Shown: positions 1 to 64,000 of the stretch, piece by piece
How positions within the stretch are numbered: the first letter of the stretch is position 1
Layout: the number at the start of each line of letters is the position of its first letter
Source of the DNA: Alentia gelatinosa
Taxonomy: Eukaryota; Annelida; Polychaeta; Phyllodocida; Polynoidae
DNA length: 64,000 bases
NCBI GenBank assembly: GCA_950022655.1
Contig: OX465587.1
Coordinates: 33,545,716-33,609,715 of the forward strand
Reading direction: 5' to 3'
Notes under the pieces: generated by a model
The model's input: only the letters and a program-made list of their open reading frames with translations
What the model was told of the DNA's origin: nothing
The model's database searches: none
Translations under genes and position numbers: made by a program

Positions 1-714
1 GGTCAGTTTCACCTGTTCAGTTCGTTCTGTCACACATGGACAGATTTTCCACTGGATGTTCAGAATCAGTACAGTACACGTTCATGGCTATCGCATACAA
101 CTTAAGTAATAGAATCATAGGTGACTGATGGTGCATGAAGAGGGTATAATGTAAGGACAAGTTGTCTTGTCTAAAGGTGTGGCTCGTAAATAATACGGTT
201 TCTTGCTGCAGAGTATAGACAACAGCAATACACTTTGCATGACCTTACTTCAGTTATTATTAATTATATTATAAAATGTGTCGTCAAGACACAATATCTG
301 AAAGCAAACTGGTATATGAATATTCAATCTAACACGTGACCGTAAGTGAGCACTGGTCTGCTTTTAGCAGCAGGATATGTTACGGCTATCTTGTGTTAAA
401 GATGTGAAACAAGTGCTGGATGGTATAGAGTCGTGTATAGAGTACGTACTTTTTATTCTTCTTTCCTAATTTTACCTATTATTTGTTCCCTATAACATGA
501 GTGCAAATGGTTGGGTTTACGGGATATCGAGAGGTTGGTGCTTTGAGGGTTACCCGTAGCCGAGTTCGGACAGAGTTAGTGCACGGAGTCAGCGTCACCA
601 GTGATCGTTCATCACGAGAGGCCGGCGAGAAAACCCGACATTCACGTCACGTCTGTCAGCAGCAGCTCAACTCCCGGAGCGACGACTTAATCCTGTGTGT
701 AGAGAGGGGCTCAG
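1..714. other. gene-free stretch
   Basis: No exon-like segment or recognisable repeat was found. The open frame running into the following minisatellite has no coding character. Confidence 0.5.
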
Positions 715-960
715 TGAGTAGTACAGAGCAGTTCACTGAGCAACACATAGTACAGTTCACAGAGCAGTTCACAGAGCAGTTCACTGAGCAGTTCACAGAG
801 CAGTTCCCTGAGCAGTTCTCAGAGCAGTTCACAGAGCAGTTCACAGAGCAGTCCACTGAGCAGTTCACAGAGCAACACAGAGCAGCACATAGTACAGCTT
901 AAAGGAGAGCTCACAGAGTGGCACACAGAACAGCTCACAGAGCAGCTCACAGTACAGCCC
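715..960. repeat. minisatellite, about 12/24-bp unit
   Basis: Tandem units of the form GAGCAGTTCACA, with C/T and A/T variants, occur about 18 times and become irregular at the right end. The period is a multiple of 3, which keeps frames open on both strands (TEQF-type and NCSV-type peptides). These open frames are a by-product of the repeat and not evidence of a gene. Confidence 0.85.
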
Positions 961-1229
961 GCGGGGTTATAGGATTCACCGCAGTTCCGCAAATTAGTTT
1001 AACTTCTGTATCGGACTCGCTTTAATCTATAAGCAGGAATATTCCTTTCAAAAACAGGATAGCTATCACTATTCAGGTGGTGTGCAATCACTCAGGGCAA
1101 GCTTTGGTTGGAACTGTCACTGAATATTTAATAGGTGTCTATTTTAATCTATTTCTTGAAAGAGAAACACTTGGCCACAGGAATACACTTGGAGAATATG
1201 ACTAAAGTAGTACATGCAGTCCTTCATGC

Positions 1230-1590
1230 CAGGAGCATGAAGTAGGTAGAAATCTCACCCCTACACATTTACCGAGGTCAGAGTTCTGTTACTTCCCACA
1301 ACACACAGACATGGTATGAGAAGGACTGGCCTTTGATAGAGCAGTAAGTCCACCACTGCTGGGGGTGAAGGAGAAAGGTGGATGTACGCTACACCACATA
1401 GACATGGTATGAGAAGGACTGGCCTTTGATATAGCAGTAAGTCTCCCACTGCTAGGGGTGAAGCAGAAAGGTGGCTGCACACCACACCACATAGACAATG
1501 TATGAGAAGGATTGGCCTTTGATACAGAAGTAAGGCTATACTGCTGAGGATGAAGGAGAAAGGTAAAGACCCACAGGTGAATGAACAGTC
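1230..1590 (-). repeat. SINE central domain, three tandem copies
   Basis: The piece 'ACATGGTATGAGAAGGACTG...CCACTGCTGGGG', which is the middle of the SINE seen complete at 32571-32871, is repeated three times with a period of about 92-94 bp. The left end also keeps the 'CCTACACATTTACCGAGGT' portion. No tRNA head or tail is present. It looks like a SINE fragment that expanded into a short satellite. Confidence 0.75.
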
Positions 1591-1959
1591 ACAAAATGGA
1601 ATCACACTGCGCAGCACCAATATGCATATAGGTGGTTATCAATGTTTCAATGTTTGACAGCAACATCATAGCTATAAATAAAACCCGTCTAAACTTCGAT
1701 TCTCTCATACACAAGGTGTCATGGTTATATATATTGATTCTCTCCCCGGTTTGTAATGTTACACAGTTAACATGCAGAGTGTGTGCCCTCATTGTCTTAT
1801 GTATTTATACAGTGCACTGGTTTGTAACATTACACAGGTACAAGCTTTGAATACGTGCCCTCATCGTAATCTCAGTGCTGCAGGTGATCAGATAAGGGTA
1901 TCCAGCGCTGCAGTGTGCGGAGAACTGGCACTGCACATATGCACCTATAAATAGACACA

Positions 1960-3075
1960 GCAAACATAGGACAAATCAAACACAGGGAGCAGCTGTGAGG
2001 TTCTCGGTGTAGGCGGTGAAGCAGCCTCTGGTGAAAACCCTCACAGTACGAACCAAACACAGGGGGCGGCTGTGAGGTTCTCGGTGTAGGCGGTGAAACA
2101 GCCTGTGGTGAAAACCCTCACAATATGAACCACACACAGGGGGCGGCTGTGAGGTTCCCTGTGTACGCGGTGAAACAGCCGGTGGTGAAAACCCTCACAG
2201 TACAAACCAAACACAGGGGGCGGCTGTGAGGTTCTTGGTGTAGGCGGTGAAACAGCCGATGGTGAAAACCCTCACAGTACGAACCACACACAGGGGGCGG
2301 CTGTGAGGTTCCCGGTGTAGGCGGTGAAACAGCCGGTGGTGAAAACCCTCACAGTACGAACCAAACACAGGGGGCGGCTGTGAGGTTCCCGGTGTAGGCG
2401 GTGAAACAGCCGGTGGTGAAAACCCTCACAGTACGAACCACACACAGGGGGCGGCTGTGAGGTTCTCGGTGTAGGCGGTGAAACAGCCGGTGGTGAAAAC
2501 CCTCACAGTACAAACCAAACACAGGGGGTGGCTGTGAGGTTCTCGGTGTAGGCGGTGAAACAGCCTGTGGTGAAAACCCTCTCAGTACGAACCACACACA
2601 GGGGGCGGCTGTGAGGTTCTCGGTGTAGGCGGTGAAACAGCCGGTGGTGAAAACCCTCACAGTACGAACCACACACAGGGGGCGGTTGTGAGGTTCTCGG
2701 TGTAGGCGGTGAAACAGCCTGTGGTGAAAACCCTCACAGTACGAACCATACACAGGGGGCGGCTGTGAGGTTCTCGGTGTAGGCGGTGAAACAGCCTGTG
2801 GTGAAAACCCTCACAGTACAAACCAAACACAGGGGGCGGTTGTGAGGTTCTCGGTGTAGGCGGTGAAACAGCCTGTGGTGAAAACCCTCACAGTACGAAC
2901 CAAACACAGGGGGCGGCTGTGAGGTTCTCGGTGTAGGCGGTGAAACAGCCTGTGGTGAAAACCCTCACAGTACAAACCAAACACAGGGGGCGGCTGTGAG
3001 GTTCTCGGTGTAGGCGGTGAAACAGCCGGTGGTGAAAACCCTCACAGTACAAACCAAACACAGGGGGCGGTTGTG
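1960..3075. repeat. 77-bp minisatellite, about 14 copies
   Basis: The unit contains GTGAGGTTCTCGGTGTAGGC, GGTGAAACAGCC, GTGGTGAAAACCCTCACAGT and CACACAGGGGGCGGC. Successive GAGGTT starts at 1997, 2074 and 2151 give a period of 77. Copies differ by a few substitutions. Divergent half-copies resume at 3383-3495 after an inserted SINE, so the array was once longer. Confidence 0.92.
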
Positions 3076-3382
3076 ATTGTTTGTTTGTTTGGTTTGATTT
3101 AACGTCTAGTCAACCATGACTGACTTACTCAAGGTTATTTTATATCACGAGGGTGGTGATTGAATCTATGAGATGACATTAGGTAGGAATCTCACACCTA
3201 CACATTTACCGAGGTGAGAGTTCTCTTAGTTCCCACACCACATAGACATGGTATGAGTAGGATTGGCTTGGCCTTTGATACACCAGTAAATCTACCACTG
3301 CTGGGGATGGGACTCGAACCCACAAAGTCCTACAACCTTGGAGTTACAAGTCCAGTGCTCTAACCACTGAGCTCACTCCCCA
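3076..3382 (-). mobile_element. tRNA-derived SINE, full length, inserted in the minisatellite
   Basis: Read on the minus strand, it starts with a tRNA-like head (GGGGAGTGAGCTCAGTGG, A-box like; GGGTTCGAGTCCC, B-box like), then the central domain (CAGCAGTGGTAGATTTACTG), and ends in a TTTAACGTC-type tail with TTTG repeats. The same three parts in the same order occur at 32571-32871. Units of the 77-bp array lie on both sides, so the SINE is younger than the array. The tRNA-like head is not an independent tRNA gene. Confidence 0.82.
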
Positions 3383-3531
3383 CATCCGGGCAGCTATGAG
3401 GTTTGAGACGCAGGCGGTGAAAACCCTCACAGGACAAACCCAAAACACGGGGCGGCTGTTAGGTTCTCGGTGTAGGCAGTGAAAACCCTGCTGTTGGATT
3501 GTATATATGTTAAATCTTGCTCATTATAAAG

Positions 3532-4464
3532 ATGGAGAAGGAGTGGACTGAAAGAAATGGAGGATTGTTGTTCTCATATTTGAATATACGGAGTTTATTT
3601 AAATATCATAGTGAAGTCTCTTACTTGTTTGGAACAGTTGATATATTATGTTTTGGAGAAACGTGGTTAAATAAGAATTACACAGATGGAATGGTAAAAA
3701 TATCTGGGAAACAAGTGTATAGAGTGGACCGATTACATGGCGTAGGTGGAGGTGTTTGTTGTTATATTCCTTGTGATATAGATAAATACTGTAAATTTGA
3801 TACAATTTTGTCAAAATCAACCGAATCATGTGATATTTTAGTCTTATCAATTGACAGGCCGGCCCAAAAACGATTACTACTGGTTGTCTATTATAGACCC
3901 CCGAAAGGAGATTTGAAGACATTTCTTGAGTTTTTGGAACATATACTGATAGATCCTAGATATAGGAATTGTGAGAAATGGCTGCTGGGAGATGATAACG
4001 TTAATATAAGATCTCGTAACTGTGGAGAGAGTAAAGTTTTCTTTGACTTTATGAGGGAACATAACCTAAGAAATTACATAACTAACATTACCCGGCCTGC
4101 TAGTTCAACCTGTATTGACCATATACTGTCAGACTCAAACGATATTCTAGACTCGGGTGTGGATACAAATTTAGTAAGTGACCATTTAGCAATCTTTGCT
4201 CTGAGAAAAACAAAAAGGGAAAAGGGGAAGAAAACATGTTTTGAGGGAAGAAACTATAGAAAATACTCTGCAGATGAATTGTATGCTTATCTTTGTAAAG
4301 TTGACTGGTTACCCTACTATAACTCAAACAATTTGAATGATAAATGGAAGTTTATAAAAGATAGACTTATAAGTTATTTGGATAAAAGGTGTCCTAAAAA
4401 GAAATTCCACTTCAAAAACGAAAAAAAAATATTGGATAACGGACCAAATCTTGGAACTAATTAA
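3532..4464 (+). pseudogene. LINE fragment: apurinic-type endonuclease domain, reverse transcriptase missing
   Basis: An open frame of about 310 codons matches the exonuclease-endonuclease-phosphatase domain of non-LTR retrotransposons. Visible landmarks in order are LNIRSL near residue 17, FGETWL near 43, YYRPPKG, LGDDNVN (the family usually has GDFN), and VSDHLAIFAL near the C-terminus. Spacing and motifs fit the Jockey/CR1-like group, but I cannot name the family. The frame ends after a lysine-rich stretch, and no reverse transcriptase motif follows in the next kilobase, so the copy is truncated at its 3' side. The ATG at 3532 is the first in frame. It begins right after the last degenerate unit of the 77-bp minisatellite. 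Confidence 0.8.
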
Positions 4465-5164
4465 GGAAAATCTACGTTGGTTTTAGACCATAGGGGCATT
4501 GTTCGAATCTATGAGATGAATTAAGACAATGTTTTGTGTCGCTACACATTCTTATATTGCCCGCACTGAATAGACATGGTCTGAGAAGGACTGGAACACA
4601 TCAGGATATCAAGAAATGGTTTTCCGAGACATTAATGTTAGCATCCTGGTAAGATGGAGATACAGAGGACCAACACATGACACGGAGGTCTCCACTCGTG
4701 ATGCTGTATCAGAATTTTGCCGGTACTCGTGTTCACATCCTCCTCCTTATAGAAGAACAACAACGTAGGAAGTAAAAAAATGAAAAAAAAAGAAATTCAA
4801 TAGTTTGGTTCCATAGCCTGAACTCCGCAAGGCCAATTGAAAATAAATCAGTGTAAAGTCTACGAGACACCGACCCGACCGCTGTGCCCGATTCTACCTT
4901 TGCCCGACGGAATAGGCTGCTTACAATACCGATGCTTTCAGTCGTCCTATTTCATACCCAAGTATTTTATACCGATCTGTAGGGCAGACGGAGGCAATTA
5001 CAGATCTGAAAACAGTTTTCTGATACCTTAAATAGAACAGAAATAATTAAAAATTGTATTATATCTACATCGACCTCCTACCCGGCCCGGGGACCAGCCG
5101 GGCCCGGCTCCCGCACACTCTCTTTGATCCCAATCGGGTCGTTTTACGAGTTTCTAAAGGGACG
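4465..5164. other. no gene; SINE scraps
   Basis: About 4480-4600 holds degraded pieces of the SINE central domain (TCGAATCTATGAGATGAATT, GACATGGTCTGAGAAGGACT). The rest shows nothing recognisable. Confidence 0.45.
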
Positions 5165-5174
5165 GAAGTGTGAT

Positions 5175-5300
5175 CGGGGACACTCATCATGTCGGTGTCT
5201 TATAGGTATAAGACACCGAAATTTTATTCCCGACTCTCACCGAGCCGATGGTCGGGATGAATCGGGAACAAATTTCGGTGTCTTATAGGCTTTATAAGAT
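5175..5300. repeat. inverted-repeat segment
   Basis: GGTGTCTTATAGG is followed at once by its inverse, TATAAGACACCGAA, and a second diverged copy (TTCGGTGTCTTATAGGC then TATAAGATACC) lies about 65 bp further on. The segment could form small hairpins. It abuts the left end of a foldback element. Confidence 0.6.
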
Positions 5301-5587
5301 ACCAAGAAGGAGTTGCATCAAGGTCCATAGCCACTGAAAATATGCCACGAATTTCGTTTGCGGAGTGATCTCACGAGGCAAAGCCAACTAAAATCATGTA
5401 GCAAACCAAAATGAATGGCATATTCTCAGTGACAATGGATCGGGTGCAGTTCAGATTTTATCTCGCCCATATCACTGCCTGATTGGCTAACATTTGTGAT
5501 GTTATTACCCATTGAGTATACTCCATGAGCGTTGAGTACGAGCTCCCAATGTTAGATCTATGGGGAAAAATACCAGTGGTGAGATAA
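5301..5587 (-). mobile_element. bipartite foldback element, TC-type, diverged
   Basis: The palindrome half is on the left (CCACTGAAAATATGCC... against GGCATATTCTCAGTGACAATGG, apex CTCACGAGGCAAAGCC). The conserved module on the right starts TTATCTCGCCC and ends GGTGAGATAA, with TTAGATCTATGG inside. It belongs to the same subgroup as 8199-8472. Confidence 0.75.
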
Positions 5588-5785
5588 AAATAAATACCAA
5601 TCCAATGTATATAAAATTGTAAACCTATGAGTTCTTAGCTACTATGTCAAACCAATTACCTACTATAAAGTTACAACTTCGACGTTTTCAACTGGTGCTG
5701 GCTATACTCGTATCTATGCTGAGTATTACCAGGATAGAATAATTAGTACAAACCCTATAACTTGATCAGGAACGTTATTAATCAA

Positions 5786-5895
5786 TAAAAAAACTCGCCC
5801 AATTAGCCATGGAATATTGGGTACATTATCATCACGGCCGTGGAGTACGAGTTTCTAATATTAAGCCTATGGAGAAAAATACCGGAGTGAGATAA
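5786..5895 (-). mobile_element. foldback element, conserved module only
   Basis: Only the module is left: degraded start ...ACTCGCCC, GGCCGTGGAGTACGAGTTTC, then ATTAAGCCTATGGAG and the end GGAGTGAGATAA. The palindrome half is missing. Confidence 0.65.
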
Positions 5896-6215
5896 AAGTT
5901 GGAAAAGAAATCACCAAAATCAAAGAGCAGTTACCACCATAGATTTGGCAAATTGACTGATTTGGCAAAACTTTCGTGATTTGGCAAATTGACAGACTTT
6001 GCATTGGAGAGTTTGCTCAGCGCCTAACTCCAAAATGCGAACCTTTACATTAGAGTTCTACGTAACGCAGCAGCTGGGCGATCATTGATAATCCACGTAA
6101 GATAATCCGCCAGTCGTCGGTAATCTAATTAGTGTTATCGACATTGTTGTTGGAGGCATTCTCGGTCATGGTACGCCATGATGCCAGGAAACATTCCATG
6201 GCGTAATATGCCATG

Positions 6216-6497
6216 TTATCCTACCCCTAATATAAAAAACCCATAGGCTTAACATTGAGTTTCCGTATGCCACGCCGACTGGCATACGGAGTTTTATATG
6301 CCACTAGTGGCATACAGAATTGTTTTCACGTAGTATTCCAAAATTGAGGAGACGGGTTAGGATAAAATCAAAACCAGATTCGTTTTAATCGTGGCTACCA
6401 TATTACAATCCTGATGTGTTGGCTCCGGACTTCACTATGCCAAACTCCAGTCGTGGCATACGGTGGCCAAGATTAAAACTCATCCGGTTCTACGATA
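6216..6497 (+). mobile_element. bipartite foldback element, CC-type
   Basis: The module begins TTATCCTACCCCTAAT with ATAGGCTTAACAT inside and closes near GGGTTAGGATAAAA. The palindrome half follows (GATTCGTTTTAATCGTGGC paired with GGCCAAGATTAAAACTC), with its apex partly deleted. It is a near relative of the copy at 20853-21166, including the internal TATGCCACTAGTGGCATA palindrome. Confidence 0.8.
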
Positions 6498-7335
6498 ATG
6501 CCGGGAATCATTCCCAGGCGAAGTACGCCATGATGCCTGGAAGCATTCCTTGGCATAGTATGTTATGATGCTTTGAGCATCATTCCCGAAATTTAAATAT
6601 ATGTAATTGCTATTTTCTAATGAAATAATACGAATATTTTGATATTTTTCCAACCTACGTAAAACTTTATCTTAGTTAATATCGTCAGTATTACATAACA
6701 TCCTAATTATTTTGGATTACCATGAAGGTGTGATATAGTGGCGTCACTGTGGATATTGTAAAAAGTGCCAGCGTTCTACAAGGGTGAAAATGGCACTGCA
6801 GCAGCATATTTCAGGATGTGTATTTGGTGCTAAGCACCGTAGTGAAAGGGTTAAGGATTGATTCCATTGCGCCGATTTCACTCGCGATGTGGTCCAGATG
6901 CCTATATCTGATCTCTGTCTGGAGGCCATCGGCGCAATGGAATAGGATATGTGGGCGTCAGCACCAAAACTGGAGTAGATCTGAACCACATCGGGAGTGA
7001 AATCGGCGTAATGGAATAGAGCCTTAAGAGACACGATCAGCTGCACTTGGGTCAGAATACGGGCATTCTGCGGCACTGCTCTAATCGCGTTAACGTGCTC
7101 ACTACCAGCAATACGGTAATAAGGTTTAGACTTTCAGATTCAAAATGAAGAAGAGTACAAGGAGTTTTTTTGTTTTTTTTAAACACATGTCAAATTGTGT
7201 GTTTTTTCAGTATATGACTGGAGATAAATCCAATAGCTGCAAATAAATCACCATGTAGTGAACGACACCCCACTCCATCCCAGGTACCTGCCAGATTACC
7301 CATAATTCCCCTCGCGGTCATTGTGTGACAGGAAC
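6498..7335. other. no gene; short inverted repeats
   Basis: Nested short repeats around 6500-6590 share a 'GATGCCTGGAAGCATTCC' theme. At 6850-7020, GATTCCATTGCGCCGATTTC and inverted versions of it (GGCGCAATGGAATA) recur, giving an imperfect foldback of about 170 bp. Frames here are shadows of those repeats. Confidence 0.45.
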
Positions 7336-7632
7336 TATAGAGGAAACCCATGAAAGTTTAGGGTCACAGCTCGTATCCCATCGAGTTTGAATCACGTAGT
7401 AATTCACAAGGCGAAGGCCGAGTGAATTGCTATGTGATTCAAATGCGATGGGATCGAGCTCTGACCCTAAACTTGAATGGGTTTCTGAATTTATCTCACC
7501 CTAAATATTGACTAATGGGCTAACATTTGGGACATTATCCTCCATTGGATATTTTTCCGAAATATCTAATGGGTGTTAGATACGAGTTCCCAATGTTAAG
7601 TCTATGGAGAAAAAATATCTGGGGTGAGATAA
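7336..7632 (-). mobile_element. bipartite foldback element, TC-type, long stem
   Basis: The element is 297 bp. The left half is a long palindrome, GGAAACCCATGAAAGTTTAG paired with CTAAACTTGAATGGGTTTC, with apex CACAAGGCGAAGGCCGAGTG. The module on the right runs from TTATCTCACCC to GGGGTGAGATAA with TTAAGTCTATGGAG inside. It is nearly a twin, in opposite orientation, of the element at 23794-24089. Confidence 0.88.
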
Positions 7633-7924
7633 AGTTTTATATCTGCGTCCCACCTCAGACACTGCATAAAACAGCGATACATTCAATGGTGTGTTCATTA
7701 CAGATGAGGTGAGAAAAACAGGCAATATGAGAAAAAAGGGGTAAAAAAGCGGAAATCTCCATTCTGTATCTCTAATATCATGATGATTTAATACTTCATT
7801 AAAAAAAATTGAAATGACCGGCAAACTGGCAGCTTCGATTAACAAGCCAATAATGGTATGTTTATCATTGAGGAATAAGGGTGGAATAACAATTAAAAGG
7901 TTTGGGATCATTTTCTGTGGCTCA

Positions 7925-8160
7925 CTTGGCATCAAGTCAGACTGTCAATTCTACAAATACCGACGTAGGGTCCAAATATATCAAACTCCAGTGGGTGAAT
8001 GAGGTGTTTCAGTGACTGGTCGCGGTCAGCTGGGCACGCCTCTAAGACACTGGCCCTCTGCACTCTACTAAAGTCACAGAGTTGGCATGAATATAGTGAA
8101 GGGATAGTTTTTGCAGCATACTGAAAGTCTAACCTCTGCCTAGGCACCGTATCTGATCAT
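7925..8160 (-). repeat. dispersed repeat carrying a peptide-like LEACPAD motif
   Basis: The minus strand reads LEACPADRDQSLK followed by a PLEFDIFGP stretch. Two other copies in the window (21370-21480 and 44940-45130) keep the same reading frame around this motif: SEACPADHNQSLE and [13 protein letters not shown]. The DNA around it (GCAAGTTGACTGGGT in the other two copies) is conserved as well. It is probably part of an unidentified retroelement or a coding relic. I do not recognise the protein. Confidence 0.5.
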
Positions 8161-8198
8161 GTCATGGACTGTCCAAACCCGGACTGTCCATGATAAAG

Positions 8199-8472
8199 TA
8201 CTAAGAAGGAAACTGCATCAAGATCCATAGAAACTGAGAGCAGAGGCAAGGCAGAGTGAGATTACTAAGCAAACTAAAGTGAATGGCCTATTTTCAGTGG
8301 CTACGGATTGAGTGCGGTTCAGATTTTATCCCACCCTTATCACTGACTGACTGACCGGCTTACATTTCTGACATCATCCTCCATTGAGTATTATTTAACA
8401 ATACTCCACAGCCGTTGAGTACGATTCCCCAATGTTAAGTCTATGGGAAAAAAGATACCAGGATTGAGATAA
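8199..8472 (-). mobile_element. bipartite foldback element, TC-type
   Basis: The palindrome half is CATCAAGATCCATAGAAACT paired with AGTGGCTACGGATTGAGTG, with apex GAGGCAAGGCAGAGTGAG. The module begins TTATCCCACCC, carries TTAAGTCTATGGG and ends GGATTGAGATAA. Confidence 0.78.
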
Positions 8473-11236
8473 ATTGTTGTACTCTGGACAGACTTGTGAC
8501 TATTCATTTAGTCCATCTCTTACGAGTCTAAGGTCACGTGACAGGTCGATAGCGCACCCCGCCAGTGTGGTCCGGCGACATGTGTATATACACACATGTG
8601 TATAAATACACACTGTGTACACAAATCTCCGAGTCCTGAGGCAGCAGCAGGTTACATTCATACCACGTATTGATCAGACAAACTTTGCGTTTGGTCGCAT
8701 TAACTTCTGGACGGAAGTTTAGAGCTGATCGACTTCACTCTTCCAGCAGATCCTTCGCGGCACTAGTGCCAATCTCTGCCTCAACCCAATGACGTCATAC
8801 GCTTGTTCCCGGGTGCCCTCTAACGACAGGGAGAACAAGCGAACGTTTCAGTTTCAAAACAAGGCATCTGTCGAAAGTTATGAAACTCAAACAACTTATA
8901 TATGAGTTAGGAAATATAGGAATTGTTAAATGAGCTTCAGAGATAATCCAATGTTTCTTTTTCAGCTTTAAACCACTTTATAATGTGTATCCACATTTCA
9001 TTAGACTGTCCCTTCAAGTGAGCACATGTGACATGTTGACAAAGAAAACCTTGCAACACATGAGTTGCTTTCCAGTGAAGAAAGTGCTCCCTATGACTAT
9101 GTCTGATTTGACAAATAGCAGAAATGAGTGTATATTATTTACCATATAAATATGTGCATCTCTATTTACAAGCTAAACACAAAATACTCCCCAAAGCGCT
9201 AAGAATTTAGGACATTTTAAAAACTTCCGTATGGGCCAGATTTTGCCCCAAACAGGCAGGTTGGGGCAGAGATATAAGCGGTCACGGAAAGTAAAGCGCA
9301 GGATCTCTGCTAGGAGAGTGGTTGACATGCCCTCACCAGGGGCATATGAATACATTGACGTGGGGCCAGTGAAAAGGCAGGGAAGTGGGCCTTGTCACGC
9401 ACCGTGATACAATAGCCGTGTCGCTCTCTGTGACGTTCATGTATTGTGATATGTACGCGATCAATCTGGCAGATTCGGGGATAATTCGCTTGTTTTCACG
9501 GATCACTTTCGCCTACTTCCGGCTCGAGATGTAAATCTGGTTAGAACCGGTTCCTCATCTGAGAGTTGGTGTACTCAGAAAGCTCGTCTTTTATATCCGT
9601 GATGTAAGGTTCTCTGAGGGTATTTCGCTGTGTAAGCACATTTCGGCACAGTACAATCCCTTCAGGGTTCGTGAAACTAATCTGACAAAACTCTCTCAGT
9701 GGTCAATATTTAGATTCTTAAAGATACAGCAGCGACAACACGGAGACACTGGTAAGCGGCACAGTACACCCAGCACCTGAGTCTACTGGTGACCCATGGA
9801 GAGCTATAGCCTATAGCGCCGGGTACCCACAGCAGGGCTACAGTCATGGAGCCGGGCACTAGTGCCAATGAATCCGCTAGAGGACGGGTACATAGGCTTA
9901 TTGTGAAAATTTTATTTTTGGATCACGTGACATGACACATGATACTTATTACTATTTTTCATTCCACCTAGAAATATCAAATATGATGTTCTATCTAAAT
10001 TCTCCGAAAATTTCATGTTTGTTGAGCCATTATTCTCAATTTTATTTAAAAAAACGAATATTTTGTAAATGATGCCTCAAGGCATCACCCGGCCATCCAC
10101 GGATGATTCCTTGAGGCATCACCTGGCCAGCCCAGGTTGATGCCTCAAGGCATCACCCGGCTTGAATGGGTTAAGAACATCTGACTAAAACAAATCGTTA
10201 TACACCCAATAGACAAATCAAAATACATACACAATATTGACTGGTTTCAGATACAAGCGGCCGTATGCTCCGAGGTGTTGACACGTAGTAATATCCGAGC
10301 GTATGCGAGGATATTGCAAGTCAACTCCGTCAACTTCTCTTTCTTCTACGCATGAAAAATGTTAAAAAAACGTACAAAAAACGTATGAACTGAAAACGAA
10401 AACAAGAATTTCCTTGGGATATACGAAAATTGCCATCTCTGACTTTATCTCATTTGTTTCTGATTGCTGTTGTTGTTTGTTGTTGTTTTTGTGTGTATGT
10501 GTGCATTTTCTTTTTTCTTTTTGGGGGGACAGGGTGGCTGATATCAATATGGAAGATTTCAAGAGGCATACGGCAATATTTGATTGTATAAAGCGGTTGC
10601 TATTATCAGAATTCTGTCATGCATGGATAAAATCTCCAGGGACGAGGTCTAACTCCTCAGAATGGGATGTTTCTCAGCACTGTTTTAAGATGGGATTAAG
10701 AATTGAACTAAAAATAGCCGGCCACGTCAAAGCCCGACGACGGCTGCAGGGACTGGTAAATGTTTAACGTTCAGTTTGTTAAACTGACGGCTCCATAGAT
10801 TTACAGTATAAAGTATGTCATGTCCCTAACTTTAAGTTTGTTAAAGTGACGGCTTCATAGGCTTACAGTGAAAAGTATGTCATGTAACGTCCAGTATGTT
10901 AACCCTTTCACGCTGGGCATCTCTGACAAAGGAATGTCTGCAAGACCGGGTAGGGTGTTAGTATATACCAACTCTCACGCGAGCACTTCCCCTGAAGACC
11001 TTCTTCTGTCTTCACTAAGTCTGTGTGCTGGTGGGTTGACGGTGTTTTACGCCGCAAAAACAACCAGAGTCATATCACGGTGAGATCGAGTCTGAGATGA
11101 GCATGACAGACAAGCAGGAAACACAGCGGTATGGCTGGACCTCGCTATGGCTATCCACAGCTACTGGACGTCAACGAGCTCTGAGGGGTGTGTGTATGGG
11201 GGGGGGGGGGGGGGGGTGTGAGTGTAAGTTTGGTAT
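8473..11236. other. gene-free, repeat-rich stretch
   Basis: No exon was recognised. A short palindrome-rich spot lies near 8580 (ACATGTGTATATACACACAT). A dispersed element of roughly 9890-10170 ends in three copies of GATGCCTCAAGGCATCACC, and its inverted relative is at 40195-40420. 10385-10445 resembles the intron-dwelling repeat seen at 36530 and 40978. A run of 17-18 G lies at 11199-11216. Confidence 0.45.
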
Positions 11237-11551
11237 TTATCCTACCCCTAATAAAAAAACTCCATAGGCTTAACATTGGGTCACTGTATTCGGTCTGGAG
11301 TTCAGAAAAATGAAAAATATCGCTCTAGTGGGATACACTTGACAAATGACGTCATTTGTTAATGTAGAAGTAATTTAGACGGGCGGGGTAGGATAAATTC
11401 TAAACCAAACTCGAGTTAGTTGTGTCATGGTTCATTGCACGACAGCAAGATCGCGTATCACTGCTCTCGGCTTCGCCTTGCGCAGTAATACGCGATCTTG
11501 CTGGCGTGCGATAAACAACAACACAACTAACTCTTGTTTGGTTTCTCCATA
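11237..11551 (+). mobile_element. bipartite foldback element, CC-type with a GCGTATTAC stem
   Basis: The module runs TTATCCTACCCCTAAT (ATAGGCTTAACAT inside) to GGGGTAGGATAA. The palindrome half pairs CCAAACTCGAGTTAGTTGTG with CACAACTAACTCTTGTTTGG, with an inner ATCGCGTAT stem and apex CTCTCGGCTTCGCCTTGCGC. The stem is related to that of 26617-26896 and unlike the other copies. Confidence 0.85.
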
Positions 11552-11554
11552 GTG

Positions 11555-11725
11555 TAGGTGCGTGTGTGTGGTGTGTGAGTGAGTGCCTGTATATGTATGT
11601 GTATGTGTAAGTGTGTATGTGTATGGATGTGTGGTTTGTGCGGGTATGTGTGAATGTGTGGGTGGGTGAGAGTGTCTGGTGTGTGAGAGTGTGCCTATAG
11701 ATGTCGGTGTATTTGAGTTAATGCC
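11555..11725. repeat. (TG)n-rich microsatellite
   Basis: This is an imperfect GTGTGT/GTATGT tract directly beside the foldback element. It gives a spurious Thr/His-rich frame on the minus strand. Confidence 0.8.
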
Positions 11726-12282
11726 TTCTCTCTGTGTTGTGTGTGCCTCTTCATTATCCATCTTTTATTGTCTATGTATTACTTAGTTTACTTCTTATTT
11801 CTAGAATGTTGAAAAGAAATACCCAGGAAAAGTATATCATATGAGAGACTAGTGGTTTTTTGTTTTTTTCAGGTTGGTGGTGGGCACCCAGCTCAATGAG
11901 TTAGACTTCAGCCAACCTGACAGGTCCAACTCACCGCCCACCACAACACACTGACTTAACACTGAGCCCCACACAAAGTGGACCATCAACCTGCACTAAT
12001 CTATCAGCAGGCCTCGTGCTGGGAGGCGCGCCTAAAAAGAGCTGAGCTCGCCAAATGGTCGTCCACTTAGCAGCACCTTTCTGTCGATCAATAGCGGCAG
12101 TCGAGCTGCTCCACTTGACAATGGAGCCAGTCGATGCTAATCTACCCTCATAGGCCACACCAGGCCTGGCCCGCCTAACAGCAGCCTAACGTCAGCCTAA
12201 CAGCGGGATGCGTGGTGTGTGCAGCGCACATCGATTTCCGTAGGTAATGAATATATTCACAAGATAAATCATCTTTCCCGCA

Positions 12283-12697
12283 TGGTCATCTACCATGAGT
12301 TACGATATATCTGAGTGGCATGGTGCCTCTATGGTATAAAGGTGACCTACCATAAGTTACGGTATATCTGAGTGGTATGGTGCCTCTACGGTATAAAGGT
12401 GACCTACCATAAGTTACGGTATATCTGAGTGGTATGGTGCCTCTACGGTATAACGGTCACCTACCATAAGTTATGATATACCTGAGTGGTATGGTGGCTC
12501 TATGGACATATACCATAAGTTATGATATACCTGAGTGGTATGGTGCCTCTATGGACATATACCATAAGTTATGATATACCTGAGTGATGTGCTTCTATGG
12601 TATAACAGTCACCTACCATAAGTTACAACATATCTGAGTGGTTAGGTGCTTCTATGGTATAACAGTCACCTACCATAAGTTACCATACACCTGAGAG
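12283..12697. repeat. 57-bp tandem repeat, about 7 copies
   Basis: The unit contains TACCATAAGTTACGGTATAT, CTGAGTGGTATGGTGCCTCT and GGTATAAAGGTGACC. Starts at 12291, 12348 and 12405 give a period of 57. Later units lose about 12 bp. Confidence 0.85.
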
Positions 12698-13299
12698 GAG
12701 GCTGTTGGTAGGCACTGGGCAGGCTCTTGTGGTGTGATTGTCCGCTCATATTTTAGCTGAAACTTGATCTAAACTCCCCCATTCTCCAGATAGATTCTCT
12801 GTATTACTGCACTGCAGTGTGGTAATGCAGGGTAGGCAAAAACAGTAACCAGACCTCTGCAGGGGAGTTGTAGAACAAATGAGATTGTAATATGCATCTC
12901 TGCAATTAAGATTCACCCAGTAGCAGGTCCTCAGTTGATGTGCTATAAATCTGGTCATAAATGGCGTAATAATATACATATCATAAACCTTAATATATAC
13001 GTAATGATATACTTATCCGCTGCCATAATAACGGTAATTTGATGGAGAGATTAGATCTGGGGATAGATTGCTCATCTTTTTATTTCAGCGCCAGTTACTG
13101 GATTTGCATCCTGCCCACAATACACGTAGCCACCTGGTGTCAGACACTACTTCCTATAAGTGTATGACGCTGGAGGGTGTAGAACTGTAGGAAGGAGAGG
13201 GCAGGTTTGTTTATTTGTTTGTTTGGGTATAGTTTAAAATCCAACTTGTTCAACTAGACTTACTTTGTTTTACTTTACTAAGATTTGCACATCCTGTTG

Positions 13300-13530
13300 G
13301 AACATGTGAAAACTGACTTTTTAGAATTTCTGTATGTTCTAATATAATTTTTCTCATTGCATGCTAAAAAGTCAGACTTTGACACTTTTCATAGTAAAAA
13401 GTCAGGGCTTAGCCATAATTGCAAGCTTAAAAGTCAGACTTTGACACTTTTCCATGTTGAAAAGTCAGGGCTTAGCCATCATTGCACACTAAAAAGTCAG
13501 ACTTAGACATTTTTCTATGCTGACTTTTTG
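13300..13530. repeat. tandem repeat with an AAAAAGTCAG motif, about 3 copies
   Basis: AAAAGTCAGACTTTGACACT and AAAAGTCAGGGCTTAGCCAT alternate with a period of about 63 bp. Inverse GACTTTTT copies lie at both ends, so the block is also an imperfect inverted repeat. Confidence 0.7.
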
Positions 13531-13682
13531 GGCTGGCAAAAAGAGAGGGGGGGGGGGCAGTCTCCCGTCCTGCCCCCCTATTCTGACGCCACTGCAGTTT
13601 AATATAGAACGAAAGATCTGACTAGCAAGATTTTAGACAAATAAACCAGCAGATTTGAAAAATAAGTCCAGTTATGTTTACA

Positions 13683-13735
13683 TGTAGGGTTAGGGTTAGG
13701 GTTAGGGTAGAGAAAGGGTTAGGGTTTGGGATAAG
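13683..13735. repeat. interstitial telomere-like TTAGGG tract
   Basis: Four consecutive or near-consecutive GGGTTA units are followed by diverged AGGGTTAGGGTTTGGG. It is short and surrounded by ordinary sequence, so it is an interstitial tract and not a chromosome end. Confidence 0.75.
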
Positions 13736-13864
13736 CTTAGGAAAGGGTTTTCTGTTAATTTTTCCCCCAGAAAAGACCAAATTTGAAGCCAATATAACAT
13801 ACTTAATACTAAACATAGTATCTATCCACAGTTGTAATAAGATACTTGAGTTGGAAAGATTTAA

Positions 13865-14250
13865 AACGGGTCGAGTTTGTTACGGTTCTAGTTCTCAAAG
13901 TGGGTCGAGTTTTTCACAGGTCGAGTTTGCTATGGGTCAAGTTCTTAAAGCAGGTCGAATTTGTTATGGGTTGAGGTCATTACAGATCGAGTTCGTTCTG
14001 GGTCGAGTTCTTAACGTGGGTCGAGTTTTTAGGGTAAAATTTGTTCTGGGTCAAGTTCCTAAAGTGGGTCCAGTTTGTTACGGGTCAAGTTTTCCCCAGG
14101 TCAAGTTCGTTCTGGGTCGAGTTCTAAACGAGGGTCGAGTTCTTAACGTGGGTCGAGTTTTACGGGTCAAGTTCCTAAACTGGGTCGAGTTTGTTACGGG
14201 TCGAGTTTTTTTCCCAAGGTCAAGTTCGTTTTGGGTCGAGTTCTCCAGTA
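13865..14250. repeat. degenerate minisatellite, GGGTCGAGTT-type
   Basis: GGGTCGAGTT(TGTTA/CTTAA)-like units of variable length (about 20-33 bp) run through the block, keeping a long but low-complexity frame open. Confidence 0.75.
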
Positions 14251-14454
14251 TTCGTCCGGCACACGGCACACAACACCGTCATCCATCTAGTCCACGCCTG
14301 GTACGCTGCTAAACGCAAGCCGCGTCTCCGTCATCCTCGTGCCTGCTGCGTGTAGTAACGTGTACCTGAGCCCGTCCTGCAGGTCGCTAATAGCTGTAAT
14401 TACGGGTGTGACGTCAGGGCTCGCCTCAGGTACAGTCTACATCACCTCCACCTG

Positions 14455-15085
14455 GCGGCCATGAATGAGGCTGGATCTACGAGACTTCTTAATTAGAGTC
14501 TGGAGACAGGTGGGTTATTTAACTTTTAGATACAGAGAGGCGATGTGGAATACCACAATGGAAGAGGTATATATATATTTTGTTAAGACTTTTTTTACCC
14601 TGGTAGATACTCAATTCCGAAGGACTGGTCTCATTGCACTACCATATATAGACAATAATCGATGGTTTTGTGGACGTGTTGTAATACACGAGCACTAGCC
14701 CACATAACCATCGTTTTTTGCATTTATCATCCATCTTTTCGAACAAATAAAACCCTGTAATTGTCACATTAATGGGTATGACAATAGGGATTATTTCTTT
14801 GCTCTTTAGCACAAAGGACTATTTTCCCCGTATACTATCGAGTTGAGCCAGTATACTACAGGTTTGAATTCGTATATCACAGTTATGGTATCTGACAGGT
14901 TTTATATAATGGGTCGTGGATTACTGAGTCCCCATACATTTCCAATGGGGGCTTTGTATACGATGGATGATAAAGAATAAATCTGGATCTGCGATGTTTG
15001 TTAATTAAAGCCTAGCAACAGGTGTGTTATTTTACTTTTACTTACAGACAAAATATGGAATACCACATGTCATGTGCATTATTTC
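14455..15085. repeat. diverged direct duplication
   Basis: About 14468-14560 (CTGGATCTACGAGACTTCTT, AATTAGAGTCTGGAGACAGG, GTGGAATACCACA) recurs at about 14980-15075 (CTGGATCTGCGATGTTTGTT, AATTAAAGCCTAGCAACAGG, ATGGAATACCACA). The approximately 510-bp offset suggests an old tandem duplication or two copies of one repeat. Confidence 0.55.
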
Positions 15086-15094
15086 ACATATTTT

Positions 15095-15310
15095 AGGCTC
15101 AGTTCAGGCTTACGTCAGGCTAATTTCAGATTCAGCTCAACTTCAGTCCAACCTTAATTCAGCCTCAATTCTGGTTAATTCCAGGCTTAGTTCAGGCTCA
15201 GTTGAGGCTTAATTGTCGTCTCAGTTCAGGGTACGTTTAGGCTTAATTCAGGCTAAGTTCAGGCTAAGTTCAGCCTCAGTTTAGGCTCATCCAAGGCTCA
15301 GCACAGGCGC
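15095..15310. repeat. 10-11 bp minisatellite, GGCTCAGTTCA-type
   Basis: About twenty degenerate units (AGGCTCAGTTC, AGGCTTAATTC, AGCCTCAGTTT) occur in tandem. Confidence 0.75.
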
Positions 15311-16019
15311 TGCGTAGGCCCACTCTCGATCTAGTTTAAATGTGAAAATTCAATGGACCTATAGGGGACAGAGCCATTGTTAGTTCACGAAGCAGTCACT
15401 AGGTGGTCGGGGGACAAACCTGTATTCTGGCTCTTTGTTCTTACAAAATTCAACTACCTTTCAATATTTTACCATGGTTCCCTTGACTCTCTACACCCAT
15501 CCCAAAGTAGGATGACATAATAACTAAACCCAAGACATGATATTTTCCATATGGAACACTTTATATAAATATGTGAGCAAGGCTAAAGTTGTGACATTTC
15601 CCAATTATCACTCACTTCTTTCCCACCTCCTTTAGTGAAGAACACCTACTTTTTCACCTCCTTTAGTGAAGAACACCTACTTGGGCGGCGTCATGGCGGC
15701 GCCCATGGATCATAGGCTATATGCCGTATACCTACAACTAATTTGATAGTGAAATCATTTATGTTTTCCAACTAACATTGTTTCGGCGATCAAACATCTT
15801 ATTATGTTGGAAAGGTCAAAACTGAATGTGTAATTCCCTTGGGTACTGACGGGCAATGGTAGTTAAAGACACTACTTGAGTGCAGGGAATATTTGTCACA
15901 CCCACTCAGACTCAACCTCCACAATGCGGTTTGAATGTCACCTACGTCATCTCTGACGTCATCACCTACGTCATCGCCGATCTACGTCACCTGTCACATG
16001 TTCTCATGTTGTGGCAGAT

Positions 16020-16303
16020 TATGAAGAGACGTCACGAGTTTTGAGTCTGAGTTTATTTATGTCACGCATTTTGTTGGCTCTGTAATTTCACGAGTCAAAG
16101 ACGAGTGGCATTACAAAGCCAACAAAATGCGTGACATAAATAAACTCAACTTCAAACGAGTGGCGTCTAGATTTTATCCTACCCAATTTCCACATTTCTT
16201 CAGCATAAAAAAGTAGTGACATAAACAACACTTTATGTCACACCCGTGACATAAAGAAATCCCATGTTAAGCCTATGGAGTTTTTTTATTAGGGGTGGGA
16301 TAA
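16020..16303 (-). mobile_element. bipartite foldback element, CC-type with a GACGTCACGAG stem
   Basis: The element is 284 bp. The palindrome half on the left has a long stem (GAGTTTATTTATGTCACGCA and its inverse) and apex TTCACGAGTCAAAGACGAGT. The module runs from TTATCCTACCC to GGGGTGGGATAA with TTAAGCCTATGGAG inside. Confidence 0.88.
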
Positions 16304-18509
16304 TAGGTATGAACGTCGCCTGTGAAACCAGCCCTGTCCACAACAGGAATCAGTTGTTTTTGGGGTTTCAAAAAAAAATTTGATTCGGGAAGCCAATTGT
16401 ATTGAGAGCGCAGTGGGTGCAAGGTTTACAGGCCTATCCTACAGTTCGCGGTGGCACCACCTCGTGATTTTTAAAATTGTCAATCATCAGTAGAACTGAT
16501 ACATTGGGATCCATTCTAATTCTAAATGAGATAATTCAACGTTTTCCCAGTTTATACAATCTTAATGGGTTATATCGACCAATTAACATTGGCTTGATTT
16601 ACATAGGAAATGTACTGAAATTATTATTTTTTAATTCTTTCAAAGAAAAGCACGATGACCTATAAATTTTATAACATAAATGTCTAGTACTATAGATCTA
16701 CAATATTCTGTGAACGTTTGAGGAAAAGGACATGGGTTTTACTATGTGAAACGCAACTTTTGTTTAGAATTTCTATATACATGTATTCTATTATACATTT
16801 ATCATAATATTTATCTCTAAATCAAAAATGAGCACGATGACCCCTAATTTCTATGTAAGATATGAATTCCATAACACTTAGAGATCATCATATTAAATTT
16901 TCAGGTAATGGGTTTTAATTGTCTGATATGTTTTTAAAGTAATAAAATCATGGTGTGTAGTTCTGGAAATATTCGCTGTATATAAATAATTCTTTACCAG
17001 TATATTCAAAATTGTATCACATTATTTTTCAGACACTTGAGCGATAAAATTGAAAAATATAACTGTGGCTGCATTGTTTTTCTGATATGAAATTATCGAT
17101 TTAGACTATTAGCCATGGAATGGGGCCGGAGCATGGGGAGAAGTTTGAGCCGCTGTTTATTGATGTTCATGATGCTTATTTTATACTATTTTCGTCTTTT
17201 TTTTTACACAGGAATATTTCTTCTTGATAAACTGGAAATGAAAACAATTTCCTTGGAAGAAGTGGAAAACTGTCACCTATGTTATATGTAGCATGCCAAA
17301 GTGCAGGCGTCTTGGTGGAAATTGTTGTGATCCAACTCTATAAATTAAATCATCGAAAAAATCATCGAAAAAAATCACCAATACACCCAACAGGTTACCA
17401 CGACAACTATTCCTGAGACCAGGGATGTCAGCAACCCTTGAAGAAAATCCCTGAAGTCATTTGCGGCAACAACCTACACCCCTCCCCTCCCAAGACTACA
17501 ATGAACAAGCTTACTGGGAACTCTAAACCAATGATGACTGGTACTATAGTGTACTCTCCAATCCGAACCCTATCTCTTACGCCCTAGTCATGTTTTACTA
17601 AATATGTGCATGGGAGTGTGTAGTATATTATTACATACCTATGGCCGAACGTCTATGAAATACTTCCTGCTGCTAGGGGTATAGTATGGATAATGTTCGG
17701 GCGCACTGCGCCCATAGTGAATAGTTGGGCGCACTGTGCCCGTAGTGAATGCCTCGAGTCTAAAGGCACATAAATTAAGTACATAAAATGGCATTTTTTC
17801 TTGATATTTAGGTATGTAATAATATGAAAACGTAGTGACTAAGTCTGCAGGGATGTCATTCTCGGCCTTTTGATGCCATAAATACCTCCCTCCACCTGCG
17901 GTGTTGGGACGTATTTATGGCATCAAATGACCTCGAACGACCATCCCTACGGGCTCAGTAACCACGTTTTCTCTTAAAGTTGGTTCCTAGTGTTACCTAT
18001 GCATTCAAAGTGGTTCGTATGGGAACCTATGGGCAGCTTGTCAGGGAATACCCTGAAAATCATGGCAGAGGTAATGCATACAGTTACAGGGGTTAGAGAC
18101 ATACTATGAGATTGACATACACAGGTTCTATTAAGTCTTTTAAATACTGAGGACAATATTTATGTGCTTCAAAAATCCCCGATTTCAGAGATTTCCTTGA
18201 ACTCTGACACTCCTGCTGAAATCCCATTGTTGACGGCTGAAAATGAAGTATAATATGAGGGAGAATTCTCGCTTATAGTTATTAAGATGCAGGTATACAT
18301 CTATTCATAGAACAGTGGAGGCGTTGAGGTCGGGAGATCTACTAATTTCACTCAGGTGTGGGTGACTGGCTGATCATGTTACAGGTTGGTTTCTACTTCA
18401 CATCCCCCGCATTTCCACCTAAAGTCATTAATATCATCGATCACCACCAGCATATCTGAGTCACTGCATTGAGACAGCAAACATGGTAAATATATATTAA
18501 TAATTATTT
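16304..18509. other. gene-free, AT-rich stretch
   Basis: No exon was recognised. At 17105-17285 there is a diverged copy of the intron-dwelling repeat (AATGGGGCCGGAGCATGGGG, ATGAAAACAATTTCCTTGG). At 17865-17960 CATAAATACCTCCC pairs with GGGACGTATTTATGG as an imperfect inverted repeat. A short repeated GGGCGCACTGCGCCC-like motif lies at 17698-17745. Confidence 0.4.
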
Positions 18510-18801
18510 AGAAGGAAACCCACGAGATGGAAATAGCTTGGTCCGTACTCTACCGAGTTTGACTGCAGAGTAATTCACGAAGTGACGCTGAGTGAATTAC
18601 TCTGTGGTCAAACGAGGTGGAGTGCAGACCAAGTAATATTCATCGAGTGGGTTTCTGATTTTATCTCACCCCGTATAACACTACTTATTGATGAAATAAT
18701 TCACCAAATTAACCATTGAGTATTGGGTAAACGAACCTTACGGCCGTGGAGTACGAGTTCCTAATGTTAAGCCTATGGAGAAAAATACCGGGGTGAGGTA
18801 A
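18510..18801 (-). mobile_element. bipartite foldback element, TC-type
   Basis: The stem is GGAAACCCACGAGATGGAAA... with ...TCATCGAGTGGGTTTC, and the inner stem GAGTAATTCACG/GAGTGAATTACTC closes on apex AAGTGACGCTGAG. The module runs from TTATCTCACCC to CGGGGTGAGGTAA with TTAAGCCTATGGAG inside. Confidence 0.86.
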
Positions 18802-19054
18802 TGTATTTTATAATAGGAAACACTGGGGGTTTTCTTCAAATGCTTCTTGAAGGAGCAAGGAAAGTTTTGATCTCTTTAGACATACCAAAGCTTCTTGAAA
18901 ATCTTGGGTTTCCCAAAGAAACTTCAGAATTTTTGTTCTATCGGTGTCCTGAGGTACACTGTACAAAGATGTTGTACCTCTTAGATACTCATCCCATCCC
19001 ATCCATTATAGAGGCATTATGCTTTGGAATAATGAGCCCGATATCGTTTGGTTT

Positions 19055-19345
19055 TTAGGTTTGTAGGTTTGATTTAACGTCCAGTCAACCATTGCAGGTT
19101 CTTACCAGACTTTCTCAAGGTTCTTTTACACCACAAGGGTGGTGATCGAATATATGTGCAAGGAATTTAGGAAGAAACCTCACCCCTACACATTTACCGA
19201 GGTGAGAGTTCTTTTACTTCCCACACCACATAGACATGGTATGAGAAGGATTGGCCTTTGATATAGCAGTAAATCTACCACTGCTGGGGGTGAAGGAGAA
19301 AAGTGGCTGCAGTGTGACCTGAATCAACAAAGTCTGACAACCTTG
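19055..19345 (-). mobile_element. SINE, nearly complete
   Basis: From the left it has the tail (GATTTAACGTCCAGTCAACC), then CCTACACATTTACCGAGGTG, the central CCACTGCTGGGGGTGAAGGA, and the start of the tRNA-like part (CAACAAAGTCTGACAACCTT). The distal A-box end of the head is missing. Confidence 0.78.
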
Positions 19346-20852
19346 GAAGTTGGTAAAAATGAGGACTAACCTACGACCCCAATAAGAATGAAAATAATTT
19401 TTTTTTTTTTTTTTTACCTCGATGTGAGTTGTATTGCCCCCGCCTCTTCCTTCGCCCAGAAACGCTGTCATTCGCACTTTATGGTTAGTCCTATCTAACC
19501 ACCTTTCGCCCACTTGCATCTTCAAACCCTTTTGAAGACGCCAGGTTCTTTGTAAAATCACTTTGACACTACAACAGAACCCCTGTCACACTTGGACAGG
19601 ACCGTGTGCTTCGGCACTCACAGCAAAACGCCTGAGGAAACACTTGTTGAAACCGTGTTCTATCCGTAACCACTACGGTTAGATCAAAGTTGCCCCAATA
19701 TGTTGACATCCTGATCAGCAGCTTAGCAACTAACCCCACTACATCGCTACCATAGCGATGTTGACATCGTGACGTCATGTCGCGAGGCGAACCTTAGACG
19801 ATGACAGCGTCATCGCTTTCACTTGAAAACGACATTCACACGATAGAGTTTGTGGTGAACAGTCAGGCTTTGCCTCGTACTGCCAATTTCAGAATGAAAA
19901 TAAAAATATATACATATCTAGTAACTCTTACCCCATCGTGGTAACTAGTGCCATATGTGCTGTTCAATCCCCTGTTTTTTTCAGCATATGTTGTACTATG
20001 CTACCTTGTCTGTATCATAGGCTATTGTGGCTTATCTCTCCCTAAAACGGGACCAATATAATACTATGATGTTGTATATTGTCTGAATGATTATGATGTA
20101 TCGTTGAGGTCTCAGGACCAGTGGAAGACCGTTTTATGTAACGACGAACTGTGCCAATAAAAAAAGGAAAAGAAATCCCTAGAATTGTTTGTTGCCTGAC
20201 AAGAGAGCATCAGGTGCTCCATGGAGAGACCTCTCTTTTTTTTCTTTTTTTTTATTCATTTATTTATCCCTGTTCTCCTACTGTGATCACACAGAGTGGA
20301 AACAATCAATAAATTGCTGACCGTGTAATTTGATATCGCAAAAAGGTGCCGGGGTTTCGGGGGGTGGCCTGCATTTTCAGCTTTTCTCATTAGTGAATTT
20401 CTGGCCTCAGTCAAGAGCTAGATAAGCCCCTTTTTATACAGTCCTCATATTTTCTCCTCAGATTTACACTGATCTAAATTATGATCCAAGGGACCTCAAA
20501 AATATCAGAAATTCCCGAAAGATATATGAAAATCCCATCATTTCGATATCTGTAATATAAATGAATTAGGCCATGATTTAGTACAAAGTTCTGTAGTTCT
20601 TCCTCAGTAGTAACGACGTCCCACTGAGTCACTAGACATGGGTTTTATATACTGCGTTTGAAGTACAAACTAAATCTAAAATGTATGTTGACATCTTTTC
20701 CCGTTCGGGCGAGGCCGAACGTAGCGGAAAAAAATCAGAACGGAGGAAATCTGTGAGCGAGTTGACTTGGGAGAGAGCTCGGATACAGGTAGACATACGT
20801 GGCAGCGTATCGGTACGCCTCGTCCACCATTATATCTAAAATGTATCGTATA

Positions 20853-21166
20853 TTATCCTACCCCTAATATAAAATCCCGTAGGCTTAACATTGAGTTTCC
20901 ATTTGCAACGCTGACTGGCATACAGAGTTTTATATGCCACTAGTGGCATACAGAATTGTTAATAGGTAATATTCCAAAATCGAGGAGACGGGGAAGGATA
21001 AAATGTAAACCTGATTTGTGTTAATCTTGGCCACCGCATGCCACTCCTAGAGTTTGGGCTTTGGACTTCACTCGGCTTCGCTTCATGAAGTCTCTATGCC
21101 AAATACCAGTCGTGGCATACAGTGGCCAAGATTAAAACTCATCCAGTTTTACGATAATATGGGACC
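20853..21166 (+). mobile_element. bipartite foldback element, CC-type
   Basis: The element is 314 bp. The module starts TTATCCTACCCCTAAT (GTAGGCTTAACAT) and closes near GGGGAAGGATAAAA. The palindrome half is GTTAATCTTGGCCACCG paired with AGTGGCCAAGATTAAAAC, with apex TTCACTCGGCTTCGCTTCAT. Here the apex lost at 6216-6497 is intact. Confidence 0.85.
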
Positions 21167-21319
21167 CTCCAAGGACTCTTACCTTGAACTGCACACACAA
21201 GCCCTTGATACTCTTAATAAAACACCCAGACAATCTCTATTGAGCGTGAGCCACACGCTCATATACTCAACCTAGGTTAGGAGACGTTATATATCATTTG
21301 GCGTGCTGCAAGAACTTTC

Positions 21320-21510
21320 GCTATCTGCATGCTAACCAGGTGACATTGAGACAGGTGCTGAGGCCCAGTATCTCAGAGGCATGCCCAGCTGACCATAACC
21401 AATCACTAGAGACTGAAATACCTCATTGAGCCACTGGTGCCTGATACATTAGGATCCCAGAAAGGCAGTTGTAGAAAGGGCAAGTTGACTGGGTGCAAGT
21501 GGGTTACAGA
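21320..21510 (+). repeat. dispersed repeat with SEACPADHNQS frame
   Basis: This is the second copy of the element described at 7925-8160. It includes CAGAGGCATGCCCAGCTGAC and, downstream, GGGCAAGTTGACTGGGTGCA, which is also shared with 44940-45130. Confidence 0.5.
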
Positions 21511-21832
21511 AAATGACCCATATTGTTTTGTTTTTTGTGTGTGTTTTTCATTTTCAATTCCTAGCTCATTCATCAATGATGAACATACTCTTTGTTTCTA
21601 GCTGTTCACATATTGCGGACACCTTATCCCCGTGGCCATGTATATTGCATTTAAATAACTATTCTGAAGTGATTTTTATTCATTTCTGCCCTGAAGAAGG
21701 TGTTTAACCACCGAAATTTTAGCTAAATGGAATTAAAGTATTGATCAAAAAAGGTTCATAAGGTTTTTATCCAGTAATTAGGTTTGGACAGTCTTCTTGA
21801 CCTGATTCAGATGTAGTTTGATACTTATGTAA

Positions 21833-22022
21833 GGAGCCATCCATAAAGTATGTACGCAGAATTTCCAAAATTTTGGACCCCACTCCACCATTTACCAATC
21901 TTGCATGCAACAGAACAAAGAAGGAGCATTCGCAAAATTTATTTTTAAAAAATTAAAAAAGAAAGTACGACCCCCCCCCCCCCCCCCTCCGTCAGTGCGT
22001 ACCTACGATATGGATGGCCCCT
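21833..22022. mobile_element. short TIR element (MITE), GGGGCCATCCATAAAGT ends
   Basis: Terminal inverted repeats GGAGCCATCCATAAAGTATG and (inverse) TATGGATGGCCCC enclose about 190 bp with a poly-C tract. TAA occurs on both sides and can be read as a 3-bp target duplication. A second copy lies at 53999-54164. A TWA target and GG... termini would fit a PIF/Harbinger-type MITE. Confidence 0.7.
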
Positions 22023-23730
22023 AAGCGTTGATAGTCAGAACTATGGTCCACCTTTACAAGGTCAGTGTTTAATCTTTGTTTCATTTGTCATACAATAAGA
22101 AGAAGTCTCATATGTTAAAGGAAGTAAGACGAGATTTCCTGGGACCCAAACCAGGACCCCACAATCTCCCAACCCCAATTAGGTTCTATGCGGCACCTCC
22201 GTGTTACATAACAAACACAAATGAGGTCCTCAGATTAATGAGACCTGGCAATAACACCTCTATGGCAAGCCGATTCTACCTTGATAATGACACCTTCCTG
22301 TCACTTTTGAACCAAGTTGCTATGATATCTCCAGGTTACAATTGTTACGTCTGTAACAACAAGCGCCGCCAGTATGGGAACCGGGCATCACCATGTTCTC
22401 ACTCTCCAGCACATTACAGTAAAAATAGATTACAAATGAGATCCTCGGTGTCTTATAATTCTGATACATTAACTTCGGCCCGCATGTCCAGGGATGTCAG
22501 CTGAGGTCAAGACAAAAATAGGAAATACTTTTCACATGGAATTTACTGCCTCAGAGAGACTGACAAAACATGGAAAGCACATCGTTGGGGTCTGTGGGTG
22601 GGGAAGTTTCAAGTATGTCTTATTGTATAATACACCAATGACTTAAAAGCTATTAAATACATAAAGCAGGAGTTCAAGATCGCAAAACACCACAGATGTA
22701 TAGTCACATGACCAGTACACCAATCAAACTTTATGGACTCTTTTTATGTTGCCTTAACCATAACAAATTGTCAGTGTTGTGTCATTAGATTGTTTTCCTC
22801 CCTCCAGACTAGTACGAGGAAGATAGCCTTATGGTGATTGTGCGCTGTCTTTATTTATTTGAATTAGAAAAAAATGGTATATTGGTGTAAATTAGGCTAA
22901 ATTTACTATCTCTTTATATTACAAACGAAAAAAATAATCTGATAATCTGAAAATGGAAACAAGGGTTTCCTTGGAAAACTGCCATCTCTGCATGTCACAA
23001 CGAGTAAAATAAGGCCCTGAAGATGATCTGGTGCTACTTTTGAAAAGAAAAAAAAAATTTGGCCGGCTGTGTCTACAAACATTATGATCAGTCATAACAC
23101 GGAACTACTATCAGTGATAACAGTGAACCCACACGTGCCAACCACAAAGTAGGCCGCCCTTATCAGTATTTACTCCACCTGCCGATTCCAGCACGGATAT
23201 TTATACCGCCAGTGAGGAAAAGGAGGAATTTCTCCTCTTCTACGTTAGTCCCTTGTCTCATCATTTGCATTTATTTACTAAAATTTCACTGAAAACGTAA
23301 AATACTAAGAGATATGTTCACGAGACTGAAGTTTAATTCTTACTTCATAAAACGAAAGACAAGAGTTGAATACTTTATCTCACTCCTGGCATATTTCTCC
23401 ATATTGACCTAGGAAACTTGTACCAGATGCTTTTTCTAGTTACCGAAAAAGATACTCAATTCACATTGGGTAGTTGGCCTCTCCTTAAACGTCTATTTAT
23501 ACTGGGAACGTATTTAGTCTTGCAGCTGGTCTCAATGTAGACCCAGTTTCAGAATTTGATGACCACATGATGTTGGCAGCATAGATGATCAAACGCTTGG
23601 AGTATTTGCCACGCGTAACTAGCTTAAAAAAACCTCCATGGAGGATGAACCCTGAAGGCTAACATTGTAACAAGAAGTAGAAATAGTTTGGTTGTTGTTG
23701 TTTTTTGTGACCAGAATTGTATTCTGACAC
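22023..23730. other. gene-free stretch
   Basis: A 142-codon frame at 22076-22504 starts with a plausible ATG but shows no domain, no repeat and no splice context, so I do not call it a gene. About 22940-22990 resembles the intron-dwelling repeat (GGAAACAAGGGTTTCCTTGG). Nothing else is recognisable. Confidence 0.4.
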
Positions 23731-23734
23731 GTCT

Positions 23735-24515
23735 TAAGTGATGGTTCTACCAACACAATGGATTTTCCATGTTATATCTTGGTATGTCTTGTTTTATCTC
23801 ACCCCAGATATTTTTTCTTCATAGACTTAACATTGGGAACTCGTATCTAATGCCCATGAGATATTTAGGAAAAATATCCAATGGGGGATTATGTCACAAA
23901 GGTTAGCCCATTAGTCAATGTAAAGGGTGAGATAAATTCAGAAACCTATTCAAGTTTAGGGTCAGAGCTCAATCCCATCTCGTTTGAATCGCTACATAAT
24001 TCACGCGGCTTCGCCTTGTGAATTACTACGCAATTCAAACTCGATGGGATACAAGCTCTGACCCTAAACTTTCATGGGTTTCCTCTATAACATCTTACAG
24101 TGTTGCAATTTGTCTTACCTCCTTTGATGCGACACATTGCACACGATCATATGTGTGCTTTTTCGTGATGTTGTGTGTACAATTTGGTGCTCCACCACAG
24201 CGATGCCTCAAGATCTATTGCCGACATATTGTGATAAGAATGTGGCGAAATTTCTTACCCAGACTGATGCATCACGGCAAATATGCAGGTGCTTACAGTA
24301 GAACCCAACATAAGTGGACACCCTCCGTTCCGGGCCAAAGTGTACGCTTACATGAGGTGACCGCTTACACAGGGTTAAATTAACCCTTATGCGAGGTGTC
24401 TACATTATTCAAAACCCTGCATGATTTAGAAAGACAACCAAATGATGACCAATCTCGCTATATCTTGAGTGTTGGTGGAACCAGCCCTTTAAATTGGTAG
24501 GAATAGTAGATGTTC
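23735..24515. repeat. dispersed repeat, copy with two insertions
   Basis: The block starts GGTTCTACCAACACAATGGA and ends TTGAGTGTTGGTGGAACCAG, so its ends are inverted repeats (TGGTTCCACCAACAC type). It matches 27610-27955, sharing GTGATGTTGTGTGTACAATT and CCACCACAGCGATGCCTCAA. Relative to that copy it carries the foldback element at 23794-24089 and a second insert at about 24297-24390 containing TTCCGGGCCAAAGTG. It looks like a non-autonomous TIR element of about 345 bp without the inserts. Confidence 0.72.
23794..24089 (+). mobile_element. bipartite foldback element, TC-type, with defined empty site
   Basis: The element is 296 bp. The module 23794-23935 runs TTATCTCACCCC (CATAGACTTAACAT inside) to GGGTGAGATAA. 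The palindrome follows, with TTCAAGTTTAGGGTCAGAGC paired with GCTCTGACCCTAAACTTTCA, apex CGCGGCTTCGCCTTGTG and end TTTCCTCTATA. It interrupts the repeat at 23735-24515. Comparison with 27650-27700 gives flanks GTCTTGTT and ACATCTTAC against uninterrupted GTCTTGTTATATCTTAC. Confidence 0.9.
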
Positions 24516-26616
24516 AGATGGACAAACCATCAAGGATTATGTTGGGTTTTTTCAGAGGAAAGTGTGCGACCTGGATTCTCATCAGTGTGAGTAACGCTTA
24601 TCAAACAGTTGTATGATATCGAGTGCTGTATCCCGCTTTATCTGTGAGTGTTTGACTGGGCTGTTGACTGTGGTGCCTAATACAGGTGTTGCCGTTCAGC
24701 GCCGCCAAACGGCCCACTCTCTAGATACGCGGCCGCTCGGACAAACACAGCCGAGTCCGCCTACATGCACATAGAGATTCACAGATAGAGTGTGAACTTT
24801 GGGTGTGATTGCAGGAGTTTTTTTGACAGATTAAATTGCTGGAACAGACTAGGGTATTGTATCTAAACTTCATAGTTGATAATCATCTTGGTTTAAACTT
24901 GGAAAAAGATAAGCATGTTATAGATAGTCCTTCCAATGTATTACAGTGTATCCAGTTTCTGTATCCCTGTGTTATCTAAGCTATATCTAAAGTATCATTG
25001 AGGTGATATACAACTATGATACATCAAATTGGAGCTGGAATACCATAGAATACGATGAAAACACTGTTGTTTCTCTGCAAATGATATACACGGATATTAT
25101 GAACATATTACGCTCATATACTGAGTGATCCAATGCTAAAGAATACGTTGTCAGGTGTTTGCTTGGCTGCAAGCATTGCGTAACCAACCAGATAAGGTGC
25201 GACACCAGCCTGTGGAAAAAGGCCCATTTAGAAACACTGGTCTATAGACTGGGCGCGCAATACAATAAACACACGGCGATTTATATGAGAATACCCACAC
25301 CAAACCAGCACAGACAAACACAATGTCGGCACTATAAGCCACTGGTGAATCAGGATAGTATTACTTATATAAATCGTAGAAATAGAACAGGTTCAGGGTC
25401 AGAGCCAGGATAATAACATGTTATAAAAACAGGAAAGGCTAGCCCACAATGAAGGTGGTAGATGGACGACAAACCAGTCTGAGGTGTGTGTGGTGGGGGA
25501 GGGAGGATTTAAATGCTAACCTGACATGGTGGTGTTGATTTTTCTTATGACTATAGTATGCACAAGTGTATGGCCGGGGAAGACCATAGGACATACATGT
25601 ATATAACCCATTCCACCAGGTTTTATTTTTTCCTTTCCCGTTGTGGGGTTGAAAAAAATTACACTGCGCAGTCATTCCACATTCATTCTATAATATAACC
25701 CATTCCACCCCCTCTTCCTCCCACATCACACCCAACCACCCTCCCACATTTTTTTCTTTTTTAGTTTTTTTTTATTTAGTTTTTTTGTTTTTGTGGGCGG
25801 GGGGGGGGGTAGAAGTGTTCTTAGTCACGTTTTCTAAATCTTCTTTTTTAGTTTAAAGTGATTATCCATTTCTGTAAAATATTGTACAGTTCTTCGCACC
25901 CACCCACCCACCCACCCTCCCTCCTTCCTACATCGCACCCAAGCACCTTTAAAAGATGATTTCATATCGAGGCCTCACTTCTGTTGTGACTTTATTGTGA
26001 AAACAATACTGGGCTGACGGCAATCAGCATGATCGTCTGCTGTTATGTGACTCAAAACAAACACAAAAATGTCTTCAGCAAGAAATGGTCGCCCACACCC
26101 CATGATGAGGAGGGACTCACCCATTCACTGGTCTGGGAGGGATTTTTTATACTTTACCTGAAGATAATTCTTATCCAGCTACTGTCTGAATTCACTAAGT
26201 GATGTGGTAAGACAACATACAAGCTGCTATCTGGCTGAGTGCAGTTTAACTCGCTCAAATGCTTTACAGTAGTAAAGTAGAAGAGGTTTCCAGTTTGTTC
26301 CACTCACTGGACTTCTGTGCTTTCTCTTGAGCTGACCTCTACAATGGGCTACATAGGCTCAGGAACCCAGTATTATAGAACCTAACACAGGGTACCGGAG
26401 AAAATAGGTGTTTTGTGTATGCCCGATCCTAGGTGTTCCATCGATTATAATTTTGAAAATCTAAAGCTATTAGCAATTAAAATAAACGAAATTCAGCATT
26501 AAAACCGATATATGACAACTATCTATCAATGTATTTTAAGACTGGAAATGATCAAAATAAAAGGCTCTACCAAGCTTGCTAGATGATGTAGGAACTATAT
26601 ATGTAAGAATATTTAG
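24516..26616. other. gene-free stretch
   Basis: The stretch holds simple sequence (pyrimidine- and purine-rich tracts at about 25700-25930, including CACCCACCCACCCACCCACC) and no recognised exon. Frames between 25014 and 25675 overlap on both strands without any coding signal. Confidence 0.4.
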
Positions 26617-26896
26617 TATAAACTTAACGAGAGTTAGTAGTGTTAGTGTTTATTGCATGACAGGCAGGTCGCGTATTACTACGCAAGGCATTAGCCAAGC
26701 GTAGTGAAAAGCTGACCTAACCGTAGTGTGATAAACACTAACACTACTCACTTGAGTACAGTTTAGTATTTATCCTACCATGTCTCCAATAATTCATTTG
26801 TTACCCTCATGCAATGAATAACACTTTACTGCATGCTCGCCCGAATATAGTCAGCCAATGTTAAGCCTATGGCGTTTTTTATTAGGGGTACGATAA
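26617..26896 (-). mobile_element. bipartite foldback element, CC-type with a GCGTATTAC stem
   Basis: The palindrome half is on the left: GTTAGTAGTGTTAGTGTTTA paired with TAAACACTAACACTACTCAC, apex TACGCAAGGCATTAGCCAAG. The module runs from TTATCCTACC to GGGGTACGATAA with TTAAGCCTATGGCG inside. Confidence 0.83.
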
Positions 26897-27609
26897 ACGC
26901 TGGTACCCGGCCCTCTGCAGCGCAATGCCTAGTATCAGGTGGGTCACAGCACACCTCCAATGGACATGGATATAGAATTTGCTCCTCTTTCTAAATACTG
27001 CGCATCTGAATATGAACTATTACTCAGACAAGCGATGAAATGTGTTATTCAAATACTCTACGCGTGACAACACTGACCTATAACCAATACTGGTTGTGTA
27101 GTAGAACGCCCTGTATGCCCTTCTTCAATCTGAATCAACAGACTAAAAATAAACATTCCAATATGTCAATATTTTGACATTTAATGGCCGATCCGTGAAA
27201 AGGATGGAGAAAGTGAACAGGCTGAGTATAATTAATGTCAGCTCCATGGATCACGTGACACCAGACGTTGATCACGTGACACTCCATCATCTAGGCGACG
27301 ATCATTGAGATTCGGTCTAAATGAGTTGAGATTAACAGAACTTTTATCGTGAAATCAAATGTGCTATGATTGAGCTTCCATTTAATATTCATGACAAGTT
27401 CTCATGTTATTGTTTGAGGTAATGGATGCGGTTACTTGGCAATACATGCAGTTTAAAAATATCATTGATAAACAATATGCTAATAAATCTGTGTCTTGAT
27501 TCACAGATTCTTTATATAGATTTTTTTAATTTTCCATGTTTGGAATTGCCGTTGTCTCTTCCAGAAAAATGCTTTCATGGAGACTATAGCAACCCTGGTT
27601 TGAACTGAC
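26897..27609. other. gene-free stretch
   Basis: Nothing recognisable. Two GATCACGTGACA motifs at 27248-27280 are a short local duplication. Confidence 0.4.
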
Positions 27610-27960
27610 AGTAAAGTGCTGGTTCCACCAACACAATGGATTTGCCGTGTTATATCTTGGTATGTCTTGTTATATCTTACATTGTCGCGATATGTCTTAC
27701 TGCCTTTGCTGCAACACATTGCACGAGATCATATTGTGCTTTTTCGTGATGTTGTGTGTACAATTTGGTGCTCCACCACAGCGATGCCTCAAGATCTATT
27801 GCTGACATATCGCAACAAGGATGAGGCGAAGGTGCTTAACTAGACTGACGCATTGCGGTAAATATCCATGCGATTATTGAAAACCTAGCAAGATTTAGCA
27901 AGACGACCAAATTGTGACCAATGTCGCTATATCTTGGGTGTTGGTGGAACCAGACCTAAA
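27610..27960. repeat. dispersed TIR-like repeat, uninterrupted copy
   Basis: About 345 bp runs from CTGGTTCCACCAACACAATG to GGGTGTTGGTGGAACCAG, with inverted termini of about 15 bp (TGGTTCCACCAACAC). It is the uninserted relative of 23735-24515 and therefore serves as the empty site for the foldback element there. Confidence 0.75.
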
Positions 27961-29640
27961 GTTGTCATTAAGGTAGCATTGGCCTGATTATGAGATGTTT
28001 TCGCCATGTCTTATCGTCCATGGCTTGCTTCACCTATGACCACCAGGGTACATAAGTATAGGTGGTGTGATTGCATTTCGTCTCATAGATTTTTCTTTGA
28101 GATATAAGTCAGTATATATACTGTGTACATGTCAGGTGGTTTGCTTTTCTACAATCAATACTGTAAAAAAAGAACAGTGGTGATCTTTAATGCCATATGT
28201 CCAGAAATCAAAAACCCAGTATGTCTATCTTGTGGAATAATGTGATATCATACATTACAACGTATGGATCATATTGGGCTGATACAAAACCAGTCACCGT
28301 TTGTCATATACCGTATTATAACCTTTGTAAATGTTAAATGTTATGAAATCAATACCGGTACCAATGTTTTCTGCTTCTGCATAGTGTAAATATATACATG
28401 CCATAACTATGTCTTAGATCGAATTATTTTAAGAAAATCTAGGTTTGTCCTTTGATTCTCACTGATAGAGCCACTGACAAATTTATGACTGCACAAATAT
28501 CACAGATCTTGTAGCATCTCTACAAGATGGCTGATACACTACAATTTTTGTTTTCCTTTACAAAATAATTAACATGACATGACTACCAGTATGGCACCTG
28601 GAGGAAGCCACATGTTCCATGCTATTAGTATTCATTGTGTACATCCTTGATCTGAATTGATAGTAAGTTGTGTAGACGTTATTGCTGAAAATCGTGTACA
28701 AGGTATATATGAAGCCTTGTGTCTCTAAATAAACTCCCCCCTCCCCCCCCCAAAAAAAAAAAATTGTGTACAATGTATATGAAGCCTTGTGTCCCCCCCC
28801 CCCCCCACTTGTTTCTCATCACTGCGCGCATCAGAAAAAACGATTTTAGAAGCCCATTCTATTTTTAGAAGATTTTTTTTTCTTTAGATGAACATTGATA
28901 GAAATTATGATAGGTATGTGTATTTAGTATCAAATTAAAGCTCCTGATGTCAGGGATGCATTAAATGTATAGCCAGTAAAAATCTGGAAACCCATGTAAG
29001 CAGACACCCCGCGTAAGCGGCCGCTTTGGCCTGGATCGAAGGGTGACCGCTTATGCAGGGTTTTACTGGATGTCTGAAGCCCATTTTATGACACTTCAAA
29101 AGATATCTTTGATAATAGAATTTTTTTTTTTAAAAGCGCCCTCGTCAAAATTTCATGGCTTGGTGATGAGAAACTTTAATATTGTCCTATAATAGTTCTA
29201 GTTGTGACCCAACCATTGATAAATGCAGGTGTTTAACAAGAAGGTTATCATATTTCATAGATTGTCAGATTAGAGTCTTATGGACAAGTTCAAAACTTAA
29301 TTAAAAACGACAGAATTTATATTGTCAAGTAGAGTCTATAATTAGAAACTAATGTCTATGATATCTAAATCAATGTGTGGCTGTTCATGTAATACGTGAC
29401 TTGTCTTGAATGAATAGTCAATACAATACCACTGATCAATAGACAATACTGATAATTTTACTTAGTAGGCCTACACTGGAATTAGATAATTATTAGATTA
29501 AATATGAACATCATTCTCTTGAAAGAAGCGCCCTACATCTGTGAGAATTGGATTGACTTTTATGGAAAGGAACTGGTGAGTGTAATTCCCTGGCTATACA
29601 TACGCTACTAATATAATGACTAAAATAAGAGGCTGGAATT
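27961..29640. other. gene-free stretch
   Basis: The stretch holds a local duplication with poly-C/poly-A (GTGTACAAGGTATATGAAGCCTTGTGTC-like units at 28690-28800) and, at 28985-29070, a short repeat (CGCGTAAGCGGCCGCTTTGG, GACCGCTTATGCAGGGTTTT) related to the insert at 24297-24390. No exon was recognised. Confidence 0.4.
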
Positions 29641-29751
29641 GCCGGTTTGACCGTCTGTACGCTGATACTATCTCAGCATCTTACTGGTATGGGATGGGCC
29701 CCGGTCTAGGGCGGAAGAGTTTTCTATTTTGACAGCTGGATTTCTACTCAC

Positions 29752-29924
29752 CTCTTTTTTGACTGTCCGGAGCAAACGCTCCCGCGTTTCGGCTTCTGAA
29801 ACCATGAAAGAAAGATCATTATATCAAGGCCCTAATAAAGTCATGGTATACATATGGATTCATCCCAAATAGAAATCAGTGAGACAGCTGTTTTGGTCTG
29901 CTTACCTGATCCAGTAGAAGCCAT
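29752..29924 (-). CDS. SGSM1: SGSM1-like small G protein signaling modulator, first two coding exons (partial)
   Basis: On the minus strand the coding exons are 29924-29906 (ATG in good context, ATCATGG, then donor GTAAGC) and 29795-29752 (acceptor TTTCAG, donor GTGAGT). The phases match (1, then 0). They encode 21 residues, MASTGS then EAETRERLLRTVKKE. As I recall vertebrate SGSM1, its N-terminus has the same EAETR-RLLRTVKKE segment just before its RUN domain. SGSM1 proteins bind Rab and Rap GTPases through a RUN and a TBC domain and act in endosomal trafficking. No further exon (the next should encode VKQIMEEAV-like sequence) was found leftwards on this strand, so the following intron would be at least 29.7 kb. 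Because only 21 residues are visible, SGSM2 or a chance match cannot be excluded, though the phased splice sites argue strongly for a real gene start. Confidence 0.75.
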
Positions 29925-30374
29925 GATCGCTTGGATTTGTTTACAGTGAAGCCGCACAACTTCCCAGTGCGTAAACTATCCTGGTAATAATTAGATCCAC
30001 AATATGGTCACACTAATGACATTTCAGAGGTTGTCAAGCTGAAAATATGGTAGAGCCCCGAGCCTCAAGGACTACATGGACGTAGTCTTGGGACTTGTCA
30101 TAGGCTCTCGGGCGGGTTCAACCTGATTTTCATAATAATTGTAAATTAGGTGTGAGATCCATACGCAAACGTCACTGGAAACGACTTTCCGAACCTGTGA
30201 TTCGTTCGAAAATGAAGAACACATTTATATGATCTATGTAAAACAATAAATATTAAATATAGAAATACTCCTATGCATACGATTATATCATATGATAATA
30301 TATCAATAAAGAATTTGTGGATTTACTGTTGATGGAATAATCAAAATAAACAAAGTGCTCCGCAGTCAACAATC
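29925..30374. promoter_or_regulatory. bidirectional promoter region SGSM1 / VPS33A
   Basis: The two start codons lie head to head, 450 bp apart. The region includes an imperfect hairpin at about 30053-30115 (CCCGAGCCT/AGGCTCTCGGG around CAAGGACTAC/GTAGTCTTGG). No TATA box is placed sensibly for either gene. The VPS33A start lies in CAATCATGGCGTCC, which resembles the YY1 core ATGGCG. Confidence 0.6.
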
Positions 30375-33300
30375 ATGGCGTCCCATTTAGCAAGTGGGCG
30401 GGTTAACCTAGCGATAATTCGCGAATCTTACCGGCGAGAGCTATTGGAATGCCTTGATAAATGCGTAGGATCAAAGGTATGACTTCCATTTCCCCTGTAT
30501 TTCAATTATCTGTGCCAAAATGCAGCAGAAATAGGGATATGGTCGCATATGCATTGACAGATGGTTCTGTTCCTAGTTGCAGTGGCCGCCCGTGATGTCG
30601 GAGTGTAGACTATGTGATCATTTGGTTCCTGGCACAGGTAACCAGTGTGCAGTGTATAGCTCTAGCTAGCAGACGAGTCTTGTGACGATTGACATGTTCT
30701 TTATCAGTTTATGCCACTACCGGGATGCATTACTTTAGTATATACGAAGAAGTTAGTGCATTAGTATTTCAAATAACATATTAGTTTAGGAGTTGTGACT
30801 TTAAGGGTTCTCATAGGGCAGTGCTCAGTGTCGGTGTCATTGTCACTATAAAATGTCAGGCATTCTGGTTCTCATTCTCACTATCTAGACTCGTGCTCTT
30901 TTTAAATAGAGCTGTATTTCAGATGCCGTTATAAGTTTGTTAATTTTTACTTTCCATTTTATAAAAGGAAAGATAAACACGCTCATCATTCCAAAAACAG
31001 AGGGTATTTATATTGGTCATCTAAATATTTATATTTAGAAAATAAAAGTGTCCTCATGATTGACCAGTTAATGGAATAGACTTATAAAGCTTGTTAAAGA
31101 AAATAATACGGTCATTAGGTTCAACTTAGCACTTAACCAAAGTCTCTATTAATTAATGACACATGCCTGATTAAGCAGTGTGTAGACGTAAGGGCCCACC
31201 ACCTGAAAGTCGGGGTGTTAGGGCCTGCTAATGTGTAGATCAGGATAGATATACGGTATACGGTACATCTTTATGACATAAGCTTTTAAAAAGTTGTAGT
31301 AACACTAGCTTTGCTCTTATATATTTCTTTAATGTTTACACTTCTAAAGTGAAACGAGAGGTAAGGATACTCCTATTCCCCTCCTATTAATTCACAGGCG
31401 CTTGTTTGGGACGATGCTATGACTGGACCGTTTGGACTCATTGCAGAGTATTCTCTACTCAAGGTAAGTCACTCCCACTACCCAACTTCAAATTCTGAAG
31501 GATATTTAAATTACAGTAATAGATCTAAAGATCATTTGATATAATGGACCAGTATCAACAATAAATATGTGCATCGGATGGGAGCACACTTATGGGCTTG
31601 AATCTCTTCAAGGGTTTGGTGCCTATTATAATTTATGAGAACAAATAGGTTGTATTATGATTTGCATTTTTTTGTGTCTGGACGATACGCTTCATAGCCA
31701 GTACGCTTCGGTTTGCAGCAGATGACCAATGGATGCAACGCTTTTAAAAAAAATTCTGTTGAAACTCTGTCAAGAATTGACAAAAAACTTCAAATAAAGT
31801 TTAATAGATAGCTAAAATTGTGTGGAAAAAGTTGGTAAGTTTATATCTTAATTTATGATAGGCAACATATTATCATTTGCCATTGTTTGTTATGCGATTC
31901 ACCTCGAGGGCGAGAACATTGCCTCCCGAAAGCGAAGCGTATTATCCAATTTACGAAGTGTATCATCCAGAGCGTGCTGGCTTCCAAGCACATCGTCTAG
32001 TATTCCATGTGTTTGTGGTTGATGAGGGCCTACTGGCCAAAACCTTGGTAAGCAACTGTCCTCTGTAACATGCCAGATTATCAAAAAGCCTACCAAACAC
32101 ATTTGGTGGACCAGAGGTTGTTCTGGAGGGTGGTTGTGGCCCCTAAGATTCGAGGTCAACTCTCGACTGCAGAGCCGTCCCAAGGCGTGAGAAAATATTA
32201 TGTAAGGAGGTCAGGGTGAAGGTCGGGGTTTGCTGCGAATGCAGTCATTGGCCACTCGGTCTACTGTATTCCTTATATGGAATTAAGGTAATGGGACAAC
32301 ACCATGGTATCTGCGTGATCTGGTTGTGATATGTATTTTTTGTGTGTGTGCCTGACATGAACAGGAACATGAAGTGGACAAAATGTTCCCGCTGCGGCCT
32401 GGCAGACTGCCGTCCACCAACGTGCAGAACATTGTCTTCATCGTCAGACCAAAGCTCCCACTGATGGACCTGATCGCCCAAAACGTCTTAAAGTAAGTCT
32501 CTGTTCAATGTGGCACTTTACACGTTACTAGGATACTCTTGTGAGAGTTCATAACAAAAGCGATCGGGATGGGGAGATAGCTCAGTGGTAAAGGGCACTG
32601 GACCTGTAATACCAAGGTTGTCAGACTTTGTTGATTCAGGTCCCACTGCAGCCACTTTTCTCCTTCACCCCCAGCAGTGGTAGATTTACTGCTATATCAA
32701 AGGTCAATCCTTCTCATGTCTATGTCTATGTAGTGTGGGAAGTAAAAGAACTCTCACCTCGGTAAATCTGTAGGGTTGAGATTTCTATCTACATTCATCT
32801 CATAGATTCGATCAAACCCAAAGTAAGTCTAATAGAACAAATTGGATGTTAAACTACCAAAACAAACAAAATCCCCGGATAGCTTGGTTACCATGCATTG
32901 TAAGGCCCAGTTTTGTATTTGCTAGTAACCGAAATACATATCAAACGCAAAAGCAAATAATATATCCCAAAGGCTGACAAGTTTGAATCTAATTGGCAAA
33001 CTTTATAGTGGCCACCGTACCTTTTGCCTCTTTCAAACCAGAAATCGTAATATAACGTGACGGGACCTACTGAGTACGCTACCATAACTAACTTCTCTAT
33101 AGAAATTTCCGAAGATTGCGACAAGCGTAGGAGAATCTTTTTAGCAACACAGACCCTACCTTATATTTAGCTTGTTTAGCTTCTTTTCTAAAATATGCAT
33201 ATGATTGTATATATTTATATTTTCTCAAATTGTTCATATAAACATTCAGTTGTGTAAACTTTTGTGCTTAGTTCAGGAGTTGTAATCTGAACATCATGTA

Positions 33301-36300
33301 ACTGTCTGTATTTATGTGACCTGAGATATAATCGTTTTGTAAATTCACAGGGAAGAAGAGATCGGCAATTTCCGTAAAGAATTCCACATATTCTTCGTTC
33401 CACGTAAAAGTCTTCTCTGCGAGCGTCGCTTAAAGGCAGGTATCACTTTAAATTCAACCTTCATTATCATTGATATTGTACGATGCACAGTAGACTCCCT
33501 CTATTACGACCACATCAAGGACTGGGCTAAAATGGTCGTATTAGTGAGCTGGTCGGTTTAAGAGTACAGTGTAAATGAATAGATACATTTTAGTATATTA
33601 TTGAGAATAAAAACATAATTTCAAACATTAAATATCCAATCTCTTTGTCTTTAACCACCTCCATTTTCATTGATTCACCCTGCTGAATCTCAAAATTCCT
33701 AGCCATGGACACGTACATTTGGTTGCATTAGTGAGAGTAACTTTGACATATGGGTCTTCAAATAGTGGTCGTTAGGCGAGGTCGTCGCAATAGCGAGGTG
33801 GTCGTATTAGTGAGCGTTTTTTAAAGCCAAAATAGAAGGTAAAAGTTTAGAACTGACTAGAAATGTCCGTAATCGCGGGGTGGTCGTATTAGCGAGGTCG
33901 TCCTTAGGTGAGAGTCTACTGCATTTGGTTCTACCATTTGTTATTACCATTGACATATTAGGTTGATAAAAATCAAAAGGGAAATCTAATGTATTTTTCA
34001 TCTTAAAATAACCTTAGTACCAACGCAATATATCTATTCTATTGTATTTATGTCTATCTATCTCACTTTCGTATTTGGAATATTCACTACCCCATAGTGT
34101 ATTAGTAATTCAAAAGGAAACGTAATGGAAGCTGAGTTACATTAATTCAAATGTATTCTAATTTCTTTTGTGTTGTAATATTAACATAAACAAAAACTTT
34201 TTAATATTTCATATTTACTTTACCAGGAACTGGGTGTCTATGGTACCTTCACAAATGTCGATGAGTACTGCTTGGACCTCATTCCGTTTGACTACGACCT
34301 TCTGTCTATGGAGATGGATGATACATTCAGGGTAAGTCTGTGACCTTCTGTCTATGGAGATGGATGATACATTCAGGGTAAGTCTGTGACCTTCTGTCCA
34401 TGGAGATGGATGATACATTCAGGGTAAGTCTGTGACCTTCTGTCTATGGAGATGGGTGATACATTCAGGGTAAGTCTGTGACCTTCTGTCTATGGAGATG
34501 GATGATACATTCAGGGTAAGTCTGTGACCTTCTGTCTATGGAGATGGGTGATACATTCAGGGTAAGTCTGTGACCTTCTGTCTATGGAGATGGATGATAC
34601 ATTCAGGGTAAGTCTTTGACCTTCTGTCTATGGAGATGACATTTAGAGTAAGTCTGTGACCTTCTGTATATGGAGATGGATGATACATTCAGGGTAAGTC
34701 TGTGACCTTCTGTCTATGGAGATGACATTCAGAGTAAGTCTGTGACCTGTCTATGGAGATGGATGATACATTCAGGGTAAGTCTGTGACCTTCTGTCTAT
34801 AGAGATGACATTCAGAGTAAGTCTGTGACCTTCTGTCTATGGAGATTGACGATACATTCAGAGTAAGCCAACTTATTAAAAGTGCCATGCTGGGTTTCTG
34901 AGTTTTATATTTTGGTGTTAAAGGAGATTATCATCCTTTTTTTTAGGTTTATTTTCCCACTCTTTGTTTACTTTTTGTGGGGAATCTTCCAGGGGGGCAC
35001 TGCTGGCTTGTTCGGAGGGTGCCTCTGAAGGGAGGTCAGTAAGTCCGAAGGGACCTCGGTAATACGGAGGGATTGAGGGCTCCAGAAGCTTTCGGAGTAT
35101 TTCCTCTGTTGATGTTGGGAAGTCCCTAGTCCTGGAAGTGGCGTCGAAAGGTATCCTGGAGGTTTGCTTTATAAATCTCCGGAAGGTCTCCGTAAATCAG
35201 TCTGACTCTGGGGCCCGTTCAATGATCTAGGATCCTACATAAAGAACCTTTTCTGTATGTTGTACAAGGGTTATCGTTTGATAATATTTAAAATTGTTTG
35301 CCAAGACAGTATCAGCCATCCATAAGGTCGTCCATAAGTGTTGAATAAAGTTAACCCACATCGTCCATGGCTGTCTATGGCAAACAGAAAAGGGTCTTCA
35401 TGTAGGATTCTAGATTATTCAACAGGCCCCTGGTCTGGGCTCGAACCACCTCCGGGTGACATCCCTCCGCAGTGTTTTATTGTAACTGAAAAACTCATCT
35501 TGGCGAGAGTTTACAAAGTAAATAACAAAGCACTTATTAGAAAAAAGAGACAAAAATAGCGGAGACTAGACTATCTAGGTGTTGCTTAACTGTGTTAAAG
35601 AAGAGAAACTGCTGTGTCACTTGGAATAATATCAAGAGACGTCACGAGTTTGAGTATGAGTTTATTTATGTCACACATTTTGTTGGCTCTATAATCTCAC
35701 GAGTGACGAGTGAGATTATAGAGCCAACAAAATGTGTGACATAAATGAACTCAAACTCAAACGAGTGGCGTCTAGATTTTATCCTACCCTGTTTCCCCGA
35801 TTTTTGAATATTAGAAAGTAGTGACATAAACAACACTTTATGTCACTCTAGTGATATTAACAAATCCCATGTTAAGCCTATGGCGTTTTTTATTAGGGGT
35901 AGGATAACAAAGTAAATAACAAAGCACTTTTTAGAAAAAAAGAGAGACAAAAATAGCCGAGACTAGACTATCTGGTGTAACCCATTGTGTTAATGAGGAG
36001 AAACTGCAGTGTCACTTGGAATAAACCGTTATCCTACCCCTAATAAGAAATGCCATAGGCTTTACATGGGATTTGACATAAAGTGTTGTTTATGTCACTA
36101 CTTTCTAATATTCAAAAATCGTTGAAAAAGGGTAGGATGAAATTTAGACGCCACTCGTTTGATATTCACTTCGACTCGTGAGATTACGGAGCCAACACAA
36201 TGCGTGACATAAGTAAACTTAAACTCGTGACGTCTCTTGATATTATTCACCTTTATTTGCTTTTTCTCGTCATCTGTGTAGTTAGTACTGTATTATATAG

Positions 36301-39300
36301 TTTTGTGTAACGTGTGGGATCTCTTGTCCAGGAGTGTTACTTGGAGAACGACACGACGTCGCTGTTCCACGCGGCCAAGTCCCTGATGACACTACAAGCC
36401 CTCTACGGCATCATCCCCAACATTCAAGGCAAGGGCGAGTGTGCCAAGGTAAGTGCCTGTAGTATTCCGCCATACATTCAAATTTTAGAGAAAAAAATAG
36501 ATAAATAAGTAAATAAATTTTAGAGATAGCAGTTTTCCACTTTTCCATGGAAATCCTTCTTCTTATCTTCAGTTTGTACTTTTTTTTGTGTAAAACAATG
36601 AGAGTATTAATTGAGCCTCATTATCACAAATAGAACAGCCCTTTGAATCTGACATACTTTCAGACCTATTTCATGGACAACACAGATGTGTTTTCCATGT
36701 TTAGTCAGTCTCTCTGATAGAGTGATTTCCATCTGAAAAATATTTCCATTTTTTCCTGATTGCAACTGACATGTAATACGTGCCAAATTCAGTTAACAGT
36801 TTGTAGTCATGTTTTCCTTTAAGCAACTGAAATCTTAGCATTTATCTCGTTATTGGTTTAATTTTGATATTTCTTTTTGGTGATGTGTGTGTACCTTATT
36901 TGAACAGCTTCTTCTTTGTTTGTCTGCATAGACTGTCTATGGATTTATCAGTCATCATATTCAATGATTTCGAATATAAGTCTTCAAAAAGTGGATTTTT
37001 CTTTTTTATGTACCTGTTCAGACCTTTTGCTAAAAAGTTCTATTCTAGCAATACATGATATTGACTAATTAAACTTGTTCGATAGTGATATTACTTATGA
37101 CTATAAACTTGTTCAATAATTGTTTAAATGTACAACAGCTGCGCGTTCCTCTCATTTTTAAATCTCAGAACATAGGGAATTGGTTGTTTTTGAACAGGTT
37201 GTTTATAAGCTTTGTCTATTTCAAAACTAATTATTAACAATTGTAATACAATATTTCATGGTGTGCAGCAAGTGTGTGACATGATGTTGCGGATGCGGAG
37301 AGAGATGGCGGGGTCAGAGCCACAGATCACTCCGCAGATCGACAACCTACTCATCCTGGACCGAACGGTGGACCTGCTCACCCCGCTTCTCTCACAACTT
37401 ACGTACGAGGGACTCATCGACGAGATCTTCGGCATCCACAACAGTCAGTGTTCTTTTGTCAGTGTATTAGGGATATGCATATGGGTAGGTTTCTGTGTGG
37501 ACTGGACATTAGACAATCTCACCCTGCTCCTCTTAAGATTCAGTAATTCCCCAAAACAATGTGATCACAGGAGTAATTGACAAGTAAAATGAGCTTAAAT
37601 ATGAAGTGTATACATGTATATATTGACGAAAAAGTCACCAATTGTCACCAATCCAAAATATTCATCAGTCAGGATTAGCATAAAGAACATACCAGCCTGC
37701 CTCTGTAACATTGTGCTCGTTCATCAACAGCGAGTGTGAAGCTGCCGCCAGAGAAGTTTGCCTCCAGTAAGGACGCGGGCCCGCAGGAGGTGCCCACCGA
37801 ACCCAAGAAGTTCATCCTCAACTCCGCCGAAGAGCTATACGCCGAGCTGCGCGACAAGAACTTCAACGCAGTGGGCGCCACGCTCAGCCGCAAGGCTAAG
37901 TACATCACCGCCCAGTTCGATGTGAGTCTTTATCCTGGTGTATTTCTCCACTTTTACATGGAAACCCCTTGTTTTCATTTCCAGTTTATAAAATTCTTGT
38001 GTAAAATAAATTTAGTATAAATTGAGCCTCATTCATGGGTCGGATTTTTGAAACCTGCTAAATTGCCAAAATAAGCTTATTCAAGGTTCATGTTGTATAA
38101 ACGTATCTCATCAATGTAAAAATGAAATTATTTGGTGCATCTTTTGATAGTCTTTCTTTCCAACTGGGTTTTGTAAAGCTCTGAGGAATTTTTCCTTCCG
38201 AAAATCAACAAAAACTGTGTTTTTCTAGTGATTTTCACCTTGTTCAAATTTTGGGAGACACAATTTAGAGCCAATTGGATCTATTAAGATGTTTAAAGAA
38301 TATGTCATGAGAAGTGTAGACAATATAATTTAGAAAATTGGTAAAAGATTGAAAAAATATTAAAATGGTGAAAAATATCTAGGACCTTCAAATTTTCCAA
38401 CATAGAGACCCATAGAGCATGTTGTTCAACACCCCGACTTTCAGTGGACAGTACTAATGAAATATTTTGAGAGAAATTAATTTTCCTTTATTGTACAATG
38501 CTGACAAGAATCCTGGCTGTGATACCTGAAAGTTTCAACACAATCGGATTATCCATTCTGATATCAGAACATTATGATTTCATGATGATATTTTTCCAAA
38601 AAAATGGTGTGTTGGACCACACATCTCTAAAGGATGTATAAAAGAACTAATAATCATAATGGAATAACAAATATCCCTGATTATGTTAAGAACCCCTACC
38701 ACTCATGAATACCCAGGTTGATTTTTTTCTAAATAAAAAAATATACTTTTTATGGTTCAAAAACTGAAAACGTGTTGTCCGACACCCAGGGGTGTCGGAC
38801 AACATGCTGTGATATAAGTTATGATTTTGGGGTTGTTTTTATCAGTAATTGAGTGGTTTGCTTTGTTAAATATAGCTTATTATCACTTCATTAAAAATAT
38901 AAAGGATTATAGCCTCAAATATTATTTTTCTCATTGTTCTGAGCAATTCTATTAACGTGTTGTCCGACACCCCTCGTGTTGTCCGACACCCCTGTGTTGC
39001 CCAACACCCCAAATATGGTTCAGAGCTTTTCTTTTAAATCTAATATATAATTAAAGTATTCTGGGTAAAATATAATGTGTGTTACCATATAATATTAGTC
39101 TTTCGCAAGTTATAAACTTTATAACATTTCTTGAAATTTCAAATATTTAGGGGGCTGGACAAACTGCAGTATTAAACACAACTTCAAAATTTTTTTAGGT
39201 TGCCCACACAACCCAAAAAAATTGGAAATAAAACAACTTCAAAAGGCTCTCAAATCTAAACCATTCATCTGATTTTGTTGGAATAATGTTTTTCTGGAAG

Positions 39301-42300
39301 GTTCTTAGTAGGTGGTTAACATAAAATATAAAAAGAAGTATAATTCTAAAAAGAAAATTTACATGTTTTATCCCAGGATCAAAGCGGAATTTAGCAGGTT
39401 TCAAAAATCCGACCCTCATGCGAACAAAACATTGATTTCAACCTCCTCATAGACCCTCAGCCCTACGTCGCGGCTGAAAGGTACTGTTATGCCACCAAAT
39501 ACACTGACGTTCTTTAATTTTCATGAAAAAGAAAATCTAGAAAGTGAGTGAATCTCAGCTGTTCATAAAGCTCTCAGCATGTTCTCCTAGTCCGGACACG
39601 GTCTAGTCATTCTCTCCACATATCTTATTGGCGATTTTTACTATTGAATGATAATTCTGATCTGGAAATTATCCAGTGACAATATGAGGGACTAACAATC
39701 CCTAACGAAAAAAATGTGTTTGGAACAAATTGAATTATGTTCAGCATAAAACTACGAAAAAAAAGTCAAGTGAGCAAAATATCTGAAATTTTGTTATTTT
39801 CTTTCCATTTCCGTTAATTTTTAGGAACGACATGCGGCTAAAACGGTCGGCGAGATAAAACAGTTCGTGTCCAAACTGCCGCACATGCAGGCCGCCAAGT
39901 CGTCGCTAGCAACACGTAGGTCACAGTTTGGTATCATCAGAAACGGCAGTTTCCATTTTTACATGGAAGTCCACCTTTTTCATTTTAAGAATATAAGATT
40001 CTTTCTATTTGTGTAAAACTAACTACTGATTTACCCCCGATCCCCATTCATGCTAATAAGTACACAATATTAACCTGTTTCTGATGCTAGTCGGCATATC
40101 CTCCTCTTTGTAGTTAGCATGTTGTAATATCTGAGCGAGGATATTGCATGGAATCAACTGTAAGGACTTGACTCTGAGGACGAAACGCTCAGTAGTATCA
40201 GAAACAGGATAACCCTTAAAGGGCGAATGATGCCTTGAGGCATCAACCGGCCCAGGGCGAATGATGCATTTCTCTAAAATATAAAAATTCGTTTTTAACA
40301 AGGAATTAATGGAGCAACATCGTTCAAATTTTCACAGAATGTAGGTCTGGAACCAAAATTAGTTTTTCTATTCCGAAAAAATAAGATATTTAGGATTACG
40401 TATCATACCACGTGATCAAACAATCAAATTATGGGGAAAAATATTCCCATGATGTAATTTGTAAGTCGGTAAGAAAGTTGTGTTGGGTGTTGCTTACAGA
40501 TACTTCAGTGGCTGAACTAATCAAAGAAGGCACAGACTCAGACGAGTTCATGGACTCCTTACGAACCCAGCAAGGTAAGGTACTCCGCTCAACTTTAACA
40601 TCCCCTGAGCCCTGCTCACTTTGACAGAATCCGCATTTCAATTATGCCAATTATATGAAAATGTTGTTAGCAAAATATCTAATTATCAAGAGGCACACGT
40701 ATGTTCTCCCCTGGCAGAATGTTGTAATGTATTTTGGTTTTATTTGATTTTCTGCAGAATTCATCAACAATATAGACACCGAAAAGGCAAACCCGTATCT
40801 AGAAGACTGCATCGCAAGGAGAGAACCAATTATTAAGGTAAAGATCGCCTGACTGTTTTTATACCACCGTTCCATTTCATAGTACAACAGGAACGTTTAA
40901 ATGTATATCTATGAAAAAAAGTTTGCTCAGTTCTTTCTTTCTTTATAGTGTGTAACTACTTTTTTAATTCATTTTCTAAAAATGGCAGTTTTCCACTTTT
41001 CCAAGGAAATTCTTGTTTTCATATCCAGTTTATAAAACTCTTTTTCATGTGAAAAACAAATATTTTATAAATTGAGCCTAATTACTCACACCAATAAACA
41101 GTGGTTCAAACTTCCCCCACACATTCCAGCCCTATCCCATGGCAAATAAAGATGTGTTGTCCATGGTCTTTTTGAGGCAGTAAATTCCACATGAAATGTA
41201 TTTCCAATTCTTTTCGTGGCCTCATCTGAATTCCCTGTAGAGCATTGCTGATTTATTTTAGTATTGTCAGAGGGGGAATAGTTATACCTTTCTGGAACAA
41301 TATTGAGATATAACAGTTTTAAAATCAATTTTTGTTTTTAAATTCATATTTCCTTTGTCTTTTGCAGGTTTTACGTCTTCTCTGCATACAATCTTTATGT
41401 AACAACGGATTCAAACAGAAACTCCTCGATTACTACAGGAGGGAAATCATACAAGTAAGTTTACATTTGTAACTCGTTAAAGTGAGTTTAATTGAACTCC
41501 TATATTTATCTTCAGTTCCTCTTCTCTGGACCAGTCATAAGCATTTAACCAGAATTTGTTATAAGGAACTGATAATTCAGATTTGAATTTACCTACATAT
41601 TATCTTTTTTTAATGCAATTTCTATTAAGGAAATATTGAGTGTACACAATCACCGAATTTGGCTATACAGCCGTTCTTCCACTCAGGCCCTAGACCCCTA
41701 CTCTTCATTCTAATGGCGGGTGTTAAACGTAATGGGCAGTGGGTACCACTTTTGTGTAAGTCTTTGGTATGACCTGACCGGGGTTTGAACTCCTGAACTC
41801 CCATGCTCGAGGGGAACACCCCTACCACTTAGCCACCGAGCTTGGTAAAGCGTTTCATTTCAGGTCATCTCAGGAAAAGATAAATAGAACTAATTGCGAC
41901 CAGTTATGGATCTGTTGTATTGCGAATAGATGGCCTGTTCCATCAGGCTGTCCATGAATCTGCCTGTATTGGGCATCTGCCAAACATGATTATCTTCATA
42001 CAGAATGGCAAAACGTGGCTAGGCCTTACTGTATTTCAGACATATTACATTACATATTATCCTTATACATAACTTGTATTTTAGACATTATGTATTATCC
42101 TCATACGTACCGTGTATATCAGTCATATCATGAATTATTTTCATACGTACATGTACATTGTTAATCAGACGTATTATGTATCATCCTCATATAAACCTTG
42201 TATTTCAAACGTATTATGTATTATCTTCATATGTACCTTGTATTTCAGACATATTACGTATTATCCTACCCCTAATAAAAAACGCCATAGGCTTAACATG

Positions 42301-45300
42301 GGATTTGTTTATGTCACGGGTAGTGACATAAAGTGTTGTTTATGCCACTACTTTCTGATACTGATAATGTCGCTCGTCTTCGACTCGTGAAATTATGGAG
42401 CCAACAAAATGCGTGGCATAAATGAACTCAGACTCAAACTCGTGACGTCTCTTGATATTATCTTCATACATACCTTGTATTTCAGCCATTGTGTATTACA
42501 TTCATACATACACTGTATTTCAGCAATATTATGTATTATCTTCATACGTACCTTGTATTTCAGACATATTACGTATTCTCCTCATACGTACCTTGTATTT
42601 CAGACATATTATGTATTATCCTCATACGTACCTTGTATTTCAGACATATTACGTATTATCTTCATACATACCTTGTATTTCAGACGTATGGCTATGACCA
42701 CATCCTCACACTGAACAACCTGGAGAAGGCGGGGATGCTGAAGCTGCAGGGACAGCGCACCTACCCGACCATCAGGAAGTCACTGCGGCTCATCGTGGAG
42801 GAAGTCAACGAACAGGTGAGTCGACAGCTGCAAGTTTAAACTTTCATAATTCAATATGAGATAAACCACCGTTTTGAACTTCCCTATTTTTCACCAACAC
42901 TATATATATGTCCATATATGGGTTGTTCATGCACTTTTCCCCCTCTTAATGTTAATGCACTTTTTATCTTAACTTTCCTAATTCAATATGAGGCTATGAG
43001 TTAAAGCACTGTTTTGAACTTCTCTAGTTTTCATTATTCTTCATGGAATGGGACGGGGTGTGTGGGGAGGTTTGAACCACTGTTTATTGGTGGGAATAAG
43101 GCCGAATTCATTGTCTCCTTGTTTTAACTCCATGCATTGAAAATGAAAGCAATGACTTCCTTGGAAAAGAGGAAATTGCCCGCTCTGCTCAGCCATGCTA
43201 CTTTGAATGACAGTTATTAGAACTGTCCCTAACCACTGTAACCATAGTGCACTGTCGGCTGTAACATTATGATGTCAGCAACCGTATCCCCGGAATCTCT
43301 ATAGCAATATCTATAGGCTCAACAGTAGTAGACTGTATTATGAATACAAATAAAATGTAAATAAGAGTGAAGCATCAAACTTCACTCTTATTGGGGGGGG
43401 GGGGGTATTTATAAATTACCAATGAGTCTGACCCCCCCCCCCCCCCCCCAAAGAAAAGGGAAAAAGATCTGTATTCTGGGAGAAGATAGTGTGGCTTTTT
43501 TTCTCTCTTATTATCTACCTTTAAGAGACATTACTCGTGTTAAGGATAAGGGCGAGGAGCTTCCATTAGCTGGGAGGTGTTTGCCATATAAAGCCATGCC
43601 ACAGTTGTCATCATTCCTTTACACAGATTCACTCCCAATAACAAAGTGTAGGGAGGAGTATGCTACGAATTTCAAAATGGAGAACCCTAAAATAAAATAC
43701 ATTGAAAGTTTGCTTTCTACCTGACAGAACCCGAATGACATCTCGTACGTATTCAGTGGTTACGCCCCGCTCAGTGTACGACTCGCTCAAATCCTGCACC
43801 GTCCGGGCTGGCGAAGCATCACCGAAGTGCTAAACCTGCTGCCCGGCCCCACTGTCAGCGAGACGCAACCCATAGCCGTCGGGCTCCGAAAGCGAAGTGA
43901 GTGATCATCTTTTTGTTTAAAGCCAGATTTATGAAACGTGGCTATATCACTTCTGTCATCAACCGAATTTTTTTGTTTGTTTAAAGTCATGTTATTTCAA
44001 ACACGAGTAGGTGTGATTGGATTGTGATGCTGATTGGTACCTAGCAAGATATCAAGTGCGTTATGGGATATCAAGATACATTTAATTATGAGGAGAAGTG
44101 ATTTGCACATTATCGTTCTTCTAGTGAATTTCATGTAGTATCAAATCAATTCAATATTACAAACAAGCAGGCCTGACAATAGGATACATTGGTTCACTAC
44201 TATTACATGGAATCAACCTTAAAATCACCGTGATTTATCTAGAAGAATGCTAAATAAAAAGTCAATAATCTCAATATTTGTTTTCCTTTTTTTTTGCCAT
44301 TTGGGTTATGGCTGCCATTTGTTTTACAATGCAAGGTGACTTACATAAGAACCCCGGTAAGCAGACCAGGTATGTGTGACTAAGTCAAATCAACATGACT
44401 CTAGCTGTGACTGTGTGTCATGACTTTTAACAGTCTTTTTATTTATTTTTTTTATTTTATTTTTTTTAACACTTTTATTGGGTCACAGTTATTATACATA
44501 TAACAACCATAACGGAGGTTGTTCTTCCGTCTGGTCCCGTCAGAAAAAAATATAATCAGGGTTATTATGTAATCGCACATGGTTGGCCTGAAACTCAGGG
44601 AACACTATCAATTAAAGATGTCAGTGAAGTTAAGTGCACCAATAATGATGAGGATCATAACATGATATGATAACACAGCTATAGTCAGGGTATACATTTA
44701 TTGTGGATATTCCATAACTTATGGGAACAGGATTATATTATGTGGTACATATCCATGTAAGTTACTAGAGAAAAAAGAAAAAAAAAGAAATACAGGTTAT
44801 ATATAATATGATACTTTTTATCAGATTTATATTATTAGAGCATGCTTGCACACGCTATATACATCATCTAGAGTTTAGAGGGGTCCATATAGACTTTCAG
44901 GGTACTGCATACAAACTATCCCTTCACTATCTGTGCGCTATTCACTGTGATATTGAGAACTTAGCAGGAAGCCCGTGTCACAGTCGCTTAGAGGCGTGCC
45001 CAGCTGACCATGATCAATCAATCAAGACCAAAATACCTCAAGACCCACTGGTGCTTGATGTATTTGGATCCTAGATAGGCAGCTGCAGAAATGGCAAGTT
45101 GACTGGGTACAAGTGGGTTACAGAAAACTATCCATTGGCTAAATCTAACTTATACCTTTTAATTGTTACTCATTTATAATTGCAAGCTCATTCATCAATG
45201 ATGAACATACTATTTGCTCCTAGTATACCTATACAGTCATTCATGTCAACTTGTGTTCTCACGCAGGGAGCTCGGTCACCTCCACACACTCCGGGACGGG

Positions 45301-45909
45301 CGAACAGAAAGTTACACTCGTCTTCTTCCTCGGAGGAGTCACATACGCAGAGATCTCTGCGCTCCGCTTCCTTTCCCAACTAGAAGATGGTAAGACATGA
45401 TCAGTTATAATCAAGATTGTTCTTGAAAACTTTTGTAAAGCTTCCTTTCCTAATGAAAGCTTGTTCTGCAGGACGAAATGTAGGCGGGAATAGAACCCCA
45501 AACTCACTATTCACTGCTCTATGAAAGTTGTGTCTATGAAATCAGATATTGTCTACAAGAACAAAAAAGGAAAAAAACGGGTCAGTTTCCTCCATTTTGA
45601 TAAAAAGTGGGATAGTGAGTGTGACCAAATTTGAATTTAGCTATCTTTTACATTAAAAATAAACTAATGTAAAACCTAATCTAATAAAATGTATCAAATT
45701 GTTTGCCAGTGTAGCTTGCGTAGAATTTAGCACGTTTGACAGGGGAACTTTTCCACAGAAACTCACGCTTGCTGTAATAACCAGCACTCTTACTTCTCTG
45801 TGCAGGTCCCGCAGACTACATCATCGCCACAACAAAAATCATCAATGGGGAGAACTGGATCTCGTCAGTGATGGACACGCTCACCCCGCAGTCGACAAAC
45901 CCATTCTAA
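30375..45909 (+). CDS. VPS33A: VPS33A, SM-family vacuolar sorting protein, complete, 16 coding exons
   Basis: Sec1/Munc18-family subunit of the HOPS and CORVET tethering complexes. It binds VPS16 and SNAREs for endosome and lysosome fusion. Coding exons: 30375-30476, 31398-31463, 32365-32492, 33351-33435, 34227-34331, 36332-36448, 37269-37443, 37731-37921, 39825-39915, 40500-40574, 40758-40837, 41368-41454, 42684-42815, 43728-43896, 45267-45389, 45806-45909. All phases join and give 609 codons plus TAA, close to the vertebrate length (about 596). Family landmarks include [25 protein letters not shown]-type [96 protein letters not shown] and the [20 protein letters not shown] end. The start is the first ATG in good context (ATCATGG). 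Exon 4 uses a GC donor (AAAG/GCAGGT). Exon 5's donor, exon 13's acceptor and the stop codon each sit inside tandem arrays. The C-terminus ([11 protein letters not shown]) is a few residues longer than usual. Confidence 0.96.
31665..32075. repeat. dispersed repeat in VPS33A intron 2
   Basis: The segment shares GGACGATACGCTTCATAGCC, GATAGGCAACATATTATCAT, CCTCCCGAAAGCGAAGCGTA and GTATCATCCAGAGCGTGCTG with 47786-48083. ATACGCTTC near the left and GAAGCGTAT in the middle are inverted. The small frames here are non-coding. Confidence 0.7.
32571..32871 (+). mobile_element. tRNA-derived SINE, full-length reference copy (VPS33A intron 3)
   Basis: The head GGGGAGATAGCTCAGTGGTA contains an A-box (TAGCTCAGTGG), and a weakened B-box follows (GATTCAGGTCCCAC). 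Next come the central domain (TCACCCCCAGCAGTGGTAGA, CTCACCTCGGTAAATCTGTA) and the tail (TCATCTCATAGATTCGATCA, TTGGATGTTAAACTACCAAA) with AAACAAACAAA at the end. Length is about 300 bp. It lies in the sense orientation of the host intron, 79 bp after the exon 3 donor. Confidence 0.85.
33480..33930. repeat. inverted-repeat MITE-like segment in VPS33A intron 4
   Basis: CAGTAGACTCCCTCTATTAC at the left and GTGAGAGTCTACTG at the right (33911-33923) are inverted. Between them, GGTCGTATTAGTGAGC/GGTCGTATTAGCGAGGT motifs repeat. Length is about 440 bp. The CAGTAG-ACTC-CCTCTATTA end style occurs on short DNA elements of many invertebrates. Confidence 0.6.
34288..34866. repeat. 46-bp tandem array made from the exon 5 end and its splice donor
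   Basis: The first unit is the real 3' end of VPS33A exon 5 plus its donor (CTTCTGTCTATGGAGATGGA, TGATACATTCAGG/GTAAGTC). Identical or nearly identical junctions recur at 34378, 34424, 34470, 34516, 34562 and 34608 (GT positions), 46 bp apart. Shorter, more diverged units follow to about 34866, for roughly 12 copies in all. Similarity decays away from the exon. Reading through any unit meets TGA at once (AGG GTA AGT CTG TGA). Confidence 0.93.
35505..36028. repeat. local duplication flanking the foldback element
   Basis: About 120 bp left of the element (ACAAAGTAAATAACAAAGCA ... CAGTGTCACTTGGAATAA-like) is repeated right of it at 35908-36025, with about 10% differences. A second foldback element in the opposite orientation follows directly. 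Confidence 0.85.
35630..35907 (-). mobile_element. bipartite foldback element, CC-type (VPS33A intron 5)
   Basis: The element is 278 bp. The stem pairs TATGTCACACATTTTGTTGG with CCAACAAAATGTGTGACATA, apex CTCACGAGTGACGAGTGAG. The module 35779-35907 runs TTATCCTACCC to GGGGTAGGATAA with TTAAGCCTATGGCG inside. It belongs to the same subgroup as 16020-16303. Confidence 0.9.
36029..36242 (+). mobile_element. bipartite foldback element, one palindrome arm deleted (VPS33A intron 5)
   Basis: The module starts TTATCCTACCCCTAAT (ATAGGCTTTACATGGG inside) and closes GGGTAGGATGAAA. Only the outer pieces of the stem remain (GACGCCACTCGTTTG, then CGACTCGTGAGATTACGGAG, and end GACGTCTCTTGATA). It lies in inverted orientation to 35630-35907. 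Confidence 0.85.
36525..36745 (+). repeat. intron-dwelling dispersed repeat, copy in VPS33A intron 6
   Basis: The consensus is visible as GCAGTTTTCCACTTTTCCAT, GGAAATCCTTCTTCTTATCT, GTGTAAAACAATGAGAG, TAATTGAGCCTCATTATCAC. Related copies lie at 37940-38036, 39940-40050 and 40978-41240, with diverged or inverted ones at 42850-43190, 22930-22990 and 17105-17285. Confidence 0.7.
38037..39415. mobile_element. 1.38-kb non-autonomous DNA transposon in VPS33A intron 8
   Basis: The termini GGGTCGGATTTTTGAAACCT and its inverse (AGGTTTCAAAAATCCGACCC) are exact over 20 bp, and the match extends to about 28 bp (GCTAAATT). TCAT directly flanks both ends (38033-38036 and 39416-39419), giving a 4-bp target duplication. 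No transposase frame is present. Inside are repeated GTTGTCCGACACCCC motifs (38775-39015). It splits a copy of the intron-dwelling repeat after GAGCCTCAT. Confidence 0.85.
40195..40420. repeat. dispersed repeat, inverted relative of 9890-10170
   Basis: GATGCCTTGAGGCATCAACC, ATAAAAATTCGTTTTTAACA, CAAATTTTCACAGAATGTAG and TATCATACCACGTGATC correspond in inverse order to the 9.9-10.2 kb copy (GGATCACGTGACATGACACA ... AACGAATATTTTGTAAATGA). It sits in VPS33A intron 9, 80 bp before exon 10. Confidence 0.6.
41690..41848 (-). mobile_element. second tRNA-headed SINE family, fragment (VPS33A intron 12)
   Basis: Minus-strand reading gives ACCAAGCTCGGTGGCTAAGT (A-box like) and GAGTTCAAACCCCGGTCAGG (B-box like), then a non-tRNA body with CCCACTGCCCATTACG. 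It has no similarity to the SINE at 32571. Alternative: a diverged tRNA pseudogene. Confidence 0.6.
42030..42683. repeat. 40-bp tandem array ending in the exon 13 splice acceptor
   Basis: The units read CATACGTACCTTGTATTTCAG then ACATATTACGTATTATC. Acceptor-like CTTGTATTTCAG starts recur at 42553, 42593, 42633 and 42673, exactly 40 bp apart, and the last is the real acceptor of VPS33A exon 13 (42684). Older, more diverged units extend left to about 42030. A foldback element (42261-42457) is inserted in one unit. Confidence 0.92.
42261..42457 (+). mobile_element. bipartite foldback element, arm-deleted, inside the acceptor array
   Basis: It starts TTATCCTACCCCTAAT (ATAGGCTTAACATGGG) and ends CGTGACGTCTCTTGATA. 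The right closure of the module and the first palindrome arm are missing, as in 36029-36242. The flanks are ATATTACGTA and TTATCTTCATAC, which join to the normal array unit ATTACGTATTATCTTCATAC. The ends are ambiguous by 7 bp (TATTATC). Confidence 0.88.
44280..45170. repeat. VPS33A intron 14 with third LEACPAD-motif repeat
   Basis: 44940-45130 carries [13 protein letters not shown] in the plus frame and TGGCAAGTTGACTGGGTACA downstream, matching 21320-21510. The rest of the intron is AT-rich with no gene. Confidence 0.5.
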
Positions 45910-46625
45910 CATCTCAGTGCCCTCTCTCAGAGAAACCAGCGAGGAAATGCTGGTGATGGACACGTTCATCCCGCAGTCTACAAACCCATTCTAACGTCTC
46001 ACCGGCCTCTCTCAGAGAAACCAGCGAGAAAATGCTGGTGATGGACACGCTCACCCCGCAGTCTACAAACCCATTCTAACGTCTCACTGGCCTCTCTCAG
46101 AGAAACCAGCGAGAAAATGCTGGTGATGGACATGCTCACCCCGCAATCTACAAACCTGTTCTTACGTCCCACCGTCATCTTTCTCTGAGAGTGGGGAGAA
46201 CTCGATCACATCATTGACCCATTCTTAACACCTCGCCGGCCTCTCTCAGAGAGACCAGTGAGACCAGGCCAATGATGGACACACTCTCCCCACAATCTAA
46301 CAATGTGTTCTAACATCTCACTGACTTTCTCTCTGAGACTGGGGAGAATTGGATCACATCAGGGATCTCACTGGCCTTTCTCTCCGAGAGACCGATGAGA
46401 ATTGGATCTTGTCAATGATGGACACACTCACCCCACAGTCTACCAACCCATTCTGACATCTCACTGGCCTCTCTCAGAGAGACCAGTGAGAACTGGATCA
46501 CGTCAGTGATGGACACGCTCACCCCGCAGTCTACAAACCTGTTTTAACGTCTCACCGGGAGAACTCAATCACGTCAGTGACCCATTCTTAACATCTCACT
46601 GGCATCTCTCAGAGAGATTGACGAG
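45855..46625. repeat. 85-bp tandem array starting inside the last VPS33A exon
   Basis: The end of exon 16 (GTGATGGACACGCTCACCCC GCAGTC, then CCATTCTAA with the stop) is the first unit. Further units start at 45956, 46041 and 46126 (period 85), followed by diverged, shortened ones to about 46625. They contain CCTCTCTCAGAGA and ACCAGCGAGAAAATGC. The array therefore begins within coding sequence and makes up the 3' untranslated region or flank. Confidence 0.92.
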
Positions 46626-47740
46626 AACTTAATGATGTTGGTGACAGTCAGTGGGAGGGGAGCTAATGGGGCTTAACTCTGCTTACAGTAACTTCATTCA
46701 CTCGAAGCTGCATTTTACGTGCAATATCTGTGATGACAAAACGCAAATCTATTGTCACTGCGGTGAGACTCTAACAAGAGTTGAATGTATTTTGAGGTGG
46801 TTTATAAATTCCTGTAATTCAAAATCGACCAATTATCAGCAAATCTGTTTATTTTGTTCCTGTGCAGCAAAGTTAAAACTGATAAGTGCACTTTTTTTGA
46901 AGGATCAGATCATGAGCTTGTTATTGCTAAACTTTATTGTGTTCGAGGCAGGGTTTGTAGTGATGTAGATTTGTTATTGAGGATATATCAGAGAACCTGT
47001 ACATCTTCTGTTTGCTAAATGTAAAGTCTGTGTAAATGTACAAAGTGTGTGATTGAGTATGCCTGTATATATAATTATCCGAGATACCCTTGGTAGAAAT
47101 AATATGTAAATAAAAAACTCATTTTGTGCATAAATAATACCCATCATGCCTTGTGAGCAATATGTTCAACCTAACTGTATGTAGTAAAAAAATATAAAAC
47201 GTAAGAAAAATAATGGCATAATAAAGATTATTAAATTATATCACTTTGAAATAGATCCACTTCTAGAGGATCAGGTTTTAATTTAGTAGGTCTACTGACA
47301 GAATCACAAGCCAATATAGGACCCATCTTGTTCCTTAATGTTGAAGAAAATTTGTTCAAGAACTCTGACCTTCTCTAAATTCGAGAAAATCCCAACATGC
47401 AATATCTTCCTCGTCAATCAGTAAAGCAAAAAAGTACAAAAAATCTAAAACATGAAAGAAAAGATACAAGGTTCGAAAAGTAATGCTTCTGGAAATGGGA
47501 GTTAATGTAACTAAAATAGAAATATGACACATATAAAAACCCAAACATGATTTTCGTACTTGACTTTAATTCAGTTTTTATCTCATACTCAATACATCAA
47601 TATGTAAATCTAACACCAGTGGTGTTATAATATATAGAATCTGTCCAACATAGCTGTCACTGCAGAGTATAAGTCGTAGCAGAGTGTGACAAATCTGCTT
47701 ACCTGTAGAGGGAGCCAAGGTGAGCCGACTTAAGACAAAC
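46626..47740. other. AT-rich intergenic stretch after VPS33A
   Basis: There is no exon. Several AATAAA-like signals on the plus strand (for example near 47110) could serve VPS33A, but none can be chosen from sequence alone. The 105-codon frame at 46651 lacks a proper ATG and has no recognisable domain. Confidence 0.4.
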
Positions 47741-48310
47741 TCCAACAGTAAAATGAGTACATTCCAACTGCAAAATTAGTACACTATGGGGTATCTGGAC
47801 AATACGCTTTGTAGCCAGCACGCTTCGTTTTTCAGCAGGTGACAAACGGACTATACTTTCTTTTTCGAGTTTATGTCAGAACTCTAGTAAAAGATGTGCG
47901 GAAAACAGTTTGTGAGTTTATATTTTGATTTACGACAGGCAAAATATGATTATCTGCCATTGTTGGTTAAGCGGTTCACCGCAAGTTCGAGGATGTCGCC
48001 TCCCGAAAATGAAGCGTATCGTCCAATTTAGAAAGCGTATCATCCAAAACATGCTGGCTCTCAAGCATATGATCCAGTATTCCACTCCAACTGCAGAATG
48101 AGTACACTCCCACTGCAATATGAGAACACTCCGGCTGCAGAATGAGAACACTCTGACCGCAGAATGAGAACACTCCAACTGCAGGATGAGAACACTCCAA
48201 CCGCAGAACGAGAACACTCTGACTGCAGAATAAGAACACTACAACCGCAGACGGAGTTCACTCCGACCGCAGAACGAGAACACTATGACTGCAGAATGAA
48301 TACACTCCTA
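47741..48310. repeat. 22-bp minisatellite interrupted by a dispersed repeat
   Basis: Units such as ACTCCAACTGCAGAATGAGA (about 22 bp, with GAC/AAC and CGA/TGA variants) occur at 47741-47785 and 48084-48310. Between them, 47786-48083 is the second copy of the repeat seen at 31665-32075, so that element landed in the array. Minus-strand frames full of CSHSAV-like repeats are by-products. Confidence 0.85.
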
Positions 48311-48445
48311 GTGTTTTTGACTGGATTGTCTCGCATGCGGCTTTGACGACAGGCCCCATAGAATAAAATGTACAAGTGATTTAATCCCCAATATTTTTTT
48401 TAATTAAAAAAAATAGGAGTGACTCAGAAAGAGTGTCACATCAGT

Positions 48446-48922
48446 TCAGCTTTGCTCATAGAGCACATCAATGTTTCCCTTCAGCACCACTTTCCCCTCT
48501 GTAGCCGTGCAGAGCAGGGCGAGCCTGGCGATGTGCTTCCTGTACCTGAGCAGCTCCACAGTGGCCGTGACCTGCTCGTCTACGTACAGCGGCGCCGGGT
48601 ACTCCACCGCCTGCCGCAGTAGCACCGACCCCGGCCCGGGCAGCCGCCCCGCCACCAGCCCAGACACCAGCCCCAGCGTTAACGTGCCGTGGACGATCCT
48701 CCGTCCAAATGTCGTCTGCCGCGCGTACTCAGCGTCCACGTGCAGCGGGTTAGCGTCCCCCGTGACGTCAGAGAAGGTGGTGACGTCACTGGCCGTGAAG
48801 GTACGCGTCACGGACGCTGTGTCGCCCACAGAGAGGCGGGGTGTGGGGGTGGTGGAGGAATTAAAGCGGGGAGACTGGTAGAGTCCTCTGACAGCCGCAC
48901 AAGGCCTCAGTCTCCAAGCCAT
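48446..48922 (-). CDS. HTD2: HTD2, mitochondrial (3R)-hydroxyacyl-ACP dehydratase, single exon
   Basis: 158 residues, intronless, on the minus strand. It catalyses the dehydration step of mitochondrial type II fatty acid synthesis. Residues 1-25 are rich in Arg with no acidic residue (MAWRLRPCAAVRGLYQ), fitting a mitochondrial targeting peptide. The MaoC/hydratase-2 signature is present: FSDVTGDANPLHVDAEYA at 50-67, with the catalytic pair expected at Asp56 and His61. FGRRIVHGTLTLGLVSG follows at 72-88, and the hot-dog fold ends at VVLKGNIDVLYE. The length is typical. The ATG (AGGATGG) is the first in frame. The gene starts 137 bp downstream of the MED31 stop on the same strand, and two AATAAA hexamers on this strand lie in that gap, one only a few bases before the ATG. 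In vertebrates HTD2 is known to be made from a bicistronic RPP14 transcript; here the upstream gene is MED31. Confidence 0.94.
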   Translation of the reverse strand: MAWRLRPCAAVRGLYQSPRFNSSTTPTPRLSVGDTASVTRTFTASDVTTFSDVTGDANPLHVDAEYARQTTFGRRIVHGTLTLGLVSGLVAGRLPGPGSVLLRQAVEYPAPLYVDEQVTATVELLRYRKHIARLALLCTATEGKVVLKGNIDVLYEQS

Positions 48923-49059
48923 CCTTTATTATATACGTGTCTGTGAGGGTGGAGGAATCCTTCCTGTTTACCATCCACTTTATTACAATCTTCGGCGGAA
49001 ATATATCCGATCAGGAATTGTTGTGCATGGGACTAAACAGGAACTTTCCGTATGGGTTC
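48923..49059 (-). promoter_or_regulatory. 137-bp MED31-HTD2 gap with polyadenylation hexamers
   Basis: On the minus strand AATAAA occurs at about 48984-48979 and at 48930-48925. These could end the MED31 message. The gap is very short for an independent HTD2 promoter, so co-transcription is possible. Confidence 0.55.
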
Positions 49060-49082
49060 TCACTTTGGCTGTGGTTGAGCTT

Positions 49083-49113
<31 letters not shown>

Positions 49114-52100
49114 TTGTTGTTGCTGTTGCTGCTGCTGTTGTTGTTGCGTTGAGAGCTCGGCCTGGGCGGCGAGTAGGCGCATGCGCTTACGGTGGTAGTG
49201 TTGCCACTGGAGAAGCTGCTGGTCGTCGATGAACTTCGCGCACTGAGCATTCACCAGCTCCTTACGGAAGTGTTCGTACTGCAACAACTCCAGGAAGTGC
49301 AGGCAGTTGGGGAACCTAGCGAAGACATGGTCAAATAGAGAGCGACATTTAGCACATACTCAGTTCGTAAATGATAAACATTAGGTAAATAAAAGGAAAA
49401 TATCATTATCAGGGGTGCAATATTCAGATAATTTTCGGATTTCATTTCTAAGATTTATCCTCTGATAGCAATAAATAAGATAAATCAGACATAACCATTT
49501 GTCAAAATATCTTTCTCAAGTATGACATGTTAGGATGCTAGCACACAACTTGAATCTCCCAATCTTTGTCTAACTGATTATTTGATATATAAAGATTAAA
49601 ACTTACTTCAGGAATTTCGCAAAATCAGGCTCCTTCCAATAAAGCAGATAGCGAAGGTAGTTGATGAAGGCCTGGTCTTTGAAGTATCCTCTTTGTGCGA
49701 GAACTGTAAATGAAATATAGAAATGAATAGATCTGTGATACATGTTATAATATATCTGTACTAATTTTTTTTGTTTCCGTAGAAATGATGTTTTTTTTCT
49801 CGCAGAAATGATGTTTATGATCACACATTAGCTTGTAAACATTAATAAAGTGAGGCCCCCAGTGGGTGTTAACGAAAAAATCTCTCTTACCCAATTTCAA
49901 CACAGAAATACAGGTCAAGTTTATTTACTTGCCACAACCTGTTGACAGGGCCGCCTTTTTGGAGTCTAAATTACTTTGATGAGCCCATAAATCTACCAAC
50001 ATCAGTGCAGCCTGAGGATTCCCAAGGATGAAACCGTTGTTGTTGTCATACACACAGCTTGACAACACCTGACAAACCCAATCTGTTACTAATAAACCAT
50101 TCTGTCAGCAACTGACACCAAGCAAATGGCAATGATTACGCTACTGTCACTATGGTCATCACAATCGAACGGTTCCGATGATGTAGCCGGTAACAGACAT
50201 CAAGCTCACTCTAGTGGTAGCTGCCTTAGAAATACACATCTAGCCATGTACCAAACATATATTCGTACTAATAAAGCTAATATAGTATACTTTTAGACTA
50301 ATATTCATTGAAAAATCTGCTCTACGATTCGGTGTAAAAATATGTAAACCTTTCAATGAATGCTAGCTGGACTGAGTTTTCATGTCATCGTGTATACAAT
50401 TATATGGAAATAATGTATTTCGAAAGTGAGATCAATAGGCGTACACTCTTTTCAGTGATTAGGAATAAAACTTACAATTCAAATAGTTCGGATTTGCCAA
50501 ACACTGCACAAACTCGAGTTCTATTTGGAAACGGAGGCGCTGTTGGTCGTCAGTCTCTGAAAGTTGAAATGTGAGCAATTATTGCAACAATATTCAACAG
50601 ATTTGTGGTGATTTCTCTTTAGTCAGGGACTTTAACTGCCACTTACAACCCTTGTGATGTATGACACTCTGATTTTGTTTGTTTGCTAGGGTAATTTAAC
50701 GTCTGATATGTTCTATTAGAATTACTTTGGGTTTGACCAAATCTATGAGATGAATTCAGGTAGAAAACTCACCCCTACACATTTACCGAGGTGAGAGTTC
50801 TTTTAGTTCCCACACCACATAGACATGGTATGAGAAGGACTGGCCTTTGATGTAGCAGTAAATCTACCACTGCTGGGGATTCGTCGAGTCAGCCTGGAAG
50901 TAGGTGGCGCTACGAACCCTGCTTTTGACAGGGGAACGGCCATCTTGGAGAAGCAACTACGCAATGCTAAGTCAATGGGCCGTTCAAAAGTTCATTTACA
51001 ATACTATCTGATATGTGAGGATGTTAAAAGTACTTCTGAGTCACTTCTCTCGATAAATTCAAGGTTCCCTGAACATTTCAGATCAAATGATAATGCGATA
51101 GCCCTGGTTTAGACTGTAGATGATATATCAACAAATCGTCGAAACAACCTTTTTTCTTCGAATTGGCACATTTAAATTATGTCTGGATAATGGAAATAAT
51201 AATATATCAACTATAACATGTAAACTTTACATATAAAAGAGCAGATAAAACCATTTTTTCACCATTTATCACTCTGACAGCGCTTTATGGTCACCAGCAA
51301 TATGGCGGACCTTGTCCGTTGTCAGGGAAATTTGCATATATCGGAGGGTATTTTAAACCGGAAGTCACCAGATGACTCGGAGAATGACGGAGAAAAGAGG
51401 CTACAGTGGCACTCTTAACTCAGTAGTTGTCTACATCACTAAAGTGAACTTTAGGCACCATTTTTCAACCATAGAAATAGTTTTAAGATAGCTTTCCCCA
51501 ATTTAAATTTCATGGCTGATAAAATAAGAATATGAAAATGTTCAGAACAGCTTGAAATTTTCAGGTCATGATGAGGTAACAAATTATTATAAACGTGAAA
51601 ATCCCTAGGCTAATATAGGAAAAAATTATATAAACCAATGTCACTGCAAATTCCCCAGGATTCGCTGCCAGCACACCTCTGTTTTCAGGATGGGACCGAC
51701 AGACACTACACTTTGTTGCAAAAGTCCTTCAATTTTATGTCAGAACTTAGAATTGATGTAGAAACTCAAAATAAAACTGTCTTGTAGCTAACAAGGTGAA
51801 AGTTAGTTACTAGATTGGGTTTTTACACCCCAGTTTAATTGTCACACTGATATAAACATTGGGTAAACGCGAAGCGTAGTGTACAAATACGGCAACGTAC
51901 CCGGTACTGTGTTACTGTTAGGGTCGCCCACGACTAAACACAACGAAACCAACACAACCAATGACAATGTATTTAGTTTAGATTTCCATATTTTCTCCTC
52001 AGAGTAACCCTTTTCCTTGGTGAAACATTATCGCACACATTATCATGAGGCTAAGTCATAAGTTGGTCATGCAAATAGAGAGTGGAGTAAACGTTAAATG

Positions 52101-52156
52101 TGATAAAATGTGTTACCTGTTGTCATTCCGGACAAACCTCCCCTGGGCGCCGCCAT
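49060..52156 (-). CDS. MED31: MED31, Mediator subunit 31, four coding exons, polyglutamine tail
   Basis: Exons on the minus strand: 52156-52117, 50556-50476, 49703-49607, 49315-49060. Phases are 1, 1, 2 and all join, giving 157 codons plus TGA (vertebrate proteins are about 131). MED31 (Soh1) is a small conserved subunit of the Mediator middle module, which links activators to RNA polymerase II. The Soh1 domain is clear: RLRFQIELEFVQCLANPNYL, NFLAQRGYFKDQAFINYLRY, LLYWKEPDFAKFLKFPNCLH, FLELLQYEHFRKELVNAQCA, KFIDDQQLLQWQHYHRKRMR. The extra length is mostly 22 consecutive glutamines (mixed CAA and CAG) near the C-terminus, ending AQPQPK. The start ATGGCGGCGCCC lies in a YY1-like context. The exon 1 donor is GTAACA, weaker than the others. 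Intron 1 (52116-50557) holds a SINE fragment. Confidence 0.95.
50675..50882 (-). mobile_element. SINE fragment in MED31 intron 1
   Basis: The tail (TTTGTTTGTTTGCTAGGGTA, TTTAACGTCTGATATGTTCT) and central domain (CCTACACATTTACCGAGGTG, CTACCACTGCTGGGGAT) are present. The tRNA-like head is absent. Confidence 0.78.
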
Positions 52157-52492
52157 TTTTTCGGGATCATTAAGTGCGAAACTATCGTAAACCTAAGTGG
52201 CATACAACCAAGACTATATCAGGGAATATCTTTGATTGGTTAATCTTACTATAATTTTTACTCATTTATGATGGATTTGAATTGGAGAACATACGATGAT
52301 TTATACTTAGCGATGCACTCTTTGAGCAGAGATTTAGAAAACTAGTAAGTTCAAGTGGAACGAAGACTCTGCTAGAAGAAGGTTTGCCATTTACTGCGAA
52401 GCTACATAAAATATGGCCGCCTCCATGGTCGGTCCTTGTTGATAAATCAACGTCGCAGCGGAAAGAAAACTTCCCGGAATTATACGCAAACC
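52157..52492. promoter_or_regulatory. bidirectional promoter MED31 / INTS2
   Basis: 336 bp separates the two start codons, head to head. YY1-like motifs (core AANATGGCG/C) occur at the MED31 start (inverse of GCCGCCATTTTTTC) and at about 52409-52421 (AAATATGGCCGCC). No TATA box lies at a useful distance. Sharing by two RNA polymerase II cofactors suggests co-regulation. Confidence 0.65.
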
Positions 52493-55400
52493 ATGGCACA
52501 TAACAGACCGGTTTCACCGGCAACTTTTCAGGCCATCAAAAATGTAGATATTGACCAGTTATCAGAGTTGACAGACGTCCAGCTGCGTCCCATTCTGTCC
52601 TGTTTGGTTCGCATGTCGCTTTGCTCTCCTCTCGACACCAGCGAGCGGTGGACGCAGGAGCGAAAGAAAATATTGAAATGTCTCTCAGGAATCGAGGTTG
52701 TCAACAACCTTGTTGGACTGCTGTCCATAGATTTCCATGCACTTGAACAAGATGCGAGGAAAGAGCAACAGATGAGGTAAGTACATAGTGTTAAACCCCA
52801 ACTTGACCCATTCCAACCAAGTTCATTTATGGACCTTGTTGCAGTTTGTGATGCTATAACGATTCAATAACTTGTGTAATAAAAATTAAAGGGAATGCTG
52901 TCAATATAAATCAATCACATCTACACAGGCTTCATAAAGATATCACTCTTGATATGTCTATGGCAGCCTAATTATACCAAACATATTTCCCATCCATATC
53001 GGGAAATACAGAGGCAGACATAGGCTTCATTATAGTTAATAGTCAGACGACTGAGACGTGGACCAACTTGCTCTGATAAACAGAATATAACAATCTAATT
53101 GGGGCAAAGAAATAGAAAAGAGGGTCCACACCATTCAGGAAGTATTATGGAAAGGTATATGATTTTACTTTCTTGAAAGAAACTCATCTCTTTAAGATAT
53201 TGTAAATACTACGGGACCATATTAAGCCTACGCAAGTGAAAATTCCTGTATAACCTTGGACGTTATACAAACAAGGAAATAGACTTATACAGAGTCCGTT
53301 AACTGAAATCAGTCATTGTTCTTGCTGTACTCTGCACACAGAACTAAGATCGGAGGTCACCAGACAGAGAGTGTCTTCATCTCGCAGCTCCAGCAGAGTG
53401 TGGCGCTGGAGTTTGAGCGAAGTGATGCTGCTCACAAGTTACGCCTACTGCTCAGCGAGCTCCTCTTCGTCATGTCACAGGTGAGTTCATTTTACTTATC
53501 ATAACGCTGCTCACAAGTTACATCTACTGCTCAGCGAGCTCCTCTTCGTCATGTCACAGGTGAGTTCATTTTACTTATCATAACGCTGCTCACAAGTTAC
53601 ATCTACTGCTCAGCGAGCTCCTCTTCGTCACGTCCACGTCTACTGCTTAGTGAGGAAAATTCTACCTAGAAAACGAATGAATAAATGAAAATAGATGATA
53701 TAATGCTTCATCTCTGAAGTTCAATACACATTTATTTACTGTATTGATTTCAGATTAAAGAACCGCGGACGGAGTTCTACCAGAAGTCGTCGGAGTTATT
53801 TGATAATGAAGTCTACCTGGAGGAGGTGTCGGACGTTCTCTGCATCTCTCAAGCAGGTAGGAGAAGCCTCACTCTGTCTATAGTTAGTGTAGGGCAGATT
53901 TCTTTTTTCAGAACTTTTATTTCATTGTTACATACATTGATATCAGTATTTAGTTCCCTTTCCTCAGTACACATTTACGTCTCCATGAAGTTCTTATGAG
54001 ACCATCCATAAAGTACGTACGCATAATTTAAAAAATTTTTGACCCCCCACCCCTCTCCTGATTTTGTACGCAATAGAACAAAGAAGGAGCATAAGTAAAA
54101 TTTCCGAAATGTTTTGCCCCCCCCCCCCCCCCCTCAGTGCGCACATACTTTATGGATGGCCCCTATCTGCAATTACAGCAGTTTTCATAGTTACATGTAA
54201 TATGTAAAGATATAGTACAAAAAAACAACGAAATCAGGGCGGATATCAGGCCTTCTTGGGTCTGGTTTTCATATGCTACCCCACTCCCATTTACTCTTTG
54301 TTTTAGAGTGTACATCGCTCAGGGAGCTTATAGGGCAGGTAGCTATTGTGTCATGCAGGCCGACATCTTTCCCCCGCCGCCATAACAAAAAAAGGTGGCA
54401 GGTGGCATTAACAATGGATTATTGCAGTTGATAACAGTAGTTATGGCCGTGACACCAGTGGTGCCACCTTAACGATCTAGGGTTGGAGATTGAAGACCCA
54501 CGGGAGTGAGATTCTCGTGTAGTGAAAAACTCGAATCTGTTCTTATTTTTTGTAGGACTATACTCAGACAAACTTCTTCTCTTATGATTCATTTGGAGCC
54601 ATGCCGAAATCAATGTTTAATATTGTAGTTTTCTAATCTACCTTTCTCGTGAGAAACCAATGAGATCCCCACTTTTGCTGGTAGCCCTTTTAAAACTTCG
54701 CTGATTCCCCCCTCCCACCAACAGTCTAAGTATTTAGCCCGTGTTTAGCATCTGTCTCTGTGGAGTAGTCAGTAGAGCAGTCGGCTGGGGATGCGAACGT
54801 CGGCAGTTCGAACCCTGCTAACGACAGTCCTGCGTTTTATTTTCCGGACTCCGACTCGACGAAGTCGCTAGTTGATGAGTAAAATTCAACCATCAATCAG
54901 TTTGGTCCTTTTCAAATTAGTCTACTTGAACATTCAAATCATGGATGATGGACGTAGAAATATGTAATCTAAATCTTTCTGATGTATCTTCATCATATTC
55001 ATTTTTATTGCCCACCTATTACAGAGTCTCCATACTAAGCCTATGGAGCCTACAGATCTCTACTGAGTAGATTCCGGAAAGCCGTATTCTCCTAGGCGAA
55101 TACAGCTTTTTGGCCACCTGAAGGGCATTATCATAACTATTCTATATAAACAATGCACGGTGCTTGTGTTGAATTTCTAATTATTTACAAGATGTTTACC
55201 TAATAATTAGTCGAATGGTGAGTAATAAATGCAAAATACCATGATTTTGATCTGTGTGACATATACTCCTTGTAGTTGACATTACACAATACTGGTACTC
55301 CATCATCCATGTCAACTACGCTGAGAATATGGCCACTCAGATCAAAATTATGGTAATCATGGTAATATTGTGTATATATCTCAATGTATATATCTCAGTG

Positions 55401-58400
55401 TATGTATCTCAGTGTATATATCTCAGTGTATGTATCTCAGTGTATATATCTCAGTGTATGTACCTCAGTGTATATATCTAAGTGTATATATCTCAGTGTA
55501 TATATATATATATATCAGTGTATATATCTCAGTGTATGTATCTAAGTGTATATATCTGAGTGTATATATATATCAGTGTATATATCTCAGTGTACATATC
55601 TCAGTGTATGTACCTCAGTGTATATATCTCAGTGTATGTACCTCAGTGTATATATATATCAGTGTATATATCTCAGTGTATATATATCTCAGTGTATGTA
55701 TCTCAGTGTATGTATCTCAGTATACGTATCTCAGTGTATGTATCTCAGTGTACATATCTCAGTGTATGTATCTCAGTGTATGTATCTCAGTGTACATATC
55801 TCAGTGTATGTATCTCAGTGTATGTATCTCAGTGTATATATCTCAGTGTATATATCTCAGTGTATATATCTCCGTGTACATATCTCAGTGTATATATCTC
55901 CGTGTATATATCTCAGTGTATGTATCTCAGTGTACATATCTCAGTGTACATATCTCAGTTTTCCCCAGTTGAGAGTATTTCCCCCTGTATTTGTCTGTAC
56001 TGACACTACGACCACTCCGTGTACAGAACTGCCGTCCTTGTTGCCGATGACGGAGGTGGCCGAGGCCTTGCTGCACGTGTCTAACGGCGTGTGGCTGCTC
56101 TGTCGACTCGTCGCCAACGTCCCAGACTCCTTCTCAGAAGGTAAATTTCTTTCTCTTTTTTTTTGTTTGTTACTAAACATATATCTCTTTCCGATTCATC
56201 ATACCAAACAGAAGGTAAATTCTTGTTTCTAATCACCAGTTTATTAAGAAGTTTTCTTATAGGGCAATGCAAACAGCAGATTGCAGTTTTCTTTTTAATT
56301 CAAAAATGAGCAAGAGAGGGTAGTGGTAGATTTACTGCTATATCATAGGCCAATCCTTCTCATAGTTGAACTACCCAGACAAACAAATAGTGAACATCGG
56401 GAATAACGAGGGAAATCAAACATGATGCGTACTTTGTTTCCAGTGTGTACCTTCCTGGTGGCTAATGGCGAGAAGCAGGACGAAGAGGATGTGGGCGGAG
56501 AGCGGCGTGCGCATGCGCTGCTCAGTCTGTGTCAGATGAACCCGGCGCAGACGATGCCCGTCAGAGCCTTGTGTGTGAGTCTCACTTCTCTGTACGTCTG
56601 ATAAACAAGTTACAACATCGTGATATCTGAATATCGGTTTTCTCTGTTTACGGAAATGTCATTCGATGATATTCCTGTTACTTATTCTGTTAGTTGTTAA
56701 TTATAGTATTGATCTTATTTGAGGTAAAAGAACTTAGCTTCAAGCTTGATTGTTGGATTAAACACTATTCTAATTTTATATGGGGAAAAAATCGTGTCTG
56801 TGACTGGTCTACCTCCATTCTTGTGTGAGTGTGGTTAGTTTTCAGAACCATATCCTTTTCCCACTTTTCTAAACCCCAATCAAGGAAGGCGAATTGTATA
56901 GATTACTGTAGCAAGTTCGGGTCTTAAGAATTAAGTCATGCTCCGGGAACGTGGCGACAAGGGATCTCGCGGGGTCTCGTGCCCACGACACGGGGACATC
57001 ACGTGACAGTCACACCCTGTAAAAGGAGGGTCAATCGCCTTGACTTGCACTGTCCAGCTCTTTAATCGCAAACCTAACTTTACTTATCAGCCACACTCCA
57101 GACCTCTGCCACTTGAACCGTAGTATTTATTTTTTACAACTTGATGACACTCCAGGGGTCATGTACTGAGTAACACTTGCATGAATTCTTTCTTTTAAGA
57201 TTTCTTTATTGTGATCTCTTGCATACAGCAACCTTATCGTTACACCATGTGAAGAAATCAGTTACTTGAATAACAAACCTTTAAAAGCTTGTGTACTGGA
57301 CTAACTCATCAAGTTTTTATTAACATATGCTACATTATTATGATATCCATGAATTCCCGAATTTTTTTACCTCCTCGTGGTATTCACGGACCCATAGACG
57401 ACATAGCGCCTTTCGGATTATACTCTACCATTTACACCTGAGGTATCTAGACATATTCTGGAAATATATGCCTAACAATTAAGTATTACACATAAAAGTA
57501 AAATTGATAATATTCACATGTTACAACCCTACTCTAATTGTATATCATGTCGCTGACTTAGACAGGTTAGACTTCTACCTAAATTCATCTCATAGATTCG
57601 GTGAAACCCAAAGTAAGTCTGATAGAACATATTGGACGTTAAATTACCCAAAAATACAAACAAACAAAGTACGAAGACAGTAAACCAGTGTCCGTATACT
57701 ACGCTGATTGTATATGATGTCGCTGACTGTGCTCAGGTCCAGCACTGTCGCATGCCGGGCCTGGCCGTGGCGCTGACGCTGGAGAACAAGAAGAAGGAGA
57801 CAGGCCCCGGTGTGACGCGGGGAACGCTCTCTGACGTCAGCGACGTCGTGGCCTTCGTCAGCGGTCTGCTGCTCAGCAACGACAGCAAAGTGCGCAACTG
57901 GTTCACGCAGTTCATCCGCATCGGCCAGAAGGTAATCACTCTCCAAGTCCTCTGGTTTACACTAAAAGAAATTTGTTATCGGCTTGCCATAGAGGTGTTG
58001 TTGACACGTCATGATAATTCTCTTGATTACAATAAGCTGGAGAAAGCATATCATGAGGTTATATTCAAATCTATTTGATATATATATATTTTTTATTTTA
58101 TTTTATCGGCTTGCCATAGAGGTGTTATTGCCATATCGTGATAATTCTCTTGATTACATCAAGCTGGAGAAAGCGTATCCCGGGGTTTTATTCATATCTA
58201 TTTAGTGTTCTATATTTGTAGTCATTGTTTATGCTGTGTAGTTATAGGGAAATGTGCCACGTTGAGCTGACACAGTCTAGATATAGACCAAGCAGAAATA
58301 TCCTTCATCTTAACATACATTTAATATGTTGTATTTTTTCTTGAGTATTGATATTCTGAAGCTGTAGATCGCTGTATGTAAGAAACTGACAACATTTATA

Positions 58401-61400
58401 ATTGTCTAAATGAGGGTTCATATTATCGGGGCAGGCACAGCTACCACATAGAAATATCAATTTTGAATGGTTAATTGTGGGTTGCATTACTTACCATGCT
58501 CAGCTCACACAGAGATGTCAGTATTAATCTCCTAAATGTGGGTCTTATTACCGAGTGGGTACAGCTCACACATACAGATGTCCATATTAATCATCTAAAT
58601 GTGGGTCGTATTACTGAGTTTGCACAGCTCACACATACAGATGTCCGTATTATTCATCTAAATGTGGGTCGTATTACTGAGTTTGCACAACTCACACATA
58701 CAGATGTCCATATTAATCATCTAAATGTTGGTCTTGTTACTGAGTTGGCACAGCTCACACATACAGATGTCCGTATTATTCATCTAAATGTGGGTCGTAT
58801 TACTGAGTTTGCACAACTCACACATACAGATGTCCGTATTATTCATCTAAATGTGGGTCGTATTACTGAGTTTGCACAACTCACACATACAGATGTCCAT
58901 ATTAATCATCTAAATGTGGGTCGTATTACTGAGTTTGCACAACTCACACATACAGATGTCCATATTAATCATCTAAATGTGGGTCTTGTTACTGAGTTGG
59001 CACAGCTCACACAAACAAAGGTCCATATTAATCGTCTAAATGTGGGTCATATACTGAGTTGGCACAGCTCACACAAACAAAGGTCCATATTAATCGTCTA
59101 AATGTGGGTCGTATACTGAGTTGGCACAGCTCACACAAACAAAGGTCCATATTAATCGTCTAAATGTGGGTCGTATACTGAGTCGGCACAGCTCACACAC
59201 AGCAACACAATCTTTATGTGTCCTTTCTGTGACAGAAGAAGGAGGAGCCGGCCACGTCCATCCTCACCACTCTGCGGGATGAGCTGCTCAACGAGTTGAT
59301 GAATGTGTTGCCCGAGGGAAGTAACCATGTTAGCGAACGACAAGCCGTGCAGGGCTGTGCCTTCATCAGACTCTACTGCGCCCTCAAGGGTATCGCTGCC
59401 CTCAGGTAAGTGTTATACACCACAAGTCTGCGCTCTCTGTATGATACATGCATGCTACTACATAACATGCCCAGCTAATATCGTTCAATAAAATAGAGTG
59501 ATTAGAATAGATTTTAAAATACATTTTCTGGTACTATCAGTTAAATTGAACTGAGCACATTAACTGTAACCTGCATATGAGACATATGTGTCAGACCTAT
59601 GTACAGTTTTTATTGCGCGTGTATATCAGGTTTTCTGATGGGAAGGTCAAACTCGTATTGAAGCTGATATATGTTAAGATTTTATTGCGTGTATATTTCA
59701 GGTTTTCTGATGAGGAGGTCAAACTCGTACTGAAATTGATTCATGTAAAGTTTTTATCGCGCATATATTTCAGGTTTTCTGACGAGGAGGTCAAACTCTT
59801 ACTGAAGCTGATCACAAGTAACCCGCCGTACACACCTTCTGGTGTGCGATTCGTGACTCTGGGGCTGTGTATGATGCTCTCTTGTCTAGTCGGGTAAGTG
59901 ACTATCCTCTCCTAGCAGTGATATTCAGTGCAGAATGAATTCATCTAAAAACAGTTTAGCTTACTATCTTAGCCAGAGATACATTGACTTTATTAGCAGG
60001 TGGATGGTTGGTCTTATAGGTTATTTGATATTGTTGAATTATGCCTCAAAACAAACGATCAACTGTAACTTATACAGACTTGAACGAGAGAGTAGGTAAC
60101 TGATTACTACGGTGATATGATAATGTAGTGAGCACTGTTTAAGGACTCTGTGATCGCAAGAAGGTTTTTATGGTAGACCGCGTCACACTTCAGTGTACAA
60201 GCGAATCAATCCCAATGAGAAAAAAGTCCTTTAAAACTAATATATAACAAATGTGTCGTCTATATGACAGTGAAAGTTGTACCTCACAGATATACTGCCG
60301 ACTAATCTGTGACTGTTTTCCAGGACCCCTGAGCAGGAGAAGAGCGCTGTTGAATGGATCAAGTGGCTTCTGAAAGAGGCCAGCCGCTTCGAAAAGTAAG
60401 TGGTCACAGTTTTACTTCTTCCTGCTTTAAAATAACTAGGCTTGACAGTAAATCACTCACTAATTTATGTTTATTTATTCGAGGTGTCTGTTTTTCCCCT
60501 ACCAGGGTTGGCATGAATTCAGACTCGCTATTTTACGTAAATTTGACTGAAGTTTTTCTTCTTCCCATACCAGAGTTTGCTGGCATTAAGACTTGATAAT
60601 TTACGTATATTTGGTCAAGGTGTCTGTTCTTCCTATACCAGGGTTGGCAGGAATTAAGACTCAGTAATTTACATATATAGAGAGGGCAGGGATTAAAACT
60701 CAATAATTTATGTATATCTAATGGAGATGTCTGTTCTTCACGTACCAAGGTTGGTGGGGATTCAGACTCAATAATTCACATATATTTGACGGAGCTCTCT
60801 GTTCTTCACGTACCAGGGTTGGCAGGGATTAAGGTTCACTAATTTACATATATTTGACTGTGGTATTTCTTTGTCTCGTACCAGGGTTGGCAGGTATAAA
60901 GGCTCACTAATTTACATATATTTGACTGTGGTATTTCTTTGTCTCGTACCAGGGTTGGCAGGTATAAAGGCTCACTAATTTACATATATTTGACTGTGGT
61001 ATTTCTTTGTCTCGTACCAGGGTTGGCAGGTATAAAGGCTCACTAATTTACATATATTTGACTGTGGTATTTCTTTGTCTCGTACCAGGGTTGGCAGGTA
61101 TAAAGGCTCACTAATTTACATATATTTGACTGTGGTATTTCTTTGTCTCGTACCAGGGTTGGCAGGTATAAAGGCTCACTTATTTACATATATTTGACTG
61201 TGGTATTTCTTTGTCTCGTACCAGGGTTGGCGGTGCGTCAGACTCGTTCGGAGAGATGCTGCTGTTGATCGCCATTCATTTCCACAGTAACCAGAGAGGA
61301 GCCATCGGTGACCTCGTCTGTGCCACACTCGGCATGCAGGTACAGTGCATCTATATATATATATGAATGTACCTCAGGTTTATCACATATGCTATTGTTG

Positions 61401-63018
61401 AATAATGTCAGAATGATAAAATACACTTTTTAATCCCTCTCATAACCCTAAAAGTTGGACTGAAGTGGGTGAATAGGAATTCACTTACTCATATTTTTAT
61501 GTCTAGACTAAAAAAAATTAGCCCCTAAATAATACCTCTATGTAAATAAAGAGGGATTTTGAAAAAGGCTGAACTAACTTAGTCACTCAAACATATTTTC
61601 AGATCGCTATCAAAGCCAACTCCTTGGCTCGGATAAAAACAATTTTCACCCAAGAAATCTTTACAGAAAAGGTAGGTGTGAACATGAACTGTTTAGTGAA
61701 ATCAAATACTGAATAGATATTTAATAGGTAAATATCTGTGAGAACTCACAGTAGCATCGGAAATCAATATGAAGTGTGTAAATATTAAAATCTGACTGGA
61801 TTAGTGGTCAGAAAGCCTCGCTAGTTTCATTACATTAAACTAAACATTGAAGTAGGAAGCTTTAAGAGATTCTATCAATATAAAATGATTTTTTTTTATA
61901 TAAATGTAAACATTTTGATAATATTGTTGAAATATAAGTTATATATTGTTTCCTTATGTCATAAACTTGCCAATATATATTTTTTTTAATTGTGTTAAGG
62001 TTGTGACGTCACACGCTGTGCGCGTCTCGGTGACCCAGAAGCTGAACGCCACCATGTCGGGGTACCTGCCCATCCACTGTATCTACCAGCTGTTAAAAAG
62101 CCGCGCCTTCTCCAAACACAAAGTCCCCATCAAGGTGAGCCCGGGTTCAGGAATGAGAAATATACCTTTCTCCTTCATCCCCAGCAGTGGTAGACTTACT
62201 GCTATATCAAAGGCCAGTCCTTCTCGTACCATGTCTACGTGGTGTGTAACCATCTTTCTCCTCCATCCCCAGCAGTGATAGACTTGCTTCTGTTTTGTTT
62301 AGTTTTAGATCTTTATTCATTCTGTTGGTGTACAGTTCTTCCATGAATAGTTGGATGGTTGTCTGTCCAGGGCTGGTAACCTTACAAATATATATTACAT
62401 TGTACATGGTTTATGATTGATGAAAATTGAGTAAATGTGAACCCTCTCATATCAATCATATATCAGAGGTCAGTCCTTCTCATACCATGTCTATATGGTG
62501 TGGTGTGCAGTCACGTTTCTCCTTCACCCCCAGACATGATAGATTTACTGCTATATTAAAGGCCAGTCCTTCTACCATGTCCATGTGGTATGGCAAGTTT
62601 GCGACTGATGATGGAATTCTAACATTTCCTACAATCTGACAGTACTGCCATGTTAGAGTGGCATCTATTTTCACACTTATCTCTCTTCAAATACTAAAAT
62701 TACTAGTATAATTGAGAGAAATTAGAATATACATATATATCAATTCATAGCCATTTTATTACAAAACAAAATTATTCATACTTCTGTTTAGAAGGGTTTT
62801 AGATTTGTGATCGTTTTTCCTCAGTCCCGACTTTGATCCCAGTTTTACTCACACACAGGAGTGGATCTACAAACAGATCTGTCACTGCTCGACGCCCATC
62901 CACAGCTTACTGCCTCCGCTCATCGAGGTTTACATCCAGTCCATCATCCTGCCGAGCACGAAGACCGACCGGACCAACGAGCCCATCACCGAGCAGGAGG
63001 TGCTCACCATCTTCAGAG
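52493..63018 (+). CDS. INTS2: INTS2, Integrator complex subunit 2, N-terminal half (13 exons; continues beyond the window)
   Basis: Exons: 52493-52776, 53342-53480, 53754-53856, 56027-56140, 56444-56574, 57737-57931, 59236-59405, 59774-59893, 60324-60395, 61225-61339, 61603-61671, 62000-62134, 62859-63018. All phases join and give about 602 residues, roughly the first half of a protein of about 1200. INTS2 is a scaffold subunit of Integrator, which cleaves nascent snRNA and terminates paused RNA polymerase II in the nucleus. Matching family stretches include LLSIDFHALEQDARKEQQMR, AEALLHVSNGVWLLCRLVAN, MPGLAVALTLENKKKE, VAFVSGLLL, SNPPYTPSGVRFVTLGLCM, FGEMLLLIAIHFHSNQ, IKTIFTQEIFTEK and IHCIYQLLKSRAFSKHKVPI. 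The start is ACCATGG at 52493; upstream in-frame codons give no ATG. The exon 2 donor and the exon 8 and exon 10 acceptors are embedded in tandem arrays. The exon 12 acceptor is the weak GTTAAG. No further exon was found in 63019-64000. Confidence 0.95.
53425..53645. repeat. 79-bp tandem array with the exon 2 splice donor of INTS2
   Basis: Exon end plus donor (CTCACAAGTTACGCCTACTG, CTCAGCGAGCTCCTCTTCGT, CATGTCACAG/GTGAGT) is repeated at once. The second donor is at 53560, 79 bp after the first (53481). A third, partial copy lacks the donor. Confidence 0.92.
53999..54164. mobile_element. short TIR element (MITE), second copy, INTS2 intron 3
   Basis: The ends GACCATCCATAAAGTACGTA and (inverse) ACTTTATGGATGGCCCC enclose an internal GGAGCATAAGTAAAATTTCC and a poly-C run. 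TAT on both sides is compatible with a 3-bp target duplication. Confidence 0.7.
54762..54832 (+). repeat. tRNA-like relic
   Basis: GTGGAGTAGTCAGTAGAGCA with GCAGTTCGAACCCTGC gives a perfect B-box and a recognisable A-box. I could not complete an acceptor stem or a convincing anticodon stem, so it is more likely a tRNA pseudogene or a SINE head than a working tRNA. Confidence 0.5.
55360..55965. repeat. 14-bp minisatellite, about 43 copies, before INTS2 exon 4
   Basis: Units such as CTCAGTGTATATAT alternate TATATATC, TATGTATC, TACATATC and TATGTACC variants. It ends 61 bp before the exon 4 acceptor (GTACAG at 56021-56026). Its long Ile/Ser/Val/Tyr frames are artefacts of the lack of stops in the unit. 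Confidence 0.93.
56310..56395 (+). repeat. SINE core scrap in INTS2 intron 4
   Basis: GTGGTAGATTTACTGCTATA and AGGCCAATCCTTCTCAT come from the SINE centre, followed directly by tail-like AACTACCCAGACAAACAAAT. It is internally deleted. Confidence 0.65.
56640..57560. other. INTS2 intron 5, gene-free part
   Basis: Nothing coding was recognised. No long repeats are visible before the SINE tail at 57570. Confidence 0.4.
57570..57663 (+). mobile_element. SINE tail fragment in INTS2 intron 5
   Basis: AATTCATCTCATAGATTCGG, CCCAAAGTAAGTCTGATAGA and TTGGACGTTAAATTACCC, then AAACAAACAAAG, match the 3' third of the SINE at 32571-32871. It lies 74 bp before exon 6. Confidence 0.75.
57960..58205. repeat. 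short direct duplication in INTS2 intron 6
   Basis: About 57978-58078 (ATCGGCTTGCCATAGAGGTG ... AAGCTGGAGAAAGC) is repeated at 58106-58203 with about 10% differences. Both give similar short open frames, with no sign that they are exons. Confidence 0.75.
58490..59205. repeat. 63-bp tandem array, about 11-12 copies, before INTS2 exon 7
   Basis: The unit contains CAGCTCACACATACAGATGT, CCATATTAATCATCTAAATG and TGGGTCGTATTACTGAGTTT. Starts at 58575 and 58638 give a period of 63, a multiple of 3, so a 208-codon frame with a 21-residue repeat (HTDVHINHLNVGRITEFAQ-type) stays open until units of a different length begin near 59040. The array ends about 30 bp before the exon 7 acceptor. Confidence 0.9.
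59605..59820 (+). repeat. 72-bp tandem array with three exon 8 acceptors, in frame
   Basis: Acceptor plus exon start (GTATATTTCAG/GTTTTCTGATGAGG, GGTCAAACTC) occurs three times, with exon-side starts at 59630, 59702 and 59774. 72 is a multiple of 3, and no stop codon occurs from the first to the last copy in the INTS2 frame. Use of the upstream sites would add 24 or 48 residues. Confidence 0.92.
60485..61255. repeat. 68-bp tandem array ending in the INTS2 exon 10 acceptor
   Basis: TTTCTTTGTCTCGTACCAG/GGTTGGC recurs with CCAG at 60813, 60881, 60949, 61017, 61085 and 61153, and finally at 61221, the real acceptor. Diverged copies lie at about 60502, 60570, 60638 and 60744. Copies next to the exon are almost identical, and divergence increases leftwards. 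The period is not a multiple of 3, and the unit contains a stop in one frame. Confidence 0.93.
62150..62640 (+). repeat. SINE central-domain fragments in INTS2 intron 12
   Basis: Pieces at 62155-62280 and 62465-62600 carry CATCCCCAGCAGTGGTAGAC, GCTATATCAAAGGCCAGTCC and ACCATGTCTACGTGGTGTG, partly in tandem as at 1230-1590. Confidence 0.72.
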
Positions 63019-63500
63019 GTCAGTCAGCTGCGGCTCGGTACGGGTTCGCTGTATCATAACATCAAGTAAGGCCTATAGGGCACAGAGTGATTGCTCTGCT
63101 CTGCCATCATCTGCTTGGAAATTGTAAGATAGCACCACTGTAGTCGGGGGGCAACCAGGCATTGTTATCAGTTGTTATAATCTATAGATAATATTGAGAT
63201 GAGGTTAGAATTCCTCCATGGCATTTCACAAAAAAATATTTCTGATGAAATCCATTGATAATTGGTCCCGCCACCTGGTGTTCTAGATGGCGTTGGGGGA
63301 AAAGATGGCCGTCTCCATAGCACAATGGCTATGTGTCCTGACTATGCGCAATGACATCAATACATATCACTGTTCCCAGCGATCCGATGGTCAGAGTGTA
63401 TTAGTAATAATATCCTCGTACAGCAACCTGACTATGGCCGTGCCGGGAAGTGGGACACATTGCAGTTGGTTGTATACCCCATGTAAATGTGACTTGTAAA
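63019..63500. other. INTS2 intron 13 (start), no exon seen
   Basis: The stretch after the GTCAGT donor shows no similarity to the expected next INTS2 segment. A short repeat-like piece lies around 63285-63490, with no recognised identity. Confidence 0.4.
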
Positions 63501-64000
63501 TATGTGATAATCATACACACTCAGTAAATCTGTATGTGTCTGTTCGGGCAGATTTATAAAACTGACTTAGTTGATATGTGTACTTTGTATAGACTCAATA
63601 AACCTGACTTAGTTGATATGGTCTTTCATACAGTCGCGGTAAATCTCACTTAGTTGATATGTGTTCTTCAAACAGACTCTGTAGATCTCACTTAATCTCA
63701 GTTAATATGTGTCCTTCGTACAGATTTGGTAGATCTGACTTGGTCAATATGTGTCCTTCCTTCAGACTCGGTGAATCTGACTCAGTTGATATGTGGCCTT
63801 TGTATAAACTCGGTGAATCTGACTGAGTTGGTATGTGGCCTTTGTATAAACTCGGTGAATCTGACTTAGTTGGTATGTGGCCTTTGTATAAACTCGGTGA
63901 ATCTGACATAGTTGATATGTGGCTTTTGTATAAACTTGGTGAATCTGACTTAGTCGGTATGTGTACTTTGTATAGACTCGGTGAATCTGACTAAGTTGTC
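63500..64000. repeat. 42-bp tandem array at the right edge
   Basis: Units such as ACTCGGTGAATCTGACTTAG, TTGATATGTGGCCTTTGTAT run to the last base. Left-hand units often carry TTCATACAG, TTCAAACAG or TTCGTACAG before the GGT(A/G)AATCT part, that is, acceptor-like pyrimidine-CAG sequence. The array continues beyond the window. Confidence 0.85.

Follow-up and report, generated by a model that had tools for sequence, protein, structure and literature searches.

Minisatellites across predicted exon edges carry decoy splice sites in several genes of a minisatellite-rich lophotrochozoan genome

Host genes and gene models

The window, a 64-kb stretch of DNA (C9:33545716-33609715), was taken from an assembly of 1.234 Gb in 101 contigs, with contigs up to 181 Mb. 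It includes the following two genes:

30375..45909, + strand: VPS33A gene, 16 coding exons, 609 aa (gene model, PDB 4bx8/4bx9, homologues)
52493..63018, + strand: INTS2 coding exons 1-13 (PDB 7cun_B), the gene extending beyond the window

The VPS33A model, in which exon 4 was given a GC donor at 33436, was matched by PDB 4bx8/4bx9 over residues 1-599 of 609, and the INTS2 model was matched by PDB 7cun_B (Integrator subunit 2) over residues 7-601 of 601. The initial choice of INTS2 exon 13 donor, at 63065, gave a stop codon, and the donor was set at 63018|63019. The best match to VPS33A was from Paralvinella palmiformis (77%), with Branchiostoma lanceolatum at 76%. In a maximum-likelihood VPS33A tree of 32 proteins, the window sequence was placed among Lophotrochozoa, in a group that comprises 18 rows and has support of 100/98, which rules out an amphioxus or other cephalochordate host; annelids were closest by path, the position inside the lophotrochozoan group being without resolution.

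Tandem Repeats Finder (TRF) returned 62 rows for the window, covering 13.4% of it. Minisatellites (period of at least 10 bp) made up 13.2% of the window, versus a mean of 8.8% in a content-blind sample of twenty 10-kb stretches, 18 of which were taken at 9-Mb steps along contig C1. The genome is thus rich in minisatellites.

Tandem arrays at the exon edges of VPS33A and INTS2

A preliminary description of this DNA had placed tandem arrays at three VPS33A and three INTS2 exon edges, with the true splice site or stop codon as the end unit of each. Both points are upheld by TRF and by the gene models with their PDB matches: all six arrays are present, with periods of 46, 40, 85, 79, 72, and 68 bp, and the exon-side unit holds the true splice site in five of them and the VPS33A stop codon in the sixth. 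The arrays, with one insertion and one intron-only array for comparison, are as follows:

34296..34867, + strand: 12.9 copies of a 46-bp unit, VPS33A exon 5 donor (boundary 34331/34332; TRF, alignment)
42055..42689, + strand: array of a 40-bp unit, VPS33A exon 13 acceptor (boundary 42683/42684; TRF, alignment)
42268..42455, no strand assigned: MITE-like insertion splitting the exon 13 array (sequence comparison)
45868..46174, + strand: 3.6 copies of an 85-bp unit, VPS33A stop codon (45907-45909; TRF, alignment)
53427..53634, + strand: 2.6 copies of a 79-bp unit, INTS2 exon 2 donor (boundary 53480/53481; TRF, alignment)
58501..59199, + strand: 11.2 copies of a 63-bp unit, intron-only, stopping 36 bp short of the INTS2 exon 7 acceptor
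59599..59821, + strand: 3.1 copies of a 72-bp unit, INTS2 exon 8 acceptor (boundary 59773/59774; TRF, alignment)
60455..61231, + strand: array of a 68-bp unit, INTS2 exon 10 acceptor (boundary 61224/61225; TRF; 11 copies by alignment)

The extent of exon sequence within the unit varies. At VPS33A exon 5, the unit comprises 36 exon and 10 intron bases, and its copies provide 12 decoy donors; the units at VPS33A exon 13 and INTS2 exon 10 have merely 6 and 7 exon nucleotides in common, respectively. The exon 13 array is divided into two parts (42055-42267 and 42456-42689) by the MITE-like insertion, which has an apparent 7-bp target duplication (TATTATC, judged by eye) and pieces 88-93% identical to stretches within 16020-16309 and 35627-35907. 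Because copies of the exon 13 unit flank both sides of this element, sequence comparison suggests that the array predates the insertion. At the VPS33A stop codon, more diverged copies reach 46554. The INTS2 exon 2 array was the sole match in a genome search. Intron-only arrays and one stop-codon array coexist with the junction arrays.

To score duplication uniformly, a 50-bp probe at each of 55 VPS33A and INTS2 splice sites was compared by alignment with the 1.5 kb to either side. Tandem copies were found at exactly five of these sites (scores 26-50; next 13), with no duplicated junction among the 55 besides the five already named. The probe scan covered these two plus-strand genes; the minus strand has MED31 and a MaoC-like gene, and of the MED31 exon edges that could be located by rough coordinates, none bears an array.

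Recurrence in other genes of the genome

Exons in the sample stretches were predicted with a finder for which VPS33A and INTS2 served as the training set (threshold 23). When each gene was left out in turn, the finder recovered 8/12 and 7/14 exons exactly, and in 64 kb it made 4 and 6 calls that matched no known exon; on the sample stretches it called 68 exons. Five of these stretches were extended, yielding four loci with genes (RRN3, a PRMT4-like gene, a helicase, and an LRR gene). Exon edges beyond the two window genes are accordingly predictions, backed by peptide homology.

In RRN3, one predicted donor lies inside an array of 4.3 copies of a 101-bp unit, one acceptor lies inside 7 copies of a 128-bp unit, and another acceptor is repeated just once, in diverged form (51 of 61 columns). 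An MRPL12-like exon adjoining RRN3 (Pfam PF00542) has its donor inside an array of 8.2 copies of a 77-bp unit. This donor and the two-copy RRN3 acceptor both sit in L026, a stretch fetched since L002 had arrays. The probe scan detected no junction copy in the PRMT4-like gene (14 junctions), the helicase (12), or the LRR gene (6).

A second sample was drawn from 134 protein-kinase matches, of which a fixed rule (stop-free match, open frame of at most 200 aa, taken by rank) retained 20 places, spread over 19 stretches. In 17 of these stretches the finder called a total of 18 match exons, giving 36 junctions. One kinase acceptor (L032) is a clear case, lying in 7.6 copies of an 81-bp unit, and another (L038) lies in a 37-bp array of six copies with just 4 exon bases in common.

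Outside the window, 5/90 predicted splice sites thus had tandem copies (3/54 in the four genes and 2/36 in the kinases), as compared with 5/55 within it; the MRPL12-like donor, found by follow-up, was kept out of the 5/90. Also left out of the counts were L001, half of which is N, the kinase stretches L029 and L033, which yielded no exon, exons predicted beyond the kinase matches in L030, L034, L035, L043, and L044 (junction scores at most 10), those not assigned to the sample gene (L002+L026 4616-4693, one at the PRMT4 locus, two at the helicase locus, and four at the LRR locus), exon-like units within the RRN3 array, and an exon-like repeat in L011 (31.5/50, a candidate). Junction arrays occur on contigs C1, C4, and C9. 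Judged from predicted exon edges, true junctions accompanied by arrays of decoy sites are therefore not peculiar to the window, recurring in RRN3, the MRPL12-like gene, and two kinases. The earlier impression that their concentration in one 30-kb stretch was unusual is weakened by these rates.

Chance placement versus junction bias

The preliminary description had proposed that this genome has a process duplicating exon-intron junctions. Such junction-directed duplication would be transcription- or splicing-linked and would favour junctions over other positions, and overlap of arrays with exon edges was compared with random placement in the window and in the sampled loci. Whether an excess over chance is seen depends on the null chosen. 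When whole arrays were placed at random over gene bodies, no excess was observed in the window, with 5 overlaps versus 4.66 expected for 11 arrays (P=0.54), and 5/8 versus 3.86 expected for periods of at least 20 bp (P=0.31). This null overstates chance overlap because arrays grow by insertion, and a fairer one was obtained by collapsing every array to one unit before placement (the seed null). The two-copy RRN3 acceptor, being under the TRF threshold, was excluded from it.

Under the seed null, 5/9 arrays in the window, which was pre-selected for the pattern, lay on junctions versus 0.88-1.06 expected (P 0.0005-0.0014), and all data including this pre-selected window gave 9/24 versus 2.92 expected (P=0.0007). 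The kinase sample also favoured junctions (2/4 versus 0.33 expected, P=0.025), but the probability rises to 0.30 if the clear case L032 alone is counted. Against these figures stand the four sample genes (2/11 versus 1.52 expected, P=0.47) and the total outside the window (4/15 versus 1.86 expected, P=0.09; 3 without L038, P=0.28). The excess in the window and in all data makes a moderate junction bias possible.

Other features of the arrays argue against a process directed at junctions. The same 50-bp probe, at a score of at least 20, found copies at 69/400 random intronic points and 2/200 exon-interior points, so that the rate at splice sites (5/55) is intermediate between the two and repeated splice sites are rarer than repeated intronic points. 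Across the 11 junction arrays, whose units measure 37-128 bp, the junction falls at 0.10-0.78 of the period with an even spread (Kolmogorov-Smirnov P=0.60), indicating no fixed register; in 3/11, just 4-7 exon bases are held in common. A stop codon is likewise affected. Junction-directed duplication is thus quite unlikely, and the proposed process was not borne out by the whole-array null, by the seed null outside the window, or by the register of the units.

It is doubtful, on present evidence, that junctions are truly favoured for minisatellite birth in this lineage, with roughly 1/15-1/20 of them carrying decoys, and that it is, alongside amphioxus, a second and very distant animal lineage with the same process coupling duplication to junctions. 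If this were true, nature would be testing splice-site choice here on a large scale, and the arrays would be a breeding ground for new introns.

Divergence of copies and consequences of decoy sites

In the longer arrays, the copies nearest the exon had been described as the most similar and those further away as decayed. This decay is clear at INTS2 exon 10, where the five nearest decoys are 94-99% identical and the five distal ones 69-76%, and partial at VPS33A exons 5 and 13. At exon 5, alignment showed the first seven copies to be 98-100% identical and, among six later copies, three with a 6-bp deletion (83-85%) and three at 93-100%; at exon 13 the gradient is rough. The VPS33A stop array has no clean gradient in the copy alignment.

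For the decoys of VPS33A and INTS2, 33 sites were picked by simple patterns, which omits altered copies, and were scored with weight matrices built from 26 donors and 24 acceptors. The score equalled or exceeded that of the true site in 23 of the 33; at VPS33A exon 5, for instance, the true donor scores 10.8, as do 8/12 decoys. Strength by itself therefore cannot select the correct site. When coding sequences were joined at the decoys, 29/33 led to a premature stop. In RRN3, a stop inside the joined exons followed from each of the three donor decoys and from all but one of the six acceptor decoys, the exception staying open through the end of the joined exon.

The four window decoys that stay open, two at VPS33A exon 13 and both of those provided by the 72-bp unit at INTS2 exon 8, are in frame, as would be expected if the arrays were functional, diversifying the proteins through alternative splicing. 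This explanation is highly improbable given the frequency of premature stops, the decay of distal copies in several arrays, and the periods of the junction arrays, just 3/11 of which are divisible by three. An artefact of assembly or haplotype collapse, in favour of which no observation spoke, is scarcely credible, in view of the differences between copies in several arrays, the element inserted in the VPS33A exon 13 array, the occurrence of arrays on three contigs of an assembly with such long contigs, and the comparable repeats of lancelet PGBD5, which, in the available portion of that study, were confirmed by re-examined Sanger and new Illumina data (PMC3902484).

Proposed origin of the arrays

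The arrays are probably "mirages", that is, ordinary minisatellites whose founding unit straddled an exon edge by chance and which are tolerated since the outermost splice site is used. The observations from which this explanation starts are the anatomy of the arrays, the strength of the decoys, the stops that they cause, the lack of a fixed register or of a preference for periods divisible by three, and the recurrence in other genes. In a minisatellite-rich genome, tandem duplications of ~40-130 bp would be frequent, and arrays may expand from them by slippage or unequal exchange. Where the founding unit lay over a junction, every new copy would bring a duplicate splice site, mostly at full strength. 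Reading frame and homology point to use of the outermost site, namely the donor closest to the exon's own acceptor or the acceptor closest to its own donor, as would follow if the spliceosome keeps to exon definition. The array would then be removed as intron because the outermost site is used, and the copies would persist because the spliceosome goes on using it, while alleles using inner copies would mostly acquire a premature stop and presumably be lost by selection.

Mirages may belong to minisatellite-rich genomes more broadly, as suggested by the 5/90 junctions in other genes of this lophotrochozoan. Since in each array the true site competes with almost identical copies whose distances are known, rules of splice-site choice (outermost, first transcribed, or nearest partner) become testable with RNA data. 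Junction arrays also make genes harder to annotate, and new introns might originate from them.

Comparison with known systems

A human minisatellite composed of splice donors was reportedly described by Turri in 1995, in gene 6-16/IFI6. That is a single interferon-induced gene, whereas several genes are involved here. Intron gain by tandem duplication includes the Rogers model, potato RdRp, vertebrate ATP2A1, and 24-bp arrays in fission yeast. In these cases, too, a tandem duplication carries splice signals, and that of potato crosses an intron-exon boundary (PMC4974935); however, they create a new intron, whereas the present arrays sit inside introns. Among annelids, an earthworm metallothionein gene has large minisatellites in an intron, and arrays spanning splice junctions are not described in the accessible part of that report (PMC12783039). 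The same holds for the excerpts obtained of papers on gilthead myostatin-2 and amphioxus huntingtin, and the literature searched, as far as its text was available, reports no junction-spanning array in an annelid.

The closest counterparts are the mirages of amphioxus, described in the available sections of two studies for Adh3, the globins BflGb6 and BflGb9, troponin C, and PGBD5 (PMC3087553, PMC3902484). They are minisatellite-like tandem repeats of the exon-intron boundary, on the donor or the acceptor side, with units of 10-160 bp; AG/GT signals are found in many copies, and copies at the cluster boundary escape homogenisation (PMC3087553, PMC3902484). Adh3 data and RT-PCR of globins suggest normal splicing (PMC3087553). 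The present arrays are alike in that the unit contains the exon-intron boundary (set here by homology and reading frame), measures 37-128 bp and thus falls within the published range, and retains AG/GT signals in many copies. They differ in their host, a lophotrochozoan near annelids rather than a cephalochordate. In the same sections, length polymorphism between alleles or tissues and somatic instability are reported for amphioxus, whereas a single assembly was read here; and the amphioxus cases were described gene by gene, whereas here several occur per gene and also in genes sampled blind to repeats. Structures of this kind are already known from amphioxus; the present arrays are probable further cases, in several genes of a very distantly related animal.

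Splice sites of VPS33A and INTS2

The three acceptors that carry tandem arrays, those of VPS33A exon 13 (window 42683), INTS2 exon 8 (59773) and INTS2 exon 10 (61224), score 2.6, 4.6 and 6.8 versus a median of 9.5 for ordinary acceptors; none of the three exceeds the 10th percentile for ordinary acceptors, although the scoring matrix was itself derived from those ordinary sites. VPS33A intron 4 also appears to require a GC-AG donor, at window 33436.

Two minus-strand genes are located between VPS33A and INTS2:

Window 48449-48925, minus strand: MaoC-like gene, presumably HTD2-like
Window ~49063-50556, minus strand: MED31, with a long polyglutamine tail and with its upstream exons placed by eye

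Repeats in the window and in other stretches of the assembly

Judged by eye, one and the same 93-bp unit seems to occur at window 1296-1564 and near RRN3 (L002 9139-10000). The presence of this unit at two loci, in what by eye is opposite orientation, suggests a dispersed element containing internal repeats. Separately, window 3514-4461 matches a retrotransposon-type endonuclease with a score under the Pfam cut-off, and the sampled stretches L015 and L016 contain several long open frames that look retroelement-like by eye.

The array at the predicted acceptor of a protein-kinase gene is a higher-order repeat:

L032 3-626, reverse strand: kinase array, two unit types, mostly alternating

In the array spanning the RRN3 acceptor (L002 7022-7920), most 128-bp units have AG|GTAACT at their junction; judged from this motif, a unit copy could therefore serve as both acceptor and donor. 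Such dual copies, if real, could allow recursive splicing or intron gain.
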